Assembly (NCBI RefSeq): GCF_003002915.1
Contig: NZ_PVTG01000009.1
Span: forward strand, 1 to 64,000
Direction of reading: 5' to 3'
DNA: 64,000 bases
Source of the DNA: Geodermatophilus tzadiensis
Lineage (GTDB): Bacteria; Actinomycetota; Actinomycetes; Mycobacteriales; Geodermatophilaceae
Made by a program: the position numbers and the translations under genes
The notes under the pieces: generated by a model
The model's database searches: none
What the model saw: only the letters and a program-made list of their open reading frames with translations
Told to the model about the DNA's origin: nothing
In this document: positions 1 through 64,000 of the stretch, piece by piece
Numbering within the stretch: position 1 is the stretch's first letter
How the letters are laid out: each line of letters starts with the position of its first letter

Positions 1-654
1 CTGTCGACCAGGGACACGGCCCGAGCAACGCCGCCGAGGCGAGACAGCCGTACTGAGGCCGCCACGGTAGGGCCGATGCGCCGGCCCCACCGCGGGGACC
101 GAGGCCCGCACAGGACCCAACGGCTACGAGCAGGCCGGGCAGCCGCGCCTGTCCACGCGTGGACGATGCTCTTGGGTGGATGTGACGCATGGATGGCCCG
201 ATGCTGTCGATCCTCAGCGTGCGCGGAAGACTGATGTCAGGTCCCGGGCTTGTGGAGCCTTCGAGGACGCGGCGAGACGCCGACGCTCACCGCGCTCGTC
301 CCGACCGCTCGGGCAGCGCGTACTCCGTCGATCAAGCGGTGGGCACGACGACGGCGCTCGGCGCCATCGCCGAGTTCGAGCGTGACCTGATGCACGAGCG
401 AAACCCTCACCGGCCAGGAGACGGCACGGGTCTGGCGCCGGACGTGGAACGGTGCCAGCAGCACGCCGCCCTTGAGGACCACCTCGTCGGTCTGGGCGGA
501 GGATCAGGACGCTCGTCCGCGTCCTCGACGAGGACACGCAGACGAGGACACGCACCTGGCCGCGGTGTGGAACCGGCTGTCCCGGGGGGTGGTGGCCCGG
601 GAGCGGACCCGCCGGCCCCGCTCGGCCGGCGGGTAGTGGCCGGTCTGCGGACCG
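1..654. other. Gene-poor island flank with recombinase debris
   Basis: No convincing intact gene is seen here. Open frames exist on both strands, but they are Arg/Pro/Gly-rich shadows typical of very G+C-rich DNA. The only recognisable coding trace is the short serine-recombinase fragment annotated separately. The stretch reads as decayed mobile-element DNA at the left side of the accessory island. Confidence 0.5.
345..405 (+). pseudogene. Serine recombinase (resolvase) fragment
   Basis: A short plus-strand frame encodes ALGAIAEFERDLMHER. This matches the end of the resolvase catalytic domain, where the family has a conserved AEFER(D/E)L(I/M)xER helix. The N-terminal catalytic serine region and the C-terminal DNA-binding part are not found in any frame nearby. 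It is therefore a decayed relic of a resolvase/invertase, probably from a former mobile element. Assignment rests on one motif, but that motif is very characteristic. Confidence 0.55.
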
Positions 655-1443
655 TCACGGCCGGCCGCTCATCGCGACGAGGCGCGCGGAGTCGGCACCC
701 GAGGCGTTGAACGACCGGACGAGCCGGATGGGGGTGCCGTTGACCTCGGTCAGCCGTCCGCTCCAGGCCTCTTGGTACAGGACTGCCAGATCCGCCAGGT
801 CCGCGTCGGTCAGCCTGCTCTCGCTGCCGTAGTTCATGATCGTGAAGGGCTCGTGCCGTCCGAACACCTCGGCCGGCCAGGCCTGCTCGCGCACCAGGGC
901 GAAGAAGTGGCGGAGCCCGAAGACGTGACCGAGCTCGTGGACGAGCGTCTCGACCCGTTCTTCCTCCGTCTGGTCGAACAGGCGGGGGTAGATCACGAGC
1001 TCGTGCCGGCCCGCGTCGGGGAAGAAGGCCCGCGCCAGGACGCAGCCGGCGGGTGAGCACCGGTCGACGTCGCGCACCGAGACCTCGAAGTCCCACGCGT
1101 CGTCGTCCCGGGTGAACCTGACCGGTGCGGCCGCCCCCCACCCGAGGATCGCCAGGCCGAGCAGCCGGGTCAGGGCCTCGGCGGCCACCGCCGGCTCGGC
1201 GAAGGACTCGAGCGAGCGCTGCTGAAAGCGCCACCGCAGCGTCGTGTGCTCGGCCCAGAGCGGGACGAAGCCCTCGGTGGCGTCCACGACGAGTTCCAGG
1301 CGGGACAGGTTGCGCGGGGCCGCGGACCCCCGTGCCTCGGTGTCGCAGACCGCCCCGGGTCCGTAGACGTGCAGGCTCGGCTCGACCGCCCGGCTGGCCT
1401 CGCCGGCATCCCGGAGCCGGAATGGATCGTCGTCCTGGGACAC
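655..1443 (-). CDS. Matrixin-like zinc metalloprotease
   Basis: Predicted zinc peptidase of the metzincin (M10 matrixin-like) type, 262 residues. The zinc motif HELGHVFGLRH starts at about His169, and FTIMNY supplies the Met-turn about 35 residues later, so the active site looks complete. I chose the GTG start because AGGAGG lies 8 nt upstream; the open frame extends further but without a better site. There is no signal peptide or membrane segment, so it should act in the cytosol unless exported by an unknown route. It is divergent from another metalloprotease gene, and both have GTGACG direct-repeat promoters in the shared gap. Substrate unknown. Confidence 0.75.
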   Translation of the reverse strand: MSQDDDPFRLRDAGEASRAVEPSLHVYGPGAVCDTEARGSAAPRNLSRLELVVDATEGFVPLWAEHTTLRWRFQQRSLESFAEPAVAAEALTRLLGLAILGWGAAAPVRFTRDDDAWDFEVSVRDVDRCSPAGCVLARAFFPDAGRHELVIYPRLFDQTEEERVETLVHELGHVFGLRHFFALVREQAWPAEVFGRHEPFTIMNYGSESRLTDADLADLAVLYQEAWSGRLTEVNGTPIRLVRSFNASGADSARLVAMSGRP

Positions 1444-1497
1444 ATGGACCCTCCTTCGCCGGTGCCGCGTGGAGGCGCGACGCGTTGCTCGGGAACG

Positions 1498-1529
1498 ACT
1501 GTGGGCTGCGCTCGTCACGGCGGCGTCAC
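1498..1529 (-). promoter_or_regulatory. GTGACG direct-repeat activator site, array 1
   Basis: Reading the minus strand, GTGACG occurs at 1529-1524 and again 11 bp later at 1518-1513. A weak -10 (CACAGT, 1503-1498) begins after a 9-nt gap and keeps A at position 2 and T at position 6. It points toward the matrixin-like gene starting at 1443. The layout matches SARP/OmpR-type activator sites. Confidence 0.6.
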
Positions 1530-1561
1530 CGGATCGGTGTCCGCCGCGGTCCGACGACCTG

Positions 1562-1604
1562 GTGACGGCGCAGTGACGCCCGTGTGACGCACGCTCGGGA
1601 CGCT
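1562..1604 (+). promoter_or_regulatory. GTGACG direct-repeat activator site, array 2
   Basis: Three perfect GTGACG copies start at 1562, 1573 and 1584, exactly 11 bp apart. A weak -10 (GACGCT, 1599-1604) starts after a 9-nt gap with A2 and T6 kept. It points toward the metalloprotease at 1679 and mirrors array 1 across the divergent promoter region. Confidence 0.65.
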
Positions 1605-1678
1605 GGGTCGGCCGCGCCGGGACGCCGAGCATCCGTCGGCGCCGCACGCCGCGAGCCCGGAGGAAGAGGAGCCGACCT

Positions 1679-3496
1679 GTGGCACAGGACGAGAACCGCA
1701 GCGACGGTGCCCGCGAGGCCGATCACGTCGAGCGCGCCGAGGACGTCCCGGCGGCGACGGTGGGCGCGGGGGAGGAGGCCGGCCTGGCGGGCCAGGTCCG
1801 GTCGGCGGACCTGGTGGCCGACGTCAACCTGGCGCAGGGCGTGACCTACACCCCCGGGGAGCTGAGGGTGCTCCGGACCGGCTACGTCTTCCGGGTCAAC
1901 GACGTGATCCGGGGAGAGGTGCCTGGCGAGTACGTCACCGTCAACGACACCGGAGGCGTCCGTCCCGACGGCTCCACCGTCTCCACGGAGCGCTCCTTTC
2001 GGCTCGTCCCGGGCGAGCGGTACGTGGTGTTCGCCGACCGGGTCGGAGGCGAGCTGTGGCTCCGGGAGGTCCTGCAGGTCCACGACGACGGGGCGGTCGT
2101 GGCGGACGCGTCGGGCAGGGTGCTGGTGGGGTTCCAGGAGGGGGTTCCGCTCGCGGAGGCCGAACCCACCTTCGAGGCGCTGCGGTACGTGCGACCGGTG
2201 GCCCGGGCCTCCGCGCCGATGGAAGGCCCTCCGGACGAGGCGTCGGAGCCGCTGCCCGACCAGCAGGGAGGGGCTGCCCTCGAGGCCGGCCGGCACGCCC
2301 CGGTCGACCTCGGGGCGGTGGTCGACTACCTGCGCGCCGCTCAGCGCCAGGGCTCGGCCCCACCGGACGTCCTCCCCGGGCAGGGAGGGGGGAGCTCCCC
2401 GTCCGCGGCAGGACCACCGGTACGGGAGCCGCCGCACAACATCGAGGGCCACAGCCAGGAGTCGGAGCCGGGCCCTGCGGGTGCCGGTACCGCCGAGGCG
2501 GTGCTCTCGGGCAACTACGTCACCGCGTTCCAGAGCCACTTCCACTTCCTGCCGAACGACGACAACTGGGCGTGGAGCAACCACTGCCGGGGGAGCTGGA
2601 ACGCGCTCGTCGACAACCGCCTCGGCCTGTTCGCATACAAGATCACCACGTCGGACGGCCAGCCCATCCGCGACCGGCTGCCGGTGGCCGGGAACGGCCA
2701 GAACAACGTGGGAGTGTTGTCGAACGCCCAGATGACCGCCGGCGGCTACGACACCTGGGACGTGCTGTCCGCCAACGGCGTCTGCTACACCTGGACCAGC
2801 GGCAACCGCGTCACCGAGACCGACATCCTCGTCAACCCGGCCATCGCCGGGGACGAGGCGCAGTTCCGGAAGACGCTGACCCACGAGTACGGGCATGCCC
2901 TGACGCTCGGCCACGAGTCCGCCCGGATGGCGCTGCTGTACCCGGGGACCTTCCGCCAGCCCCCCAACCACACCTCGCTCTGGTACTCGAGGGCGGACGA
3001 CCACCACGGCGTGCGCAGCATGCTCGACTGGGTCAACGCGAACGTCGCCGAGGGAACGTGGTCCGTCGCCCGGTTCACCGACATGGCCACGTGGTCGCAG
3101 GCCCACGCGGCCCCAGGCACGACCGGGAACCTGGTGATGACGCGCCTCGTGCCCGAGACGGTCGCCCGCGGGGGCACCGCCGCCGTCCAGTTCGTGCACG
3201 TCGAGAACCGCGGCAACGTGCCGGCCCAGAACGTGCGGCTCACGTTCTACCTCTCGCCGAACGAGGTCGTGTCCGCCGGTGACCACGAGCTCGCGTCCTT
3301 CACCTGGAACACGTTCACGACCTGGTGGAGCGGATCGCTGACCGTCCGGATCCCCACCTCGGTGCCGGCGGGGCAGTACTTCTTCGGCTGGATCGTCACG
3401 ACCGACACCGCGGAACGGTCGTCGTCCAACAACCAGGCGCTCCTCCTGCGCGATCACACGTCCGGGTTCGCGAAGGTCCGCGTCACCGTCACCTGA
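1679..3496 (+). CDS. Metzincin-like protease with CARDB-like C-terminal domain
   Basis: A 605-residue protein. Residues about 45-185 form a beta-rich region of unknown type, followed by a low-complexity Pro/Gly/Ala linker to about 265. The peptidase part has HEYGHALTLGH from His402; the three zinc histidines and the Glu are present, but the usual Gly before the third His is Thr. SMLDW may be the Met-turn. Residues about 480-600 resemble a CARDB adhesion-type beta-sandwich. The GTG start has a GGAGGAAGAGGAG leader. No signal peptide is seen. It follows a three-copy GTGACG array and probably forms an operon with the protease-nuclease gene 111 bp downstream. Confidence 0.7.
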   Translation: MAQDENRSDGAREADHVERAEDVPAATVGAGEEAGLAGQVRSADLVADVNLAQGVTYTPGELRVLRTGYVFRVNDVIRGEVPGEYVTVNDTGGVRPDGSTVSTERSFRLVPGERYVVFADRVGGELWLREVLQVHDDGAVVADASGRVLVGFQEGVPLAEAEPTFEALRYVRPVARASAPMEGPPDEASEPLPDQQGGAALEAGRHAPVDLGAVVDYLRAAQRQGSAPPDVLPGQGGGSSPSAAGPPVREPPHNIEGHSQESEPGPAGAGTAEAVLSGNYVTAFQSHFHFLPNDDNWAWSNHCRGSWNALVDNRLGLFAYKITTSDGQPIRDRLPVAGNGQNNVGVLSNAQMTAGGYDTWDVLSANGVCYTWTSGNRVTETDILVNPAIAGDEAQFRKTLTHEYGHALTLGHESARMALLYPGTFRQPPNHTSLWYSRADDHHGVRSMLDWVNANVAEGTWSVARFTDMATWSQAHAAPGTTGNLVMTRLVPETVARGGTAAVQFVHVENRGNVPAQNVRLTFYLSPNEVVSAGDHELASFTWNTFTTWWSGSLTVRIPTSVPAGQYFFGWIVTTDTAERSSSNNQALLLRDHTSGFAKVRVTVT

Positions 3497-3607
3497 CCGC
3501 GGCCCGACGCCGGCCGAACACTCGTCCAGCGGCGGACCCGCGCCGGGACGGCGAGGAGCAACGACCCGTCGGCAGGGGTTGCCGACGGCGGGACGCAGGG
3601 AGGGGCC

Positions 3608-5494
3608 ATGCCCACCGATGCAGACAGCTCCGGGCGCGTCGCGACGACGGACCGCACGAGGATGACCACGGGCGAGTACGAGCGGCTGCTCGCCGCGCTG
3701 CGGCGGTTCATCCGCACCGAGGGCGAGAGGTACCTCGCCGATCCCAACATCACCTCCATCGGCATCGGGTACAAGGTCACCGACGGCAGGGAGACCCCAG
3801 AGCTCTCGGTCCAGTTCACCGTCGGCGAGAAGCTCGCCGAGCCCGAGTCGCTCGCCGCGCTGGGTACGTCGGCGGTGCCCGAGTCGATCGTGATCGACGG
3901 TGTGGCGGTCCCGACCGACGTGCTGGAGCGCCGCTACGCGCCGGCGTTCCGCCTGGTGGCCGAGCCGCCCACCGTCGCGCGGAAGGTCCGGCTCGACCCG
4001 GTCGTGCCGGGCATCAGCGTGGGGCACCCGTCCATCACCGCCGGCACGATCGGTGGCGTCGTGTACGACCGGCGGGACGGCACGCCGTACGTGCTGAGCA
4101 ACTGGCACGTGCTGCACGGGCCGGACGGCTCGGTCGGTGACGACGTGGTGCAGCCCGGTCCGCGCGACGACAACCGCCTCGCCGCCAACCGGCTGGGCCG
4201 GCTGGTCCGCTCGTACCTGGGGATCGCGGGGGACTGCGCCGTCGCGACGATCGAGGACCGCCGCTTCGACGCCGTCCACCTGGGGCTGGGCGTAGTACCG
4301 GACCGGCTCGGAGAGCCGGAGCTGGGCGACGCGGTGGTCAAGTCCGGCCGCACGACCGAGGTGACGCGCGGGATCGTGCGACGGGTCGACGCGATCGTGC
4401 AGCTGGACTATGGCGGGTCCGTGGGGCTCAAGAACATCGGCTGCTTCGAGATCGGCCCGGACCCGGTGCACCCGGCCGCCCAGGGCGAGATCAGCCGGGG
4501 CGGTGACTCCGGGGCGATGTGGCTGTTCACCGACGCCGGGCAGCCGACGACCGTGGTGGCCGGTCTGCACTTCGGCGGCGAGGCCGGGCTGGACCCGGAC
4601 GAGCACGCGCTGGCCTGCCTGCCCGCGTCGGTGTTCGAGAAGCTGGAGATCACGCTGCGCCCGCCGTCGCCCGAGGACGTCATGGTGCCCCACGGCTACG
4701 ACCCCGGTTTCCTCGGCGTTAGCGTCCCGGCGCCCGAGCCCGGTGCCGCCATCCGCGAGGACGTGGCGTCCACGGTCGACGGCGACACCGTCGTCGAGCA
4801 CACGCACTTCTCGCTGCAGATGAGCGCCTCCCGGCGGTTCGCGTTCTGGGTGGGTTGGAACATCGACGGCGGCAGCCTGAAGGCGCTCAGCCGCAAGGGG
4901 ATGAAGTTCCTCAAGGACCCCCAGATCGCCGACGACCTCCAGGTCGGGAACGAGCTGTACGCCGGCAACGACCTCGACCGGGGACACATCGCGCGGCGGG
5001 CCGACCTGGTCTGGGGCAGCCTGCCCGTCGCCGAACGGGCCAACCGCGACTCGTTCTTCTTCACCAACATCGCGCCGCAGATGGACGACTTCAACCAGAG
5101 CGCCCAGGACGGCGTGTGGGGGAAGCTTGAGGAGGCGGTCTTCGCCGACGTGGACGTGGAGGACCTGAAGGTCAGCGTGTTCGGCGGGCCGGTCTTCGCC
5201 GCCGACGACCGGGTCTACCGGGGGGTGCGGCTCCCGCGCGAGTACTGGAAGGTTCTGGCCTTCCACGAGGCCGGTGCCCTGAAGGCACGCGCCTTCCTGC
5301 TCACGCAGTCCCTCGACCAGCTCGAGGCGCTGGAGCTGGACGAGTTCCGCGTCTTCCAGGTGACGGTCGCCGAGATCGAGGCCCGCTGCGGGCTGCGGTT
5401 CCCGGACGTGTTGCAGGAGGCCCAGCCCCTCGCGCCGGCCGATCAGACGGGGGAGCGGGAGCCGCTGGCCACGCTCGCGGACATCGTCTGGTGA
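3608..5494 (+). CDS. Trypsin-like protease fused to DNA/RNA non-specific endonuclease
   Basis: A 628-residue two-enzyme fusion. The N-terminal half is a chymotrypsin-fold protease with a full triad: His167 in SNWHVLHG, Asp209 in GDCAVA and Ser301 in GGDSGAMW. The C-terminal half (about 410-610) is an EndoG/NUC1-type nuclease with the DRGH motif (general-base His460), TNIAPQ and the downstream N...W...E metal-site pattern. A GGGAGGGG site precedes the ATG. No signal peptide is visible, so both activities would be cytosolic and presumably latent. It lies 111 bp after the CARDB-like protease gene without a promoter repeat of its own. Proteolytic release of the nuclease is an attractive inference, not shown. 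Confidence 0.85.
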   Translation: MPTDADSSGRVATTDRTRMTTGEYERLLAALRRFIRTEGERYLADPNITSIGIGYKVTDGRETPELSVQFTVGEKLAEPESLAALGTSAVPESIVIDGVAVPTDVLERRYAPAFRLVAEPPTVARKVRLDPVVPGISVGHPSITAGTIGGVVYDRRDGTPYVLSNWHVLHGPDGSVGDDVVQPGPRDDNRLAANRLGRLVRSYLGIAGDCAVATIEDRRFDAVHLGLGVVPDRLGEPELGDAVVKSGRTTEVTRGIVRRVDAIVQLDYGGSVGLKNIGCFEIGPDPVHPAAQGEISRGGDSGAMWLFTDAGQPTTVVAGLHFGGEAGLDPDEHALACLPASVFEKLEITLRPPSPEDVMVPHGYDPGFLGVSVPAPEPGAAIREDVASTVDGDTVVEHTHFSLQMSASRRFAFWVGWNIDGGSLKALSRKGMKFLKDPQIADDLQVGNELYAGNDLDRGHIARRADLVWGSLPVAERANRDSFFFTNIAPQMDDFNQSAQDGVWGKLEEAVFADVDVEDLKVSVFGGPVFAADDRVYRGVRLPREYWKVLAFHEAGALKARAFLLTQSLDQLEALELDEFRVFQVTVAEIEARCGLRFPDVLQEAQPLAPADQTGEREPLATLADIVW

Positions 5495-5518
5495 ACCGTC
5501 GGGCCGTCATCGCCCTGG

Positions 5519-5827
5519 TCAGGTCTCGACCCGGATGGTGACGCTACGCGTGACGGGCGCCCGGAACGGGTCACCGGTGATGACGTCGACGACCGCGCGC
5601 CCCGGCGACCGGGCGCGGAGCAGGACCGCGCCCGGTGCCCCAAGCGGGGTGAGGACCGACCCGTCGGTGCCGACGACGCTCTCGGAGAGCACCCCGAGCA
5701 GCTCGACACCGCTGCCCGACCGGATCCGGCCCCCGTTCGCGGCGACCCGGATCACGTCGCCCACGGCGACGACCAGCTCCGGCGGCAGGCCGTCCTCGTC
5801 CGGCCGGACGTCGATGAGGCGGCTCAT
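5519..5827 (-). CDS. Small beta-rich protein, function unknown
   Basis: A 102-residue acidic protein with alternating hydrophobic residues and regularly spaced glycines, suggesting a small beta-sandwich or barrel. No catalytic motif, signal peptide or membrane segment is seen. It begins 30 bp after the stop of the M12-like protease gene on the same strand and so is probably the second gene of that operon, under the GTGACG array at 6929-6971. It could be a protease partner or inhibitor, but nothing in the sequence proves that. Confidence 0.6.
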   Translation of the reverse strand: MSRLIDVRPDEDGLPPELVVAVGDVIRVAANGGRIRSGSGVELLGVLSESVVGTDGSVLTPLGAPGAVLLRARSPGRAVVDVITGDPFRAPVTRSVTIRVET

Positions 5828-5857
5828 CCGGCCCGCCGTCGGATCAGGACGTGCGGA

Positions 5858-6823
5858 TCACGACGTGAGGACGACGTCCTCCTGCGGATCCCAGTCGACC
5901 ACGGTCGGGGTGCGCGGGACCGGCACCTCCGCCGCCTCGGTCGTCGTTCCCGCGACCCCCTGGTCGCGGAGGATCTTGGGGTAGATGGTCGCGGTGAAGG
6001 AGGCGTCGAGGGGGTTGATGTCCAGCCCCCCGCGGATGGGCTTGCCATCCTTCGTGATCGAGCCGGGAAGCTGGTAGCACATGATGGAGTCCTGGTCGGC
6101 CTCGGTCCCGATGATCTTCGTGGGGTCGAGCGGGGTGAGCACCTGCTGGTCCACCATCTCCTTGGGCCAGCCCTGGGTCCGCTTGAAGTACTCGTAGGCC
6201 TTCTCCGGGTCGATGCGGTTCACGAGCGCCTGGCGCATGTGCTCGTGCGGGAACCCCAGCGTGTGGCCGGCCTCGTGGCGGACGACCCGGCGGTACTCCT
6301 TCTCGTCGGTGCTCATCGTGAACCCCTGCAGGTTCATGGTCTGCCGGTTCGCCGGGATGAGCTTGATGTCGGTGCCGAGGTAGGACCAGTAGCCCCCGGG
6401 GCCTCGGGAGATGCGGACGTCGCCGGTCCCCGAGGTCTGGGTGAAGGACATGCCGCCGTACTTCGCCCAAGCGTTCAGGTGTTCGACGATGCGTGCCCGC
6501 AGGTCCGCCGCGGTGGCCTCCATGAAGCTCACCGTCAGGGTCTTGGGCACCGGCCCCCAGTACCTGCCCGTGTAGATCGTCAGCTGCAGGGGGTCGAGCA
6601 CGCCGTCGCCGAGGGCGAGCTCCTGCAGCGGCGCGTTGGTCGGGTTCTCCTTCGCCGCCACTTCCGCGGCCTTCGTCTGCAGCCGGTCGGGCAGGGCCAT
6701 GACACGGCAACCGGCGTCGGCGTCGAAAGCCCCGCCTCCGTCGGACGAAGCCTGGTCGCCGACCGCCTCGCCCGCGATGCGCGCGATGTCCCGCAACGCC
6801 TTCATGTAGCCGGTTTCGTCCAT
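5858..6823 (-). CDS. Astacin-like (M12A) zinc metalloprotease
   Basis: A 321-residue peptidase. HEAGHTLGFPH begins at His183 with all canonical metzincin residues, followed by EH as in many astacin-like bacterial enzymes. DSIMCYQLPGS gives the Met-turn with the Tyr ligand. The start at ATG 6823 has GAGGAG upstream; a longer open frame reaches 6952 but would run into the promoter array. The N-terminus (MDETGYMKALRDIARIAGE) is a soluble helix, not a signal peptide. It heads an operon with the small beta-rich gene. A three-copy GTGACG array lies about 120 bp upstream, divergent from the CYTH-like gene. Confidence 0.8.
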   Translation of the reverse strand: MDETGYMKALRDIARIAGEAVGDQASSDGGGAFDADAGCRVMALPDRLQTKAAEVAAKENPTNAPLQELALGDGVLDPLQLTIYTGRYWGPVPKTLTVSFMEATAADLRARIVEHLNAWAKYGGMSFTQTSGTGDVRISRGPGGYWSYLGTDIKLIPANRQTMNLQGFTMSTDEKEYRRVVRHEAGHTLGFPHEHMRQALVNRIDPEKAYEYFKRTQGWPKEMVDQQVLTPLDPTKIIGTEADQDSIMCYQLPGSITKDGKPIRGGLDINPLDASFTATIYPKILRDQGVAGTTTEAAEVPVPRTPTVVDWDPQEDVVLTS

Positions 6824-6928
6824 GTCAGTCTCCTCGCAGATCCGGTTCCCAGGTGACGCCGGGAGGCGGAGGGGGCACGCCGGAGGGACCGCGCACAACC
6901 GCCCCACCCACCTCGTCCCGACGGCGCC

Positions 6929-6971
6929 AGAGTTCGCGTCCCCCGTCACCACGGCGTCACCACTCCGTCAC
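6929..6971 (-). promoter_or_regulatory. GTGACG direct-repeat activator site, array 3
   Basis: On the minus strand GTGACG occurs three times (6971-6966, 6960-6955, 6949-6944), each 11 bp apart. A weak -10 (AACTCT, 6934-6929) starts after 9 nt and keeps A2 and T6. It faces the M12-like protease gene starting at 6823. Confidence 0.65.
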
Positions 6972-6992
6972 GCGGCCCCTGGGGACCGGCAG

Positions 6993-7036
6993 GTGACGAA
7001 GCCGTGACGACGTCGTGACGAGGTGCCCACGACCCT
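6993..7036 (+). promoter_or_regulatory. GTGACG direct-repeat activator site, array 4
   Basis: Three perfect GTGACG copies start at 6993, 7004 and 7015. A weak -10 (GACCCT, 7031-7036) starts after 10 nt with A2 and T6 kept. It faces the CYTH-like gene at 7085 and is a mirror image of array 3. Confidence 0.65.
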
Positions 7037-7084
7037 GCCCTCGTCCTCCGCTGTGGCGGCCCGCGAGATGACGACGAGGGTGAG

Positions 7085-7861
7085 ATGCGCTTCGACGGAG
7101 TCGAGATCAAGGTGACCCTCGGCCGGGACCTGACCGGTCAGGCGGTCGAGGAGCTCCAGCTCCCGGCGGAGGACCCCTGGCAGATCTGGTTCTGGGAGGA
7201 CGTCACCCCGGGCGACGGCCCGGGGACGCCACTGCTGGATCGCGGCGTGATCCTGAGGGCTCGCGACAAGGCCCGTGGCGACGACGACGCGACCATCAAG
7301 CTCCGCCCCTGCCGGCGCTCCCAGCTGACCGATCGGTGGCTGGCCACCACGAAGGGCAAGACCGGCGGCGAGGAGTGGGAGCTGAAGCTGGAGGCCGATT
7401 GGTCGGGTGAGCGGAGGGTGCTCGCGGCCTCGTACAGCTACGACCGGCCGGGCGGCCTCGTGCGGGAGGCCGGTCAGGGGAACCGGCCGGTCCAGGACCT
7501 CTTCACCGCCGACCAGTTGCTCTTCCTGCAGGACTGCTCGGGCACCGCCATCAACCTGGCGACCCTGACCGCGCTCCCGCCCGTGACGGCGACCCGGTGG
7601 AAGGACGTCCCGGCGGCCCCTCACGGGCTCGATCCGCGGGCCGAGCGGTGGACCGTCGGCGACCTGGACTTCCTCGAGCTCTCGGTGGTCGCCGACCTGG
7701 GGCAGGCCTCCAGGCGGCAGGCCGAGCTGACCGCGTTCCTGTGGTCCCGCGGCCTCGCGATCGGTGCGCAGCAGCAGAACAAGACCCGTCAGGTGCTCGA
7801 GCACCTCATGGCACGTGCCGTCGAACCCACGTCGACCGGCCGGCCGGTCGAGCACCGGTGA
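7085..7861 (+). CDS. CYTH-like (triphosphate tunnel fold) protein
   Basis: A 258-residue protein whose pattern fits the CYTH/triphosphate-tunnel fold. It has an early EIKVTL strand, an ILRARDK strand, a TIKLRPCRR strand of alternating basic residues, an ELKLEADW acidic strand and a late FLELSVVADLG strand followed by a helix. Family members bind or hydrolyse triphosphates or make cyclic nucleotides. The usual N-terminal ExExK is only partly kept (EIK), so activity is uncertain. The ATG follows GAGGGTGAG. It is controlled by a GTGACG array and followed after 14 bp by a small gene, probably co-transcribed. In a protease/NTPase setting a nucleotide-signal role is possible but inferred. Confidence 0.5.
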   Translation: MRFDGVEIKVTLGRDLTGQAVEELQLPAEDPWQIWFWEDVTPGDGPGTPLLDRGVILRARDKARGDDDATIKLRPCRRSQLTDRWLATTKGKTGGEEWELKLEADWSGERRVLAASYSYDRPGGLVREAGQGNRPVQDLFTADQLLFLQDCSGTAINLATLTALPPVTATRWKDVPAAPHGLDPRAERWTVGDLDFLELSVVADLGQASRRQAELTAFLWSRGLAIGAQQQNKTRQVLEHLMARAVEPTSTGRPVEHR

Positions 7862-7875
7862 ACCGAGGAGGCCCG

Positions 7876-8280
7876 ATGGCTTTTCTCCTGTGCGCGGACT
7901 TCTCCCTCTTCCCGGATGACACCGCGCTGGGACCAGGGTTCACCTTCGCCGCGATGGACTTCCAGGACGTCCCGGGCGGGTCCGTGGTCTCCTTCGTCAA
8001 CGCGACGGCAGGTGAGCGTGGTCTCCAGTTCCCGCACTCCGGGTTGGAGATCGGCCTCCCCGTGCCGGTCCGGTGGGCCCGCCTGCGGATCGGTCAGTTC
8101 GCGGGGCCGTACACGGTGGACGGCCTGGATCTCGCGGGGGCTGCCGTCAGCACGTTCGCGATGAACTTCCCGAACACCTACCGGAACGTCCGGCTCCGGG
8201 GGCCGGACCTGTTCACCATCCGGTTCACCGGTGGAGACAGCGAGGGGAGCGTGGTGTCGGTCTGCGTTCCGGTCCCGTGA
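7876..8280 (+). CDS. Small beta-rich protein, function unknown
   Basis: A 134-residue protein starting MAFLLCADFSLFPDD, with an ACCGAGGAGG ribosome site 5 nt before the ATG. It is rich in Phe, Gly and Val with short alternating strands, consistent with a compact beta-sandwich, and it ends in VVSVCVPVP. No catalytic motif, transmembrane helix or signal peptide is clear. It sits 14 bp after the CYTH-like gene and is probably the second gene of that operon. I do not recognise a family. Confidence 0.6.
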   Translation: MAFLLCADFSLFPDDTALGPGFTFAAMDFQDVPGGSVVSFVNATAGERGLQFPHSGLEIGLPVPVRWARLRIGQFAGPYTVDGLDLAGAAVSTFAMNFPNTYRNVRLRGPDLFTIRFTGGDSEGSVVSVCVPVP

Positions 8281-8371
8281 AGCCTCCGCCCGAAGGGACC
8301 CATCGCCAGCGAGGATCACACGATGCCGATCAGCTGCGCGAGTGGGTCCGTCACGCCGTCAGGCACCGACG

Positions 8372-8404
8372 GTGATGCGACCGTGACGCGGCATCCGCCA
8401 TCCT
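8372..8404 (+). promoter_or_regulatory. GTGACG direct-repeat activator site, array 5
   Basis: GTGATG (8372) and GTGACG (8383) lie 11 bp apart. A weak -10 (CATCCT, 8399-8404) starts after 10 nt with A2 and T6 kept. It lies 66 bp before the small gene at 8454. One repeat carries a single mismatch. Confidence 0.55.
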
Positions 8405-8453
8405 CGCCTCCTCGGCCGACCCAGCGATGTCCCGTACACAAAGGAGGCCCTCG

Positions 8454-8840
8454 ATGTCGGAGTTGAACCTGCCACGAGCAGCGGACGAGGAAACGCCGGC
8501 TGCCAACGTGGCGGCGGCGAGCCGTGAGGACGACGACGCGCGCGTCATGTACGCGGTGGTCGACGCGAACGGCACGCTCGCACGTGGGCGCAGAGCCGTG
8601 TCGGCTGCACGACTCGGGACGGGCACCTACGAGGTGGTCTTCCGCAGGGACGTGCGGAGGAGCGCGTACGTCGCGACCATAGGGCTGTCCGGCGCGGCGG
8701 GCGCGTCACTCCCCGGCGAGATCACCGTCGTGGGGCGTGCCGGCAACGACCGCGGCGTCTTCGTGACGACGCACAGCAGCGGAGGCGCCGCCGCGGACCT
8801 CGGTTTCCACCTCGCCGTCCTCGGCGCGGACGACGACTGA
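8454..8840 (+). CDS. Small beta-rich protein, function unknown
   Basis: A 128-residue protein. After an Ala/Glu-rich N-terminal 30 residues comes a beta-rich part containing MYAVVDANGTLARGRRAV, GTGTYEVVF and SAYVATIG. This resembles a small module seen in many uncharacterised bacterial proteins and surface or phage-tail-like proteins (from memory, not searched). AAGGAGG lies upstream of the chosen ATG; the longer frame from 8427 lacks such a site. It has its own GTGACG-type promoter, so it may be a further member of the regulon. No catalytic residues are evident. Confidence 0.6.
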   Translation: MSELNLPRAADEETPAANVAAASREDDDARVMYAVVDANGTLARGRRAVSAARLGTGTYEVVFRRDVRRSAYVATIGLSGAAGASLPGEITVVGRAGNDRGVFVTTHSSGGAAADLGFHLAVLGADDD

Positions 8841-10332
8841 CGTCACCGGCCCCGCCGTCTCACGCCCGGTGGTCCGAGCGCCGGCGACCCGTCGTCAGCC
8901 GGCCAGGGATGAGGGCGGGGTCCGGCCGACGGTCGAATCGAAAGATGACGACCTCGACCAGCTCTGCCAGCAGGGACATGCGTTCTCTCTTCACCGTGGG
9001 GACGCAAGGTCCGGTCCGGTGCGGAGATGGCAGGACTATGACGGGACACGCCAGCGCCTATCTGGCGGTCAAGCTCCTGATCAGGCCTGCGTCGCCGGCC
9101 GGGCTGGCGCCGACGACAGCAGGCGTACAAGTTCGCAGCAGAGCACGAAGCCAGTTAGTGCATGGGTCACGCCCACTGTCGCCAACCGTCAGCTCACGAT
9201 CAGCCAGTTGACCCGGCCATGCTCACAGTCAGGTCAGGTTAGGGGAGCCGTAGGGCGGGCGAGGACACTTTCGATGCCGTCCGCGCATCACCCGCTGCCT
9301 GACGTCGTGGGGATGGCGAGCCCACCCTCGAGGGGGCCGAGAGTGGGCTACCTTGGCCCAGCTGGCTGTCGGCTACTAGAAGTTGACCATGCCCTACGCC
9401 CCGGCCCTGCTGGGAGGAGAACCGCCCGGCGGCGTTCGAGTTCATCGAGCGCGTCCTGGACCGACCGGAGCGCTGACCGATCGTGATCCGTGCCCAGACC
9501 ACGTCCGACGCCGCGGTGAGGCATGCCGCCGAGGCCGGGGTGCGGTGACCACGGGTGAGGGCGACGAGCCGGTGGTCGCCCGCGTGACCCCGGAGTCCGG
9601 CCGCAGCGTCGCCGAGCTGCTCGGCATGTCCCTGGGGCTCGACGTCTGAGAGCGTCACGTGGATTTCCTGGTCGTCGCCGCGTCCGAGAGTCGGTTGGGC
9701 GAGCTGGAGCGGCGTCGGCTGGCCCGGGTCGACCGCTGGGCCACCGCGGCGGACCACGTGACACGGATGCAGGCCCGGCCACCGGCCGACGACGGAGGGG
9801 AGTCGCCCGAGGACGAGGATCGACCGTAGACGTCGGAGGTCATGGAGGTGTGGGCGTGCCCGAGTCGGTCTGCCGTTGCCCGAGGGGACAGTCCGGCGCG
9901 ATCCATCAGCGTGGCCACGGTCTCGCGGATGGACGTGGGTGGTGACCCCGTCGAAGGACGGCCGACCGTGTCGTGCAGAGGCGGACGTCGCCCGGTCCGC
10001 TCGGCAGGAGCAGGAGGAAGCGGCTCATGGACGGCGATCCCGTCGAGGTGGAGCCTTCTCGGGTGCCCGTGCCGCCCGATCCGCTGACCACCTACTTACC
10101 GCGGGGGCCGGCAGTGCCCGTGGGGCAGGCTCCCCTGGTGACCTCTCCAGCCGCGTGGACGCGTCATTACGACGCCGCCGCGAGAACAGTGCCAACGGTC
10201 ATCAGTCGCTGCTGAACCGAAGATGCGAACGCGATCCAATCCGTCCGTCCCGTGCAGCAGGGGATGGACGCCGGTACCGCCGCCGCTCCATGCTTGTCCG
10301 TGCCCGGTCTTCGGCTGCAGGGGGAGAGCGCC
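8841..10332. other. 1.5-kb decayed stretch between island genes
   Basis: No intact gene can be supported here. Frames on both strands are short or compositionally implausible. The one clear trace is a tyrosine-integrase C-terminus on the minus strand (annotated separately). A GTG-started 56-codon frame at 9659-9829 is too weak to call. Parts of 9080-9240 are less G+C-rich than the surroundings. No GTGACG array with an 11-bp period is present. Confidence 0.5.
9820..9940 (-). pseudogene. Tyrosine recombinase (integrase) C-terminal relic
   Basis: The minus strand encodes RETVATLMDRAGLSPRATA followed by DRLGHAHTSMTSDVYGR. This is the classic end of a phage-type integrase: the (R)xTxATLM helix, the LGH box and the nucleophile Tyr region. 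Just upstream the expected VTTH appears in a different frame, so at least one frameshift is present, and the rest of the gene is missing. It probably mobilised an earlier version of this island. Confidence 0.75.
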
Positions 10333-11910
10333 ATGGCGACCGCGACCAATCAGCACCTGCCGATCATTCTCGTCCGGGGATTCGGCGGGCTCGACGTCAG
10401 TGACGAGAAGCGAATCGCCTACCAGGGGTTCAACAACGGCACGGTATATCCGGGCAAACGTGGCGAGAACTACATCTATGAGGGCATGGTCCTCAAGTTC
10501 TTGAAGTCCGACTACACCTACTACGACGCGACCAACGTCATCGGTTACTACGCCGATGCGGTCACCGATCATCCGGAGATCCCGAAGGAGCTCGTCGACC
10601 GAAATATATCCGAGAAATTCTTCACTGGCGACCTGGTGATTGATCCCGCGACGGCACTCGCGCTCGTCCGGCGGCCGCCGGAGCAAGTACGTCGCACGTT
10701 GTGGGTCTTTCGGTACTACGACCTGCAACGAAAATTTACAGTCTACGCGGAGGCACTCGTGCGGCTCATCGACTTCATCCGGGCACTCGCCCGGGTGGAG
10801 GGGGAGACGCCGCCGATGGTGAACATCATCGCCCACTCCATGGGCGGCCTGATCGTCCGCGAGGCGCTGCAGATAACCTATCCGGGTAAGAACAAGAACC
10901 CTGAGGACTTCGTCAACAAGGTCGTCACCCTCGGGACGCCGCACAGGGGCATCACATTCCAACTGCTCTCCAAGTGGGTCGGTGTCGACGCCGACGATGA
11001 ACTGAACCGCTTCAACCCGCAAAACCAGGAGAACGAGAGGTGGCCCGGGTCGTACAAAGATCTACACAAGCATTTCGACCCGCGCCGGATCCTCACGGTA
11101 GTCGGTACGAACTATCGTACCTACGACAACCGCATCTCATCCGGGCTCAACCGGCTGTTCTCAGCAGGTGGCGAGTTTGGCCCGCTCTATAACCGCAGCG
11201 ACGGCCTGGTGAAGCAGCATAGCGCTCAGCTGCCCGGCGCCCCGCGCACCTTCGTGCACAAGTGTCACGGCGGCGAGGACTCACTGGTGACCTCCCGTGA
11301 GGCATACGAGATCGCGAGCCGATTCTTCTTCGGCGACGTGCTCGTGCGACTACGGTTGCTCACCGCCGAGATCAAGCACGGCGCGGATCCGCTCGGCGGA
11401 TCCGAGTTCTTCCTCGGCGCCTCCATCAAGGCCCGCGACGTCGACTTCGAGCTCTTCCACCAGAGCCGTGATGCCGAGAACTGCTACGGGCCCTACCGCC
11501 GCGCGACGCTCGACGACGCAGAGCAGGGCGCAGAGGTGGCGTTCCCGCCGCTGCCGGATTGGACGCTGTGGGAGGGCTGGATGGACCGTTCCCGGGTCAC
11601 CCGTGACACGGGGGACCTGGTGTTCCGGCTCGAGTTGTACGTCGCTGAACGGGACTCCTTCGGGGTGCGCTTCTCCGACGATGTCATCCTGCACAGGCAG
11701 CTGTTCGTGCGGGTCGCCCCCAAGGACGGGGGGACGGTGCAGGAGGGAATCGGTGGGATCTCCTGGACCGAGAACCCACGGCTGAGCTCGGACGGCACAC
11801 TCGGCAAGGAGGCCGAGCCGATCAACGGCGACGGGAACGGCTGGAGGATCAGTCTCGACTATGCCGACTTCTCGGCCACGTTCGCCATCGAGTTGAAACC
11901 CGCGGGGTAA
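10333..11910 (+). CDS. Alpha/beta-hydrolase, lipase/esterase-like
   Basis: A 525-residue protein. LPIILVRGFGG near the N-terminus is the oxyanion-loop region of lipases, and NIIAHSMGGLIVREA carries the nucleophile elbow (Ser169), followed by VTLGTPHRG. The catalytic Asp/His probably lie at SDGLVKQHSA and KCHGGEDSL. A C-terminal region of about 190 residues is beta-rich and of unknown role. There is no signal peptide. The ATG has GGGGAGAG upstream. Codon use is less G+C-biased than its neighbours (for example AAT ATA and AAA TTT ACA), which suggests recent transfer. It is flanked by an integrase relic and an IS, and no GTGACG array precedes it. Confidence 0.75.
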   Translation: MATATNQHLPIILVRGFGGLDVSDEKRIAYQGFNNGTVYPGKRGENYIYEGMVLKFLKSDYTYYDATNVIGYYADAVTDHPEIPKELVDRNISEKFFTGDLVIDPATALALVRRPPEQVRRTLWVFRYYDLQRKFTVYAEALVRLIDFIRALARVEGETPPMVNIIAHSMGGLIVREALQITYPGKNKNPEDFVNKVVTLGTPHRGITFQLLSKWVGVDADDELNRFNPQNQENERWPGSYKDLHKHFDPRRILTVVGTNYRTYDNRISSGLNRLFSAGGEFGPLYNRSDGLVKQHSAQLPGAPRTFVHKCHGGEDSLVTSREAYEIASRFFFGDVLVRLRLLTAEIKHGADPLGGSEFFLGASIKARDVDFELFHQSRDAENCYGPYRRATLDDAEQGAEVAFPPLPDWTLWEGWMDRSRVTRDTGDLVFRLELYVAERDSFGVRFSDDVILHRQLFVRVAPKDGGTVQEGIGGISWTENPRLSSDGTLGKEAEPINGDGNGWRISLDYADFSATFAIELKPAG

Positions 11911-12201
11911 GTAGCGAAGTAGATGTGGGACCAGTTGGTCTCTGGTGACGCGCGGGCGAGCGCGCTGCCCGTCCTGTGGGCGGCCGCACTCGACCGTACG
12001 ACCTCAAGGGCGGCGGCCGGTCCTCAACGGGTGGCCGAAGAAGGCTCATTGATTGAGGGTCAGGGTGTCGCCCGACGATGCGGTGGATCCAGGCGAGCGC
12101 CCTCGTCCCCCGGCCTCAGCCTTGGCGGCTTTAAGCGTGTCTGCGCCACATAGGCAGTTGGTGCTGCTGATGTTCGCCGTGCCAGTTGGATGAACTGATC
12201 G
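11911..12201. other. Intergenic, no gene seen
   Basis: The gap lies between the lipase-like gene and the IS5-type element. Frames here are short and not convincing. No promoter repeat or tRNA-like structure was recognised. Confidence 0.4.
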
Positions 12202-13089
12202 CTAAGGCCTGTCCTGCGGATCTTCGCGGAGCCAGAGGACGACGGCGGCGAGGACGAGCAGCGCCCGGTAGTAGGCGGCTCGTTTGGCGTAGCGGGTGGC
12301 CAGGGCGCGGAACTGCTTGAGTCGGCGAAGCAGCGCTCGATGACGTTGCGCCCGGCATAGACCTGCTGGTCGAAGGCTGGTGGACGGCCGCCGGCCGAGC
12401 CTTTGGCCCGGCGGCGGGCGAGCTGGTCGATCCGCTCCGGGCAGGTGAACCGGACGTGCCGAGCACGCAGCGCCGCGCGGGTGGAGGGATGGGAGTAGGC
12501 CCGGTCGGCGATCACCCGCTCCGGTCGGCGGCGCGGGCCGCCGGGACCGCGACGAGCCACCGTCACCTGCGCCAGCAGCGGCAGCAGCTGCGGATTGTCG
12601 CCGGCCTGCCCGGCGGTGAGCAGCACGGCGATTGGCAGGCCGCGCCCGTCGACGGCCAGGTGCAGCTTGGTGGTCAGTCCGCCGCGGGAACGCCCGAGTG
12701 CTTCGCCATCGATGGCGAGGACCTCGACCGAGGCGCTGCAGCCCCCTTTTTCCGCGCTCCGGCGGCGTGCTGATGAGCGCGCACGGCGCTGGAGTCGACG
12801 CTGACGGTCCACTGCACCGCGCCGACCGCGTCGTCCTTGGTTACCACCTCGGTGAGGATCCGGTCCCAGGTGCCGTCGGCGGTCCACTTGCGCAGCCGCT
12901 CGTGCGTGGTCTTCCTCGGCCCGTAGCGCTCGGGCAGATCCCGCCACGGCACCCCGGTCGCGGCCTGCCCAGGATCGCGTTGATCACCTGCCGGTGATCC
13001 CGCCACCGCCCGCCCCGGCGCCCCGTGGCAGGCAGCAGCGGCTCGGTCCGCGCCCAGGCTGCATCGGTGAGCTCATGCCGGCCGACCAT
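12202..13089 (-). pseudogene. IS5-family transposase, frameshifted
   Basis: Successive frames on the minus strand together encode an IS5-type DDE transposase. They read MVGRHELTDAAWARTEPLLP, VPWRDLPERYGPRKTTHERL, VDSSAVRAHQHAAGARKKG, RSRGGLTTKLHLAVDGRG, VIADRAYSHPSTRAAL and AGRNVIERCFA. The switches between frames are several, more than one programmed -1 shift would explain, so it is probably inactive. The stop codon TAG is formed by the last base of the element and the flanking TA. The protein would have DDE residues near VDSS, ADRAY and the C-terminal helix. Confidence 0.75.
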
Positions 13090-13134
13090 GAGTCAGCCTG
13101 GCCCACATCGACGAAAGATCGCCAGGACAGGCCC
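12205..13134 (-). mobile_element. IS5-family insertion sequence, 930 bp
   Basis: Terminal inverted repeats are visible. The left end starts AGGCCTGTCCTG at 12205. The right end, read on the minus strand, starts GGGCCTGTCCTG at 13134. Both continue into GATCTT after a two-base swap. TA flanks each end (12203-12204 and 13135-13136), consistent with the TA duplication made by IS427-type IS5 elements. It carries the frameshifted transposase. Confidence 0.8.
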
Positions 13135-13185
13135 TAGATCTACCTGGCCAGGACGTTGGTGACGGCCGGTCGGGCTTGAACGAAG

Positions 13186-13243
13186 GAGAACCTCCGAGTG
13201 GGGTGTGGCTTGTCGAAGGCCCAGTCCCTGCTCGGAGGTTCTC
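13186..13243 (+). promoter_or_regulatory. RNA stem that can hide the transposase ribosome site
   Basis: GAGAACCTCCGAG (13186-13198) and CTCGGAGGTTCTC (13231-13243) form a perfect 13-bp stem with a 32-nt loop. The right arm contains the GGAGG ribosome site and ends at the base before the GTG start at 13244. A transcript reading in from outside would fold and block translation, whereas one starting inside the loop would not. Confidence 0.6.
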
Positions 13244-14220
13244 GTGTCCCACGCTAATGCCCGCACGACCGTCCATGGCCGGAAGCTGATCGTCGAGCGA
13301 TTCGTCGAGCGATGGCAGCGCGGCTGGCGGCCGGCGCACATCGCCGCGGCGATGGGCATCTCCCGCAAGTGTGTGCGGACCTGGACACTCGCTACGCCGC
13401 CGAGGGCGAAGCCGGGTTGGCCGACCGGTCCAGCCGCCCGCACAGCAGCCCGCTACGCACCCCCGTGCAGGTGGAAGACCAGATCGTCGAGCTCCGCACA
13501 CGGGAGCGCCGGGGCCCGGCGTGGATCGGCGCCGAACTCGACGTGCCGGCGCGCACCGTCTCCCGCGTGCTGACCCGCCGCGGGTTGCCCCGGCTGGCCG
13601 CCTTGGACCCGATGACCGGGCAGATCATCCGGGCCTCGAAGACCACCGCGACCCGCTACGAGCGGGCTGTTCCCGGCGAGCTGGTGCACATGGACGTCAA
13701 GAAGTTGGCGCGCATTCCCGACAGCGGCGGCTGGCGCGCACACGGCCGCGCCGCCCGCGAACAGACCCGGAACCGCAGGGTCAAGGTCGGCTATGACTAC
13801 GTGCACTCACTGGTCGATGACCACTCCCGGCTGGCCTACTCCGAGATCCTCACCCACGAGAAGGGCCCCACCTGCGCGTCTTTCCTCGGCCGCGCCGCGG
13901 CCTACTTCGCCGCCCACGGCATGCCCCGCATCGAGCGGGTGATGACCGACAACGCCTGGGCCTACCAGCACTCGCTCAAGGCCGTGTGTGCCCAGCTGGG
14001 AGCCCGACAGAAGTTCATCCGCCCGCACTGCCCCTGGCAGAACGGCAAGGTCGAACGCCTCAACCGCACCCTGGCCACCGAGTGGGCCTATCGGCAGGTC
14101 TTCACCAGCAACGACCAGCGCGCCGCCGCACTCGCGCCCTGGCTCGAGCACTACAACACTCGACGCCGCCACAGCGCACTCGGCGGCCACCCACCCATCA
14201 GCCGCCTGGCACCGACCTAA
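13244..14220 (+). pseudogene. IS481-family transposase with one frameshift
   Basis: The first frame reads VSHANARTTVHGRKLIVERF through GISRKCVRTW (helix-turn-helix). The second continues TRYAAEGEAGLADRSSRPHS and the integrase core: HMDVKKLARIP, VDDHSRLAYSE, VMTDNAWAYQ and GKVERLNRTLATEW, ending SALGGHPPISRLAPT. One missing base near 13382, right after the VRTW codons, separates them. All DDE positions are present in the second frame. It is therefore an otherwise complete transposase broken by a single indel, or less likely a programmed shift or sequencing error. Confidence 0.8.
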
Positions 14221-14372
14221 TGGCCAAGTACACCTAGATGTCCTGACCGGCAGCGTCGGTGACACAGGCTGACGAGCCTCGCCGCCCTCCCCGCTAACGG
14301 GACGACACCGGCGAAACGCCCGCTGACGGCCCTCGCTTCGAGTCCGGCCCCCCCTACGGCGGGCGTCGCGCC

Positions 14373-14404
14373 GTGACGCGCCGGTGACGATGGTCGAGCA
14401 GGCT
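14373..14404 (+). promoter_or_regulatory. GTGACG direct-repeat activator site, array 6
   Basis: Two perfect GTGACG copies start at 14373 and 14384. A -10-like CAGGCT (14399-14404) follows after 9 nt with A2 and T6 kept. The array lies about 55 bp before the DUF3616-type gene at 14445. Confidence 0.6.
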
Positions 14405-14444
14405 AGACCAAGCATGACCGGAAGCCGACGCGCGGAAGAGCACA

Positions 14445-15477
14445 ATGACCGCTGGACGTCAGGTCGAGTTGCGATTCGGGGCGGGGGCAGGATCCGACGA
14501 GGCCCTCAAGGACCTATCGGCGGTCTGCCACGACGGGGACTTGTTGTGGATCGCCGGGGACGAGGCGCCCCGGCTGGAGCGACTCCGCATGACGGAGGAC
14601 GGGTCGTACGACGAGCACCGGTCGTTCCTCCTAGGGGACTTGGTGGACCTGCCCCAGGGTCCGGAGGAGGAAGTCGACGTCGAGGGGCTGGACCGCGCTG
14701 GGGACCACCTGTGGCTGGTGGGTTCGCACAGCCGGACGCGCAAGCGGATCAAGAAGACCGACGACGACGCCGAGGTGGCTAGGAACCTACGAAACCGTGC
14801 GGTCCCATCCAAACCGGCACGTCGTCATCCGGTTCCGGATCGACGACGGCACGCCGGAGCGGGGCGCGCTGCTCGGGAGCGTCGGGGGACTGGCCGACGC
14901 GCTGTCCACCGACGAGCACCTCGCCCCGTTCCTTTCCGTCCCGAGCAAGGACAACGGCCTCGACGTCGAGGGCCTCGCCGCCGTCGACGACGGCACCGTG
15001 CTCGTCGGGCTGCGGGGACCGGTGCTGCGCGGCTGGGCCGTCGTCCTGGAGCTGAGGCTCAACGAGGTCCCCGGGCGACCGGACCGATTGGCCCTCCGCG
15101 ACTGCGACAAGTACTTCCTGCGGCTGGACGGCCTCGGGGTGCGGGACCTGTGCCGGGACGGCGACGACCTCCTGGTGCTCGCCGGCCCGACGATGGACCT
15201 TGACGGACCGACCCGGCTCTACTGCTGGCACGGCGCAGTCCGGAAGCGGAAGTCGCCGGTGGTCCGCAATGAGCAGCTCACCCGCCTGGACGTGCCGCTG
15301 CCGCTGCGCCCGGACAGGGTGGAACCGGAGGAGGGACGCGACAAGGCCGAGGGCGTCACCCCGCTCCCGGATGCCGCCGAGCCCGCGGTGCTGGTCGTCT
15401 ACGACACTCCAGCCGATGCCCGCCGGCGGAACGATGGCCGGACCGTCCTCGCCGACGTTGTGCCGCTGCCCCGCTGA
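14445..15477 (+). pseudogene. DUF3616-family protein, broken by one frameshift
   Basis: The first frame (from ATG 14445) gives LSAVCHDGDLLWIAGDEAPR, VDLPQGPEEEVDVEGLDRAG and LWLVGSHSRTRKR. The second (from about 14785) gives TVRSHPNRHVVIRFRI, then GGLADALSTDEHLAPF, DVEGLAAVDDGTVLVGLRGP and ends at 15477. Together they match the DUF3616 pattern, a beta-propeller-like family of unknown function. The break is a single-base problem near 14785, so this may be a recent mutation or a sequence error. It has its own GTGACG array and no signal peptide. Confidence 0.7.
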
Positions 15478-16128
15478 TCGGGTCGGCCGACCGGGGCGGG
15501 GCGGTCGGACAGCACCCCGCTGCGCCCGCCGCCGCGTGGTCCTCTTCAGCAGCTCCACTACACGTCCGGAGGTCCTCCCACGACAAGATCCCTCAGTCCG
15601 ATCCTGTGGTCGCACACACTCGACCAATGTCTCCGGTCAGTGCTCCTAGACCCGCGCGCCGCCTGTCCGGTCGAACGACGGCGGGCCGACAGCCGGTAGT
15701 TGTCGCGACCCGGGCGCGCGGCCACCGACGTTGCGGCGGCGCCCGGCTGCACTTCGGGACGCGGATCGGCGTCGGACGGCAGGTCCTCGACCTCGCCGAC
15801 GGCGGCCCGCGGCGCGTGGCCTGGCCGGGTGCCGCGTCGGGCCTCGCACACCGGTGTGCCTGTCAAGCCGTTGTTCACAGGTGCCTCGGCGGAGGTCGGT
15901 TCAGGACACCTCCGCGGGACGTCACCCGCCGCGGTTCGCGGAGTGTTTGAGCTGAGCAAGCTTGGTCGGTCGTTGGCGGCTCGGTGACACAGCGGTGACG
16001 GCGGGCCGAGATGATGCTCTCCTGCTGCATCCCGAGGGGCTCCGGTGCCAGCCCAGGCTGGCCGGCGCCGACCAATTAGGACAGGAAACGGTGCCCTGGA
16101 ACCCTCCTACTGATCGGGGGGACCGCTG
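15478..16128. other. 650-bp gap upstream of the STAND gene
   Basis: No convincing gene is present. A minus-strand and a plus-strand frame run through part of it but lack family features and good ribosome sites. The recognisable signal is the GTGACG-type array near 15984. About 110 nt of leader would separate that promoter from the GTG start at 16129. Confidence 0.45.
15984..16015 (+). promoter_or_regulatory. GTGACG direct-repeat activator site, array 7
   Basis: GTGACA (15984) and GTGACG (15995) lie 11 bp apart. TTGGCG sits one further period upstream (15973) as a weak third copy. A -10-like GATGAT (16010-16015) follows after 9 nt, keeping A2 and T6. It faces the STAND NTPase gene. Confidence 0.55.
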
Positions 16129-19100
16129 GTGATTGGGACCACGCCGACGCCGAGAGCCCGTGTAGTCACTGGCGAGCCGGAAGGAGGTCCCATTCGCGCC
16201 GCGTGGGCGCGTGCTCGTCGGCCGTTGATCGCGACCTTCTGGCGGCTACGCCGACGGTGGCTTCTCGACCGTGGTGCCGTGCACGTGCGACGTTGGGGTT
16301 CGTCGCCACGCGCAAGAGTGGGCATGGTCCTCAGCGCGCTGCTCACCCTCATCCTTCTAACCTGGGTGCTCCGCGGGATCATCGTCGTCACCTTCTTCAA
16401 CAAGAAGGACGTGGCGTGGTCGTGGCGCGACTTCAATCCGGATCTGGGGTGCCAGGACGTGCCCACCTCCTGTGCCGCGATCACCGGCGTCCTGATGCCT
16501 GTTCTCTTCCTGGCGTGGACGACGGTGCTCTTCCTGTTCTGGCGGCAGCGGCGCGTGCTGCGCTACTACGCACACAGGGCGAAGACGGAGCCGTACCGCC
16601 TCGTGCAGACCGCGGGGAGCCTCACCGACGAAGTCATCGGACGCGACCAGCTCTGTGACGCTCTGATCAACAACCTGCGCGATGCCAAGGCTCGCCGCCC
16701 GCACGTCGTCGTCGGATCGGTCGGTGTCGGCAAAACTGCGGTGCTGGTCCACCTCACCGCGCGTCTCGCCGCCAAAGGTGCGGTACCCGTGCCCATCCGC
16801 ATGCGGGACGTCCAAGATGAGGGACACCTCGACTTCTGCGAGCTCGCCCGCGTCCGTTTCACCCAGATCGTGCAGCCCGTCGTCCGGTCCTCTGCCGAGC
16901 AGGACCGGATCTGGCGGTGGTTACGGCAGCGGGCCGGCCGCGTTGTCGTGGTCGCGGACGGTCTGGAGGAAGCCCTCGCCGACGAGACGATGGCCGGACA
17001 GCGCGACAACCTAATCCGCACCGCGATTCGCAACGCAGACGACGAGGGACTGCCACTCGTCATCGCTTCTCGGCCGCACGACCCGCTGCGGGCCATGCAG
17101 GCGGCCATTACCGATCTGGAACCGCTGAGCGAGGAAGCGGCAATGCGTTACATCGCCGCTGGCGGCAGCTGGCGCTCCGAGGCGGTGCTGCTCGACCGCG
17201 TGGTGGAAGCGGCCAAGATGGGCGAGTCACCCCTCTACATGCGGTTGGCGCGGGACCTCCACCGTCAGGATCTCCTCGAGCCGTTGTGGCTTGAGGTCGG
17301 TGGGCTGGACGTCGTGATGCTGGACCGCTGGAGCTTCCGGCAAGATCTCCTGCAGGCCTGGTTGGACGCGCTGGTCGACGGCAAGATCCATCCCGAGCTG
17401 CCCATCGACCAGCGCACGCGGAAGGCGGTGATCGAGTATCTCTCGGCCTTGGCGTGCATCGGGTTGAGGTCGGACAGTGCCACAGTGGCGCTCCGCGACC
17501 TAGACCCGTTCCTGACGGCCGGATCAGCGGCTCAGCCGGACACTGAGGCGCGGCCCGATGACTCGGGCCGCGCGTGGAATCGCAGCGTCGCTGCCTACGT
17601 CGACGACCGTATCAAGCGCCTGCAGCAGGCCACAAACGACCGGCTGGACGTCGTCGGGGCTGGGGTCGTACAAAGCCCGTGGATGGACGTCCGCCTCGCC
17701 GCGACCTGGGGCACCCGGATGGGACTCGTCCGCGAGTACGGCCGCAGCGCACACGGCCCGGCCGGGGGAGGCACCGTTGCCAACGCCACCGTGCATTTCC
17801 AGCACAGCATCATTCAGGCGTTTCTGGGGTCACGGGCCTTACGCGGCGTCCTCGGTGAGGTGCGGTCGCCCGTCCCCTCTGGTGGCGGCACTGTCTCGGA
17901 ATCCTTGGCCGAGCGGAGGAGGATGGTTAGCGCGGCCCTCGACCGCTGTGGCCGCGAGCTGCTCATCGCCTTCGTGCTGAACTCGCGCTCATTGGACGGG
18001 CGGTGCAACTGCGTAGGTCCGGACGACGTTCCTACGGACGGGTGTCCGACGCGTTTGGTGAGGGACGCGCTGCAGAACAAGACACTCCGTCTGCTGGAAG
18101 AGGCCACCGCATTGCAGGATGTCCTGAAGCGCCAGGCGCGCCAAGAGCGTGAGGAACGACGGAGGATCGGCGAAGCGGCAGGGGAGGTCTTCCGGCACGG
18201 TCTACGACTCTGGGCCCTGGAGGTCTTCGGCGCATGCGTGGAGATCGCCAGCGTGGAAGCGGGGCCGGGCCTGGCGGATCTAGTGCATCTAGCCGAGAGC
18301 CATTGGGAGCAGTTCGGAGCGGGCGAGGATCCCGTCCGGCTTCGCGAGGAAAAGCTGACCGTAGTCGAGCAGTGCGGAGCCGCCGCCAGCCGAATCGGCT
18401 CGGATAATGATGGGCGGGGGACCTACCGGAAGCTCTTCGAGATCGGCTGTGCTGAGCCGGATTACCGCGTGCGACTGGCTATCGCGCAACGTATAGGAAC
18501 CGGCGGAGAACGGGCATTCAGCGCGGTCTACGACGTCATTCATCAGCACGAGATCGTCGTCAAGGGGGATCGGCCGAAGCGACCTCCGGCGGAAGAACTC
18601 ACGACAACCCCCGGGCAGCTCGACCCGCGGATGTACCGCGCCTGGTGCAGTCGTCACCAACGCGCGATGCAGCGGCGCGAGCGGGAGTTGGCTGACACGG
18701 AGGCGGAAGAGGAGCGGAGGCGTTGGTACGCCGAGACGATGCGGGCGTGGGTGCTACCGATGCTCGTGGACTCGGCGAAGTTGACTCGACACAGCGGCAG
18801 CCCATGGGACGACTTAGAGAACTGGATCGTCGATGCCACGAAGGCGAACGAGCCGCGCAACGGAAGGCTGCTGTCGCCAGGCGAGCGGTGCGACCTCGGT
18901 GTGGCGCTGGCCCAGGGCTTCAAGTACGCAGCCAACCGGCGGCCCGGCCCACACTCGAACCAGGAGAGCCGGGAGTTCTTGGTCAAGCAGGCGCAGGAGT
19001 TGCTCAAGCGCAGCTCCTACTGGTACACCCGGCTGACCCTGGTCCAGGCGCTAACTCTCTGGGCTCTCCCGGATGATGTGAGTGCACCTCAGGCCATCAG

Positions 19101-19830
19101 GGGTCACGGCGCGGACCCGGCGGGCCAGGTGAGGGAGTGGCTCAAGCTGGAAAGGGACCGCCGTGAGCACCCACTCGTGCAGGAGGCGGGCAAGCTGGCC
19201 GTACGCGCCTTACAGACCCGCCGTCCCGAACGCTTCCTCTGGGTGGACGACGGCGCCGTGGCCTCCCAGCTCGGCACGGAGGCTGGCTTCTCGGCACGGC
19301 CGAGGTTCCACAACCTCTGGATTCACCCCTCGACCGGATGGACCTCCCTGGACTTCAAGGCCCAGCAGCTCTTGGCCGACGCTCTCCTGCTACTGGTTCT
19401 CGGTGAGCGGGGCTACCGGCCGAAGGACCTCTTCCGGTTTCTCGAGCGGGTGACTTCGGACGAGTCGCGACTGCCGTCCTGTCTGACGCGGGACCGAACG
19501 AGACTGGACCCCGTGCGGGCGGTGGAGAGCGCGGTGACGCCGGGGGAGTTCTGCCGCGACGATTGCGGTCTGCGGATGTGTCCCTACCCGGCCAAGGCCG
19601 AGAAGTACATCCGCCTAGAATTCAACGAGCTGTTCTGCCTGCACCAGCGGGAGCTGCTCCGGACCTGGCAGCCGCGGTCGTGGCTGAACTTCCGCTTTCG
19701 TCGTAAGGCTACCTGGCAGCGACGCGTGCCGGTCGCCGGGATGCGCCGGTTTTGGGACCAGATGGGCGAACGGGCGCGGGACGTCGACCCGGACCACGTG
19801 CGCGTCTCGGGACGCAATGCCCATCGCTGA
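16129..19830 (+). CDS. Membrane-anchored STAND/NACHT-like NTPase
   Basis: A 1233-residue protein. Two hydrophobic helices at about 64-90 and 118-138 anchor it. A P-loop NTPase follows: Walker A GSVGVGKTAVL (Lys202), Walker B RVVVVADGLEE (Asp277) and a sensor-like VIASRP, typical of NACHT/STAND switches. The large C-terminal part (about 480-1233) is helical with charged stretches and may be a sensing superstructure. No separate nuclease or TIR effector domain is recognised. GTG start with GGGGGGA upstream. A GTGACG-type array precedes it. Membrane STAND proteins often act in phage defence or cell-death signalling; that role is inferred. Confidence 0.75.
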   Translation: MIGTTPTPRARVVTGEPEGGPIRAAWARARRPLIATFWRLRRRWLLDRGAVHVRRWGSSPRARVGMVLSALLTLILLTWVLRGIIVVTFFNKKDVAWSWRDFNPDLGCQDVPTSCAAITGVLMPVLFLAWTTVLFLFWRQRRVLRYYAHRAKTEPYRLVQTAGSLTDEVIGRDQLCDALINNLRDAKARRPHVVVGSVGVGKTAVLVHLTARLAAKGAVPVPIRMRDVQDEGHLDFCELARVRFTQIVQPVVRSSAEQDRIWRWLRQRAGRVVVVADGLEEALADETMAGQRDNLIRTAIRNADDEGLPLVIASRPHDPLRAMQAAITDLEPLSEEAAMRYIAAGGSWRSEAVLLDRVVEAAKMGESPLYMRLARDLHRQDLLEPLWLEVGGLDVVMLDRWSFRQDLLQAWLDALVDGKIHPELPIDQRTRKAVIEYLSALACIGLRSDSATVALRDLDPFLTAGSAAQPDTEARPDDSGRAWNRSVAAYVDDRIKRLQQATNDRLDVVGAGVVQSPWMDVRLAATWGTRMGLVREYGRSAHGPAGGGTVANATVHFQHSIIQAFLGSRALRGVLGEVRSPVPSGGGTVSESLAERRRMVSAALDRCGRELLIAFVLNSRSLDGRCNCVGPDDVPTDGCPTRLVRDALQNKTLRLLEEATALQDVLKRQARQEREERRRIGEAAGEVFRHGLRLWALEVFGACVEIASVEAGPGLADLVHLAESHWEQFGAGEDPVRLREEKLTVVEQCGAAASRIGSDNDGRGTYRKLFEIGCAEPDYRVRLAIAQRIGTGGERAFSAVYDVIHQHEIVVKGDRPKRPPAEELTTTPGQLDPRMYRAWCSRHQRAMQRRERELADTEAEEERRRWYAETMRAWVLPMLVDSAKLTRHSGSPWDDLENWIVDATKANEPRNGRLLSPGERCDLGVALAQGFKYAANRRPGPHSNQESREFLVKQAQELLKRSSYWYTRLTLVQALTLWALPDDVSAPQAIRGHGADPAGQVREWLKLERDRREHPLVQEAGKLAVRALQTRRPERFLWVDDGAVASQLGTEAGFSARPRFHNLWIHPSTGWTSLDFKAQQLLADALLLLVLGERGYRPKDLFRFLERVTSDESRLPSCLTRDRTRLDPVRAVESAVTPGEFCRDDCGLRMCPYPAKAEKYIRLEFNELFCLHQRELLRTWQPRSWLNFRFRRKATWQRRVPVAGMRRFWDQMGERARDVDPDHVRVSGRNAHR

Positions 19831-19870
19831 GGCGTGATCTACGCCGCGGCTTCGAGATCCGGGCGTGCCC

Positions 19871-20826
19871 TAGGGAGCGTCTGACGGATCACGGGAGCCA
19901 GGTCAGTAGCGCGGCGAGGTTGAGAGCGCCGGCGTAGTTGCGGGCGTGCTTGTCGTAGCGGGGTGGCCAGTCCGCGCCACTGTTTGACCTGGCAGAAGCC
20001 GCGTTCGACGACGTTGCGGCGGGCGTAGCGGCCGGTGTCGAAGCCGACCGGGCGGCCGCCGGCGGACCCCTGGCGGCGCCGGTTGGCGGCCTGGTCGCGG
20101 GGCTCGGGAATAGTGTGGGCGATGCCCCGGCGGCGCAGCAGCGCCTGATTGGCCCGACTGCTGTAGCCCTTGTCCGCGACCAGGTAGTCCGGGCGGGTCC
20201 GCGGCCGTCCCGGACCGGGCGGCCAGCAGCTCGGTGAACATGGTGGTGTCGTTGACGTTGCCCGCGGTCAGCAGCACCACCAGGACCCGTCCGCGGCCAT
20301 CGGTGAGCGCGTGCACCTTGGTGGTCAGCCCGCCGCGGGAGCGGCCGATGGCGTGATCGGCGGGCTCGGCGAGTACGACTTCGGCCAGCGAATCAACCTC
20401 CTCCGGGGCGCCGGCCACGCTCCTGATGGCCTACCCGCGGGCGGTGGCGGCGTTGCCGCCGAGGCGCCAGGCAGCCGCGCCGTGCTGGTGCACCCGCACC
20501 AGCGTGGAGTCCGCCGCCACCAGCCAGTCCAGCTCACCGGCGGCGTCGGCGTCGGCTTGGGCCCAGGCCAGCAACTTCGCCCAGGTGCCGTCGCTGCTCC
20601 AGTGGGTCAGCCGCTCGTAGGCGGTCTGCCAGGGCCGAAGGACTCGGACAGTTCCCGCCACGGCGAGCCGGTGCGGTACTTCCACGCGATCGCCTCGATC
20701 ACCTGCCGGTGATCGCGCCACCGCCCGCCCCGGCGTCCGGTCGAGGAGGGCAGCAGCGGCTCCATCCACGCCCACGCCTCATCAGAGACCACGCATCGAT
20801 GCTGTCGCATCGCCTCGTGACGTTCC
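19871..20826 (-). mobile_element. Second IS5-family insertion sequence, decayed
   Basis: The stretch is filled by a frameshifted IS5-type transposase distinct from the first element. Ends are uncertain. GGAGCGTCTG near 19874 and, on the minus strand, GGAACGTCAC ending near 20826 are a possible poor inverted repeat (7 of 10). It separates the STAND gene from the membrane-protein gene and may have been inserted between once-adjacent partners. Confidence 0.6.
19889..20810 (-). pseudogene. IS5-family transposase, multiple frameshifts
   Basis: Minus-strand frames in turn read MRQHRCVVSDEAWAWMEPLL, GGRWRDHRQVIEAIAWKYRT, TAYERLTHWSSDGTWAKLLA, LVAADSTLVRVHQHGAA and IGRSRGGLTTKVHALTDGRG, then in another frame end in LNLAALLTWLP before a TGA at 19891-19889. 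Several frame changes are needed, so it is inactive. The motifs (DST region, SRGGLTTK) are those of IS5 family transposases. Confidence 0.75.
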
Positions 20827-20848
20827 GGTGACGGAGGCACCGGATCAT
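20817..20848 (+). promoter_or_regulatory. GTGACG direct-repeat activator site, array 8
   Basis: GTGACG copies start at 20817 and 20828, and a -10-like GATCAT (20843-20848) follows after 9 nt with A2 and T6 kept. It lies about 80 bp before the membrane-protein gene at 20927. Caution: it abuts the IS5-type element, whose exact end is unknown, so the first copy could be part of the IS terminus. Confidence 0.5.
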
Positions 20849-20926
20849 CCGGTACCACCTGTTGCCGCTCGGTGAGTGCTGCCGAGGGTCGACACGGACC
20901 CGCGCTCCGGAGGGAGTGGCATCCCG

Positions 20927-22288
20927 ATGAGCTCCTCCCGCCGGCCTTGGCGCTGGTTCCGGACCCAGGACGAATCGATAGGGCCGCCACAGGCCGCGGC
21001 GGCCGCTATCACCGCGGACACCGCGATGACGCCCGACGCCGGGGGCGCGGGCAGCGGAGGCGACGGGGACGGGCGAGGCAACGGGGACGGGCGAGGCAAC
21101 GGGGACGGGCGAGGCAACGGGGACGAGCTGAGCGGGGCCGGGCTGAGCGGGGGCGGGCACCTAATCGAGCTGACCACCCGTGCCTGGCGGGAGGAGGCAC
21201 TGTCGCGGGCCGACGAGATCGAGACCCTATCGCAGTGGATCTGCCACCTGGACGTCAAGGAGCGGGGCATCACCGAAGAGAAGGCCGACAAGCGTGTCGC
21301 GGAGGCGATCCGCGGTCACGTCCGGGCGATCAGGTCCGCCGCCCACAGCGGCGGACCCTGGATGCGCAACGGCGCCCGCCTGGGTCGGGTGGCGAGCCAT
21401 CTGCACGCCGCCGAGGTCGACCTGCTGCGCCGCGCGCCCTCCACCTATGTGCTCGGCGAGGTGCCGAGCCTGGAAGCGCACGTCCGTCGGCACCTGCCGG
21501 CGGACGACCCGCGCCGTGTCCGGATGGAGGCGATCGCGCGCAAGGTCGCGGACCGCTGGCCAGCGGATCCCAGAACGGCGAACGGTAGGGCGACGTCCGT
21601 CGAGGCGACGGACAGCGCGGCAAGGGGGGCAGCCGCCGGCGCGGGGCTAGACCAGCAGGACCGCGAGACGATCATCGCGGTCGTGCGGGCGGCGAGCTCG
21701 GCCGCGGAGCGTGAGCAGCAGCGGATCCGGAGCTTCCGGACCATCGTCGCCGTGGCGACCGTGCTCCTGGTCGTGATCGCCGGCCTTGTCGCCCTGCTGG
21801 GAGCGCTGAAGCCGACCCTGATGCCGATCTGCTTCACCCCTCAGCCCACGCCGCCCGACGCGCAAAGGGTCGTGGTCTGCCCCACCGGGCAGTCGCCGCT
21901 CGACGGAGACGTGGACGATGTCATCCTCGACACCGTCGACGCGTGGGACATCCCGCTGATCGAGATCGTCGGCGTCGTGACGGCGGGGGTCACCGGCGCC
22001 CTCGCCCTGCGCCGCCTCCGCGGATCCTCGTCGCCCTTCGGCGTGCCCGTGGCGCTCATCGCGTTGAAACTGCCCACCGGCGCGCTCACGGCTCTGCTCG
22101 GACTGCTGCTCATGCGGGGCGGGTTCGTCCCCGGGCTGAGCGCGCTGGACACGTCGCCGCAAATCCTCGCTTGGGCGGTCGTCTTCGGCGGCAGCCAGCA
22201 ATTGTTCACCGGGCTCGTCGACCGGCAAGCTCAGACCGTCCTCGACGCGGTCGGCGGCAAGACGTACACGGCCACCGGCGGGAGCTGA
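20927..22288 (+). CDS. Membrane protein with helical N-terminal domain, unknown function
   Basis: A 453-residue protein. A low-complexity Gly/Asp/Arg linker (about 35-70, with three GDGRGN repeats) is followed by a charged helical domain to about 260. Next is a transmembrane helix (TIVAVATVLLVVIAGLVALL), an extracytoplasmic-looking loop containing two cysteines (ICF and VVCPTG), and two or three more hydrophobic helices. No enzyme motif is seen. ATG 20927 has GGAGGGAG upstream; a GTG at 20916 is an alternative. It carries a GTGACG-type array. With the STAND gene before it and a small membrane protein after it, it may be a partner in a membrane complex. Confidence 0.6.
   Translation: MSSSRRPWRWFRTQDESIGPPQAAAAAITADTAMTPDAGGAGSGGDGDGRGNGDGRGNGDGRGNGDELSGAGLSGGGHLIELTTRAWREEALSRADEIETLSQWICHLDVKERGITEEKADKRVAEAIRGHVRAIRSAAHSGGPWMRNGARLGRVASHLHAAEVDLLRRAPSTYVLGEVPSLEAHVRRHLPADDPRRVRMEAIARKVADRWPADPRTANGRATSVEATDSAARGAAAGAGLDQQDRETIIAVVRAASSAAEREQQRIRSFRTIVAVATVLLVVIAGLVALLGALKPTLMPICFTPQPTPPDAQRVVVCPTGQSPLDGDVDDVILDTVDAWDIPLIEIVGVVTAGVTGALALRRLRGSSSPFGVPVALIALKLPTGALTALLGLLLMRGGFVPGLSALDTSPQILAWAVVFGGSQQLFTGLVDRQAQTVLDAVGGKTYTATGGS
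21065..21118 (+). repeat. Three in-frame 18-bp tandem repeats
   Basis: The unit GGGGACGGGCGAGGCAAC is present three times without a mismatch, encoding repeated GDGRGN. It lies in the linker of the membrane protein. Perfect identity suggests recent expansion; copy number may vary between strains. Confidence 0.85.
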
Positions 22289-22293
22289 CGTCC

Positions 22294-22764
22294 GTGAGCG
22301 GGTCGGCTCAGCGGCCTGGTGGATCGCCCTCCCGGATTCGGAGGGCGGCGGATCGCGTGCGGGACGCGATCCTGCACCGTCCCGTGGTGGTCGGGCTCGT
22401 GGTCTTCGTCCTGTCGGGGGCCGCGGCCCTGTGGGCTTCAAGGGACGGACCCCTGTGGCCCGCCATGAGCTGGTCGGTGGTGCTGTCGCCGCCGGTCATC
22501 GCGGCCGCCTTCGGTCTCACGGCCTTCCTCGTCGCCCGTCTGATGAGGACGTCGGCGGAGGACGGTCGGATGGCGAGGCAACGCGCGGGAGCCTGGCTCG
22601 GGGTGCTCGTGGTCGGCGGGGCGGTCGTGGTGCTCGCGTGGAGCCTCGAGGGGTTGCGCCACTCGCCGCACGTCGGCGAGTGGATCGGTCTCGGCCTGGG
22701 GCTCCTCCTGGGGTTGCTCACCTGGCTGCTGCTCTGGGAGTTGCGCAGCAAGCAGCGGCGGTGA
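22294..22764 (+). CDS. Small four-helix membrane protein, unknown function
   Basis: A 156-residue protein with four predicted hydrophobic helices: VVVGLVVFVLSGAAALWA, VLSPPVIAAAFGLTAFLVA, WLGVLVVGGAVVVLAW and WIGLGLGLLLGLLTWLLLW. Short basic loops separate them. GTG at 22294 lies 5 bp after the preceding stop, so it is almost certainly co-transcribed with the larger membrane-protein gene. No known motif is seen. The gene ends close to a decayed rraA relic. Confidence 0.6.
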   Translation: MSGSAQRPGGSPSRIRRAADRVRDAILHRPVVVGLVVFVLSGAAALWASRDGPLWPAMSWSVVLSPPVIAAAFGLTAFLVARLMRTSAEDGRMARQRAGAWLGVLVVGGAVVVLAWSLEGLRHSPHVGEWIGLGLGLLLGLLTWLLLWELRSKQRR

Positions 22765-22799
22765 GCGGTCGACCCGGAGGAGCCGGCTTCCCCGGCGAC

Positions 22800-23232
22800 C
22801 TGCAACAAGCCTTCCGGGCGGAGCACGACGACGCCGTCGTCGTCGGACCAGACCCGGTCGCCCGGGTGGAACGTGGCACCGCCGAAGGTGACCGGGATGT
22901 CCTGCTCGCCCGCGCCGGTCTTGTCGCTCTTGCTGGGGTGGGAGCTCAGCGCCTTGATACCGATCGGCATGCCGGCGAGGGCGGTGACGTCGCGCACCGC
23001 ACCGTGGATGACGACCCCCGCCCACCCGTTGTCCACGCCCAGCTGGGCCAGGAGGTCGCCGAGGACCGCCTTGTGCACCGACCCGCGGCGTCGACGACCA
23101 GGACGGCGCCGTCCCCGGCTGCTCGAGCACCGACCTCAGCAGCGCGTAGTCCTCGTGGCAGCGGACCGTCCTCGCCGGGCCGGGGAACGGTTCGGTGCCC
23201 GTCGCTACATCGCCCTGGGCGTCGATCAGGGC
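22800..23232 (-). pseudogene. RraA-family protein relic
   Basis: The minus strand encodes FPGPARTVRCHEDYALLRSVL in one frame. In another it encodes KAVLGDLLAQLGVDNGWAGV, VIHGAVRDVTALAGMPIGI and DIPVTFGGATFHPGDRVWSD. These are the conserved blocks of the RraA / 4-hydroxy-4-methyl-2-oxoglutarate aldolase-like family. At least one frameshift lies near 23090. The N-terminus is missing where the IS3-type element begins, and the C-terminus runs on without a proper stop. It is a chromosomal-type gene destroyed in the island's decay zone. Confidence 0.75.
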
Positions 23233-23285
23233 GTCTCCGTCACGAATGTGATGGGCCGGCTAGCTGTACTGACCGGGGAGGTTGG

Positions 23286-23774
23286 TCAAGCGGCTGATAG
23301 GTGGATGACCTCCGATGCCGGTGTGGGCTGGTGGTGGTTATACAGGTGCAGCCAATCAGGAAAGGCCGTACGGCGGGCGGCTTCGCCGATGAACGACTGG
23401 GCAAAGGCCCACTCGCTGCCCACCGTCCGTTTGAAGCGCTCGACCTTGCCGTTGGTCTGCGGTCGGTAGGGCCAGGTGCGCTTCGGGTTGACGCCCAGCT
23501 CGGCGCAGGACATGGCCCAGTCGCGGCTGTGATAGCAGCCGCCATTGTCGGTGAGCACCCGGCGGGCGGTCACTCCACGGGCGGCGAACCACCCGGTCGC
23601 CTGGCGCAGCACGTCGGCGGTGGTTGGGCCGGTCTCGTCCTCGCCAGAGCCGGGGCGCCGCGGCGGGCGGCCCAGTCGTAGAACGCGGACTTGCTGACAC
23701 CGAGGATCCGGCAGAGACGGCGCACGCCGTAGGTGGCCTTCTCCGCAGCGATGAAGCCGAAGACCGCGCCCCGC
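23286..23774 (-). pseudogene. IS3-family OrfB transposase, deleted and frameshifted
   Basis: Near 23620-23770 a frame reads GFIAAEKATYGVRRLCRILG, the start of an IS3 OrfB. It then jumps to TGWFAARGVTARRVLTDNGG, CYHSRDWAMSCAELGV and YRPQTNGKVERFKRTVGSEW in another frame. This is the end of the rve integrase core with the second Asp and the Glu. Roughly half of the protein, including the first catalytic Asp, is missing, so it cannot be active. Confidence 0.75.
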
Positions 23775-24062
23775 TCACCGCCATGTCTCCCGCGAAGAAG
23801 ACCGCGGCTTTCTCAGGATCTCTTTCTCAGGTTCCAGCTCGGCCACGCGACGCCGCAGCCGGGTCAGCTCGGCCCGCTCATCGTCGCTGACCGGCTCACC
23901 GGGCGTGGCCCGCTCCCGCGTGAGCGCACCCACCCGGTTGCGCAGCGTGTCGTGATTGACGTCGAGCTCCCGAGCGACGTCACGGACCGGCCGGTGGTCG
24001 TCCACCACGAGCATCGCCGCCTGCTGCCAGAACTCGTCGGAGTACTTGCTGAACCTGCCCAA
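23775..24062 (-). CDS. IS3-family OrfA (helix-turn-helix protein)
   Basis: A 95-residue protein MGRFSKYSDEFWQQAAMLVV..., an OrfA-type helix-turn-helix (HTH_Tnp_1-like). It is followed by a Leu/Arg/Glu-rich coiled-coil segment (ERAELTRLRRRVAELEPEKE). The start appears to be TTG with GGAGG upstream. In intact IS3 elements it binds the ends and is fused to OrfB by a -1 shift. Here OrfB is deleted, so it is at best a residual DNA-binding protein. Confidence 0.65.
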   Translation of the reverse strand: MGRFSKYSDEFWQQAAMLVVDDHRPVRDVARELDVNHDTLRNRVGALTRERATPGEPVSDDERAELTRLRRRVAELEPEKEILRKPRSSSRETWR

Positions 24063-24125
24063 CCGGGACCTCCTCCCTGGCTGCTGCCAAAACTGGAGGT
24101 GTCCGGCCCGCAGGGGTCACTTCAG

Positions 24126-24680
24126 CCGCGGACCGCCCGCGTCTGGTGGTCGCGGGTGGGACGGTGGATCGGGCAGCTCGACCGCACCGCCGCGCACGAG
24201 GTGGTCACCTGGCGGGACCGCACGCCCGACGCCCTCCTCGAGGACCGCGCCCTGCTGAGCCGCCGGATGTCGACCGACGCCCCCAGCGGGGACGTGCCGG
24301 TCGGCCAGGCGGACTGGGACGCGCGCGGGTCCGCGAGCAGGAGGATCTCGTCCTGGCCAGGGGCCGCACGGTGCTGTCGGCCCTCGCGGTCCGGGACGGC
24401 CGGCTGGTCGCCGTCACCGACCTGCACATTCCGCTGGCGCAGCCGCACACGCCCGCCAGGCCGGCACGCTGGTGCTGGGCGAGCACCGCGGGCACCGGCT
24501 CGGCGCCCGGGTGAAGACCGCGGTCCTACGCGAGCTCGCCGCGACACTGCCGGAGGTCCGCCGCATCAGCACCCACAACGCCGGCAACAACCGGGCCGAT
24601 GGTGGCAGTCAATCAAGCGCTCGGCTCCACCGTCGCGGGTGCGCTGTCCACGTGGTCGACCCGGCTCTGGCCGGTGGGCT
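24126..24680 (+). pseudogene. GNAT acetyltransferase relic
   Basis: Plus-strand pieces in three changing frames read WRDRTPDALLEDRALLSRRM, VREQEDLVLARGRTVLSALA, AVTDLHIPLAQ, LVLGEHRGHRLGARVKTAVL, ELAATLPEVRRISTHNAGNN and MVAVNQALG. These are the ordered blocks of a GNAT acetyltransferase, including the acetyl-CoA loop (EHRGHRLG) and the NxxxxMxxVNxxLG signature. At least three indels disrupt it. It lies directly after the IS3-type element. Confidence 0.7.
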
Positions 24681-24910
24681 GCCATGCTCCGACCCGCCAC
24701 GGGGAGTGGACCGGGGTGCGCGGAGGCAGCCGACAGACTCATCGCGTTCACGCGCTCCGGGAGGTCGTCGTGTGTGGCCTCCGGGGTCGATGACCGGGAT
24801 GAGGGCTACTCGGTGGCGTCGGGAGCGGCGTCTTGAGGGGGGAGACGAACCAACACACCTCGTGCCGGGTCCGTTGCATCCGGGCGGACAGTCCAGCCGC
24901 GAGGCAACTC

Positions 24911-24923
24911 ACGACCAACAAAC
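24911..24923 (+). repeat. Direct repeat ACGACCAACAAAC, copy 1
   Basis: A perfect 13-bp direct repeat; the second copy is at 25120-25132, so the pair brackets the tRNA-like fragment 209 bp apart. Such short A/C-rich repeats occur near integrase attachment sites (arm-type sites). The function is inferred. Confidence 0.4.
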
Positions 24924-25025
24924 CACCCTCGACGCCCGACGATGGCCAACGTGAGCCGACGTGGTGAACCGGCTCTGACCTGCGTGTTCATCAACAATCA
25001 AGCGCCGCCGACACCCCCAAGATCA

Positions 25026-25064
25026 ACTCGCAGGGTCATTGGTTCGAGTCCAATCGGGGGAGCA
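25026..25064 (+). other. tRNA 3'-half fragment, candidate attachment site
   Basis: A perfect T-arm is present: stem ATTGG (25038-25042), loop TTCGAGT (25043-25049), stem CCAAT (25050-25054). It is preceded by a GGGTC-like variable loop and followed by CGGGGGAG, which looks like the acceptor 3' strand and a G discriminator. Upstream there is no proper anticodon stem, D-arm or 5' acceptor strand. It is therefore a 3' fragment, as left when an integrase uses a tRNA gene as its target. Identity (possibly Asn-like) is undecided. Confidence 0.5.
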
Positions 25065-25119
25065 ACACCGCAGGTCAGCGGCCTGATGTGGTCGCGGGAC
25101 CGCGCCCCACAACCAATCT

Positions 25120-25132
25120 ACGACCAACAAAC
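25120..25132 (+). repeat. Direct repeat ACGACCAACAAAC, copy 2
   Basis: Second perfect copy of the 13-bp repeat at 24911-24923, on the other side of the tRNA-like fragment. Confidence 0.4.
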
Positions 25133-25600
25133 GAGCGGACCGCCCACCTCGGGCGAGGGCATCCTTCCCCGAGCGGCGATCACCGAGCGGGTCGGCGAAG
25201 AGGACCTACTTGAACCGCGGCGGTCGACCTCCCGAGCTGTGCGACGGGGTCGGAGCGGCTCACCGCGCCCGGAGGCGGACACGCCCCGGCGGCACACTCG
25301 TGAGGTGACGGCCCCAGCCGTAGTCGTGCAGCTGCCGCCAGGTGACCGCGGCGCGCCAGCCGAACCCCTCATCGCACAGCCGCTACGCCGTCTGCTCCCC
25401 GGACCACCACGGACCGCCGTTCTCCACCTCGACGTCCCGCGGCGGGTCGAAGCGGCGCTCGTCCAGCAGGCGGATGGAGATCGTCACTCGGCGGGACGTC
25501 ACCGGCTACAGGGCGACTCGGCTGAGTACCCGCCCGGCCGCAACGACCTCCCGAGTAGCAGCGCTCCGTCGGATGTCGCGCCGCTGCTGCACCGGCGCGC

Positions 25601-25963
25601 TCAGCTCCCGGTCAGACGTCCAGCGTGCTCCTGTTCCTCCGGTCGGACCTCCGATGCCCACGTACCGACGAGCCGCCACGAGACGGTCCCGTCCTCCGGG
25701 GTGACGCCCATGCCCGCGGCCAGAGCGTCGTCGATCATCGCCCGCACCCGCGATTCCTCGTCCGGCTCGGCCGCGAAGAGCACCCGCAGCCGAACCTCGT
25801 CCCCTGCGCGCTCGGCCCGGGTGTGGTGCGGAGCGAGCGGGCACGGCGGCTCGTGTTCCCGGCTGCCGCACAACGCGACGGTGATGACGCCGCCCGGCGC
25901 ACGGTCGTCCGCGCCAAGCTCGATCGACAGCAACGCGTCGTGCGCGAAGCGCTCCTTGGACAT
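25601..25963 (-). CDS. Small acidic protein, function unknown
   Basis: A 120-residue protein starting MSKERFAHDALLSIELGADD, with mixed strand/helix pattern (GGVITVALCGS, VRLRVLFAAEPDEESRVRAM, VSWRLVGTW). No known motif, signal peptide or membrane helix is seen. The frame continues upstream, but codon quality drops sharply before this ATG. No strong ribosome site is visible, so the call is moderate. It is isolated between gene-poor stretches. Confidence 0.45.
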   Translation of the reverse strand: MSKERFAHDALLSIELGADDRAPGGVITVALCGSREHEPPCPLAPHHTRAERAGDEVRLRVLFAAEPDEESRVRAMIDDALAAGMGVTPEDGTVSWRLVGTWASEVRPEEQEHAGRLTGS

Positions 25964-26512
25964 GTGCTGACTGTGGCAGCACGTCGACGCACCTCGAGGA
26001 AGGACGGAGGCGGCACATCCCACCTGGCGCTGAGTGGGCTGCTCGGGGACAGCGGCTCGGGTTCGCCGTGAGGGCCCATGGGCACCCCTTCGCCTGCAGG
26101 CAGTCGCGCCCCGAGAAGGCGCTGACGGTCCGGGTGGCGATCTGCCGCCTCGTGGCGATCGCCATGGAGTCACCTGTCAGCAGGGGACGGACCGGACGGA
26201 CCGCAAGCCCATTCCGGACGCCGAGATGGGCGCGGTCCCCCGTCGCCTCTCCGGCCGTGGCTCCCGCGCATGTCGATGACCCACCGCGGCCGACACCGCT
26301 CGCTGAGCAACCCCCAGGAATCCGAAGCAATCTGACCCTTCCTGAAGCCGCCCTCAGGGACTTGCCAGAGGGCCTGCGTTCACCGTCGCAGGAGAGGAAT
26401 CCTTGACGGACGGGGCTTCCCGGCCTCGGATGAAGGGTCCCGCCGAGGGGTCCGCCGCTGCCGTCTGGCGGCGCTCGAGCGGGGCGGCCACCGCGCCGGG
26501 AGGACGGAGATC
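25964..26512. other. Intergenic, no gene seen
   Basis: About 550 bp between the small acidic gene and the lipid-kinase gene. No supported gene, RNA or repeat array was recognised; the long frames on both strands look like shadows. Confidence 0.4.
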
Positions 26513-27460
26513 GTGGTGACGGAACCTGTGCGTCAGCGGTCGAAGACGGCGCTGGACGCCGACATCCGCGTCCGGCGCCGTACCGCGCTGGTCGTCAACG
26601 TCCGGTCCCGCCGGGGACGCCGTTCCTTCCCGGCGGTGCACCAACGGCTGCAGGCCACCGCGGAGCTGGTCGACGTGCGCCCGGTCGCCGACCCTCGGGG
26701 CCTGCCCGAGGCGCTCGCCGCCGCGGCCGACAGCGGCGCCGACCTCGTGGTGGTGGGCGGCGGCGACGGCACGCTGAGCGAGGCCACGCACCAGCTCGCC
26801 CACCGCGACGTCTGCCTCGGCGTGCTCCCGCTCGGCACGACCAACAACTTCGCCCGCGGCCTCGGCCTGCCGCTTCGCCTGCCCGCCGCCCTGCGCGTGC
26901 TCACCGACGGCAAGGTCGCCGACGTCGACCTCGGCCACGTGGCCGGGCGGCACTTCGCCAACCTGACCAGCCTGGGGCTGTCGGTGCAGGTCGCCGAGCA
27001 CGTACCGCACCGGCTCAAGCGGGTGCTCGGCCGCGCCGCCTACCCGCTGACCGCGCTCGCCCTGCTGCCCGGCCACCGGCCCTTCACCGCGCGCCTGCGC
27101 ATCGGCGACGAGGTTCACGAACTCACGACCCATCAGCTCAACATCGCCAACGGCAGTCACCACGCCGGCCGGGCGATCGCCTCCGACACCGGCCTCGACG
27201 ACCGCGAGCTGGTGGTGTACCGGCTGGGCGACGCCAACCGGCTCCGGCTGAGCCTCGCGACCGTCCGCCAGACGGTCATCGGACCCCGCCGGCCGCTGGA
27301 CCGCACCCGGTTCCTCACAGCCGGCGAGGTGTGGCTGGAGACCGACCCGCCCCTCGCGCTCGACGTCGACGGCGAGATCCGCGGACGCACGCCCGTGCGG
27401 ATCGTGCTCGAGGCCAACGCGCTGCGGGTGATGGTCGGCAGGGACTTCCCGGACCGCTGA
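26513..27460 (+). CDS. YegS/DAGK-family lipid kinase
   Basis: A 315-residue member of the diacylglycerol/sphingosine kinase catalytic family. ALVVNVRSRRGR begins the nucleotide-binding lobe. VVVGGGDGTLSEATHQLAHR carries the GGGDGT signature near residue 80, and VLPLGTTNNFARGLG the substrate loop. The C-terminal beta-domain contains HQLNIANGSHHAGRAIAS and LALDVDGE. It should phosphorylate a lipid (diacylglycerol, phosphatidylglycerol or similar) at the inner membrane. Start is GTG 26513 or the adjacent GTG 26516, after GGAGGACGGAG. It appears monocistronic and marks the return to ordinary chromosome-like genes. Confidence 0.85.
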   Translation: MVTEPVRQRSKTALDADIRVRRRTALVVNVRSRRGRRSFPAVHQRLQATAELVDVRPVADPRGLPEALAAAADSGADLVVVGGGDGTLSEATHQLAHRDVCLGVLPLGTTNNFARGLGLPLRLPAALRVLTDGKVADVDLGHVAGRHFANLTSLGLSVQVAEHVPHRLKRVLGRAAYPLTALALLPGHRPFTARLRIGDEVHELTTHQLNIANGSHHAGRAIASDTGLDDRELVVYRLGDANRLRLSLATVRQTVIGPRRPLDRTRFLTAGEVWLETDPPLALDVDGEIRGRTPVRIVLEANALRVMVGRDFPDR

Positions 27461-27947
27461 TCACTGCTCTCCTCGCGGTCAGGGGCCGCTCCTGGGACGA
27501 GGAGCGCCGGCTCCGTCCGCCACGGAGCAGGGTGAGTCGTCCGCACCGCCGCCCGCGGGCTCTCCTGTTCTGCGCGTCGGTGACCGCGCCGTGCTCATCG
27601 CTTGCACCCTGCAGGCGCGGACGTGGGCCGAGCATCGCTACAACCCGCCTCACGCGGTCGTCGAGGCGTGCGGCGGCTACCGAGGAACCCTGGGCGGCAG
27701 GGCGGAGGCGTTGTCCCGCAGGGAGGCGCACAACGGCGACGTTCGGGCGGAGCGGACGGACAAGCGCCGGTGCCCCGCAGGGGATCCCGTCCGGGACACC
27801 GGGGAGTGGGATCGCAGCTCGCCACCGGCCGCCCCGGAAGCCGGTCGTGTCGTGGGACCGGACCGGGGTGCTGAGCCCGGCGAGCAGGCCTCCCACAGAG
27901 AAGGCGCCAAGCGGTCATGACCACCAGGGCGGCGGGAGACTGCAACG
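27461..27947. other. Intergenic, no gene seen
   Basis: About 490 bp between the lipid kinase and SAM hydrolase-like genes. Frames on both strands are present but lack family features. No RNA gene or clear terminator hairpin was recognised. Confidence 0.4.
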
Positions 27948-28730
27948 ATGCTGCTGCACCTGATCGCTGACTACGGTATGGGAGACCTCGCCTTCGCCGA
28001 GGTACGACAGCGCCTGGGGATGCTCCTGCCCGACGCCGCGGTCGTCGTGACGTCCGTGGGACCGTTCGACACGCTCGGCGCCGGCTTCTGCATCGGGCAG
28101 CTCGCGCTCAACGACGGCCCGCAGGACATGGTCCTCTACGCGAACATCGCTCCACGACGGGATGAGGAGGACCCGCGGCGGAACAATGCGGGGGAACGGC
28201 TCGTCGCAGCCCGGCTGCCCTCGGGCGTCCTGGTCGTGGCGCCGAACGCGGGGTACACGTTCTCGTTCCTGCGGGACGAGGCCGAGGAGCTGCGCGAGGT
28301 GGAGGTGCCGGAGTCAGGCTCTCAGTTCCGGTCGCGGGACCTGTTTCCCGACGTCGTGGCCCGGCTGGCCCGGGGAGACGTCGGCCCGTTGGGTCCGCCG
28401 CTGCCGAACGAGGCCGTACCTGCGTTCCCCGAGCGCGTCGTCGCCTACACGGACGGATACGGCAACCTCAAGACCACCTGGACCGAGCTGCCGGCCCCAC
28501 CCGGTACGCGGGTCGGGATCGCAGTCGGTGACCAGCGGGGTTTCGCCGTGGTGAGCGACGGTGCCTTCGAGGTGCCGGTCGGCGAGACGTCCTTCGCGCC
28601 GGGGAGCTCCGGGTGGCGACGGCGGTCCGGGGGGTCGGCCGCGTTCCTCGAGCTGTTCCGGAGGGGGAGCAGCGCGGCCGCCATGTTCGGGCACCCGCCG
28701 GCAGGTACCCCTGTTGAGGTCGTCGGGTGA
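27948..28730 (+). CDS. SAM hydroxide adenosyltransferase-like (DUF62) protein
   Basis: A 260-residue protein of the SAM-dependent chlorinase/fluorinase/hydrolase superfamily. LIADYGMGDLAFAEVRQRL corresponds to the N-terminal DYGxxD SAM-binding loop, and VAYTDGYGNLKTTW to the conserved YxDxFGNxxTN block of the C-terminal domain. Ordinary actinobacterial members hydrolyse SAM to adenosine and methionine. Loop residues differ from the classic (DYG.GD, YGNLKTT), so substrate is uncertain. GGCGGGAG precedes the ATG. Neighbours give no pathway hint. Confidence 0.75.
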   Translation: MLLHLIADYGMGDLAFAEVRQRLGMLLPDAAVVVTSVGPFDTLGAGFCIGQLALNDGPQDMVLYANIAPRRDEEDPRRNNAGERLVAARLPSGVLVVAPNAGYTFSFLRDEAEELREVEVPESGSQFRSRDLFPDVVARLARGDVGPLGPPLPNEAVPAFPERVVAYTDGYGNLKTTWTELPAPPGTRVGIAVGDQRGFAVVSDGAFEVPVGETSFAPGSSGWRRRSGGSAAFLELFRRGSSAAAMFGHPPAGTPVEVVG

Positions 28731-28910
28731 GCCTGCGGGCGCAGCGCGTGCCGGGGCGCTCAGTCCCGCTCCAGCTTGGTGAGGGCCTTGACGGGTCGCG
28801 CGCGAACGGGGCACTCGCTCGCCCGCCAGGGTGATGCGAGCCGTCCTCGGGTGGCCCGCATCGCCCCGTAGCACGGATCGTTCCCTCCCCACGGGCGGAG
28901 GGGAACGAGG

Positions 28911-29075
28911 ATGTGGCTGTGGAACGGCTGGGCCGAGGCGCTGCAGGTGTGGCTGGTCATGGCCGGAGGGGCGGTCATCTTGCTGGCTCTGATCGCCGCC
29001 GTGGCATGGCACACGCACGACCGGACCGCGGCAGGTGACGCCGAGGCAGGCCTGACTGGGGAACTGCCGGGGTGA
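28911..29075 (+). CDS. Small single-span membrane protein
   Basis: A 54-residue protein, MWLWNGWAEALQVWLVMAGG followed by AVILLALIAAVAWHTHDRTA, with one hydrophobic helix and a short charged tail. GGAGGGGAACGAGG provides a strong ribosome site just before the ATG. It resembles the short N-terminal membrane segment seen in SHOCT-type small proteins but has no SHOCT motif. Lost from standard gene calls because of size. Confidence 0.55.
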   Translation: MWLWNGWAEALQVWLVMAGGAVILLALIAAVAWHTHDRTAAGDAEAGLTGELPG

Positions 29076-29094
29076 GCATGGCCACCTACCGCGC

Positions 29095-29514
29095 ACCTGG
29101 CAGACCGCGGCGGCAGCGGACCTCCGGGTGGTCGAGGAGGCGCTGGCGGTCAACGTCGTCGGCGCGTGGCGGACGGCCGTGGCACTGGCACCGCTGCTGC
29201 GACCGGGCGGCCGCCTGGTCGACGTCTCCAGCGGCGCCGGGTCCTTCGCGGAGACCGCGGGCGCCGGTGGTGCGCCCGCGTAGTCGGTGTCCAAGGCCGC
29301 GCTGGACGTGCTCACGGTGAAGCTGGCCGCGGACCTCCGCCGCCGCGGCGTGCTGGTCGACGCGGTCTGTCCCGGGTGGGTCGCCACCGACATGGGCGGT
29401 GCCGGTGGGCGCCCCGTGGCCGAGGGCGCCGCGAGCGTCCTGTTCGCCGTCGACGTCCCCGACGACGGGCCCAGCGGGGGCTTCTTCCGCGACGGCCGCC
29501 CCGTCCCCTGGTGA
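29095..29514 (+). pseudogene. Short-chain dehydrogenase relic, TAG at the catalytic Tyr
   Basis: The frame reads EEALAVNVVGAWRTAVALAP, GGRLVDVSSGAGSFAETAGA, then GAPA, a TAG at 29281-29283, and SVSKAALDVLTVKLAADLRR, ending DGRPVPW. In SDR enzymes the active site is YxxxK; here the Tyr codon of YSVSK has become TAG (TAC to TAG). The Rossmann N-terminus (TGxxxGxG) is also absent. So two lesions make it non-functional. The rest of the coding sequence is in one frame, so decay is fairly recent. Confidence 0.8.
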
Positions 29515-29566
29515 CCGGGCCCCGGGGGCCGCTGGTCGCCGCGTCGCGGAGGACGCTGCTCCGGGG

Positions 29567-30466
29567 CTACTTGATGCCGGTGTTCGCGACCCCCTGGGCG
29601 ATCTGCCGCTGCAGGACCAGGAAGACGGCGAGCAGGGGCAGGATGCCGAGGACGGCGGAGGCCATGGTCTCGGCGTACTGGATCGCGGAACCACCGACCA
29701 GGCTGCTGAGCCCCACGGGGATGGTCTGCGACTTGGTCTGGGTGAGCACCAGCAGCGGCCAGAGGAAGGCGTTCCAGGACGTGATGAACGTCAGGATCGC
29801 CACCGCGGAGATCGCCGGCCGGGACAGCGGCATGGCGATCTGCGAGTAGATCCGCCACCAGCCGGCACCGTCGAGCCGGGCGGCCTCGATGAGGGCCACC
29901 GGGATGGCCCTGATGAAGGAGTGGAAGACCAGCAGGGCCACGGGGAGGGCGACCGAGGGCAGGATGACCGCCCAGTAGGTCCCCAGCAGTCCGAGGGTCC
30001 GGAACTCGAGGAACTGCGGCAGCACGAGTGCCTCGACGGGCACCATCAGGCCGGCCAGGACGAGCCCGAACACGACGTACTTGCCGCGGAAGTCGAGGTT
30101 GACCAGGGCGAACGCGGCCATCGAGCAGACCACCACGGTGAAGACGACCGTCAGGGTGGAGATGACGAAGCTGTTGACGTACCACCAGCCCAGCGGGCTC
30201 GAGTTCCACGCGTAGCTGTACGCGTCGAGGTTCCAGTCGTCCGACCACGGGGTCGTGGGGTTCGCGGCGATCTCCTCGTTGGGCCGCAGCGACGTGATGA
30301 GCGCCCACAGGAACGGGACCAGCCAGATCAGGGCGAAGAGCGTCACGCACGTGGCGGCGAGCCGGTTGAACAGCTTCCCGCTCGCGTCCTGCTCGCCGCC
30401 CCGGCGCGGGCGCCGGGTGCCGGAGCTCTCGGTACCGGCCGCGGGCGCGGCCACCACGGTGGACAT
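29567..30466 (-). CDS. Sugar ABC transporter permease (MalG/UgpE type)
   Basis: A 299-residue inner-membrane permease with six hydrophobic segments. The EAA loop is EAARLDGAGWWRIYSQIAMP, which docks on the ATPase. ATG 30466 has GGGGAG upstream. It is the third gene of an operon: binding protein, MalF-type permease (15 bp upstream), this gene. No ATPase gene is present, as is common in actinobacteria where a shared MsiK-type ATPase serves many importers. The divergent glycosidase at 33138 suggests an oligosaccharide or glycoside substrate. Confidence 0.88.
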   Translation of the reverse strand: MSTVVAAPAAGTESSGTRRPRRGGEQDASGKLFNRLAATCVTLFALIWLVPFLWALITSLRPNEEIAANPTTPWSDDWNLDAYSYAWNSSPLGWWYVNSFVISTLTVVFTVVVCSMAAFALVNLDFRGKYVVFGLVLAGLMVPVEALVLPQFLEFRTLGLLGTYWAVILPSVALPVALLVFHSFIRAIPVALIEAARLDGAGWWRIYSQIAMPLSRPAISAVAILTFITSWNAFLWPLLVLTQTKSQTIPVGLSSLVGGSAIQYAETMASAVLGILPLLAVFLVLQRQIAQGVANTGIK

Positions 30467-30480
30467 CGTCGGGGCTCCCC

Positions 30481-31428
30481 TCAGGCGTCCGCGGAGTTGC
30501 TGCGCCGCCGGACCAGGAACCAGGCGACGCTGACGACGACCAGGACGACGAAGTAGACCATCGTCGCGGCGGCCGCGTAGCCGCCCCGGTAGGCGGAGAA
30601 CCCGGTGTCGAAGATGTACTGGATGACCGGACGCGTCGTGTAGTTCGGACCGCCGGTCAACAGGATGTAGATCTGGTCGAACACCTTCAGGGACGAGAGG
30701 ACCTGGAGGATCAGCACCAGGCCGATGGTCGGACGCAGCAGGGGGATGGTGATCATCCGGATCTGCTGCCACGGCCCTGCGCCGTCGAGCGTCGCGGCCT
30801 CGTAGACCTCCTCCGAGATCTCCTGGAGGGCCGCGGTGTAGAGGATGAAGTTGAAGCCGAACGTCCACCACACGGTGAGCAGGACGACGGCGAACCAGGC
30901 ACCCGAGGTGCTGCCGAAGAAGTCGGGGGCGGTGAGCCCGAACCAGCCGAAGGCGTTGGTGATGAGCCCGGTCTCGGGCGTGTACATGAACGCGAAGATG
31001 AGGCACACCGCGGCCGAGGGCACGACGTACGGGGCGAAGAAGGCGAGCCGGAAGAACCACTGGTTGCGGGACATTCGCGAGACGAGGACGGCGAACAGCA
31101 GCGGCAGCAGCACCAGGATCGGTGTGGTCAGCAGCGTGAACAGCGCCGAGTGCCACATCGAGGCCCAGAAGTCCGCGTTGGTGAGGACGTCGGCGTAGTT
31201 GGACAGGCCCACCCAGCTGCCCACGCCGGCCCGCACCGTGGTGGTGTTGAAGAGGCTGATCACGAGCCCGATGACCACCGGACCGATGAGGAAGGCGAGG
31301 TAGAGGGCCAGGAACGGTGTGGCGAACAGCCACCCCGCCCGGTTCTCGGACCGCGGGGCCCGCCCCGCGGTCGCCGGCCGCGTGGCCTCGACTCCCGACC
31401 TGGGCGCCGGCAGAGCGGTGGCGGTCAT
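30481..31428 (-). CDS. Sugar ABC transporter permease (MalF/UgpA type)
   Basis: A 315-residue permease with six predicted helices, starting with GWLFATPFLALYLAFLIGPV. The EAA loop EAATLDGAGPWQQIRMITIP is intact. It forms the heterodimeric channel with the MalG-type permease. It starts 13 bp after the binding-protein gene and ends 14 bp before the partner permease, consistent with a single transcript. Arg/Ala-rich cytosolic N-terminus of about 30 residues. Confidence 0.88.
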   Translation of the reverse strand: MTATALPAPRSGVEATRPATAGRAPRSENRAGWLFATPFLALYLAFLIGPVVIGLVISLFNTTTVRAGVGSWVGLSNYADVLTNADFWASMWHSALFTLLTTPILVLLPLLFAVLVSRMSRNQWFFRLAFFAPYVVPSAAVCLIFAFMYTPETGLITNAFGWFGLTAPDFFGSTSGAWFAVVLLTVWWTFGFNFILYTAALQEISEEVYEAATLDGAGPWQQIRMITIPLLRPTIGLVLILQVLSSLKVFDQIYILLTGGPNYTTRPVIQYIFDTGFSAYRGGYAAAATMVYFVVLVVVSVAWFLVRRRSNSADA

Positions 31429-31441
31429 GTCGGTCTCCGTC

Positions 31442-32770
31442 CTACACGGGTGGCCGGGCGGTGGAGAACGTCTGCAGGCTGCTGGTCAGGGCGTCGACGC
31501 CACCTGCGGGGTCGGTGGCACCGGTCAGCACGCTGGCGACGACGGAGCCCATGGCGGTCTGGAAGTCCGAGCCCGCTCCGGTGTACCAACCCGGCGGGTC
31601 GTAGACCGCGTCGAAGGCCGCCTCCGTGTAGTTGCTCTGCGGCTCGAGCGCGAGGAACTCCTCACTCTCCTGCACCGGCAGCCAGGCGGGGACGTGCCCG
31701 CCGTCCGCCCAGGTCGAGCTCTGGTCCAGCAGGCCCCTGACGAAGCGCACGGCGTTCTCGGTCCGCTCGGCAGGGCGTCCGGGACTCGCCGGGACGACCA
31801 GCGCGTGCGAGTCGGCGTAGGCGACCGGCTCGGGGCCGAGGAGGGCGGGGAAGGGGACGACGTTGAAGTCGAGGCCCTCGACGTCCCGGTACGTCGGGAT
31901 CTGCCACACGCCGTCGAAGAGGAAGCCGACCTCGCCGTTGCTGAAGAGGGTCGACGACGTCGTCGCCGTGGCGGTGCGCGGCATCAGCCCCCGCTCCCCG
32001 GTGAGACCCTGCAGGAAGGCGAAGGACTCCTCCATCGCGGCGCGGTCGATCGTGACCCGGGTACCGAGGTCCTCGACGATCGGTCCGGCCAGACCGGAGT
32101 AGGTCATCAGGAAGAGGCGCCAGCAGGTCGAGGGGTCCACCGTGATCGACGCGACCGCCGCGTACTCGTTGCCGGTCGAGTCCTTCATCGTCTGGAGGGC
32201 GGCGACGAAGTCGTCGCTGTTCCTCATCGGCTTGAGGTTCTCGCCGGTCTCGTCGAGCAGGCCGGCCTGCTCCGCCAGTGCGGTGTTGTAGTAGAGGACG
32301 AAGGGGTGGGTGTCGAGCGGCACCGCGTAGGTGGTGCCGTCCACCGTGGCCTTCTCCCAGGCGGCGGGCGTGAACTCGTCCTCGGTGATCCCCGCGGCGG
32401 CGAACTGGTCGGCGACGGGCTCGAGCAGTCCGGCCTGCGCCAGCAGCGGCACCCGGGACAGGTGCGCGACGGTCACGTCGGGCGGGCGGCCGCTCGAGGT
32501 CGACAGCGCCAGCTTGGTGTAGAAGGGGTTGCCCCAGGAGAGCAGCGAGGACTCGACCGACAGGCCGGAGGACTCGCGGAAGGTCTCCAGCATGGTCGCC
32601 ATGTTCTCGCCGTCACCGCCGCCGAACAGGTGCCAGAAGATGACGTCGGCCGTCCTCGGCTGCCCCCCGGAGAAGCTGGTGGCGATCGGTGACGCGCACG
32701 CCGACAGGGCGGCGGCGACCGAGAGCCCACCCCCGGCGGCGAGGAACTGGCGACGTGAGAGTCCAGTCAT
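31442..32770 (-). CDS. Sugar ABC transporter substrate-binding lipoprotein
   Basis: A 442-residue extracellular solute-binding protein (family 1). The N-terminus SRRQFLAAGGGLSVAAALSA followed by Cys combines a twin-arginine-like motif with a lipobox (LSAC), so it is probably a Tat-exported lipoprotein. FWHLFGGGDGENMATMLETF is the typical start of the mature sugar-binding fold. The upstream frame extends far but lacks family features, so ATG 32770 is chosen. It is the first gene of the importer operon, divergent from the GH2 gene across a 367-bp promoter region. Confidence 0.88.
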   Translation of the reverse strand: MTGLSRRQFLAAGGGLSVAAALSACASPIATSFSGGQPRTADVIFWHLFGGGDGENMATMLETFRESSGLSVESSLLSWGNPFYTKLALSTSSGRPPDVTVAHLSRVPLLAQAGLLEPVADQFAAAGITEDEFTPAAWEKATVDGTTYAVPLDTHPFVLYYNTALAEQAGLLDETGENLKPMRNSDDFVAALQTMKDSTGNEYAAVASITVDPSTCWRLFLMTYSGLAGPIVEDLGTRVTIDRAAMEESFAFLQGLTGERGLMPRTATATTSSTLFSNGEVGFLFDGVWQIPTYRDVEGLDFNVVPFPALLGPEPVAYADSHALVVPASPGRPAERTENAVRFVRGLLDQSSTWADGGHVPAWLPVQESEEFLALEPQSNYTEAAFDAVYDPPGWYTGAGSDFQTAMGSVVASVLTGATDPAGGVDALTSSLQTFSTARPPV

Positions 32771-33137
32771 GGGTACGTCCAGTCCTCGCCCGGCTGCCGG
32801 TGTCCAGGACTCTGCACGGCTTCCCGGGGGAGGGCAACAGGAGGATCTTCGCCGCGGCGGGGGTGGGGCCGGACGGCTTCCGGAGGTTCCCCCACCGCGG
32901 GGGCTCGATCGACGGTGTCCGCGCTGGTGGCCTCGTCGCAGGCGCCTCGACGGGCCGTCCCGAGGAGCCACCCGACCCCGCCGCGCCGGCGCCGAGGAGG
33001 TCGACGGCCTCGACCGGACACGCCGGTGTCCGGCGGGATCCGGGGCACCTGCCAGCATCGACGGTGTGGGCATCGCCACCGGACGGCCGGCCCGGCCCGG
33101 GTGACCCGCTCGTCGACCCCCGACCCGAGGAGTGACC
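32771..33137. other. Divergent promoter region, importer / glycosidase
   Basis: This 367-bp gap should hold promoters for both the ABC importer and the GH2 gene. I could not find a clear operator palindrome or strong -35/-10 pair by eye. No regulator gene for the pair is adjacent. Confidence 0.4.
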
Positions 33138-35003
33138 ATGCCCGTACGCGCCAGCCGGCAGGACGGCACCCACCCCCGCCCGCAACTGGTGCGCGAGGGG
33201 TGGACCGACCTGTGCGGCACCTGGCAGCTGGCCTACGACGACGCCCGCGAGGGACTCGACGGGCACTGGGCCGCGCTGGTCGACCTCGCCGACCGCGGCG
33301 TCTTCGACCGTGACGTCACCGTGCCCTTCCCGCCGGAGTCCGAGGCGTCGGGCATCGGCGACAACGGTCCCCACCCGGTCCTGTGGTACCGGCGTGCCCT
33401 GCGGCTGGCCGACGTCGACGGGGCCGACGCGGTGCACGAGCACGGGCACCGCGTCGTCCTGCGCTTCGCCGCGGTCGACTACCGCGCGCAGGTCTGGCTG
33501 GACGGCACGCTGCTGGGCTCGCACGAGGGCGGCCAGACGCCGTTCTCCTTCGACGTGACGGACCTGCTGACGGCCGGGGACGCCGACGAGCACGTCCTGG
33601 TGGTGCGGGCGGAGGACGACCCGCGGGACGTGACCCAGCCTCGCGGCAAGCAGGACTGGCTGGACGAGCCGCACGTCATCTGGTACTCGCGCACCAGCGG
33701 CATCTGGCAGCCGGTGTGGTGCGAGGTGGTGCCGGCCGTGGCCGTGGAGCACCTGGCCTGGACGCCGGACGTCGCCGCCTCCGCCGTGCACCTGGGCCTC
33801 ACCCTGCGCGAGGTGCCGGCCCGGCCGGTGACGGTGGCGGTGCGGCTGGAGCTGGAGGGCACGCTGCTGGCCGAGCACCGCGTCCGCGTGCACGAGCAGC
33901 GGACGCGGACCACGGTGGCCGTGCCCGCGCTGCTCAACGGCCAGGCGCGCCAGGACGTGACGTGGTCCCCCGAGACCCCACGTCTGGTCGACGCCACCGT
34001 GCAGGTGCTCGACGACGGAGACGGCGACGGCGGGGAACGGGTGGTCGACGAGGTCGCCAGCTACCTCGGCCTGCGCACCGCCGGCGTCGGCGGCCGGGCG
34101 TTCCTGCTCAACGGCCTGCCGTACTACGTGCGGTCGGTGCTGGAGCAGGGGTACTGGCCGGACTCGCACCTGACCGCGCCGGACGCCGGGGCGCTGCGCC
34201 GTGAGGTCGAGCTCATCAAGGAGCTCGGCTTCAACGCCGTTCGGGTGCACCAGAAGGTCGAGGACCCCCGGTTCCTGTACTGGGCCGACCGGCTGGGCCT
34301 GCTGGTGTGGGGGGAGACGGCCAACGCGTTCGCCTTCTCCCCGGAGGCCGTGCGGCGGCTCACCGCCGAGTGGCTCGAGGTCGTGCACCGCGACGTCAGC
34401 CACCCCTGCATCGTCACCTGGGTGCCGATGAACGAGAGCTGGGGCGTGCACGACGTCGCCACCGACCCGGCCCAGCAGGCCTACACCGTCGCGCTGGCCG
34501 CCCTGACCCGCGCGGTGGACCCGAGCCGGCCGGTGGTGAGCAACGACGGCTGGGAGCACACCGACAGCGACCTGTGGACGGTGCACGACTACGCCGACAC
34601 CGGGGCGGTCCTCGCGCAGCGGTACGGGTCCCCCGAGGTGCGGGCCACGCTGGAGGACTTCTGGCCGGCCGGGCGCCGCGTCCTGCTGCCCGGCGCCGTC
34701 GACCGGGGGCAGCCGGTGATGCTCACGGAGTTCGGTGGCGTCCGCTACACCCCCCGGCCGCCCGAGGAGGTGCCCGTGGAGCGCACCTGGGGGTACTCCA
34801 GCGCCGAGGACGCCGAGGACTTCGCCGCGCGGCTGGAGGACCTGCTGTCGGCCGTGCACGCCTCGCCGGTGCTGGCCGGGTTCTGCTACACCCAGCTCAC
34901 CGACACGATGCAGGAGGCCAACGGCCTGCTCGACGAGCGGCGGGAGCCCAAGCTGCCGATCGAGCGGCTGCGCCGGATCATCACCGGCCGCCGCGAGGAC
35001 TGA
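33138..35003 (+). CDS. Glycoside hydrolase family 2 enzyme
   Basis: A 621-residue GH2 protein. The N-terminal sugar-binding jelly roll (LCGTWQLAYDD..., VLWYRRAL, GSHEGGQTPFSFDVT) is followed by an Ig-like domain. The TIM barrel carries the acid/base Glu433 in VPMNESWG and the nucleophile Glu531 in MLTEFGG. It could be a beta-galactosidase, beta-glucuronidase or related enzyme; family alone does not decide. No signal peptide, so it acts on imported substrate, fitting the divergent sugar importer. ATG 33138 (GAGGAG upstream) is preferred to GTG 33132. Confidence 0.85.
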   Translation: MPVRASRQDGTHPRPQLVREGWTDLCGTWQLAYDDAREGLDGHWAALVDLADRGVFDRDVTVPFPPESEASGIGDNGPHPVLWYRRALRLADVDGADAVHEHGHRVVLRFAAVDYRAQVWLDGTLLGSHEGGQTPFSFDVTDLLTAGDADEHVLVVRAEDDPRDVTQPRGKQDWLDEPHVIWYSRTSGIWQPVWCEVVPAVAVEHLAWTPDVAASAVHLGLTLREVPARPVTVAVRLELEGTLLAEHRVRVHEQRTRTTVAVPALLNGQARQDVTWSPETPRLVDATVQVLDDGDGDGGERVVDEVASYLGLRTAGVGGRAFLLNGLPYYVRSVLEQGYWPDSHLTAPDAGALRREVELIKELGFNAVRVHQKVEDPRFLYWADRLGLLVWGETANAFAFSPEAVRRLTAEWLEVVHRDVSHPCIVTWVPMNESWGVHDVATDPAQQAYTVALAALTRAVDPSRPVVSNDGWEHTDSDLWTVHDYADTGAVLAQRYGSPEVRATLEDFWPAGRRVLLPGAVDRGQPVMLTEFGGVRYTPRPPEEVPVERTWGYSSAEDAEDFAARLEDLLSAVHASPVLAGFCYTQLTDTMQEANGLLDERREPKLPIERLRRIITGRRED

Positions 35004-35029
35004 ACCCCGATCGCGTCGGCCGGACGCGC

Positions 35030-35065
35030 GGACGCCCCGGCCCGCGGGTGCGGGCCGGGGCGTCC
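35030..35065. terminator. Strong bidirectional hairpin
   Basis: GGACGCCCCGGCCCGC (35030-35045) pairs perfectly with GCGGGCCGGGGCGTCC (35050-35065) across a 4-nt loop: a 16-bp stem between the convergent GH2 and katG genes. There is no clear U-run, as is usual for high-G+C terminators. Confidence 0.8.
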
Positions 35066-35079
35066 GGTGGAGGGGGCGC

Positions 35080-37806
<2,727 letters not shown>

Positions 37807-37933
37807 GAGCCGGCACCGGCTGTGTCGCCCCGGCCCCACCGGGAGGTCCCGGAGCCGGCCGGCGGCCGGGAACCGGGGGACGCCCCGGGTCCTCCCCGAT
37901 GTGCCGCACCCGGTCGGGCAGCAGCCTGGACGC

Positions 37934-38434
37934 ATGGCACGAACCGCCCCCGGCCGAGCGGCGACGGGCGCGTCCCCGCCGCTCCGTCCGGCGCCCACGC
38001 CCGCCGGCGACTCCACCCCGGCCCAGTTCGCCCGGTTCGTCCTCGTCGGCGGCTCGGCGAACGCGGTCTACGCCGGCCTCTTCCTGGTGCTGGCCCCGCT
38101 GGGGGACCAGGCGGCCAACCTCGTCGGCGTGGTGGCGTCCACCGCGCTGGCCAACGAGCTGCACCGCCGGCTCACCTTCCGCGCCGGGGACCGGGCCGGC
38201 TGGGCGGCGGCGCAGTGGGCCGGTGGAGGCCTGGCCGTCGCCGGGCTGGCGACCTCCAGCCTCACCCTGGCCGCCCTGGAGAGCTGGGCGGACCCGGCCG
38301 GGCCGCTCGTGCCGGTGCTGGCGGTCTGCGCGGTCAGCGGCGCGGTGGGGCTCGTCCGCTTCGGAGGGCTGCGGTGGGTCCTGGTCGTCCGTCCGGGACC
38401 GGGCGCGCGGGTGCCTGCGGTACACACCTCCTGA
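37934..38434 (+). CDS. GtrA-like small membrane protein
   Basis: A 166-residue protein with the GtrA-family pattern. [20 protein letters not shown] and [20 protein letters not shown] form the first two helices, with two further helices after a short loop. GtrA-like proteins are linked to transfer of lipid-carried sugars for cell-surface polysaccharides. ATG 37934 is chosen for its conserved position; the frame extends 11 codons further. It is divergent from furA and followed after 29 bp by an oxidoreductase gene. Confidence 0.75.
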
Positions 38435-38463
38435 CAGGAGCACCGACCAGGAGGGAGGCGCAC

Positions 38464-39657
38464 GTGACCCGTGGCCCGGTCCCGCTGTGGCAGGACGAGC
38501 CGTACCGCCCGCGGTCCCCGCTGGCGGGCGAGGTGCGGGCGGACGTCTGCGTCGTGGGTGCCGGCGTGGGCGGGCTGGCGACCGCCCGGCGGCTGGCCGA
38601 CGCCGGGCTGTCGGTGGTCGTGCTCGACCGGCACGAGGTGGCCTCCGGCGCGAGCGGCCGCAACGGCGGCTTCTTCATCGCCGGCGCCGCGCCGATGTAC
38701 CACGAGACCCGCCGGCTGTGGGGCCGCGAGCGGGCGGTCGCCGTCCACGCCGCGACCCTGGCCGCGCAGCGGGAGATGCTCGCGGTGGCCGACGCCGTCG
38801 GCGCGCGCTCGCACTTCCGCGTCGGCGGGCTGCTCCGGCTCGCCGTCGACGCGGCCGAGGCCGACGACGTCCGGGCCAACGCCGCGGCGCTCGCCGAGGA
38901 CGGCTTCCCGGGGCAGCTGGTGGCCGGCGACGACCTGCCGGCCCCGCTCGCGCGTCCCGGCCGGGCCGGGCTGTTCTTCCCCCACGACGGGTCGGTGCAC
39001 CCGGTCCGCTGGCTGCGGGCGCTCGCCGGCGCCCTGGAGACCCGCGGGGTGCGGTTCTTCGAGCACTCACCGGTGGTCGCGCCCCCGGCCGGCGACGGCG
39101 ACCGCGTCTGCGTGCGGACCGCGGCCGGTGCGGTGCGCTGCGACCGGGCCGTGGTGGCCGTGGACGGCGACCTCGCCGCGCTGGTGCCGTCAGCGGGAGC
39201 GGTGCGCCCGCGGCGGCTCACCATGCTCGCCACGGCACCGCTGTCCCGGACGGTGCTGCCGTTCCCCGTCTACGCGCGCTTCGGCCACGAGTACGTGCAC
39301 CAGACGGCCGACGGCCGGATCGCGCTCGGCGGCTTCTCCGACCTCGACGGCGACGCCAGCTGGACCGATCGCGCCGAGGTCTCCGCTCCGGTGCAGGCGC
39401 GCCTGGAGCGGTGGCTGGCCGAGGAGCTCGGGGTGGACGCGCCGGTGACCCACCGGTGGGCGGGTGTCGTGGGCTTCGCCGCGGACCCCCTGCCGCGGTG
39501 CGGGCCGGTGCCCGGCAGCGACGGGCGGGTGTTCGCCCTCGGCGGCTACAACGGCACGGGGCACGTGCAGGCCTGGGTCGCCTCCCGCGTGGTGGCCGAC
39601 CTCGTCGTCACCGGCGGCAGCCCGTCCGCCGGGCTGTACGCGGCCGTCGACGCCTGA
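38464..39657 (+). CDS. FAD-dependent oxidoreductase (DAO/DadA-like)
   Basis: A 397-residue flavoenzyme. ADVCVVGAGVGGLATARRLA is the dinucleotide-binding GxGxxG motif, and VASGASGRNGGFFIAG matches the ASGRNGG motif of the glycine/D-amino-acid oxidase group. The C-terminus has VFALGGYNGTGHVQAWVASR, the second FAD contact. It should oxidise an amine or amino acid. GTG 38464 follows GGAGGGAGG. Substrate cannot be told from context. Confidence 0.85.
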   Translation: MTRGPVPLWQDEPYRPRSPLAGEVRADVCVVGAGVGGLATARRLADAGLSVVVLDRHEVASGASGRNGGFFIAGAAPMYHETRRLWGRERAVAVHAATLAAQREMLAVADAVGARSHFRVGGLLRLAVDAAEADDVRANAAALAEDGFPGQLVAGDDLPAPLARPGRAGLFFPHDGSVHPVRWLRALAGALETRGVRFFEHSPVVAPPAGDGDRVCVRTAAGAVRCDRAVVAVDGDLAALVPSAGAVRPRRLTMLATAPLSRTVLPFPVYARFGHEYVHQTADGRIALGGFSDLDGDASWTDRAEVSAPVQARLERWLAEELGVDAPVTHRWAGVVGFAADPLPRCGPVPGSDGRVFALGGYNGTGHVQAWVASRVVADLVVTGGSPSAGLYAAVDA

Positions 39658-39817
39658 GGGCCGGTCAGCGGCCCTGCCGGCGACCGGCGGGCGGGGCGCC
39701 GGCGTGTGGGGCCGCCGATCCAGCGCGGCGAACGGACCCCGTCCGGAGGTGGTGTCGCGTTACGGTCCACCCGCTGCGAGCCGGGCCACGGCGAGGCCCC
39801 TGCAGAGGAGGTCGATC

Positions 39818-40795
39818 GTGCGCGACGACGACGGACGGGCCACCGGGGCGCTCCCCGGCGGCGGGCGGCCGGTCGTGGTCGGCCTCGGCCCGGGCGACGA
39901 CGACGGCGACGCGCTCGTCTGGGCAGCCGCCGAGGCCGCGGTGCGCCAGGTGCCACTGCGGGTCGTGCACGTCGTCGCGCACCGGTTCGTCCTCGACCCG
40001 TGCGGCGTCCTCCTGTCGGTCGACGGCCTGTCCGGGGTCACCGCCGCGGCCGCCGAGGAGGTCGGGACGGCCCTCGACCGGGTCCGGTCCGTGGCGTCGG
40101 GGACCCCGGTGTCCGGGCGCGTGCTGGTCGGCGCGCCGGTGCCGCTCCTGTTGGCGGAGAGCCGGGCGGCGGGACTGCTGGTGCTCGGCGGCCGGGCCCG
40201 TCGCCCGGCCGGCCGGGTGTCGTCCCGGGTCGCCGCGCGCGCCGCCTGTCCCGTCGTCGTGGTGCGCGACCGGCCGCGGGTGCCCGCGGGGCCGTGCCGG
40301 CCGTCGGTGGTGGTCGGGGTCGGGGCGACCGGGTCGTGTGCCCCGGCGCTCGGGTTCGCCTTCGCGGCGGCGGCGCAGCGCGGTGTCCCGCTGACCGCGG
40401 TGCACGCCTGGGGGGTGGACCTCCCCGCCGACCTGGAGGGGGCCTGCGGCGCGCCGGCGGTGGCCGAGGGGGAGGCCCGGGAGGCCCTCGAGCGGGCGCT
40501 CGCCCCGCTGCGCCGGCTCTTCCCCGACGTCCCGGTGCAGCGGCGGGTGCCCTGCGCCGACCCCGCGGCGGCGGTGACCGCGGCGTCGTCCGGTGCCGCG
40601 CTGGTCGTCGTCGGGGGCCGCCGGCGCGGCCCGCTGCGCCGGGTGCTGTCCCGCTCGGTCGGCCGCGAGGTCGCGCTGCGCGCACCCGCCCCGGTGGCCG
40701 TCGTCGGCGCCGACCTGGCCGCGTACCGCGTCCCGCCCGTGCCGGGCGCGCGCCCGCAGGCCGTCAGGCGGTCTCGTGCCAGGCCGGCAGGGTGA
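39818..40795 (+). CDS. Universal stress protein, two UspA domains
   Basis: A 325-residue tandem UspA protein. Domain one ends in LVLGGRARRPAGRVSSRVAA and domain two in VVVGGRRRGPLRRVLSRSVG, both with the Gly-rich ATP-binding G-2x-G-9x-G(S/T)-like loop. Such proteins bind ATP and help in stress or dormancy. GTG 39818 has AGAGGAGG upstream. The last 32 bp overlap the end of the convergent MarR-type gene. Confidence 0.85.
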   Translation: MRDDDGRATGALPGGGRPVVVGLGPGDDDGDALVWAAAEAAVRQVPLRVVHVVAHRFVLDPCGVLLSVDGLSGVTAAAAEEVGTALDRVRSVASGTPVSGRVLVGAPVPLLLAESRAAGLLVLGGRARRPAGRVSSRVAARAACPVVVVRDRPRVPAGPCRPSVVVGVGATGSCAPALGFAFAAAAQRGVPLTAVHAWGVDLPADLEGACGAPAVAEGEAREALERALAPLRRLFPDVPVQRRVPCADPAAAVTAASSGAALVVVGGRRRGPLRRVLSRSVGREVALRAPAPVAVVGADLAAYRVPPVPGARPQAVRRSRARPAG

Positions 40796-41225
40796 GCGCG
40801 GCGTCCATCCGCCGCAGCTCGTCGCGGTGCAGCGCCGCGAGCCGGCCGAGGAGGGCGTCCCCCCGGGCGGTGAGGGCGACCCGCACGGCCCGGCGGTCGT
40901 CGGGGTCGGGCGTCCGCGCGACGAGGTCCTGACCCTGCGCGCGGGTGACCAGCTCCACCACGCTGTGGTGCCGCAGCTGGAGCCGCTCGGCCAGCTCGCG
41001 GACGGTGGCCCACTCGCGTCCGGGGAAGCCCTTGAGGGCGAGCAGCAGCTGGTACTGCTGCGGCGTGACGCCGTGCTGCCGCACGGTCTCCTCGCTGAAG
41101 CGCAGATAGCGCCGGATGGCGGCGCGGAACCGGGCCAGCGCCTCGAAGTCCTCCTTGGTCAGGGGGTGGTCGGAGGTCGTCCCGGAGGGGTCCCGCCCGT
41201 CATCGCGCGCGGGCCCCGCGGTCAC
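40764..41225 (-). CDS. MarR-family transcriptional regulator
   Basis: A 153-residue winged-helix protein. VTPQQYQLLLALKG, WATVRELAERLQLRHHSVVE and GQDLVARTPDPDDRRAVRVA are the MarR recognition helix and wing (DxRxxxVxLT-like). GTG start overlaps the stop of the upstream small gene by 4 bp (GTGA), so the two are coupled. Its 3' end overlaps the convergent universal-stress gene by 32 bp. Ligand unknown. Confidence 0.88.
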   Translation of the reverse strand: MTAGPARDDGRDPSGTTSDHPLTKEDFEALARFRAAIRRYLRFSEETVRQHGVTPQQYQLLLALKGFPGREWATVRELAERLQLRHHSVVELVTRAQGQDLVARTPDPDDRRAVRVALTARGDALLGRLAALHRDELRRMDAALTLPAWHETA

Positions 41226-41503
41226 GACTCCCCGGCGGGGCGGACGGCGTCGAGGTAGCCGTCGTAGCTCGCGGCGACGTCCTCGAGCTCGACGACGTCG
41301 GGGAAGTCGGCGGCGTCCTGGTGCTGCAGCAGGAAGTCGACCGTGCGGCGGACGAGGTCCTCCTCACCGTCCGGGCCGACGCCGAGGTCCTCCAGGACGC
41401 CGGGGGAGAGGCGGAACCAGGACTCGGTCCCCTCACCGTCGCCCTGTAGGCGGACGACGAACTGGTGGTCGCCCTGCGCCTCGACCTCGACGGCCTCGCT
41501 CAT
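41222..41503 (-). CDS. Small acidic protein, function unknown
   Basis: A 93-residue acidic protein (MSEAVEVEAQGDHQFVVRLQ ... DFLLQHQDAADFPDVVELED). The start at ATG 41503 is preferred to a longer frame because it begins the well-formed domain. It contains no known motif. It is coupled to the MarR-type gene by a GTGA overlap, so it may share its role. Confidence 0.7.
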   Translation of the reverse strand: MSEAVEVEAQGDHQFVVRLQGDGEGTESWFRLSPGVLEDLGVGPDGEEDLVRRTVDFLLQHQDAADFPDVVELEDVAASYDGYLDAVRPAGES

Positions 41504-41590
41504 GCGTGCGGTCCCCTCTCGCGTGTCACCGGCGGTACCTCGGGTCACGATACGCCCGGCGGGGTCCGCGCCGGCCGCACCGGAGGCAGG

Positions 41591-42052
41591 TCAGGCCAGG
41601 GCGGCGAGCACCTTCCCGACCCGGCGGGCCCGGGTCTCGTCCGTCGTGGCGCCGGCGACGGACTCCGCGTGCGCCCGCTGCCTGCTCGGGGAGAGCGCGC
41701 CCCAGGCCGCGGTGGCCGCGGGGTCGCCGGCGAGCGCCGCGGCCAGGGCGGGCGGCACCTCGACCGTGCGCGGCGCGTCGTCGACCCGGAGCCGGACCTC
41801 GACCTCGTCGCCGGCGTCCCGGCCGGTGGCCGCCCGCGTCGCGGCGTTGAACGACACGAGGTACCGGCCGCCCATCGAGGCGATCGTCGTCCGGTAGGTG
41901 TACCCGCCGTCGACGGTCACCTCGACCGGGACCCGCTTGCCCCGGCCGAAGCCGAGCACCACGTCCTCGGGGACGACGATGCCGACGTTGTTGCCGCCGG
42001 CCGCCCACAGCGTCGTGCGGAAGACGGCCTCGGCCGGGGGCGGGGTGCTCAT
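41591..42052 (-). CDS. DUF1905/YdeI (OmdA)-like protein
   Basis: A 153-residue protein. The first 95 residues (FRTTLWAAGGNNVGIVVPED, PVEVTVDGGYTYRTTIASMG) match the DUF1905 beta-barrel. The end (AWGALSPSRQRAHAESVAGA, TRARRVGKVLAAL) matches the YdeI/OmpD-associated helical tail. Such proteins have been linked to bacteriocin or peptide resistance in enterobacteria, but the function is not settled. GAGGAGACC precedes the ATG. Confidence 0.8.
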   Translation of the reverse strand: MSTPPPAEAVFRTTLWAAGGNNVGIVVPEDVVLGFGRGKRVPVEVTVDGGYTYRTTIASMGGRYLVSFNAATRAATGRDAGDEVEVRLRVDDAPRTVEVPPALAAALAGDPAATAAWGALSPSRQRAHAESVAGATTDETRARRVGKVLAALA

Positions 42053-42111
42053 CGCGGTCTCCTCGTCAGTCGTGCCGCTCGTCCTGCTGGGACCGGTGGC
42101 GGACGGCGGAC

Positions 42112-43845
42112 TCATCGGTCCCCCCCGCCCGCCGGCGCGGTGCGGACGGCGAGGACGGCGATGTCGTCGTCGGCCCGGGCGCCGAGCCGCTGGAGGAGCA
42201 GGTCGCACAGCTCGGCGAGCCCGAGCCCGCCCGGCGCCAGCTCGGCGGCCACCTCCGCCAGGCGGTCCAGGCCGGCGTCGAGGTCCTCGCCGCGCCGCTC
42301 GACCAGCCCGTCGGTGTAGAGCAGCACGGTCGCGCCCGGCGGCAGGGCGGCGGTGTGGTCCCGGCGGACCGGGCCGGCGCCGTCCAGGTCGAGCCCGAGG
42401 ACCGGGTCGGGGCTGGTCTCGAGCGAGGACACCGCGCCGTCGGGGGCGAGCAGGAGCGGCGGCAGGTGCCCGGCCGAGGACCAGACGAGCTGCCGGCCGT
42501 CGTCGGACACCTGGGCGACGAGCGCGGTGGCGAAGACGGCGGCGTCGAGCGCGCCGGTGGCCGCGTCGACGGCGTCCAACACGGCCGCCGGCGAGCGGGA
42601 CCCGTCGTGACCGGCCACCCGGACCATCGTGCGCAGCTGGCCCATCAGCGTCGCCGCGTGGATGTCGTGCCCCGCGACGTCGCCGATGACCAGCCGGGTG
42701 GTGCCCGCCCGGTCCCGGTAGGCGTCGTACCAGTCGCCGCCCACGACCTGCGCGTTGCCGGCCGGCACGTAGCGGGCGACGACCTCCAGGCCGGGGAACC
42801 GGGGGAGCGCGGTGGGCAGCAGGGCCCGCTGCAGGTGGGTGGACAGGCTCCGCTCGTGGTCGTAGGACAGCGCGCGGTCCAGCGCGAGCGCCGCCCGCTC
42901 GGCCACCGCCTCGGCCACCTCGACGTCGTCCGGGCCGAAGGGCGCCCGCCGCGACGTCCGGACCAGGGTGAGCACGCCGAGCAGCTCGCCGCGAGCCCGC
43001 AGCGCCACGCTGATCTCGCTGGCGGCGTCGAAGCGGTCCCGCAGCGCGCGCTGGCCCTCGGACAGCCCGTCCAGGTGGTCGAGGTCGGGCAGCAGCTCGG
43101 TGGCGCCGGTGACGAGGACGCGCCCGGCCCCGTGCCGGTCGCCGCGCCGGCGGGTGAGCACGCCCGCCAGGGCCGCCAGGGGAGGCTGCCGCTCGCGGCT
43201 GCGGTGCTCCGCGGCCTGCACGCGCAGCGCCCCGTTCTCCTCGACGGAGGAGACGACGGCGAGGTCGGCGAGCACGGGGAGGGCGACGCGGGCGATCGTG
43301 GCCCAGCTGTCGGCGAGGCCGGCGCCGACGGGCAGCACGTCGCCGATGCGGGACAGGAACTGCGAGCGCGCGCGGGCCGCCTCGGCGTCCACCGCCAGCG
43401 CCCGCAGCGCGACCTCCTGCGACGCGACGTCGGCGAGCCGGCCGAGCACCTCGACGTCCCGCGCGGTCCAGGCGCGTGCCGCGGTGTCGGCGGCGCACAG
43501 CACGCCGGCCACCCGGCCGTCGGGGGCGCGCACCGGGAACCCCGCCCAGGCGAGCACCCCGGTGCGGGCGACGGGGTCCTCACGTCCCCGCTCGTCGGCC
43601 CGGACGTCGTCGAGCACCAGCGGGCGGCCCGTGCCGACGACGGCGCGGCAGAGCGGGTCCGGCACCGTGTCGTGCGGCGCGGCACCGGTGACGGTGACCG
43701 CGGCGAGCGGCGCGCCGGTCAGCAGCCGGACCAGCGCCGCCAGCCGGTCCCGGCTCGAGCCGGCGCCGTCGTCCGCGGTCGCGACCTCGTCCGGCCGGGC
43801 GGGGGAGCGGACCCCGCCCGGGTGCCCGCCCGATCCGTTGTGCAC
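42112..43845 (-). CDS. GAF-domain PP2C-type (SpoIIE/RsbU) phosphatase
   Basis: A 577-residue protein. Residues about 10-170 form a GAF-like domain (VLDDVRADERGREDPVARTG), a second GAF follows to about 350 (ISVALRARGELLGVLTLVRT). The phosphatase domain has VVGGDWYDAY, VIGDVAGHDIHAATLMGQL, LLYTDGLVERRGEDLDAG and the final DDDIAVLAVR, giving the metal-binding Asp set. It probably dephosphorylates an anti-anti-sigma factor. The start (GTG 43845) is the least certain part. Divergent from an RsbW-like kinase gene. Confidence 0.88.
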   Translation of the reverse strand: MHNGSGGHPGGVRSPARPDEVATADDGAGSSRDRLAALVRLLTGAPLAAVTVTGAAPHDTVPDPLCRAVVGTGRPLVLDDVRADERGREDPVARTGVLAWAGFPVRAPDGRVAGVLCAADTAARAWTARDVEVLGRLADVASQEVALRALAVDAEAARARSQFLSRIGDVLPVGAGLADSWATIARVALPVLADLAVVSSVEENGALRVQAAEHRSRERQPPLAALAGVLTRRRGDRHGAGRVLVTGATELLPDLDHLDGLSEGQRALRDRFDAASEISVALRARGELLGVLTLVRTSRRAPFGPDDVEVAEAVAERAALALDRALSYDHERSLSTHLQRALLPTALPRFPGLEVVARYVPAGNAQVVGGDWYDAYRDRAGTTRLVIGDVAGHDIHAATLMGQLRTMVRVAGHDGSRSPAAVLDAVDAATGALDAAVFATALVAQVSDDGRQLVWSSAGHLPPLLLAPDGAVSSLETSPDPVLGLDLDGAGPVRRDHTAALPPGATVLLYTDGLVERRGEDLDAGLDRLAEVAAELAPGGLGLAELCDLLLQRLGARADDDIAVLAVRTAPAGGGDR

Positions 43846-44015
43846 GAGCCGATCATGCCAGGCCGACCGGTGGGGGCCGGTTGCGCGGGCCGAGCGCGGG
43901 TACGAGTTCTCGGTCGGGCCTGTAGCAGGACGGGCCGGCCGGACCCCGCACGCCGGTGCGCCCCGGGGCCGCCGAGCCCGCCTGCTCGGCCGAGACCGGA
44001 CACCGAGGGGACGAC

Positions 44016-44462
44016 GTGCGCGACGAGATCTGGTCACACCGCTCGGCGCCGGCAGCGTGCGCCGCGGACGTCCTGTGGCAGTGCGCCCCGGCCACCGCGT
44101 CGGAGCTGACCGACTCCCGCGCCCGGTTGCGGGAGCGGCTGGCCGACGGCGGACCCGCGGCACCCGGCGAGGAGCGGCTCGACCTGCTGATGCTGGCCTA
44201 CGAGGAGCTGGGCTCCAACGCGCTGCGGCACGGCCTGCCACCGGTGGAGATCACGGTGACGCTGTCGTGCGGCACCTGGGTACTCGACGTCAGCGACGGC
44301 GCGCCGGGGCGGGAGCCCACCCCGGCGGTCGACCGCGACCCCGCCGCCGGCGGCCTGGGCCTGCACCTCGTCGCGCGGCTCGCGGCGGCGCACGGCTGGG
44401 ACAGCCACGACGGGCGCAAGCACGTGTGGGCCTGCATCGACGCCGTCCCCGACGGGGACTGA
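44016..44462 (+). CDS. RsbW/SpoIIAB-like histidine-kinase-fold ATPase
   Basis: A 148-residue GHKL ATPase. EELGSNALRHG is the N box, LDVSDGAPG the G1 box, and GGLGLHLVARLAAAHGW the G2 box. There is no phosphoacceptor His domain, as in anti-sigma kinases. GTG start with GAGGGG upstream. The divergent GAF-phosphatase gene 170 bp away is the natural opposing partner in a partner-switch. The sigma factor and antagonist are not nearby. Confidence 0.85.
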   Translation: MRDEIWSHRSAPAACAADVLWQCAPATASELTDSRARLRERLADGGPAAPGEERLDLLMLAYEELGSNALRHGLPPVEITVTLSCGTWVLDVSDGAPGREPTPAVDRDPAAGGLGLHLVARLAAAHGWDSHDGRKHVWACIDAVPDGD

Positions 44463-44467
44463 CCCGC

Positions 44468-45871
44468 TCAGCGTCGCGCCGCGCGCTCCCCGACGTCCTG
44501 CCCGGCCGGCGCCACCGGACCGGCGGCCCGGCGCCGGACGACGTAGGCGACGAGCACCAGCGCCCAGGCCAGCAGGCTCAGCACCAGCTGCGAGCGGGTG
44601 TCGTCGCGCACCGCCATCTGCACGAGCACCGCGACGATCGCCAGCGCCGTCAGCACGGTGAGCACCGGGTAGAACCACATCTTCACCTTCAGGCTCTCCG
44701 CCGGGACCATCCGCCGCAGCCGCAGCTGCGACAGGCAGATGAGCAGGTAGACGAAGAGGATCACCGCGCCGGAGGAGTTGAGCAGGAACAGGAAGACGGT
44801 GTCCGGCGAGACGTAGGCGGCGACCACGCACAGGAAGCCGACGACGGTGGAGGTGAGGATCGCCCAGGTGGGCACGCCGCGCCCGCTCAGCGCCAGCATC
44901 CGCTGCGGCGCCTCGCGCCGGCCGGCCAGCACGAAGAGCATGCGCGAGGCGGTGTAGAGGCCGGAGTTCAGGCAGGAGAGCACCGCGGTCAGCACGACGA
45001 CGTTCATGATGTCGGCCGCCGCGGGGATGCCGATCGTCTCCATGGCCGCGACGTACGGCGACTCCCCGAGCTCGGTCGAGTCCCACGGCAGGATCGTGGC
45101 CAGCAGGAAGATCGAGCCGACGTAGAAGACCGAGATCCGCAGGACGACGGAGTTGGTGGCCCGCGCGATGCCCCGCTCCGGCTCGTCGGACTCCGCGGCG
45201 GCGATGGTGGCGATCTCGGCCCCCACCATCGAGAAGATCACGATGACGATGCCGCCGAACAGGGCCCCGACCCCGTTGGGGAACAGCCCGCCGTGCTCGG
45301 TGAGGTTGGAGAGGTCCAGGTCGCGGCCCGGCCACAGGCCCAGGACGAACAGCGAGCCCAGCGCGAGGAACACCACGATCGCGGCGACCTTGATCCCGGC
45401 GAACCAGTACTCGAACTCGCCGTAGGAGGTGACCGAGAACAGGTTCGTGGCGGTCATCAGCACCATGAGCGCGAGCGCCATCAGCCACAGCGGGACGTCG
45501 GGCAGCCAGCGCTGCAGGATGCCGGCGCCGGCCACGGCCTCGAAGCCGACGACGATGACCCAGAAGTACCAGTACAGCCAGCCGACGCTGAAGCCCGCCC
45601 AGCCCCCGAGCGCCCGCCGGGCGTAGTCGGCGAACGACCCGGTCGAGGGGTTGGCCACCGCCATCTCCCCGAGCATCCGCATCACCAGGACGATGAGCAC
45701 CCCGGTGAGCGCGTAGGTCAGGAACGCGGCGGGACCGACCTCGGCGATGATCGCCCCGGACCCCACGAACAGGCCCGCGCCGATGACACCCCCGATCGCG
45801 ATCATCGTCAGGTGCCGCTGGCGGAGACCCTTGTGCAGGTCTCCGGGGTCGGTGACGGGGCCGTGGGCCAT
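44468..45871 (-). CDS. Amino-acid permease (APC/GabP-like)
   Basis: A 467-residue transporter with 12 hydrophobic segments. HLTMIAIGGVIGAGLFVGSG is the hallmark helix 1 of amino-acid/GABA permeases (GGxIGxGLFxG). GSFADYARRALGGWAGFSVG and EIATIAAAESDEPERGIARA (helix 6-7 loop) are conserved. It is likely H+-coupled. The ATG 45871 start gives normal length; upstream frame is a shadow. Its 3' end is 5 bp from the convergent kinase gene. Confidence 0.88.
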   Translation of the reverse strand: MAHGPVTDPGDLHKGLRQRHLTMIAIGGVIGAGLFVGSGAIIAEVGPAAFLTYALTGVLIVLVMRMLGEMAVANPSTGSFADYARRALGGWAGFSVGWLYWYFWVIVVGFEAVAGAGILQRWLPDVPLWLMALALMVLMTATNLFSVTSYGEFEYWFAGIKVAAIVVFLALGSLFVLGLWPGRDLDLSNLTEHGGLFPNGVGALFGGIVIVIFSMVGAEIATIAAAESDEPERGIARATNSVVLRISVFYVGSIFLLATILPWDSTELGESPYVAAMETIGIPAAADIMNVVVLTAVLSCLNSGLYTASRMLFVLAGRREAPQRMLALSGRGVPTWAILTSTVVGFLCVVAAYVSPDTVFLFLLNSSGAVILFVYLLICLSQLRLRRMVPAESLKVKMWFYPVLTVLTALAIVAVLVQMAVRDDTRSQLVLSLLAWALVLVAYVVRRRAAGPVAPAGQDVGERAARR

Positions 45872-46054
45872 GTCCGCTCCTCTCCTCCGGGGACGGGGCC
45901 GCGGGAGGGGTCGGTGACCGGGCCGCTGCTCGGCCAGGCAGCATCCTGCTGCGGCGTCCGGGGGCTCGCCACCGCACGGCCCCCGGGCCCGGGAGTGTCG
46001 GCGGCCGGTCCGGTCTCGGTGGTCGGCGGGCCGGTCGCCCACCACGATGGGCCC

Positions 46055-46819
46055 GTGGACGACCTCGCACCCCCGGCCGCAGCCCCCCGCACCGCGGTGG
46101 TGACCGGCGCCGGCACCGGGCTCGGCCGGGCCATCACCCGGGCGCTGCTGGCCGACGGGTGGGCCGTGGCCCTGCTCGGGCGGCGCCGCGAGGCCCTCGA
46201 GGAGACGGCGCGGGACGCCGCGCACGCGCTCGTGCTGCCCGCCGACGTCGCCGACGAGCAGCAGGTCGACGCCGCGTTCGCCGCCGTCCGCGACGCCTGG
46301 GGCCGCCTCGACCTGCTGGTCAACAACGCCGGGACGTTCGGCCCGTCGGGCGGGGTGGACGAGGTCGACGTCGCGGACTGGCGGGCGACGGTCGAGGTCA
46401 ACGTGACCGGCGTCTTCCTGTGCGCCCGCGCGGCGGTGCGCCTGATGAAGGCGCAGGACCCGCCGGGCGGGCGGATCGTCAACAACGGCTCGATCTCCGC
46501 GCACGTGCCGCGGCCGGGCAGCGTCGCCTACACCGCCACCAAGCACGCCGTCACCGGCCTGACGAAGGCGATCGCGCTCGACGGCCGCGCGCACCGGATC
46601 GCCTGCGGGCAGGTCGACGTCGGCAACGCCGCCACCGAGATGACGTCGGGCATCGCCACCGGCGCCCGCCAGGCCGACGGCTCGGTGCGGCCCGAGCCCA
46701 CCTTCGACCCCGCACACGTCGCCGACGCGGTGGTGCAGATGGCCCGGCTGCCGCTGGAGGTCAGCGTCCCGTTCACCACGATGCTGGCCACCGGCATGCC
46801 CTACCTCGGGCGCGGCTGA
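46055..46819 (+). CDS. Short-chain dehydrogenase/reductase
   Basis: A 254-residue SDR. VVTGAGTGLGRAITRALLAD is the cofactor motif, LLVNNAGTFG the NNAG motif, and SISAHVPRPGSVAYTATKHA holds Ser and the YxxxK pair. It should be NAD(P)-dependent. GTG start. It is followed after 10 bp by a hydroxypyruvate-isomerase-like gene, which is consistent with a shared tartronate-semialdehyde-type pathway, though other substrates are possible. Confidence 0.85.
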   Translation: MDDLAPPAAAPRTAVVTGAGTGLGRAITRALLADGWAVALLGRRREALEETARDAAHALVLPADVADEQQVDAAFAAVRDAWGRLDLLVNNAGTFGPSGGVDEVDVADWRATVEVNVTGVFLCARAAVRLMKAQDPPGGRIVNNGSISAHVPRPGSVAYTATKHAVTGLTKAIALDGRAHRIACGQVDVGNAATEMTSGIATGARQADGSVRPEPTFDPAHVADAVVQMARLPLEVSVPFTTMLATGMPYLGRG

Positions 46820-46829
46820 GGCGACGCCG

Positions 46830-47633
46830 GTGCGCTTCGCGGTCAACACCTCGATCCTCTTCGGCGACCTGCCGCTGGAGCGCCGCCCGGCCGCCGCGCG
46901 GGAGGCGGGGTTCACCGCCGTGGAGTCGTGGTGGCCCTTCGGCGCCGTCGTCCCCGGCGACCGCGAGGTCGAGGCCTTCGCCCGGTCGGTCGAGGACGCC
47001 GGGGTGCGGCTGGTCGCGCTCAACTTCCCCGCCGGTGCCATGGCCGACGGCGAGCGCGGGCTGGTGTCGGTGCCGGGCCGGGAGGCGCAGTGGGGCGACG
47101 CGGTCGCGGCGACCGTCGGCGTGGGCGAGCGGCTGGGGGTGCGGCTGTTCAACGCGCTGTACGGCAACCGGGTCGAGGGCGCCGACCCCGCCGCGCAGGA
47201 CGCCCTCGCCGTCGAGCACCTGGCCCTGGCCGGCCGGGCGGCGGCGCGCATCGGCGGCACGGTGCTCCTCGAGCCGCTCAGCGCCGCGCCGCGCTACCCG
47301 CTGCGGACGGCGGAGGACGCGCTCGCCGTCGTCGACCGGGTGGCGGGGGAGGCCGGCGTGCGCGACCTCGGCCTGCTGCTGGACCTCTACCACCTGGCGG
47401 TCAACGGCGCGGACCTCGACCGGGAGGTCGCCGTCCACGGACCGCGGGCCGCGCACGTGCAGGTGGCCGACGCGCCGGGGCGCGGTCCGCTGGGCTCCGG
47501 CGCGCTCGGCCTCGAGCGGCACCTGCGCCGGCTGGAGGAGGACGGCTACGCCGGCTGGGTGGCGCTCGAGCACCTGCCCGGGGAGGGCGACCCGTTCGCC
47601 TGGCTGCCGCGCGAGCAGCGCGCCGCGGGCTGA
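46830..47633 (+). CDS. Hydroxypyruvate isomerase-like TIM-barrel protein
   Basis: A 267-residue xylose-isomerase-type TIM barrel. FAVNTSILFGDLPLERRPAA, FTAVESWWPFG and VLLEPLSAAPRYPLRTAEDA match the Hyi family; the Glu in LLEPL, the Asp/His in LLLDLYHLAVNG, and the C-terminal ALEHLPGEGDPFAWLPRE are typical metal and active-site regions. It would interconvert hydroxypyruvate and tartronate semialdehyde. GTG 46830 is 11 bp after the SDR stop, so the two form an operon. A hairpin follows. Confidence 0.82.
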   Translation: MRFAVNTSILFGDLPLERRPAAAREAGFTAVESWWPFGAVVPGDREVEAFARSVEDAGVRLVALNFPAGAMADGERGLVSVPGREAQWGDAVAATVGVGERLGVRLFNALYGNRVEGADPAAQDALAVEHLALAGRAAARIGGTVLLEPLSAAPRYPLRTAEDALAVVDRVAGEAGVRDLGLLLDLYHLAVNGADLDREVAVHGPRAAHVQVADAPGRGPLGSGALGLERHLRRLEEDGYAGWVALEHLPGEGDPFAWLPREQRAAG

Positions 47634-47764
47634 CCGGGGCCGCGGTCCGTCCGGTGCGCGAGGTGTGCCCGTGTCGCGGACGGGGACGTCCCCGGCGCGC
47701 GGCGTGTGCACCTGGCGCGGACCGCGGGCGACCGGTCCTCCCGGGCACCTCTCCGGTGTCGAGA

Positions 47765-47792
47765 CACCCGGCGGGTGCGACCCGCCCGGGTG
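47765..47792 (+). terminator. Hairpin after the Hyi-like gene
   Basis: CACCCGGCGGGT (47765-47776) and ACCCGCCCGGGTG (47780-47792) pair across a 3-nt loop with one bulged base. It lies about 130 bp after the isomerase stop and upstream of the gntR operator. Confidence 0.5.
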
Positions 47793-47799
47793 AGCCGCT

Positions 47800-47819
47800 G
47801 TCGACTGTCGCCAGTCCAC
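47800..47819 (+). promoter_or_regulatory. Candidate gntR autoregulatory operator
   Basis: GTCGACTGTCGCCAGTCCAC matches the 20-bp palindrome at 48681-48700 at 15 of 20 positions, keeping the GACTGT and CAGTC half-site cores. It lies about 43 bp before the regulator's GTG. Confidence 0.55.
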
Positions 47820-47862
47820 ACCGGGCCGCCGGTAGGATGAGGGCCGACGAGGAGGCTGGTCC

Positions 47863-48522
47863 GTGAGCGTGGAGTCACTGTCGGCCCTGGACCGCAGCAC
47901 CCTGCGGGAGCGGTCCCTGGAGGCCCTGCGGGCGGCGATCCTCTCCGGGCGCTACCGCCCCGGCGACCACCTCGGGGAGGTCGAGCTGGCGGGGTCGCTC
48001 GGGGTCAGCCGCGGCACGGTCCGCGAGGCCCTGCGCCACCTGCAGCAGGAGGGCCTGGTCACCGCCGGCACCCGCGGCATGCTGCGGGTCAACAGCCTGA
48101 CCCCCGCGGAGGTCCACGAGCTGTTCCGGGTCCGCGCCGCGCTCGAGGCGCTGGCCGTCCGGGAGGTCGTCGCCTCGCCCCGGCGCGAGGCGGCCGCCGC
48201 CGCGCTGCGCGAGGCCGTCGAGCAGCTGTCCGACGAGGCCGACCCCGCGGCGCGCATGGAGGCCGACCTGGCCTTCCACCTGCAGCTGTGCCGGCTGTCG
48301 GGCAACTCCATGCTGGTCGAGGCCTGGCAGCGCCTGGAGGGGCGCATGCGGGTCGCGATCCTGAACGGGGCCGACTGGCAGGCGCCGATGATGGCCCGCG
48401 AGCGGCACGTGCCGATCGTCGAGGCGATCGAGCGCGGGGACGCCGAGGCCGCCGTCCGCGTCGTCGACGACCACATGAGCGACGCCGCCGAGCACTTCGC
48501 CGCGGCCTCCCGCCCGGCCTGA
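47863..48522 (+). CDS. GntR-family regulator (FCD type)
   Basis: A 219-residue FadR-subfamily repressor. ERSLEALRAAILSGRYRPGD and LGVSRGTVREALRHLQQEGL form the winged helix. The FCD ligand domain follows (LFRVRAALEALAVREV, FHLQLCRLSGNSMLVEAW) with His/Asp metal-ligand positions. GTG with GACGAGGAGG upstream. The transporter-transketolase operon starts 220 bp downstream; two related palindromes suggest it controls that operon and itself. Confidence 0.9.
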   Translation: MSVESLSALDRSTLRERSLEALRAAILSGRYRPGDHLGEVELAGSLGVSRGTVREALRHLQQEGLVTAGTRGMLRVNSLTPAEVHELFRVRAALEALAVREVVASPRREAAAAALREAVEQLSDEADPAARMEADLAFHLQLCRLSGNSMLVEAWQRLEGRMRVAILNGADWQAPMMARERHVPIVEAIERGDAEAAVRVVDDHMSDAAEHFAAASRPA

Positions 48523-48643
48523 CGTCCCCGCGCCGGGGGCGACCCCGGTCGCGACGTCCTCCGCCGGGACGACCGGAGGGCGGGCGCGCCGTCGTCCATC
48601 CGTGCTCCGACCTGCACGGACGCGGGTGCCGCTCGCTCGACCC

Positions 48644-48675
48644 TTGACACGGTGACCCGGGCCACTCACTCTAGT
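48644..48675 (+). promoter_or_regulatory. Candidate promoter of the transporter-transketolase operon
   Basis: TTGACA (48644-48649) is a perfect -35. TCTAGT at 48670-48675 or an overlapping hexamer could be the -10; the best match sits 20 bp away, longer than ideal. The operator palindrome begins 5 bp after it. Confidence 0.4.
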
Positions 48676-48680
48676 CGCCA

Positions 48681-48700
48681 GTTGACTGTTAACAGTCAAC
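48681..48700 (+). promoter_or_regulatory. GntR-type operator, perfect 20-bp palindrome
   Basis: GTTGACTGTTAACAGTCAAC is a perfect palindrome lying about 40 bp before the transporter GTG. It is A/T-rich against very G+C-rich surroundings and just follows a TTGACA hexamer. FadR-type regulators bind such sites; the adjacent gntR is the likely binder. Confidence 0.8.
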
Positions 48701-48742
48701 GACCAACGGGGATCCGACACCCACCGCCCACTGGAGGTCATC

Positions 48743-50167
48743 GTGACCGAGCGGCACCCACCCGTCCGCGACGGCCACCTCGAGGAGGTCGCCGCCTGGC
48801 ACCCGATCGAGGGGACGCCGGAGAAGAAGAAGGTCGCCATCGGCTGCTCCGTCGGGGCGACGATCGAGACCTACGACTTCATCGGCTTCGGCATCGCCGC
48901 GGCGCTGTACTTCAACACCGCCTTCTTCCCCGCCGACGACCCGCTGTCGGGCACCCTGCTGTCCTTCGCCACGCTCGGCATCGGGTTCGCGGTCCGCCCG
49001 CTCGGCGGGATCATCGGCGGCTACCTCGGTGACAAGATCGGCCGCAAGCCGGTCCTCGTCGGCTCCCTGCTGCTCATGGGGATCGCGACGGTGCTCATCG
49101 GCGCCCTGCCCACCTACGAGCAGGTCGGCGTCTGGGCCGGGGTCCTGCTGGTCCTCGTCCGGGTCGTGCAGGGGCTCGCGTTCGGCGCGGAGTGGGGCGG
49201 CGCCATCCTCATGTGCTTCGAGCACGCCCCCTGGCGCAGGAAGGGCCTCTACACCGGCATCACCCAGGCCGGCTTCCCCGTCGGCCTGCTGCTGGCCAAC
49301 CTCGCCTTCCTGATCAGCGTCCCGCTGGGCGGCACGTGGGCGTGGCGGGTGCCGTTCCTGCTGTCGGCCGTGCTGATCGTCGTCGGCATCGTCATCCGGC
49401 TGAAGGTCGAGGAGTCCCCGGAGTTCGAGGAGCTCAAGGAGGAGGGCGAGCTCTCCAGGAACCCGCTCCTCGAGGTGCTCCGCGACGACTGGCGCAACAT
49501 CCTGCGGGCCTTCTGCCTGCGGATCACCGAGACCGCCGGCTACGCGGTGTCGGTCACCTTCATGCTGTCCTACGTCGCCGCCGAGGGGCTGGCCGACCGC
49601 TCGGTCACCCTGACCGCGACGATGGTCGCGGCCGCCCTCGGCATCGCCGCCACCACGGCCTGGGGCGCGCTCACCGACCGCATCGGGCGGCGCCCGGTCT
49701 ACCTGCTGGGCACCGCGCTGCACCTGCTGTGGGGCATCCCGCTGTTCCTCGTGGTCAACACCGGCGCCGCCGTCGCGATCGTCGTCGCCTTCGTCGTCAG
49801 CTACGCGGTCCTGCAGAACTGCCTGGCCGGCGTGCAGGGCGCCTGGTTCTCCGAGCTGTTCGCGACCAAGACCCGCACGACGGGCGCCTCGCTGGCCTAC
49901 CAGCTGTCGGCTGTCGTCTCCGGCTTCACCCCGCTCATCACCACCGCGCTCTACGCCGGCTACGGCTGGATCGGCCCGGCGCTGCTGTTCAGCGGCTACG
50001 GCCTGCTCGGCCTGGTCGCCGCCCTGCTCACCCGGGAGACCTGGGGCCGCGCCCAGCGCGACGACGTCGCCGCGCTCGAGCGCGCCCTCGCCACCCGGTC
50101 GGGCGTCCCCACCCCGCGCTCCGGGACCCCCGAGCGCCACACCACGGCCGCCTCGGCGACCGACTGA
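48743..50167 (+). CDS. MFS transporter, metabolite:H+ symporter type
   Basis: A 474-residue protein with 12 predicted helices. VAIGCSVGATIETYDFIGFG (helix 1 with an acidic residue), RPLGGIIGGYLGDKIGRKPV (cytosolic loop 2-3) and FGAEWGGAILMCFEHAPWRR (helix 4 EWGGA motif) are those of the MHS (ShiA/KgtP/ProP-like) family. It probably imports an organic acid or polyol with H+. GTG 48743 with TGGAGG upstream. First gene of a four-gene operon controlled by the GntR operator. Confidence 0.88.
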   Translation: MTERHPPVRDGHLEEVAAWHPIEGTPEKKKVAIGCSVGATIETYDFIGFGIAAALYFNTAFFPADDPLSGTLLSFATLGIGFAVRPLGGIIGGYLGDKIGRKPVLVGSLLLMGIATVLIGALPTYEQVGVWAGVLLVLVRVVQGLAFGAEWGGAILMCFEHAPWRRKGLYTGITQAGFPVGLLLANLAFLISVPLGGTWAWRVPFLLSAVLIVVGIVIRLKVEESPEFEELKEEGELSRNPLLEVLRDDWRNILRAFCLRITETAGYAVSVTFMLSYVAAEGLADRSVTLTATMVAAALGIAATTAWGALTDRIGRRPVYLLGTALHLLWGIPLFLVVNTGAAVAIVVAFVVSYAVLQNCLAGVQGAWFSELFATKTRTTGASLAYQLSAVVSGFTPLITTALYAGYGWIGPALLFSGYGLLGLVAALLTRETWGRAQRDDVAALERALATRSGVPTPRSGTPERHTTAASATD

Positions 50168-50193
50168 CCCCCGACGACGACGAGGAGGACACC

Positions 50194-51084
50194 ATGACCT
50201 CGCTGACCACACCGACACCGACCACACCGGAGGCCGCGCCCCGCACCGGGGACCGCGCCGAGCGGATCGAGCGCATCCGCCGGGCCGCCCACCGCATCCG
50301 CCACAACGCCCTCGACATGGGGGAGGTGCAGGGGCAGGGCTACATCGGCCAGGCGCTCGGCGTGGCCGACGTGCTCGCCACCGTCTACACCGACCAGCTC
50401 CGCTTCCGCCCCGAGGACCCGCACTGGCCCGACCGGGACCGCTTCCTGCTCTCCATCGGCCACTACGCGATCGCGCTCTACGCGGCGCTCGCCGAGGCCG
50501 GGACCGTCCCGCTCGAGGAGCTGGAGACCTACGGCTCGGACGAGTCGCGGCTGCCGATGTCGGCCATGGCCTCCTACACCCCGGGCGTGGAGATCTCCGG
50601 CGGCTCGCTCGGCCACGGGCTGCCCGTGGCCACCGGGATGGCGCTCGGCCTGCGCCACCAGGGCAACGGGGCGCGGGTGCTGAACCTGCTCTCCGACGGC
50701 GAGCTCGACGAGGGATCGACCTGGGAGGCGGCCCTGGCCTGCGCCCACCACGGCCTGGACAACGTGACGGCGATCGTCGACGTCAACGCCCTGCAGGCCG
50801 ACGGCCCCACCGCCGGCGTGCTGCGCACCGAGCCGGTCACCGACAAGTGGCGCGCCTTCGGCTGGCACGCCCTGCGCGTGGACGGCAACGACGTCGGCGC
50901 GCTCGTCGACGCCTTCGACGAGCTGCGCGCGCACCGCGGCTCGCCCTCGGTCCTCGTCTGCGACACCCGCATCGGGTGCGGCGTGCCGCTGCTCGAGAGC
51001 CGGGAGAAGGCCCACTTCATGCGGGTCGAGGAGCACGAGTGGCAGATCGCCCGCGACCAGCTCGAGGAAGGACTCCCCCGATGA
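50194..51084 (+). CDS. Transketolase-like, N-terminal (thiamine-PP) subunit
   Basis: A 296-residue subunit. IRHNALDMGEVQGQGYIGQA is the substrate/cofactor loop, GGSLGHGLPVATGMALGLR and LLSDGELDEGSTWEAALACA hold the thiamine-diphosphate motif GDGE...(here SDGELDEG ending in IVDVNALQADG). It forms an enzyme with the C-terminal subunit encoded next; stop and start overlap (ATGA). Split transketolases of this kind act on keto-sugars in specialised sugar pathways. GAGGAGGACACC precedes the ATG. Confidence 0.88.
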   Translation: MTSLTTPTPTTPEAAPRTGDRAERIERIRRAAHRIRHNALDMGEVQGQGYIGQALGVADVLATVYTDQLRFRPEDPHWPDRDRFLLSIGHYAIALYAALAEAGTVPLEELETYGSDESRLPMSAMASYTPGVEISGGSLGHGLPVATGMALGLRHQGNGARVLNLLSDGELDEGSTWEAALACAHHGLDNVTAIVDVNALQADGPTAGVLRTEPVTDKWRAFGWHALRVDGNDVGALVDAFDELRAHRGSPSVLVCDTRIGCGVPLLESREKAHFMRVEEHEWQIARDQLEEGLPR

Positions 51085-52124
51085 CCAGCACGACACCGAA
51101 GAAGCGGCTCACCACCTCGGCGATGATCGCCTCGTTCGCCGACCCCGGTCAGCGGACCACGAGCGCCCCCTTCGGGCACGCGCTCAACCGGCTCGCTGAG
51201 CAGCGGCCGGAGGTCGTCGGACTGTCGGCCGACCTCGCCAAGTACACCGACATGCACGTCTTCCGCGACGCCCACCCGGACCGCTTCTTCCAGATGGGCA
51301 TGGCCGAGCAGTCGCTGCTCGGCGCGGCGGCCGGCATGGCCGAGGTCGGGCTGGTGCCCTTCGCCTCCACCTACTCGGTGTTCGCCACCCGGCGCGCCTA
51401 CGACTTCCTCTGCCTCGACATCGCCGAGCCGGGCCTCAACGTCAACGTGGTGGGCGCGCTGCCCGGGCTCACCACCGGCTACGGGCCCAGCCACCAGGCC
51501 ACCGAGGACCTCGCGATCCTGCGCGGCTGTCCCGGCCTGACCGTCGTCGACCCCTGCGACTCCGTCGACATCGAGCAGGCCGTCCCCGCGCTGGCCGACC
51601 ACCCCGGCCCGACCTACCTGCGGCTGCTGCGCGGCGCGGTGCCGACGGTGCTCGACGAGTACGACTACCGGTTCGAGCTCGGGAAGGCCGCCGAGCTGCG
51701 CACCGGCCGCGACGTCGTGCTGATCTCGACCGGGCTGATGACGATGCGGGCGCTGCAGGCGGCGGCCCGGCTCGAGGCCGACCACGTCGACGTCGCCGTC
51801 CTGCACGTGCCGACCGTCAAGCCGCTGGACACCGAGGCGATCCTGCGCGCGGCCCGGACCGACCGGCTCGTCGTCACCCTGGAGAACCACACGGTCGTCG
51901 GCGGCCTGGCCGAGGCGGTCGCCTCGACGCTCGCCTTCGCCGGGGCGACCACCCGCGTGGTGCCGGTCGCGCTGCCCGACGAGTTCCTCGCCGCCGGCGC
52001 CCTGCCCACCCTGCACGACCGCTACGGCCTGTCCACCGACGCCGTCGTCGCCCGCGTCCGCGCCGAGCTCGGCGGCGCGACCGCACCCCGCTGGGTCTCC
52101 GAGCCCGCCCCCGCCACCGCCTGA
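51081..52124 (+). CDS. Transketolase-like, C-terminal subunit
   Basis: A 347-residue partner subunit. VVGLSADLAKYTDMHVFRDA, RFFQMGMAEQSLLGAAAGMA (the MAEQ Glu activates thiamine) and VGALPGLTTGYGPSHQATED are the pyrimidine-binding domain; the C-terminal domain has LVVTLENHTVVGGLAEAVAS. The ATG overlaps the N-terminal subunit stop by 4 bp, giving equal expression. Reaction: transfer of a two-carbon ketol unit; substrate not defined. Confidence 0.88.
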   Translation: MTSTTPKKRLTTSAMIASFADPGQRTTSAPFGHALNRLAEQRPEVVGLSADLAKYTDMHVFRDAHPDRFFQMGMAEQSLLGAAAGMAEVGLVPFASTYSVFATRRAYDFLCLDIAEPGLNVNVVGALPGLTTGYGPSHQATEDLAILRGCPGLTVVDPCDSVDIEQAVPALADHPGPTYLRLLRGAVPTVLDEYDYRFELGKAAELRTGRDVVLISTGLMTMRALQAAARLEADHVDVAVLHVPTVKPLDTEAILRAARTDRLVVTLENHTVVGGLAEAVASTLAFAGATTRVVPVALPDEFLAAGALPTLHDRYGLSTDAVVARVRAELGGATAPRWVSEPAPATA

Positions 52125-52158
52125 CCCCCACACCCCGAAGACATCCCGGAGGAACACC

Positions 52159-52920
52159 GTGACCGTCACCGACAAGACCGCCGTCGTCACCGGCGCCGCG
52201 TCCGCCCGCGGCATCGGCCGCGCCACCGCCCACGCCCTCGCCGCCGCCGGGTGGCACGTCGCCGTCCTCGACCTCAACGAGGCCGGTGCCAAGGAGGCCG
52301 CCCACGAGATCGCCGACCGGCACGGCGTGCAGGCCGTCGGCACCGCCTGCGACGTCACCGACGAGGCGTCGGTCGAGGGCGCCCTCGCCGTCCTCGACGC
52401 CGCGCTGCCCCCGGTCGGCGCGCTGGTCAACAACGCCGGCATCACCTCGCCCACGCCCTTCCTCGAGGTCAGCGGCGAGGAGTGGGACCGCATCTTCGCC
52501 GTCAACGTGCGCGGGTCGTTCAACGTGACCCGCCGCCTCGCGCCCGGCATGGCCGAGCGCGGCTTCGGCCGGATCGTGTTCCTGTCCTCGGTGTCGGCCG
52601 AGCGCGGCGGCGGCGTCTTCGGCGGGGTGGCCTACTCCGCCGCCAAGGCCGCCGAGCTCGGGTTCACCCGCGCGCTGGCCCGCGAGCTGGGGCCGCACGG
52701 CGTCACCGTCAACGCCGTCGCCCCGGGGCTGATCGACACCGACATCACCGGCGGCGCGCTGGAGGGCGAGCGCAAGGCCGCGCTGGTCGCCGGCATCCCG
52801 GTCGGCCGCAACGGCCGGGTCGAGGACGTCGCCGACCTCATCACCTACCTCTGCCGCGAGGAGACCGGGTACGTCACCGGCGCCACCTACGACGTCAACG
52901 GCGGCTCGCACATCTCCTGA
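52159..52920 (+). CDS. Short-chain dehydrogenase/reductase
   Basis: A 253-residue SDR. VVTGAASARGIGRATAHALA binds the cofactor, ALVNNAGITSP is the NNAG motif, VFLSSVSAERGGGVFGGVAY with SAAK gives Ser and YxxxK. GTG with CGGAGGAAC upstream, 34 bp after the transketolase stop. The last gene of the operon; probably oxidises the polyol or reduces the keto product of the pathway. A strong hairpin follows. Confidence 0.88.
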   Translation: MTVTDKTAVVTGAASARGIGRATAHALAAAGWHVAVLDLNEAGAKEAAHEIADRHGVQAVGTACDVTDEASVEGALAVLDAALPPVGALVNNAGITSPTPFLEVSGEEWDRIFAVNVRGSFNVTRRLAPGMAERGFGRIVFLSSVSAERGGGVFGGVAYSAAKAAELGFTRALARELGPHGVTVNAVAPGLIDTDITGGALEGERKAALVAGIPVGRNGRVEDVADLITYLCREETGYVTGATYDVNGGSHIS

Positions 52921-52994
52921 CGAAGGACCACCCTCCTCCCCACGCCTCGCACGCTCGGCGCGGGCCCCTGGAGGGCGGCCGTTCCAGCAGTCCC

Positions 52995-53030
52995 CTGCGC
53001 GGCCCGTCCCTCCGGGGGCGGGCCGCGCAG
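52995..53030. terminator. Bidirectional hairpin
   Basis: CTGCGCGGCCCG (52995-53006) pairs perfectly with CGGGCCGCGCAG (53019-53030) across a 12-nt loop, between convergent SDR and symporter genes. Confidence 0.75.
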
Positions 53031-53035
53031 TCGGG

Positions 53036-54496
53036 TCAGGGGGTCGCGGACGGCGTCCGGGCCGTCTCCCGGCCGGTGAGCCGGCGGTCCCAGGTGGCCA
53101 GCACCTGCGGGTCGGTGGGCCGCGAGGCGAGGCTGCCGGCCAGGTAGCCGACCAGCGCCGCGGCCAGGCCGTAGTAGATCGGCTCGTTGGCGTAGATGTC
53201 GCCGACGACGACCATCGTCACCAGCGTGGCCACCGTGCCGGCGGCCATCGACACCAGCGCGCCGACGTTCGTCCCGCGCCGCCACACCAGGCCGCCCAGG
53301 ATCGCCACCAGCAGGCCGCCGACGAGGATGTCGTAGGCGATGGTGAGCGCGGCGACGACGTCCTGCAGCACGCACGCGATCGCGATCATCACCACGCCGA
53401 AGCCGGCGACGTAGAACCGGTTGCTGCGCACGTGCTCGTGCTCGCTGCCGGCCTCCGGGTCGCGGCCCCGCAGGCGCGCCACGATGTCCTGGCTGAACAC
53501 CGTGGCGGTGGCGATGAGCGCGCCGCTGGAGGTGGACATCACCGCGGCCAGGGCGGCGGCGAGCACCAACCCGGCCAGCAGCGCCGGCATGGTGGCCTCC
53601 ACGACGGCGGCGAACGCGTCGTCGCGGGCGTCGAGCGCCGGCAGGACCACCCGCGCGGCCATGCCGATCACCGCGCCGGCTACGCCGTAGAGCAGGCAGT
53701 AGACGCCGGCGGCCGTGCCGGCCCAGCGCGCGACCCCCGGGCTGCGCGCGGTGAACACCCGCTGCCAGATGTCCTGCCCGATGAGCAGGCCGAAGGTGTA
53801 GACGACGAAGTAGGTCACGATCGTGCCGCCGCCGATCGTGGTCAGCGACAGGGCATCGGCGGGCAGGCCGTCGGCCAGCCCGCCGAACCCGCCGGCCTCC
53901 AGCACGACGACCGGCAGCAGGATCAGGAAGATCCCGACCGTCTTGACCACGAACTGGACGAAGTCGGTCAGCGTGATCGACCACATCCCGCCGAGCGTCG
54001 AGTACAGGACGACGACGGCGCCGCCGACGACGATCGACGGCACCCGCCCCAGGTCGAGCAGGGCGCCGAAGATGGTCGCGTAGGCGATCGTCGAGGTGAC
54101 CGACAGCATCAGCGTGTAGCCGAACATCACCACGCCGGAGAGCACGCTCGACCCGGGGCCGTAGCGCAGCTCGAGCATCTGGCTGACGGTGTAGACGCCC
54201 AGGCGCTGGATGCGGCCGGCGAACAGCAGCGACAGCGCCAGGATGCCGGTGCCGATGGCGACCACCAGCCACATCCCCGACAGCCCGTACTCGTAGCCCA
54301 GCCCGACGCCGCCGATCGTGGAGGCGCCGCCGAGCACGATGGCGGCCATCGTCCCGGAGTAGAGCAGCGGGCCCAGCCGCCGCCCGGCCACCAGGAAGTC
54401 CGACTGGGTGGTCGCCCGGCGCTTCCCCCAGAAGCCGAAGGCGATCATGGCGGCCAGGTACAGGCCGACGACGGCCGTGTCCAGGTGGCTGTCCAC
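53036..54496 (-). CDS. Sodium:solute symporter (SSS family)
   Basis: A 486-residue transporter with about 13 helices. FLVAGRRLGPLLYSGTMAAI and GGASTIGGVGLGYEYGLSGM are hallmark SSS helix 1-2 sequences, and ALAAVMSTSSGALIATATVF is the conserved helix 8 with Na+-site Ser/Thr residues. It probably takes up a carboxylate, sugar or amino acid with Na+. The GTG start with GAGGAGG lies 22 bp after the MBL gene stop on the same strand, so the two form an operon. Confidence 0.88.
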   Translation of the reverse strand: MDSHLDTAVVGLYLAAMIAFGFWGKRRATTQSDFLVAGRRLGPLLYSGTMAAIVLGGASTIGGVGLGYEYGLSGMWLVVAIGTGILALSLLFAGRIQRLGVYTVSQMLELRYGPGSSVLSGVVMFGYTLMLSVTSTIAYATIFGALLDLGRVPSIVVGGAVVVLYSTLGGMWSITLTDFVQFVVKTVGIFLILLPVVVLEAGGFGGLADGLPADALSLTTIGGGTIVTYFVVYTFGLLIGQDIWQRVFTARSPGVARWAGTAAGVYCLLYGVAGAVIGMAARVVLPALDARDDAFAAVVEATMPALLAGLVLAAALAAVMSTSSGALIATATVFSQDIVARLRGRDPEAGSEHEHVRSNRFYVAGFGVVMIAIACVLQDVVAALTIAYDILVGGLLVAILGGLVWRRGTNVGALVSMAAGTVATLVTMVVVGDIYANEPIYYGLAAALVGYLAGSLASRPTDPQVLATWDRRLTGRETARTPSATP

Positions 54497-54518
54497 TGCG
54501 GTCCTCCTCGGGGTCGGG

Positions 54519-55124
54519 TCAGCGCGGGGTGGCCCCGCTCGGGCGGAACGGCGCGCCGTGGCCGGGGACGACGAGGGTGGCCAGGCCCAGCACCCGCTCG
54601 CGCTGGCGGCGCAGCTCGTCGCGGTCGGGGGAGTAGGGATCGTCGGCCGGGCCCTCGCCGGTCCACCACAGGTGGGTCAGCGCGACCACGTCGTCGGCCG
54701 TGCCGACCAGGGTCGTGACGTCCTGCGGGGTGTGCCCGGGGGTGGCCAGCAGCCGCACCGACGGGGTGAGCTCGACGCCGTCGGCGGGGCGGCGGGTGAA
54801 CACGTCGCCCTCGATCACCGACTGGAAGTCGTGCACCGGGACCACCGGGAACAGCGCCACGTTGAGCGTGTGATCGAGGTGGTGGTGGCTGACGACGACG
54901 TCGGTGACGTCCCCCGGCTCGACGCCGAGCTCGCGCAGCGGGCGCAGGATCAGCTCGCGGTCGGCGACCATCCCCGGGTCGACGACGACCACCCGGCCGG
55001 CGTCGCGGACCAGGCTCACCGTCCCGGCCACGTTCGGCAGGCGGGCGTAGCCCTCGACGAGCACGTCGACGCGGGCGCTGCGGGAGAGGTCGGCCACGCG
55101 GCGGACCGTAACAGCGCTGCTCAC
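54519..55124 (-). CDS. Metallo-beta-lactamase-fold hydrolase
   Basis: A protein of about 201 residues. VVVSHHHLDHTLNVALFPV holds the metal motif HHxDH, with further ligands in LLATPGHTPQDV and LVVPGHGAPF. Such enzymes hydrolyse thioesters, lactones or phosphoesters. Start is uncertain: GTG 55124 is chosen, but ATG 55163 is possible. It is the first gene of an operon with the symporter and divergent from the DHA2 exporter. Confidence 0.8.
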   Translation of the reverse strand: MSSAVTVRRVADLSRSARVDVLVEGYARLPNVAGTVSLVRDAGRVVVVDPGMVADRELILRPLRELGVEPGDVTDVVVSHHHLDHTLNVALFPVVPVHDFQSVIEGDVFTRRPADGVELTPSVRLLATPGHTPQDVTTLVGTADDVVALTHLWWTGEGPADDPYSPDRDELRRQRERVLGLATLVVPGHGAPFRPSGATPR

Positions 55125-55237
55125 CCCGCACCGGTCCGCGCACCGGCCATGCGCGACGGTCATCGGGCGGGCTATTGGACAGCACCGCACCGGGAGGACG
55201 AGGCTGCCCGGGGAGCGGTCGCGTGGGAGGGGGTCCG

Positions 55238-56758
55238 GTGACGACGACGGACTCCGCGGGCCTGCGGATGCACACCCCGCAGGCCCGCTGGGTGCTGCTC
55301 ACCACCGTCCTGGGCTCGGGCCTGGCCATGCTCGACGCGACGGTGGTCAACGTCGCCCTGGAGCGCATCGGCACCGACCTCGGGGCCGGGTTCACCGGGC
55401 TGCAGTGGACGGTCAACGCCTACACGCTGACCCTGGCCTCGCTGATCCTGCTCGGCGGCTCGCTGAGCGACCGCTTCGGCCGGCGCCGGGTCTTCGTCGT
55501 CGGGGTGACCTGGTTCGCCGCGGCCTCCCTGCTGTGCGGGCTGGCCCCCGACACCGGGACGCTCGTCGCCGCCCGCGCGCTGCAGGGCGTCGGCGCGGCG
55601 CTGCTCACCCCGGGCAGCCTGGCGATCATCTCGGCGTCCTTCTCCGGCGAGGACCGGGCGGCGGCGGTCGGCGCGTGGTCGGGCCTGGGCGGGGTCGCCG
55701 GCGCGGTGGGGCCCTTCCTGGGCGGCTGGCTGGTGGAGTGGAACTGGCGGGCGGTCTTCCTGCTCAACCTGCCGCTGGCCGTCGTCATCGTCCTCGTCGC
55801 CGCCCGGCACGTGCCCGAGACACGCGACCCGGACGCCGCGCCGCGGCTGGACTGGGCGGGCACCGTGCTGGCCGCGGCCGGCCTGGCGGCCCTCACCCAC
55901 GCGCTGACGACGGCGGGCCGGCCCGGGCAGGGCGCCGTCGTCGCCGCCGGCACCGTCGGAGGGGTGCTGGCGCTCGCGGCGTTCGTCGCGGTGCAGCGCC
56001 GGTCGGCGCACCCGCTGGTGCCGCCGGCGCTGTTCGCGAGCTCCCGGTTCACCGCCGCCAACGCGGTGACCTTCCTCGTCTACGCCGCCCTCGGCGTGCT
56101 GTTCGTGCTGCTCGTCCTGCAGCTGCAGGTCGTGTCCGGGTTCAGCCCGCTCGCCGCCGGGACCGCGCTGCTGCCGGTCACCGCGCTGATGCTGCTGTTC
56201 TCCGCCCGGGTGGGCGCCCTGGCGCAGCGGATCGGCCCGCGGCCGCTGCTGACCGGTGGTCCGCTGCTGGCCGCCGCCGGGCTGCTGCTCATGCTGCGCA
56301 TCGGTCCGGGGGCGTCCTACCGGGCCGACGTGCTGCCCGCCGCGGTGCTCTTCGGCGCCGGGCTGACCCTGCTGGTCGCGCCGCTGACCGCGACCGTGCT
56401 CGACTCCGCGGAGGCCCGCTTCGCCGGCGCCGCCTCCGGGGTGAACAACGCCGTCGCGCGGGCCGCCGGGCTGCTCGCGGTCGCCGCCGTACCCGCCGCG
56501 GCCGGGATCGGCGGCGACGACTACACCGACCCCGAGACCTTCGCCGACGGCTTCCGGGTCGCACTGCTCATCTGCGTCGGCCTGCTGCTCGCCGGTGCCG
56601 CCGTGGCCGCGACGACGCTGCACCGGCCGCTCGGCGACGTGCCCGCGCCCGCCGCAGCCGGGGAGGCGCGGCTCCGGGTCGAGGAGTGCCCGCACTGCGG
56701 CATCAGCGGGCCGCAGCTGCACCCGTCGCGGTCCGGCGCGGGGAGGGGTCCGCGGTGA
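55238..56758 (+). CDS. DHA2-family (EmrB/QacA) MFS exporter with CxxC tail
   Basis: A 506-residue protein with about 14 helices. LAMLDATVVNVALERIGTDL and GGSLSDRFGRRRVFVVGVTW (motif A) plus RALQGVGAALLTPGSLAIIS (motif C region) are typical of drug:H+ antiporters. Unusual is a cytosolic tail with VEECPHCGISGPQLH (Cys484 and Cys487) after the last helix, which could bind metal or be redox-active. Its stop overlaps the start of the NhaA fusion (GTGA). It heads the redox/ion operon. Confidence 0.85.
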   Translation: MTTTDSAGLRMHTPQARWVLLTTVLGSGLAMLDATVVNVALERIGTDLGAGFTGLQWTVNAYTLTLASLILLGGSLSDRFGRRRVFVVGVTWFAAASLLCGLAPDTGTLVAARALQGVGAALLTPGSLAIISASFSGEDRAAAVGAWSGLGGVAGAVGPFLGGWLVEWNWRAVFLLNLPLAVVIVLVAARHVPETRDPDAAPRLDWAGTVLAAAGLAALTHALTTAGRPGQGAVVAAGTVGGVLALAAFVAVQRRSAHPLVPPALFASSRFTAANAVTFLVYAALGVLFVLLVLQLQVVSGFSPLAAGTALLPVTALMLLFSARVGALAQRIGPRPLLTGGPLLAAAGLLLMLRIGPGASYRADVLPAAVLFGAGLTLLVAPLTATVLDSAEARFAGAASGVNNAVARAAGLLAVAAVPAAAGIGGDDYTDPETFADGFRVALLICVGLLLAGAAVAATTLHRPLGDVPAPAAAGEARLRVEECPHCGISGPQLHPSRSGAGRGPR

Positions 56759-59433
56759 GCACCGGCACGGGCGAGACGGCCGGCACGACCCGGTCCGGCG
56801 ACCGGGGCGTGCTCGGGCGGCTGTCGCCGCTGCGGCGCTCGCTGCGCACCGAGGCCGGCGGCGCCGGGCTGCTGCTGGCGGCCACCGTCCTCGCACTCGT
56901 CTGGGCCAACTCGCCGATGGGCGAGGGGTACACGGCCTTCTGGCACACCGAGTTCGCCGTCCGGCTCGGCGGCACCGAGCTGGCCCTGGACCTGCAGCAC
57001 TGGGTCAACGACGGCCTGATGGTGTTCTTCTTCTTCGTCGTCGGGCTGGAGATCAAGCGCGAGCTCGTCATCGGCGAGCTCACCGACCGGCGCCGGGCCG
57101 CGGTGCCGGCGCTGGCCGCCGTCACCGGGCTGGTGGTCCCGGCGCTGGTCTACGTGGCCTTCACCCTCGGCGACGAGGCGGCGTCGGCGTGGGGGGTGGT
57201 CATCTCCACCGACACCGCGTTCCTGCTCGGCGTGCTCGCCCTGGTGGGGCCGGCCTGCCCCGCGCAGCTGCGGCTGTTCCTGCTGACCCTCGCCATCGCC
57301 GACGACGTCGGCGCGCTCACCGTGATCGCGCTCTTCTACACCGAGGACCTGCGGCTGACGCCCCTCGGCCTGGCCGTCCTGGGCCTGGCGCTGATGATCG
57401 GCCTGCGCCACCTCAACGTGTGGCGGGGCCCGGCCTACCTGGTGCTCGGTCTCGGGGTGTGGGTGGCCATGCATGAGTCGGGCGTGCACCCCACCCTGGC
57501 CGGGGTCGTCATCGCGCTGTTCACCCCCGCCTACGCGGCCCGGCGCGACGAGGTCGCCGACGCCGCGCGGCTGGTGCGGGCCTACCAGCAGTCACCCAAC
57601 CCGCAGTTCGCCCGGGCGGCGCGGTTGTCGATCGACCGGTCGGTGTCGGCCGGCGAGCGGCTGCAGCAGCTGTGGCAGCCGTGGACCAGCTTCGTGATCG
57701 TGCCGGTGTTCGCCCTGGCCAACGCCGGTGTGCCGCTCACCGGGGAGACCCTGCGCGCCGCGGCGTCCTCGCCGGTGACGCTCGGCGTGGTGGCCGGGCT
57801 GGTGCTCGGCAAGCTCGCCGGCATCCTGCTCGGCACCGGCCTGGCGGTCCGGCTGGGGCTCGGCCGGCTCGCCCCGGGGCTCACCCCGGCGCAGCTGGCC
57901 GGCGGCGCCGCGCTGTCGGGCATCGGCTTCACCATCTCGCTGTTCATCGTCGACCTCGCCTTCGACGACGCCGAGCAGCGGGCGGCCGACCAGGCGCGGG
58001 TCGGCGTCCTGGCCGCCTCGGTGCTGGCCGCGCTGCTCGGCTGGGCGCTGTTCCGCCTCGCCGACCGCCGCCGTCCCGCCGGCACCGGCCGGCCGGTGCT
58101 GCTCGACCCGCCCGTCGACCCCGACCGCGACCACGTGCGGGGACCGGTCGACGCGCCGCTCACCCTCGTCGAGTACGGCGACTTCGAGTGCCCGTTCTGC
58201 GGCCGGGCCACCGGCGCGGTCGACGAGCTCCGGGAGCGGTTCGGCGACCGGCTGCGCTACGTGTTCCGGCACGTGCCGCTGGCCGACGTGCACCCGCACG
58301 CCCGGCTGGCCGCGGAGGCCGCCGAGGCCGCCGCCGCCCAGGGCCGCTTCTGGGAGCTGCACGACCGGCTCTTCGCCGAGCAGGACCGGCTCACCCCCGG
58401 CGACCTGCTCGAGCACGCCGCCGCGGTCGGCCTCGACGTGGTGCGCTTCTCCCGCGACCTCGGCTCCGGCCGGTACGCCCGGCGGGTGCAGCAGGACGTC
58501 GAGTCGGCCGAGGCCAGCGGGGTCGAGGGCACGCCCACCTTCTTCGTCGGCGACCGCCGGCACGCCGGGCCCTACGACGCCGACTCGCTGGCCGCCGCGC
58601 TGCTCGAGGCCGCGGGCGGGGACGGCGCGCTGCCGGCACCCCGCGAGGAGCCCGGGACCCCGGTGCTGCCGGCGCTGGGCCCGCGGCGCCGCGACCCGGA
58701 GACCGCCCCGGGGACCGCGCCGGTCCCGCTGCCGGCCGACCTCGAGGAGACGCCCGACCGCGACGGCGCCTTCCCGCGGCTGCTCGACGAGCAGCTGGCC
58801 CTCCTCGAGCGGCACGGCACCCGCCGCACCTGGGCGCCGGGGGAGACGCTGTTCCGGGAGGGCGATCCCGGCTACGACCTGCAGGTGGTGCTGTCGGGCC
58901 TGGTGGCCGTGGTCGAGCACCACGGCCACCCCGACCAGCGGGTCGTCTCCGTGCACGGCGCGCGGCGCTTCCTCGGCGAGCTCGACCTCTTCAGCGACCG
59001 CCCGGTGTTCCTCACCGCCGTCGTGCTGCAGCCGGCCGAGGTGGTCACCGTCCCCGACGCGCAGGCGCGGCTGGTCTTCGCCGAGGACCGCGCGCTCAAG
59101 GAGACGGTGCTGCGCGCCTTCCTCATCCGCCGCTCGATGCTGCTGGCGCTGGCCGCCGACGTGCGGATCGTGACGAGCGGCCCGTCACCGGAGACCGACC
59201 GGCTGCGGCGGTCCGCCGAGGAGCGGGGCCTGAGCGCCGTCGTCGTCGACGTGGAGGCGGAGGACGACGTCGCCGCGCTGCTCGCCGGCCTCGACGTCAC
59301 CGAGGAGGACCTGCCCGTGGTCGTGTGGCGCTCCGAACGGGTGCTGCGCCGCCCCACCCCCGCCGAGCTCGCCGCGCTCGACGACGCGCCGGACGGCGCG
59401 CCGCGCGAGCCGGCCGTCCAGGAGGGCCCGTGA
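56755..59433 (+). CDS. NhaA antiporter fused to DsbA-like, cNMP and glutaredoxin-like domains
   Basis: An 892-residue fusion. Residues about 25-440 are an NhaA Na+/H+ antiporter with the transport pair Asp183-Asp184 (TLAIADDVGALT). About 455-620 is a DsbA/thioredoxin_4-like domain with redox Cys479-Cys482 (FECPFCGRA) and the cis-Pro region EGTPTFFVG. About 680-805 resembles a cyclic-nucleotide-binding barrel (GETLFREGDPGYDLQVVLSG, FLGELDLFSDRPVFLTAVVL). About 810-890 is a glutaredoxin-like fold without cysteines. GTG overlaps the exporter stop; the stop overlaps the next gene. It may couple ion exchange to redox or second-messenger state (inferred). Confidence 0.88.
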   Translation: MSTGTGETAGTTRSGDRGVLGRLSPLRRSLRTEAGGAGLLLAATVLALVWANSPMGEGYTAFWHTEFAVRLGGTELALDLQHWVNDGLMVFFFFVVGLEIKRELVIGELTDRRRAAVPALAAVTGLVVPALVYVAFTLGDEAASAWGVVISTDTAFLLGVLALVGPACPAQLRLFLLTLAIADDVGALTVIALFYTEDLRLTPLGLAVLGLALMIGLRHLNVWRGPAYLVLGLGVWVAMHESGVHPTLAGVVIALFTPAYAARRDEVADAARLVRAYQQSPNPQFARAARLSIDRSVSAGERLQQLWQPWTSFVIVPVFALANAGVPLTGETLRAAASSPVTLGVVAGLVLGKLAGILLGTGLAVRLGLGRLAPGLTPAQLAGGAALSGIGFTISLFIVDLAFDDAEQRAADQARVGVLAASVLAALLGWALFRLADRRRPAGTGRPVLLDPPVDPDRDHVRGPVDAPLTLVEYGDFECPFCGRATGAVDELRERFGDRLRYVFRHVPLADVHPHARLAAEAAEAAAAQGRFWELHDRLFAEQDRLTPGDLLEHAAAVGLDVVRFSRDLGSGRYARRVQQDVESAEASGVEGTPTFFVGDRRHAGPYDADSLAAALLEAAGGDGALPAPREEPGTPVLPALGPRRRDPETAPGTAPVPLPADLEETPDRDGAFPRLLDEQLALLERHGTRRTWAPGETLFREGDPGYDLQVVLSGLVAVVEHHGHPDQRVVSVHGARRFLGELDLFSDRPVFLTAVVLQPAEVVTVPDAQARLVFAEDRALKETVLRAFLIRRSMLLALAADVRIVTSGPSPETDRLRRSAEERGLSAVVVDVEAEDDVAALLAGLDVTEEDLPVVVWRSERVLRRPTPAELAALDDAPDGAPREPAVQEGP

Positions 59434-61124
59434 CCGAGACCGCCGACGTCCCCGGCCGGGCCGGCCGCCCGGGCCGCCCGGTGCTGCTGACCGTCGACGA
59501 CGACCCCAACGTCTCCCGTGCCGTCGCCCGCGACCTGCGCCGCCGCTACGGGGAGGACCACCGGATCGTCCGGGCCTCCTCGGGCGAGGAGGGGCTGGCC
59601 GCGCTGCGCGAGCTGACGCTGCGCGGAGAGCCGGTCGCCGTGCTGCTGGCCGACTACCGGATGCCGCGGATGAACGGCATCGAGTTCCTCGAGCAGGCGA
59701 TGGACCTCGTGCCCCGTGCCCGGCGGGCGCTGCTCACCGCCTACGCCGACACCGACGCCGCGATCCAGGCGATCAACCTCGTCGACGTCGACCACTACCT
59801 GCTCAAGCCCTGGGACCCGCCGGAGGAGAAGCTCTACCCGGTCGTCGACGCCATGGTCGAGACCTGGCGGGCCAGCCCCGACACCGCCGTCCAGGACGTC
59901 CGCCTGGTCGGGCACCGGTGGTCGGCGCCGTCGTTCGCCGCCCGCGACTTCCTCGCCCGCAACGCCGTGCCCTACCGCTGGTACAGCGTCGACGAGCCCG
60001 AGGGGCGGCGGCTGCTGGCCGCGGCAGGCGCCGGCCCCGACGACGTCCCGGTGGTCGTGCCGCCCGACGGGCAGCCGGTGCTCAGCCCCACCGAGGCCCA
60101 GCTGGCCGCCGCCGTCGGGCTCACCGTCGAGCCCAGCACCGACTTCTACGACCTCGTCGTGGTCGGTGGCGGCCCGGCCGGGCTGGGCGCGGCGGTCTAC
60201 GGCGCCTCCGAGGGGCTGCGCACGGTGCTCGTCGAGCGGCAGGCCACCGGCGGGCAGGCCGGGCAGAGCAGCCGGATCGAGAACTACCTCGGCTTCCCCG
60301 ACGGCGTCTCCGGCGGTCAGCTCGCCGACCGGGCGCGCCGCCAGGCCGGCCGCTTCGGCGCGGAGGTGCTCACCACCCGGGACGTGAGCGCGCTGGAGGC
60401 CCGCGGCTCGGCGCGGGTGGTGCACTTCGCCGACGGCGGCAGCATCGCCGCCCACGCGGTCGTGCTGGCCACCGGCGTCTCCTACCGGCAGCTCGACGCC
60501 GAGGGCGCCGGGGCGCTGACCGGCCGCGGCGTCTACTACGGCTCGGCGCTCACCGAGGCGGCCGCCTGCGCCGGGCAGCACGTGTACGTCGTCGGCGGCG
60601 CCAACTCCGCCGGCCAGTCCGCCGTCTTCTTCGCCCGGCACGCCAGCTGCGTGACCCTGCTGGTGCGCGGGCCGTCGCTGGAGGCGTCGATGTCGCACTA
60701 CCTCATCGAGCAGCTCGCGCAGCTGCCCAACGTCGTCGTCCGCACCGGGACCACGGTCGCGGCCACCCGGGGCGGCGAGCACCTCGAGGAGCTCGAGCTG
60801 CGCGACCGCACCGGCCGGGTGGACACCGTCCCGGCCAACCACCTGTTCGTCTTCATCGGCGCCGCGCCCCGCACGGACTGGCTCGACGGCGTCCTCGCCC
60901 GCGACGAGCGGGGCTTCGTGGCCACCGGCCCGGACCTGCTCGTCGACGGGCAGCGGCCCGCCGGCTGGCCGCTGCAGCGCGACCCGTACTTCCTGGAGTC
61001 CAGCGTCCCCGGGGTGTTCGTCGCCGGTGACGTGCGCGCCCAGTCGGTCAAGCGGGTGGCCTCGGCCGTCGGCGAGGGCGCGATGGCCGTCACGCTCGTG
61101 CACCGGTACCTGGAGGAGCGGTGA
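59430..61124 (+). CDS. Response regulator fused to thioredoxin-reductase-like flavoprotein
   Basis: A 564-residue fusion. Residues about 15-140 are a receiver domain (VDDDPNVSRA, phosphoacceptor Asp75 in LADYRMPRMNG, conserved Thr/Lys in LLTAYA and LKPW). About 145-225 is a Cys-less glutaredoxin-like fold like that of the preceding protein. About 230-564 is a two-dinucleotide-domain flavoprotein (VVVGGGPAGLGAAVYGASEG, VYVVGGANSAGQSAVFFARH, FVAGDVRAQSVKRVASAVGE). The redox CATC of thioredoxin reductase is replaced by YYGSAL, so it may reduce another acceptor or act as a sensor. Coupled by GTGA overlaps to both neighbours. Confidence 0.9.
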   Translation: MTETADVPGRAGRPGRPVLLTVDDDPNVSRAVARDLRRRYGEDHRIVRASSGEEGLAALRELTLRGEPVAVLLADYRMPRMNGIEFLEQAMDLVPRARRALLTAYADTDAAIQAINLVDVDHYLLKPWDPPEEKLYPVVDAMVETWRASPDTAVQDVRLVGHRWSAPSFAARDFLARNAVPYRWYSVDEPEGRRLLAAAGAGPDDVPVVVPPDGQPVLSPTEAQLAAAVGLTVEPSTDFYDLVVVGGGPAGLGAAVYGASEGLRTVLVERQATGGQAGQSSRIENYLGFPDGVSGGQLADRARRQAGRFGAEVLTTRDVSALEARGSARVVHFADGGSIAAHAVVLATGVSYRQLDAEGAGALTGRGVYYGSALTEAAACAGQHVYVVGGANSAGQSAVFFARHASCVTLLVRGPSLEASMSHYLIEQLAQLPNVVVRTGTTVAATRGGEHLEELELRDRTGRVDTVPANHLFVFIGAAPRTDWLDGVLARDERGFVATGPDLLVDGQRPAGWPLQRDPYFLESSVPGVFVAGDVRAQSVKRVASAVGEGAMAVTLVHRYLEER

Positions 61125-62563
61125 CCGCGACACCCCCCGACGCCCCCGCCCGCCTGGTACCGGACCGGCTGCGGGAGCTGTTCCTCTTCGCCGACCTCGA
61201 CGAGGCCCAGCTGGACTGGGTGGCACGGGCCGGCCGGGTCGAGTCCTTCCCCGCGGGCAGCGACGTCTCGGTGGAGGGCGAGCCGGCGGAGTGCTTCCAC
61301 GTGCTGCTGTCGGGGACGCTGCGCATGGTGCGGCGGGTCGGCCGCGACGAGGTCGAGACCGTGCGGTCGGACACGCCGGGGGTCTACAGCGGGGCGGTGC
61401 AGTTCTACCTCGGCGACCAGGTCGACCAGGTGTACCCGGCCACGGTCCGGGCGGTCACCGACTGCTCCTTCCTGGCGCTGCCCGCGGCCGAGTTCGCCGC
61501 GGTGTTCCGCCGCTGGTACCCGATGGCCGTGCACCTGCTCCAGGGACTGTTCCTGGGCACCCGGAACTCCGAGGAGCTGGTCGGCCAGCGGGAGCGGCTG
61601 CTGGCGCTGGGCAAGCTGACCGCCGGCCTGACCCACGAGCTGAACAACCCGGCGGCCGCGGCGTCGCGGGCCACCGCGGCGCTGGGCGAGCGGGTGGCCG
61701 GGATGCGGCACAAGCTGGCCCTGCTCGCCGAGGGCCGGGTCGACGGCGAGCAGCTGCGCCGGCTGACCGACCTGCAGGAGCGCTTCGTCGACCGGATCGG
61801 CACCACCGGCGAGCTCGACGCGCTCGAGCGGGCCGACCGGGAGGACGAGCTCGGCGACTGGCTCGACGACCGCGGCATCGACCGGCCGTGGGACCTCGCC
61901 GCGGTGTTCGTGCCGGCCGGGCTGGATCCCGAGTGCCTGGAGGAGGTGGCCGGCGCCGTCGGGGAGGACTTCCTCGAGCCGGCGCTGCGCTGGCTGGCCT
62001 ACACGGTGGAGACCGAGACGCTGCTGCGCGAGGTCGCCGAGAGCACCCGGCGCATCTCGCACCTGGTCGACGCCGCCCGGCAGTACTCGCAGCTCGACCG
62101 CACCCCGCACCAGCCCGCCGACCTGCACGAGGGCCTCGACGCGACCCTCGTCGTCCTCGGCGCGAAGATCGGCCCGGGCATCCGGGTGGTCAAGGACTAC
62201 GACCGGGACCTGCCGCGGGTGCCGGCCTACGCCGCCGAGCTCAACCAGGTGTGGACCAACCTCATCGACAACGCGCTCGCCGCGATGGAGGGGCGGGGCA
62301 CGCTGACCCTGCGCACCGCGGTGGACGGCGACTCGGCGCTGGTCGAGGTGGCCGACACCGGCCCGGGCATCCCGGAGGAGCTGCGGCGGCGGGTGTTCGA
62401 GCCGTTCTTCACCACCAAGCCGGTGGGGGAGGGCACCGGGCTGGGCCTCGACGTCGCCTGGCGCGTGGTCACCGTCCGGCACGGCGGGGTGATCACGGTC
62501 CGCTCGCAGCCGGGGGACACCCGCTTCCAGGTGCGGCTGCCGCTCGCCGGGAGGGACGGGTGA
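61121..62563 (+). CDS. Cyclic-nucleotide-binding sensor histidine kinase
   Basis: A 480-residue soluble kinase. Residues about 15-135 are a cNMP-type barrel (VESFPAGSDVSVEGEPAECF). His172 in KLTAGLTHELNNPAAAASRA is the likely phosphoacceptor. After a helical insert comes the ATPase: N box LNQVWTNLIDNALAAM, G1 DTGPGI, F FEPFFTTK, G2 GTGLGL. It is the natural partner of the receiver-flavoprotein encoded just before it (GTGA overlap). No transmembrane helix, so the signal is intracellular. Confidence 0.9.
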   Translation: MTATPPDAPARLVPDRLRELFLFADLDEAQLDWVARAGRVESFPAGSDVSVEGEPAECFHVLLSGTLRMVRRVGRDEVETVRSDTPGVYSGAVQFYLGDQVDQVYPATVRAVTDCSFLALPAAEFAAVFRRWYPMAVHLLQGLFLGTRNSEELVGQRERLLALGKLTAGLTHELNNPAAAASRATAALGERVAGMRHKLALLAEGRVDGEQLRRLTDLQERFVDRIGTTGELDALERADREDELGDWLDDRGIDRPWDLAAVFVPAGLDPECLEEVAGAVGEDFLEPALRWLAYTVETETLLREVAESTRRISHLVDAARQYSQLDRTPHQPADLHEGLDATLVVLGAKIGPGIRVVKDYDRDLPRVPAYAAELNQVWTNLIDNALAAMEGRGTLTLRTAVDGDSALVEVADTGPGIPEELRRRVFEPFFTTKPVGEGTGLGLDVAWRVVTVRHGGVITVRSQPGDTRFQVRLPLAGRDG

Positions 62564-62571
62564 CCGTGCGG

Positions 62572-63489
62572 TCAGGCGGCGCCCGGGCCGACCGCCGACG
62601 CCGCGGCGGCCGCCGCCGTGCAGCTGAGCACGAAGTCCTGCACCGGCGCGCGGCTGTCGCCCTCCCGCCAGACGACGGCCAGGTGGGCCGGCGCCAGGCC
62701 CCGCACCGGCCGGACGACGAACTCCGGGCGGCGGTAGATCTCCGCGTTGCCGCCGCTGATCAGCGCCACCCCCAGGCCGCGGCCGAGCGCCTCGACCACC
62801 TCCTCGGGGCCGTGCACCACGGAGGCGACCCGCGCCGGGCGCCCGCCGCGCGCGTCCTCGCCGAGCCAGAAGGACCGCAGCGGACCGGCCGACTCGGGGA
62901 TGGCGAGGAACGGCTCGTCGACCAGGTCCTCGACGGTCACCTCGGCGCGCGCGGTGAGCCGGTGGTCGACCGGCAGGGCGACCAGCCGCGGCTCGGTGAA
63001 CAGCACCCGGTGCCGCAGCCCCGCGTCGCCGGGGAGGGGCAGCCAGCAGAACGCGACGTCGGCGTCGCCGTCGGCCAGGCCCACCGTGGCGTCGCCGAAG
63101 CCGACCTGGCGCAGCTCCACGCGCACCCCGGGGTGGCGCTCCTGGAAGGCGCGGGTCGCCGCCGGCAGCAGGCCCCGCCCGACGCTGATCGACAGCCCCA
63201 CGACCAGGACGGTCGACCGGGCGGCCACGGCCTCGGCGACGGCCGCCTGCGCCTCGTCCCAGGCGGCCACGACGCGGCGCGCGTGGTCCTGCAGCAGCCG
63301 GCCGGCCGCGGTCAGCGCCACCCCGCCCGGCCCGCGGACGAACAGCGGGGTCCGCAGCGTCCGCTCCAGCGCCCGGATCTGCCGGCTCAGCGCCGGCTGG
63401 GAGAGGAACAGGCGCTGCGCGGCACGCGTGAAGTGCAGCTCGTCGGCGACCGCCAGGAAGGAGCGGAGGTCGCGCACGTGCACGTCCAC
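62572..63489 (-). CDS. LysR-family transcriptional regulator
   Basis: A 305-residue regulator. VRDLRSFLAVADELHFTRAA, QRLFLSQPALSRQIRALERT is the LysR helix-turn-helix; the rest is a periplasmic-binding-like effector domain. GTG start. It ends 8 bp from the convergent kinase gene and is divergent from a small membrane protein gene. Target genes unclear. Confidence 0.9.
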   Translation of the reverse strand: MDVHVRDLRSFLAVADELHFTRAAQRLFLSQPALSRQIRALERTLRTPLFVRGPGGVALTAAGRLLQDHARRVVAAWDEAQAAVAEAVAARSTVLVVGLSISVGRGLLPAATRAFQERHPGVRVELRQVGFGDATVGLADGDADVAFCWLPLPGDAGLRHRVLFTEPRLVALPVDHRLTARAEVTVEDLVDEPFLAIPESAGPLRSFWLGEDARGGRPARVASVVHGPEEVVEALGRGLGVALISGGNAEIYRRPEFVVRPVRGLAPAHLAVVWREGDSRAPVQDFVLSCTAAAAAASAVGPGAA

Positions 63490-63551
63490 GGGGCATGGCT
63501 ACCACCGCGGACGCCCGGTGTGCAGGGCCCGGCCCCGGTGGGCGGCGCGCG

Positions 63552-63752
63552 GTGAGCGGCTGGGTGCTCGCGGCCCTCGTCTGGGCGGCGGTCGCGCTGG
63601 TCGCCGGCGTCGTCGTCGGCCGGGCCGTGCGGGTCGGCGACTCGCGCGAGGGGACGGACGCCTCGGACGGCGCGCGGCCCGCCCGCGGCCGGCGGGCCCG
63701 CCGGGGCCCGGCCGCCGTCCGCGCCCCGGTCGACCCGCGCCGTCCCGGCTGA
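63552..63752 (+). CDS. Small single-span membrane protein
   Basis: A 66-residue protein, VSGWVLAALVWAAVALVAGV followed by VVGRAVRVGDSREGTDASDG and an Arg/Pro-rich tail. One N-terminal transmembrane helix. GTG 63552 with GGTGGGCGG upstream is preferred; an ATG at 63495 is an alternative that almost abuts the divergent lysR start. Confidence 0.5.
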   Translation: MSGWVLAALVWAAVALVAGVVVGRAVRVGDSREGTDASDGARPARGRRARRGPAAVRAPVDPRRPG

Positions 63753-63765
63753 CCGCGCCGACCGC

Positions 63766-64000
63766 TCACCGCCAGGCGTCGGCGTGCTCCTCGACGAACC
63801 GGCGCAGCGTCGTCGGCGAGCGGCCGAGCAGGCGGCCCAGGTCGCCGGTGGTGCGGCTGGCCAGCCCCAGCCGGGTGACCGTGTAGAGGACGGTCATGAC
63901 GGCGGCCAGCGCGCCCGGGGTGCCGGTGCACCGGGCCCGCCGGAGGAAGGCGAGGGCGCCGGGGTGCCGGTAGACGACCGGGCGGCCCAGCACGGCCGAC
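63766..64000 (-). CDS. NmrA-like NAD(P)-binding protein, C-terminal end (cut by window)
   Basis: Only the last 77 residues are in the window: VLGRPVVYRHPGALAFLRRA, then LAAVMTVLYTVTRLGLASRT and TGDLGRLLGRSPTTLRRFVE, ending EEHADAWR. The pattern (VLGRPVxYR..., RxTxDxxRLLGRxPTTxxxF) is the C-terminus of NmrA/NAD(P)H-binding SDR-like proteins. The start lies beyond the right edge. Confidence 0.7.
   Translation of the reverse strand, partial: SAVLGRPVVYRHPGALAFLRRARCTGTPGALAAVMTVLYTVTRLGLASRTTGDLGRLLGRSPTTLRRFVEEHADAWR

What the first reader, a model, noticed from the sequence alone, without database searches (positions are those of the whole stretch)
1498..20848. An unreported-looking regulon: eight promoters with GTGACG direct repeats at an exact 11-bp period
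Seen directly: arrays at 1513-1529(-), 1562-1589(+), 6944-6971(-), 6993-7020(+), 8372-8388(+), 14373-14389(+), 15984-16000(+), 20817-20833(+). They have two or three hexamers each, spaced exactly 11 bp, all upstream of and pointing to a gene. After the last hexamer, A and T sit at positions 2 and 6 of a weak -10 hexamer beginning 9 nt later (six arrays) or 10 nt later (two). If bases are 36% G, 36% C, 14% A, 14% T, one GTGACG is expected about every 3 kb per strand, so eight phased pairs are not chance. Established: SARP-type (ActII-ORF4, DnrI) and OmpR/PhoB-type activators use 11-bp-phased direct repeats placed about one turn before the -10. Inference: one activator co-controls proteases, a CYTH-like protein, a DUF3616 protein, a STAND NTPase and membrane proteins. 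I saw no such arrays from 27 to 64 kb.
Basis: partly seen in the sequence, partly recalled or inferred. Interest (0 to 1): 0.92.

Follow-up and report, generated by a model that had tools for sequence, protein, structure and literature searches.

The report
Small-SARP regulon of leaderless hydrolases
A soil actinobacterium (Geodermatophilus) carries the same two- or three-repeat switch in front of many scattered genes for proteases, nucleases, oxidases and immune-like proteins, most probably flipped by a small activator whose relatives also sit beside syringe-like injection machines.

Summary
All eight arrays are present, each followed after 9 or 10 nt by NANNNT. The genome has 29 exact GTGACG-N5-GTGACG pairs against 0 for the reversed control, forming 24 arrays. 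Of these, 23 have the -10, against 0 of 17 arrays from comparison genomes without a close activator copy and 2.9% by chance. A clade of small SARPs (winged helix plus BTAD; model resembles AfsR) lies beside arrays. In Geodermatophilaceae, 21 genomes with a close copy have a median of 20 pairs and 16 without have 2. GTGACG at 11 bp is enriched around these SARPs in other families too. Many targets are leaderless proteases, nucleases, lipases, oxidases and TIR/NACHT/SLATT proteins. In species with a contractile injection system (CIS), arrays also precede most CIS operons and the CIS-clade SARP, and some CIS-locus genes belong to the same families as scattered targets. The window's genome has no detectable CIS. 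Binding and expression are inferred, not shown. This is a new variant of SARP promoter logic with an unusual regulon.

The parts
1513..1529 (-). array, 2 repeats
1498..1503 (-). -10 CACAGT, 9 nt after last repeat
655..1443 (-). target: leaderless metalloprotease-like protein (HELGH; M10/M12 below Pfam cut-offs)
1562..1589 (+). array, 3 repeats
1599..1604 (+). -10 GACGCT, 9 nt
1679..3496 (+). target: leaderless matrixin-like protein (HEYGH; PF00413 just over cut-off)
3608..5494 (+). Endonuclease_NS protein, next gene downstream, no array of its own; co-transcription is inferred
6944..6971 (-). array, 3 repeats
6929..6934 (-). -10 AACTCT, 9 nt
5858..6823 (-). target: leaderless astacin/matrixin-like protein (HEAGH; just under Pfam cut-offs)
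6993..7020 (+). array, 3 repeats
7031..7036 (+). -10 GACCCT, 10 nt
7085..7861 (+). target: 258 aa, no Pfam/NCBIfam hit; a relative is array-driven in L138
8372..8388 (+). array, 2 repeats (first is GTGATG)
8399..8404 (+). -10 CATCCT, 10 nt
8454..8840 (+). target: 128 aa, unknown (ATG at 8427 possible)
14373..14389 (+). array, 2 repeats
14399..14404 (+). -10 CAGGCT, 9 nt
14445..15477 (+). target: DUF3616 gene, readable only in two overlapping frames (broken copy or assembly error)
15984..16000 (+). array, 2 repeats (first is GTGACA)
16010..16015 (+). -10 GATGAT, 9 nt
16129..19830 (+). target: NACHT/STAND NTPase (start 16129 or 16324)
20817..20833 (+). array, 2 repeats
20843..20848 (+). -10 GATCAT, 9 nt
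20927..22288 (+). target: unknown family (one weak Pfam match under cut-off); relative 45% identical in the CIS locus of sister species G008, and array-driven in L089 and L104

Best explanation
The arrays are operators of a small SARP activator. In this genome the close candidates are three genes on another contig, C4: a tandem pair (L033:11602-12354 and 12476-13264) and one at C4:252774-253460. Two SARP protomers bind side by side on GTGACG repeats 11 bp apart, overlapping the place of a missing -35, and recruit RNA polymerase to a weak NANNNT -10 that starts 9 or 10 nt downstream. Shown by computation: the array plus -10 anatomy, its genome-wide excess, its link with the SARP clade, and the target list. 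Inferred: binding, activation and timing. Function, inferred: the regulon is a stand-by arsenal in which leaderless hydrolases, oxidases and conflict proteins are prominent. In sister species the same operator also precedes contractile injection system (CIS) operons and the CIS-clade SARP, so the arsenal probably began as CIS machinery plus cargo or partner genes. In lineages with no detectable CIS, such as this one, it more likely works inside the cell or after lysis.
For: Anatomy: 29 pairs against 0 reversed control; logo of 69 arrays of the genus shows CGGTGACG units, a weak third upstream unit, and A and T of the -10. The -10 follows 23 of 24 exact arrays of this genome, 15 of 17 in CIS-bearing regions, 12 of 15 near SARPs of other families, 0 of 17 in comparison genomes; chance 2.9%. 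Regulator: 21 Geodermatophilaceae genomes with a close SARP (230 bits or more) have a median of 20 pairs (4-29), 16 without have 2 (0-6), p 2.6e-7 before phylogeny. Around the SARP, GTGACG at 11 bp: 71 seen, 0.71 expected in 42 loci of Geodermatophilaceae (one a MAG labelled Frankiales); 18 against 0.57 in 34 others. SARP model (pLDDT 92) resembles AfsR (E 3e-10, TM 0.72) and EmbR; the family profile matches AfsR at E 1e-13. Arrays precede the CIS operon in 7 of 8 sheath regions fetched from genomes with a close SARP, and lie upstream of 4 of 4 fetched CIS-clade SARP genes of Geodermatophilus. In Streptomyces and Yinghuangia, five array-driven genes are sheath genes 49-81 nt downstream (three Pfam-checked, all five). 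CIS-locus genes share families with scattered targets of other species; a haem peroxidase does so at 72% identity. None of 30 peptidase and nuclease targets examined reaches the hydrophobicity of a signal peptide at its called N-terminus.
Against: No binding or expression data. 25 of 34 SARP loci outside Geodermatophilaceae show no sheath within 10 kb, some of them short contigs, and 23 of the 34 have no exact array. In G057 (another family) two arrays flank a divergent SARP, but neither has the 9/10-nt -10. This genome and the single-contig genomes G017, G023 and G024 lack gp25; G000 and G017 also lack the sheath, so CIS cannot be the whole story. G036 has a SARP but only 4 pairs, one of four with the -10. 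The G004 sheath region has no array. Only 7 of 108 SARP rows have an array within 420 bp upstream, so autoregulation is not general. With the -10 sought only after exact repeats the rate is lower, 49 of 64. The S8 control for leaderlessness is weak: 14 of 29 non-array S8 have a hydrophobic N-terminus against 0 of 7 array S8 (different window lengths). Called starts may be wrong. The 230-bit cut was set after seeing the scores; phylogeny was not corrected for.
Confidence: 0.82

Rival explanations
1. An OmpR-type response regulator (MtrA, PhoP or GlnR type) binds the arrays; these also use 11-bp direct repeats.
For: The family uses 11-bp-phased repeats (recalled). Seven of the 16 Trans_reg_C hits of this genome score over 75 bits and look OmpR-type.
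Against: MtrA and PhoP are near-universal in actinobacteria (recalled), yet array number in one genus runs from 0 to 29 and follows the small SARP. Arrays cluster round the SARP genes. The 8-bp gap to the -10 is the SARP rule. No OmpR-family gene was itself tested for co-variation.
Confidence: 0.05
2. One of the large BTAD regulators (about 1000 aa) is the activator and the small SARP is a neighbour.
For: This genome has 12 BTAD hits; 8 of the 9 that were listed lie in open frames of 964 aa or more. All BTAD hits together correlate with arrays (rho 0.55, 16 genomes).
Against: After a rough subtraction of the small SARPs the correlation falls to 0.40 (p 0.13, 16 genomes), against 0.85 for the small SARPs (23 genomes).
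Confidence: 0.06
3. The SARP regulon is real, but it is a nutrition regulon of exoenzymes that are exported by an unknown route.
For: Many targets belong to degradative families usually secreted (recalled): S8, M4, M36, M14, nucleases, tyrosinase.
Against: No signal-peptide-like N-terminus in any of 30 peptidase and nuclease targets examined; TIR, NACHT, SLATT, caspase and TPR-S targets are not nutritional.
Confidence: 0.12
4. The SARP regulon is a programmed-death or anti-invader arsenal acting inside the cell, with CIS as one optional member.
For: TIR-KAP, NACHT, SLATT, caspase, SIR2 and Tle1-like targets; leaderless hydrolases; arrays abundant in single-contig genomes with no gp25. A Streptomyces CIS is required for developmentally regulated cell death (PMC10020575, title and passages).
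Against: PADLOC matched only 3 of 10 proteins tested (PifA-like KAP at 3e-12, TIR effector models at 1e-5 and 2e-6) and none of the five window proteins. CIS-locus genes share families with the targets, which suits cargo as well.
Confidence: 0.35
5. The arrays were spread as part of a mobile element or repeat.
For: Several arrays lie in regions of low codon adaptation and near contig ends.
Against: Within 40 nt downstream, nothing but the -10 is conserved across 69 arrays.
Confidence: 0.02

Closest known systems
SARP promoters (AfsR on afsS; AfsR paper PMC10936776 and SARP review PMC10972967, passages of both)
   Same: 11-bp direct repeats overlapping the -35 place, 3' repeat 8 bp from a weak -10, small SARP fold.
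   Different: Hexamer GTGACG instead of the AfsR repeat CGTT(T/C)ATCGNN (passage). Targets are scattered, often leaderless hydrolases, oxidases and conflict genes plus CIS, rather than an antibiotic cluster.
BTAD genes next to eCIS loci (PMC8213781)
   Same: That paper lists BTAD as a shell domain of eCIS loci and proposes that such neighbouring genes regulate them (passages).
   Different: In the passages seen, no operator, no dispersed regulon, and no case without a CIS is described.
EmbR of Mycobacterium tuberculosis
   Same: Same SARP-like core fold (Foldseek E 4e-8).
   Different: The small SARPs have no third (FHA) domain; targets unrelated (EmbR biology recalled).
PafBC promoters
   Same: A motif close upstream of a -10 replaces the -35 (recalled).
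   Different: Different motif (RecA-NDp element, recalled) and regulator family (WYL, abstract seen).

Membership tests
SARP (small) | BTAD domain | tested here: met
   PF03704 at 73.5 and 57.2 bits in the tandem pair, cut-off 22.1
SARP (small) | OmpR-type winged helix at the N-terminus | tested here: met
   AlphaFold2 model of a relative aligns with AfsR and EmbR over most of its length, TM 0.72-0.76 by query; PF00486 itself does not match at E 0.001
SARP (small) | 11-bp direct repeats with the 3' repeat 8 bp from the -10 | tested here: met
   rule from PMC10936776
SARP (small) | binds DNA and recruits RNA polymerase | not testable with these tools
   needs EMSA or in vitro transcription
SARP (small) | activates an adjacent biosynthetic cluster | not tested
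   no cluster prediction was run; the Pfam-annotated targets do not resemble one
CIS-linked regulator | SARP gene within 10 kb of a sheath gene | tested here: inconclusive
   9 of 34 loci outside Geodermatophilaceae, 0 of 42 in the main Geodermatophilaceae set; met for L229, L230 and L233
CIS in the window's own genome | sheath (PF04984) and gp25 (PF04965) | tested here: not met
   0 matches each in G000
Known defence systems | PADLOC model match | tested here: inconclusive
   3 of 10 proteins matched (PifA/QatA-like KAP, two TIR models); none of the five window proteins did, the NACHT protein included

The most novel reading that the evidence does not exclude
GTGACG arrays mark the off-site cargo of contractile injection systems in actinobacteria: a SARP born inside CIS loci was duplicated in Geodermatophilaceae and now drives some twenty scattered, often leaderless, cargo-like genes in trans. 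In lineages that have no CIS the same arsenal was kept as a self-digestion or innate-immunity programme. The operator would then be a search key for undiscovered CIS effectors.
Probability: 0.3. Interest if true: 0.87.

Novelty: new variant of a known kind. Interest (0 to 1): 0.72.

Why it matters
SARPs are known mainly as switches of antibiotic clusters. Here a small-SARP clade with its own recognition hexamer appears to command a genome-wide, rapidly turning-over set of genes rich in leaderless enzymes, and CIS operons where these exist. The operator with its -10 is specific enough to list regulon members from sequence alone. That makes two open questions directly testable: what switches on actinobacterial CIS, and which unlinked genes belong to the same programme.

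Tried and rejected
OmpR-type regulators were considered and rejected as drivers by argument, because array number varies within one genus and follows the small SARP; no OmpR gene was tested for co-variation. Large BTAD regulators were tested as a control and correlate weakly. The simple idea 'this genome's targets are CIS cargo' was tested and failed in its strict form: no sheath or gp25 in G000. The S8 control for missing signal peptides was underpowered: only 30 of 44 S8 matches were held as loci and one of these 30 had an array. PADLOC did not place the targets in known defence systems. NCBIfam named 1 of 10 proteins. Paper searches for GTGACG or SARP with Geodermatophilus, CIS or eCIS listed no description of this operator (listings only, plus passages of six papers).

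Dropped or unsure rows: the 17 comparison arrays with no -10 are all 4 of G010, all 6 of G016 (which holds a 128-bit SARP fragment), all 4 of G053, the single arrays of G048 and G038, and 1 of 4 of G057. G057 was later found to hold a divergent SARP (156 bits); its other three arrays were then fetched and also lack the -10, including the two that flank that SARP. The four G036 arrays were left out of the 17 because G036 has a SARP; one of the four has the -10. Arrays of the other SARP-less genomes (G011, G013, G014, G018, and family members) were not read. The second sheath of G039 and the gp25 locus of G005 were not fetched. Family labels of some targets come from BLAST clusters with a Pfam-labelled member, not from Pfam itself. 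One search had seven rows on the wrong strand; one search replaced it. Gene starts come from my own simple codon-model caller, which missed genes in low-GC islands (L030, L031).
Full report
Observation. The window is C9:1-64000 of a 4.87-Mb genome in 36 contigs. The genome has 29 exact GTGACG-N5-GTGACG pairs against 0 for the pattern read backwards. In the 26 genomes of the genus searched there are 378 pairs against 9 control matches (sum). At 6 to 32 bp spacing this genome has 128 GTGACG pairs against 17 reversed; of the 100 listed, 25 lie at 11 bp and the other frequent spacings are multiples of three.

Promoter anatomy. Sixty-nine arrays from this genus (49 with two units, 20 with three, one mismatch allowed) give the unit CGGTGACGNNN, a weakened third unit upstream, no conserved -35, and a -10 reduced to A at position 2 (52%) and T at position 6 (62%) for the main spacing, with the 1-nt-shifted class also visible. 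With the -10 sought after the last complete or partial repeat, it is found in 23 of the 24 exact arrays of this genome, 15 of 17 arrays of CIS-bearing regions, 12 of 15 near SARPs of other families and 0 of 17 in comparison genomes; random positions give 2.9%. A stricter count gave 49 of 64 in the genus loci and 1 of 21 in comparison genomes. Three further arrays of G057, two of them flanking a divergent SARP, lack it. Published SARP sites have repeats 11 or 22 bp apart with the 3' repeat 8 bp from the -10 (PMC10936776, passages); taking GTGACGN as a heptamer the geometry here is the same. Of the 69 arrays, 62 have the next called gene in the same direction, some of them far away; 48 of 64 exact arrays are intergenic with a same-strand start within 250 bp. 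The misses include low-GC regions in which my caller found no gene.

Regulator. A BTAD search in 26 genomes showed, besides large proteins, short low-scoring ones lying close to arrays. In the window's genome two such genes form a tandem pair between arrays on contig C4, and a third lies at C4:252774-253460. Pfam finds only BTAD, but a profile of the family matches AfsR (E 1e-13), and an AlphaFold2 model of a relative (pLDDT 92) resembles AfsR in its promoter complex and EmbR. Across 37 Geodermatophilaceae genomes, 21 with a copy of 230 bits or more hold 4-29 pairs (median 20) and 16 without hold 0-6 (median 2); p = 2.6e-7, uncorrected for phylogeny, with the cut chosen after seeing the scores. 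Large BTAD proteins alone correlate weakly. A named scan, of which the best 80 of 518 matches were kept, gave Geodermatophilus, Blastococcus and Modestobacter, then Streptomyces, Micromonospora, Plantactinospora, Kribbella, Frankia and others; equal contig lengths place the window's genus as Geodermatophilus. Around the SARPs, GTGACG is the commonest 11-bp-phased hexamer apart from one poly-C run: 71 against 0.71 expected in 42 Geodermatophilaceae loci, one of them a MAG labelled Frankiales (found in 29), and 18 against 0.57 in 34 other loci (found in 11), with further peaks at 22 bp. By ratio the overlapping TGACGC stands above it in the other families.

Targets. In the window: three metalloprotease-like proteins with HExxH, a DUF3616 gene, a NACHT NTPase and unknown proteins. 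Elsewhere in this genome, as first or second gene after an array: two M14 carboxypeptidases, subtilase, M48 peptidase, exonuclease-endonuclease-phosphatase, Tle1-like phospholipase, DyP-type peroxidases with a small partner, FAD monooxygenase, TIR-Clp_N-KAP, AMIN-like with peptidoglycan-binding domain, glycogen-debranching-like enzyme. In relatives: thermolysin, fungalysin, M6, M8, M28, M43, trypsin, caspase, patatin, tyrosinase, animal haem peroxidase, GMC oxidoreductase, glyoxal oxidase with LGFP repeats, endonucleases, TIR, SLATT and TPR-S proteins; a good part of the scanned targets had no match. Of 113 well-scored targets (of 151 with a reading frame) 10 have a strongly hydrophobic N-terminus against 66 of 332 other called genes (p 0.006); none of the 30 peptidase and nuclease targets examined has one.

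Contractile injection systems. Outside Geodermatophilaceae, 9 of 34 SARP loci hold a sheath gene within 10 kb, and in five Streptomyces or Yinghuangia loci an array lies 49-81 nt before the sheath gene. In Geodermatophilus, sheath genes occur in some genomes only. Of eight fetched sheath regions from genomes with a close SARP, seven have an array ahead of the operon (G019, G006, G009, G007, G015 and two in G008) and one does not (G004). The SARP-less G018 region and four regions from other families have none. The SARPs of these CIS loci form a separate subclade, and 4 of 4 fetched Geodermatophilus members have an array 118-131 bp before the domain start; one of the four, in G006, is some 29 kb from its sheath. 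CIS-locus genes with arrays ahead or nearby include a haem peroxidase 72% identical to a scattered target of G001, a relative (45%) of the window's 20927-22288 protein, a phosphatase-nuclease, tyrosinases and a patatin-like protein. Yet this genome lacks sheath and gp25, as does the single-contig G017, and single-contig G023 and G024 lack gp25, although all four hold 22-29 pairs. So the regulon does not need a CIS.

Reading. The operator, its -10 and its regulator class are well supported. The purpose is less certain. A largely leaderless arsenal shared in part with CIS loci suggests cargo or partner genes; its persistence without a CIS suggests intracellular use such as self-digestion or defence. 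A Streptomyces CIS is required for developmentally regulated cell death (PMC10020575, title and passages), which fits either. BTAD genes beside eCIS loci have been listed as likely regulators (PMC8213781, passages), and a SARP gene was linked by genome neighbourhood to CIS genes in S. clavuligerus (PMC13102240, passages). My searches listed no paper describing this operator or a scattered regulon, within an open-access library only.

Noticed in passing
window 14445-15477: The DUF3616 gene is readable only in two overlapping frames (14445-14888 and 14797-15468), so the copy is broken or the assembly has an error there. It was described only.
   Followed up: partly
G000 contigs C9 start, C13 end, C14 start, C28 both ends: Many arrays of this genome lie close to contig ends, and downstream GC is 58-67% for 4 of the 5 arrays listed in L030 and L031: the regulon sits partly in islands that may break the assembly.
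   Followed up: no
L033:11602-12354 and 12476-13264; similar pairs in G001, G002, G003, G007, G008, G017, G019, G022: The SARP genes often occur as neighbouring diverged pairs, which would allow a heterodimer on the asymmetric direct repeat.
   Followed up: no
L279-L287 (G010, G016): All 10 arrays of two Geodermatophilus genomes without a full close SARP are intergenic by my gene calls, yet none has the -10: decayed sites or another regulator.
   Followed up: partly
L160, L179 and L181-L212: Around SARPs outside Geodermatophilaceae, GTGACG pairs also occur 8 times at a 9-bp period; unexplained.
   Followed up: no
L033:14658-16700: A fusion of an indoleamine-2,3-dioxygenase-like domain with a cytochrome-b5 domain follows the array-driven AMIN/PG-binding gene.
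   Followed up: no
L145:11025-13637: An array-driven fusion of LGFP repeats with a glyoxal/galactose-oxidase-like domain.
   Followed up: no
L101:9085-10974: An array-driven fusion of a weak HAD-like match with an M28 peptidase.
   Followed up: no
G057:C75:327-1165: In another family of the order a divergent SARP (C75:465-1100) is flanked by an array on each side; neither array has the 9/10-nt -10.
   Followed up: partly
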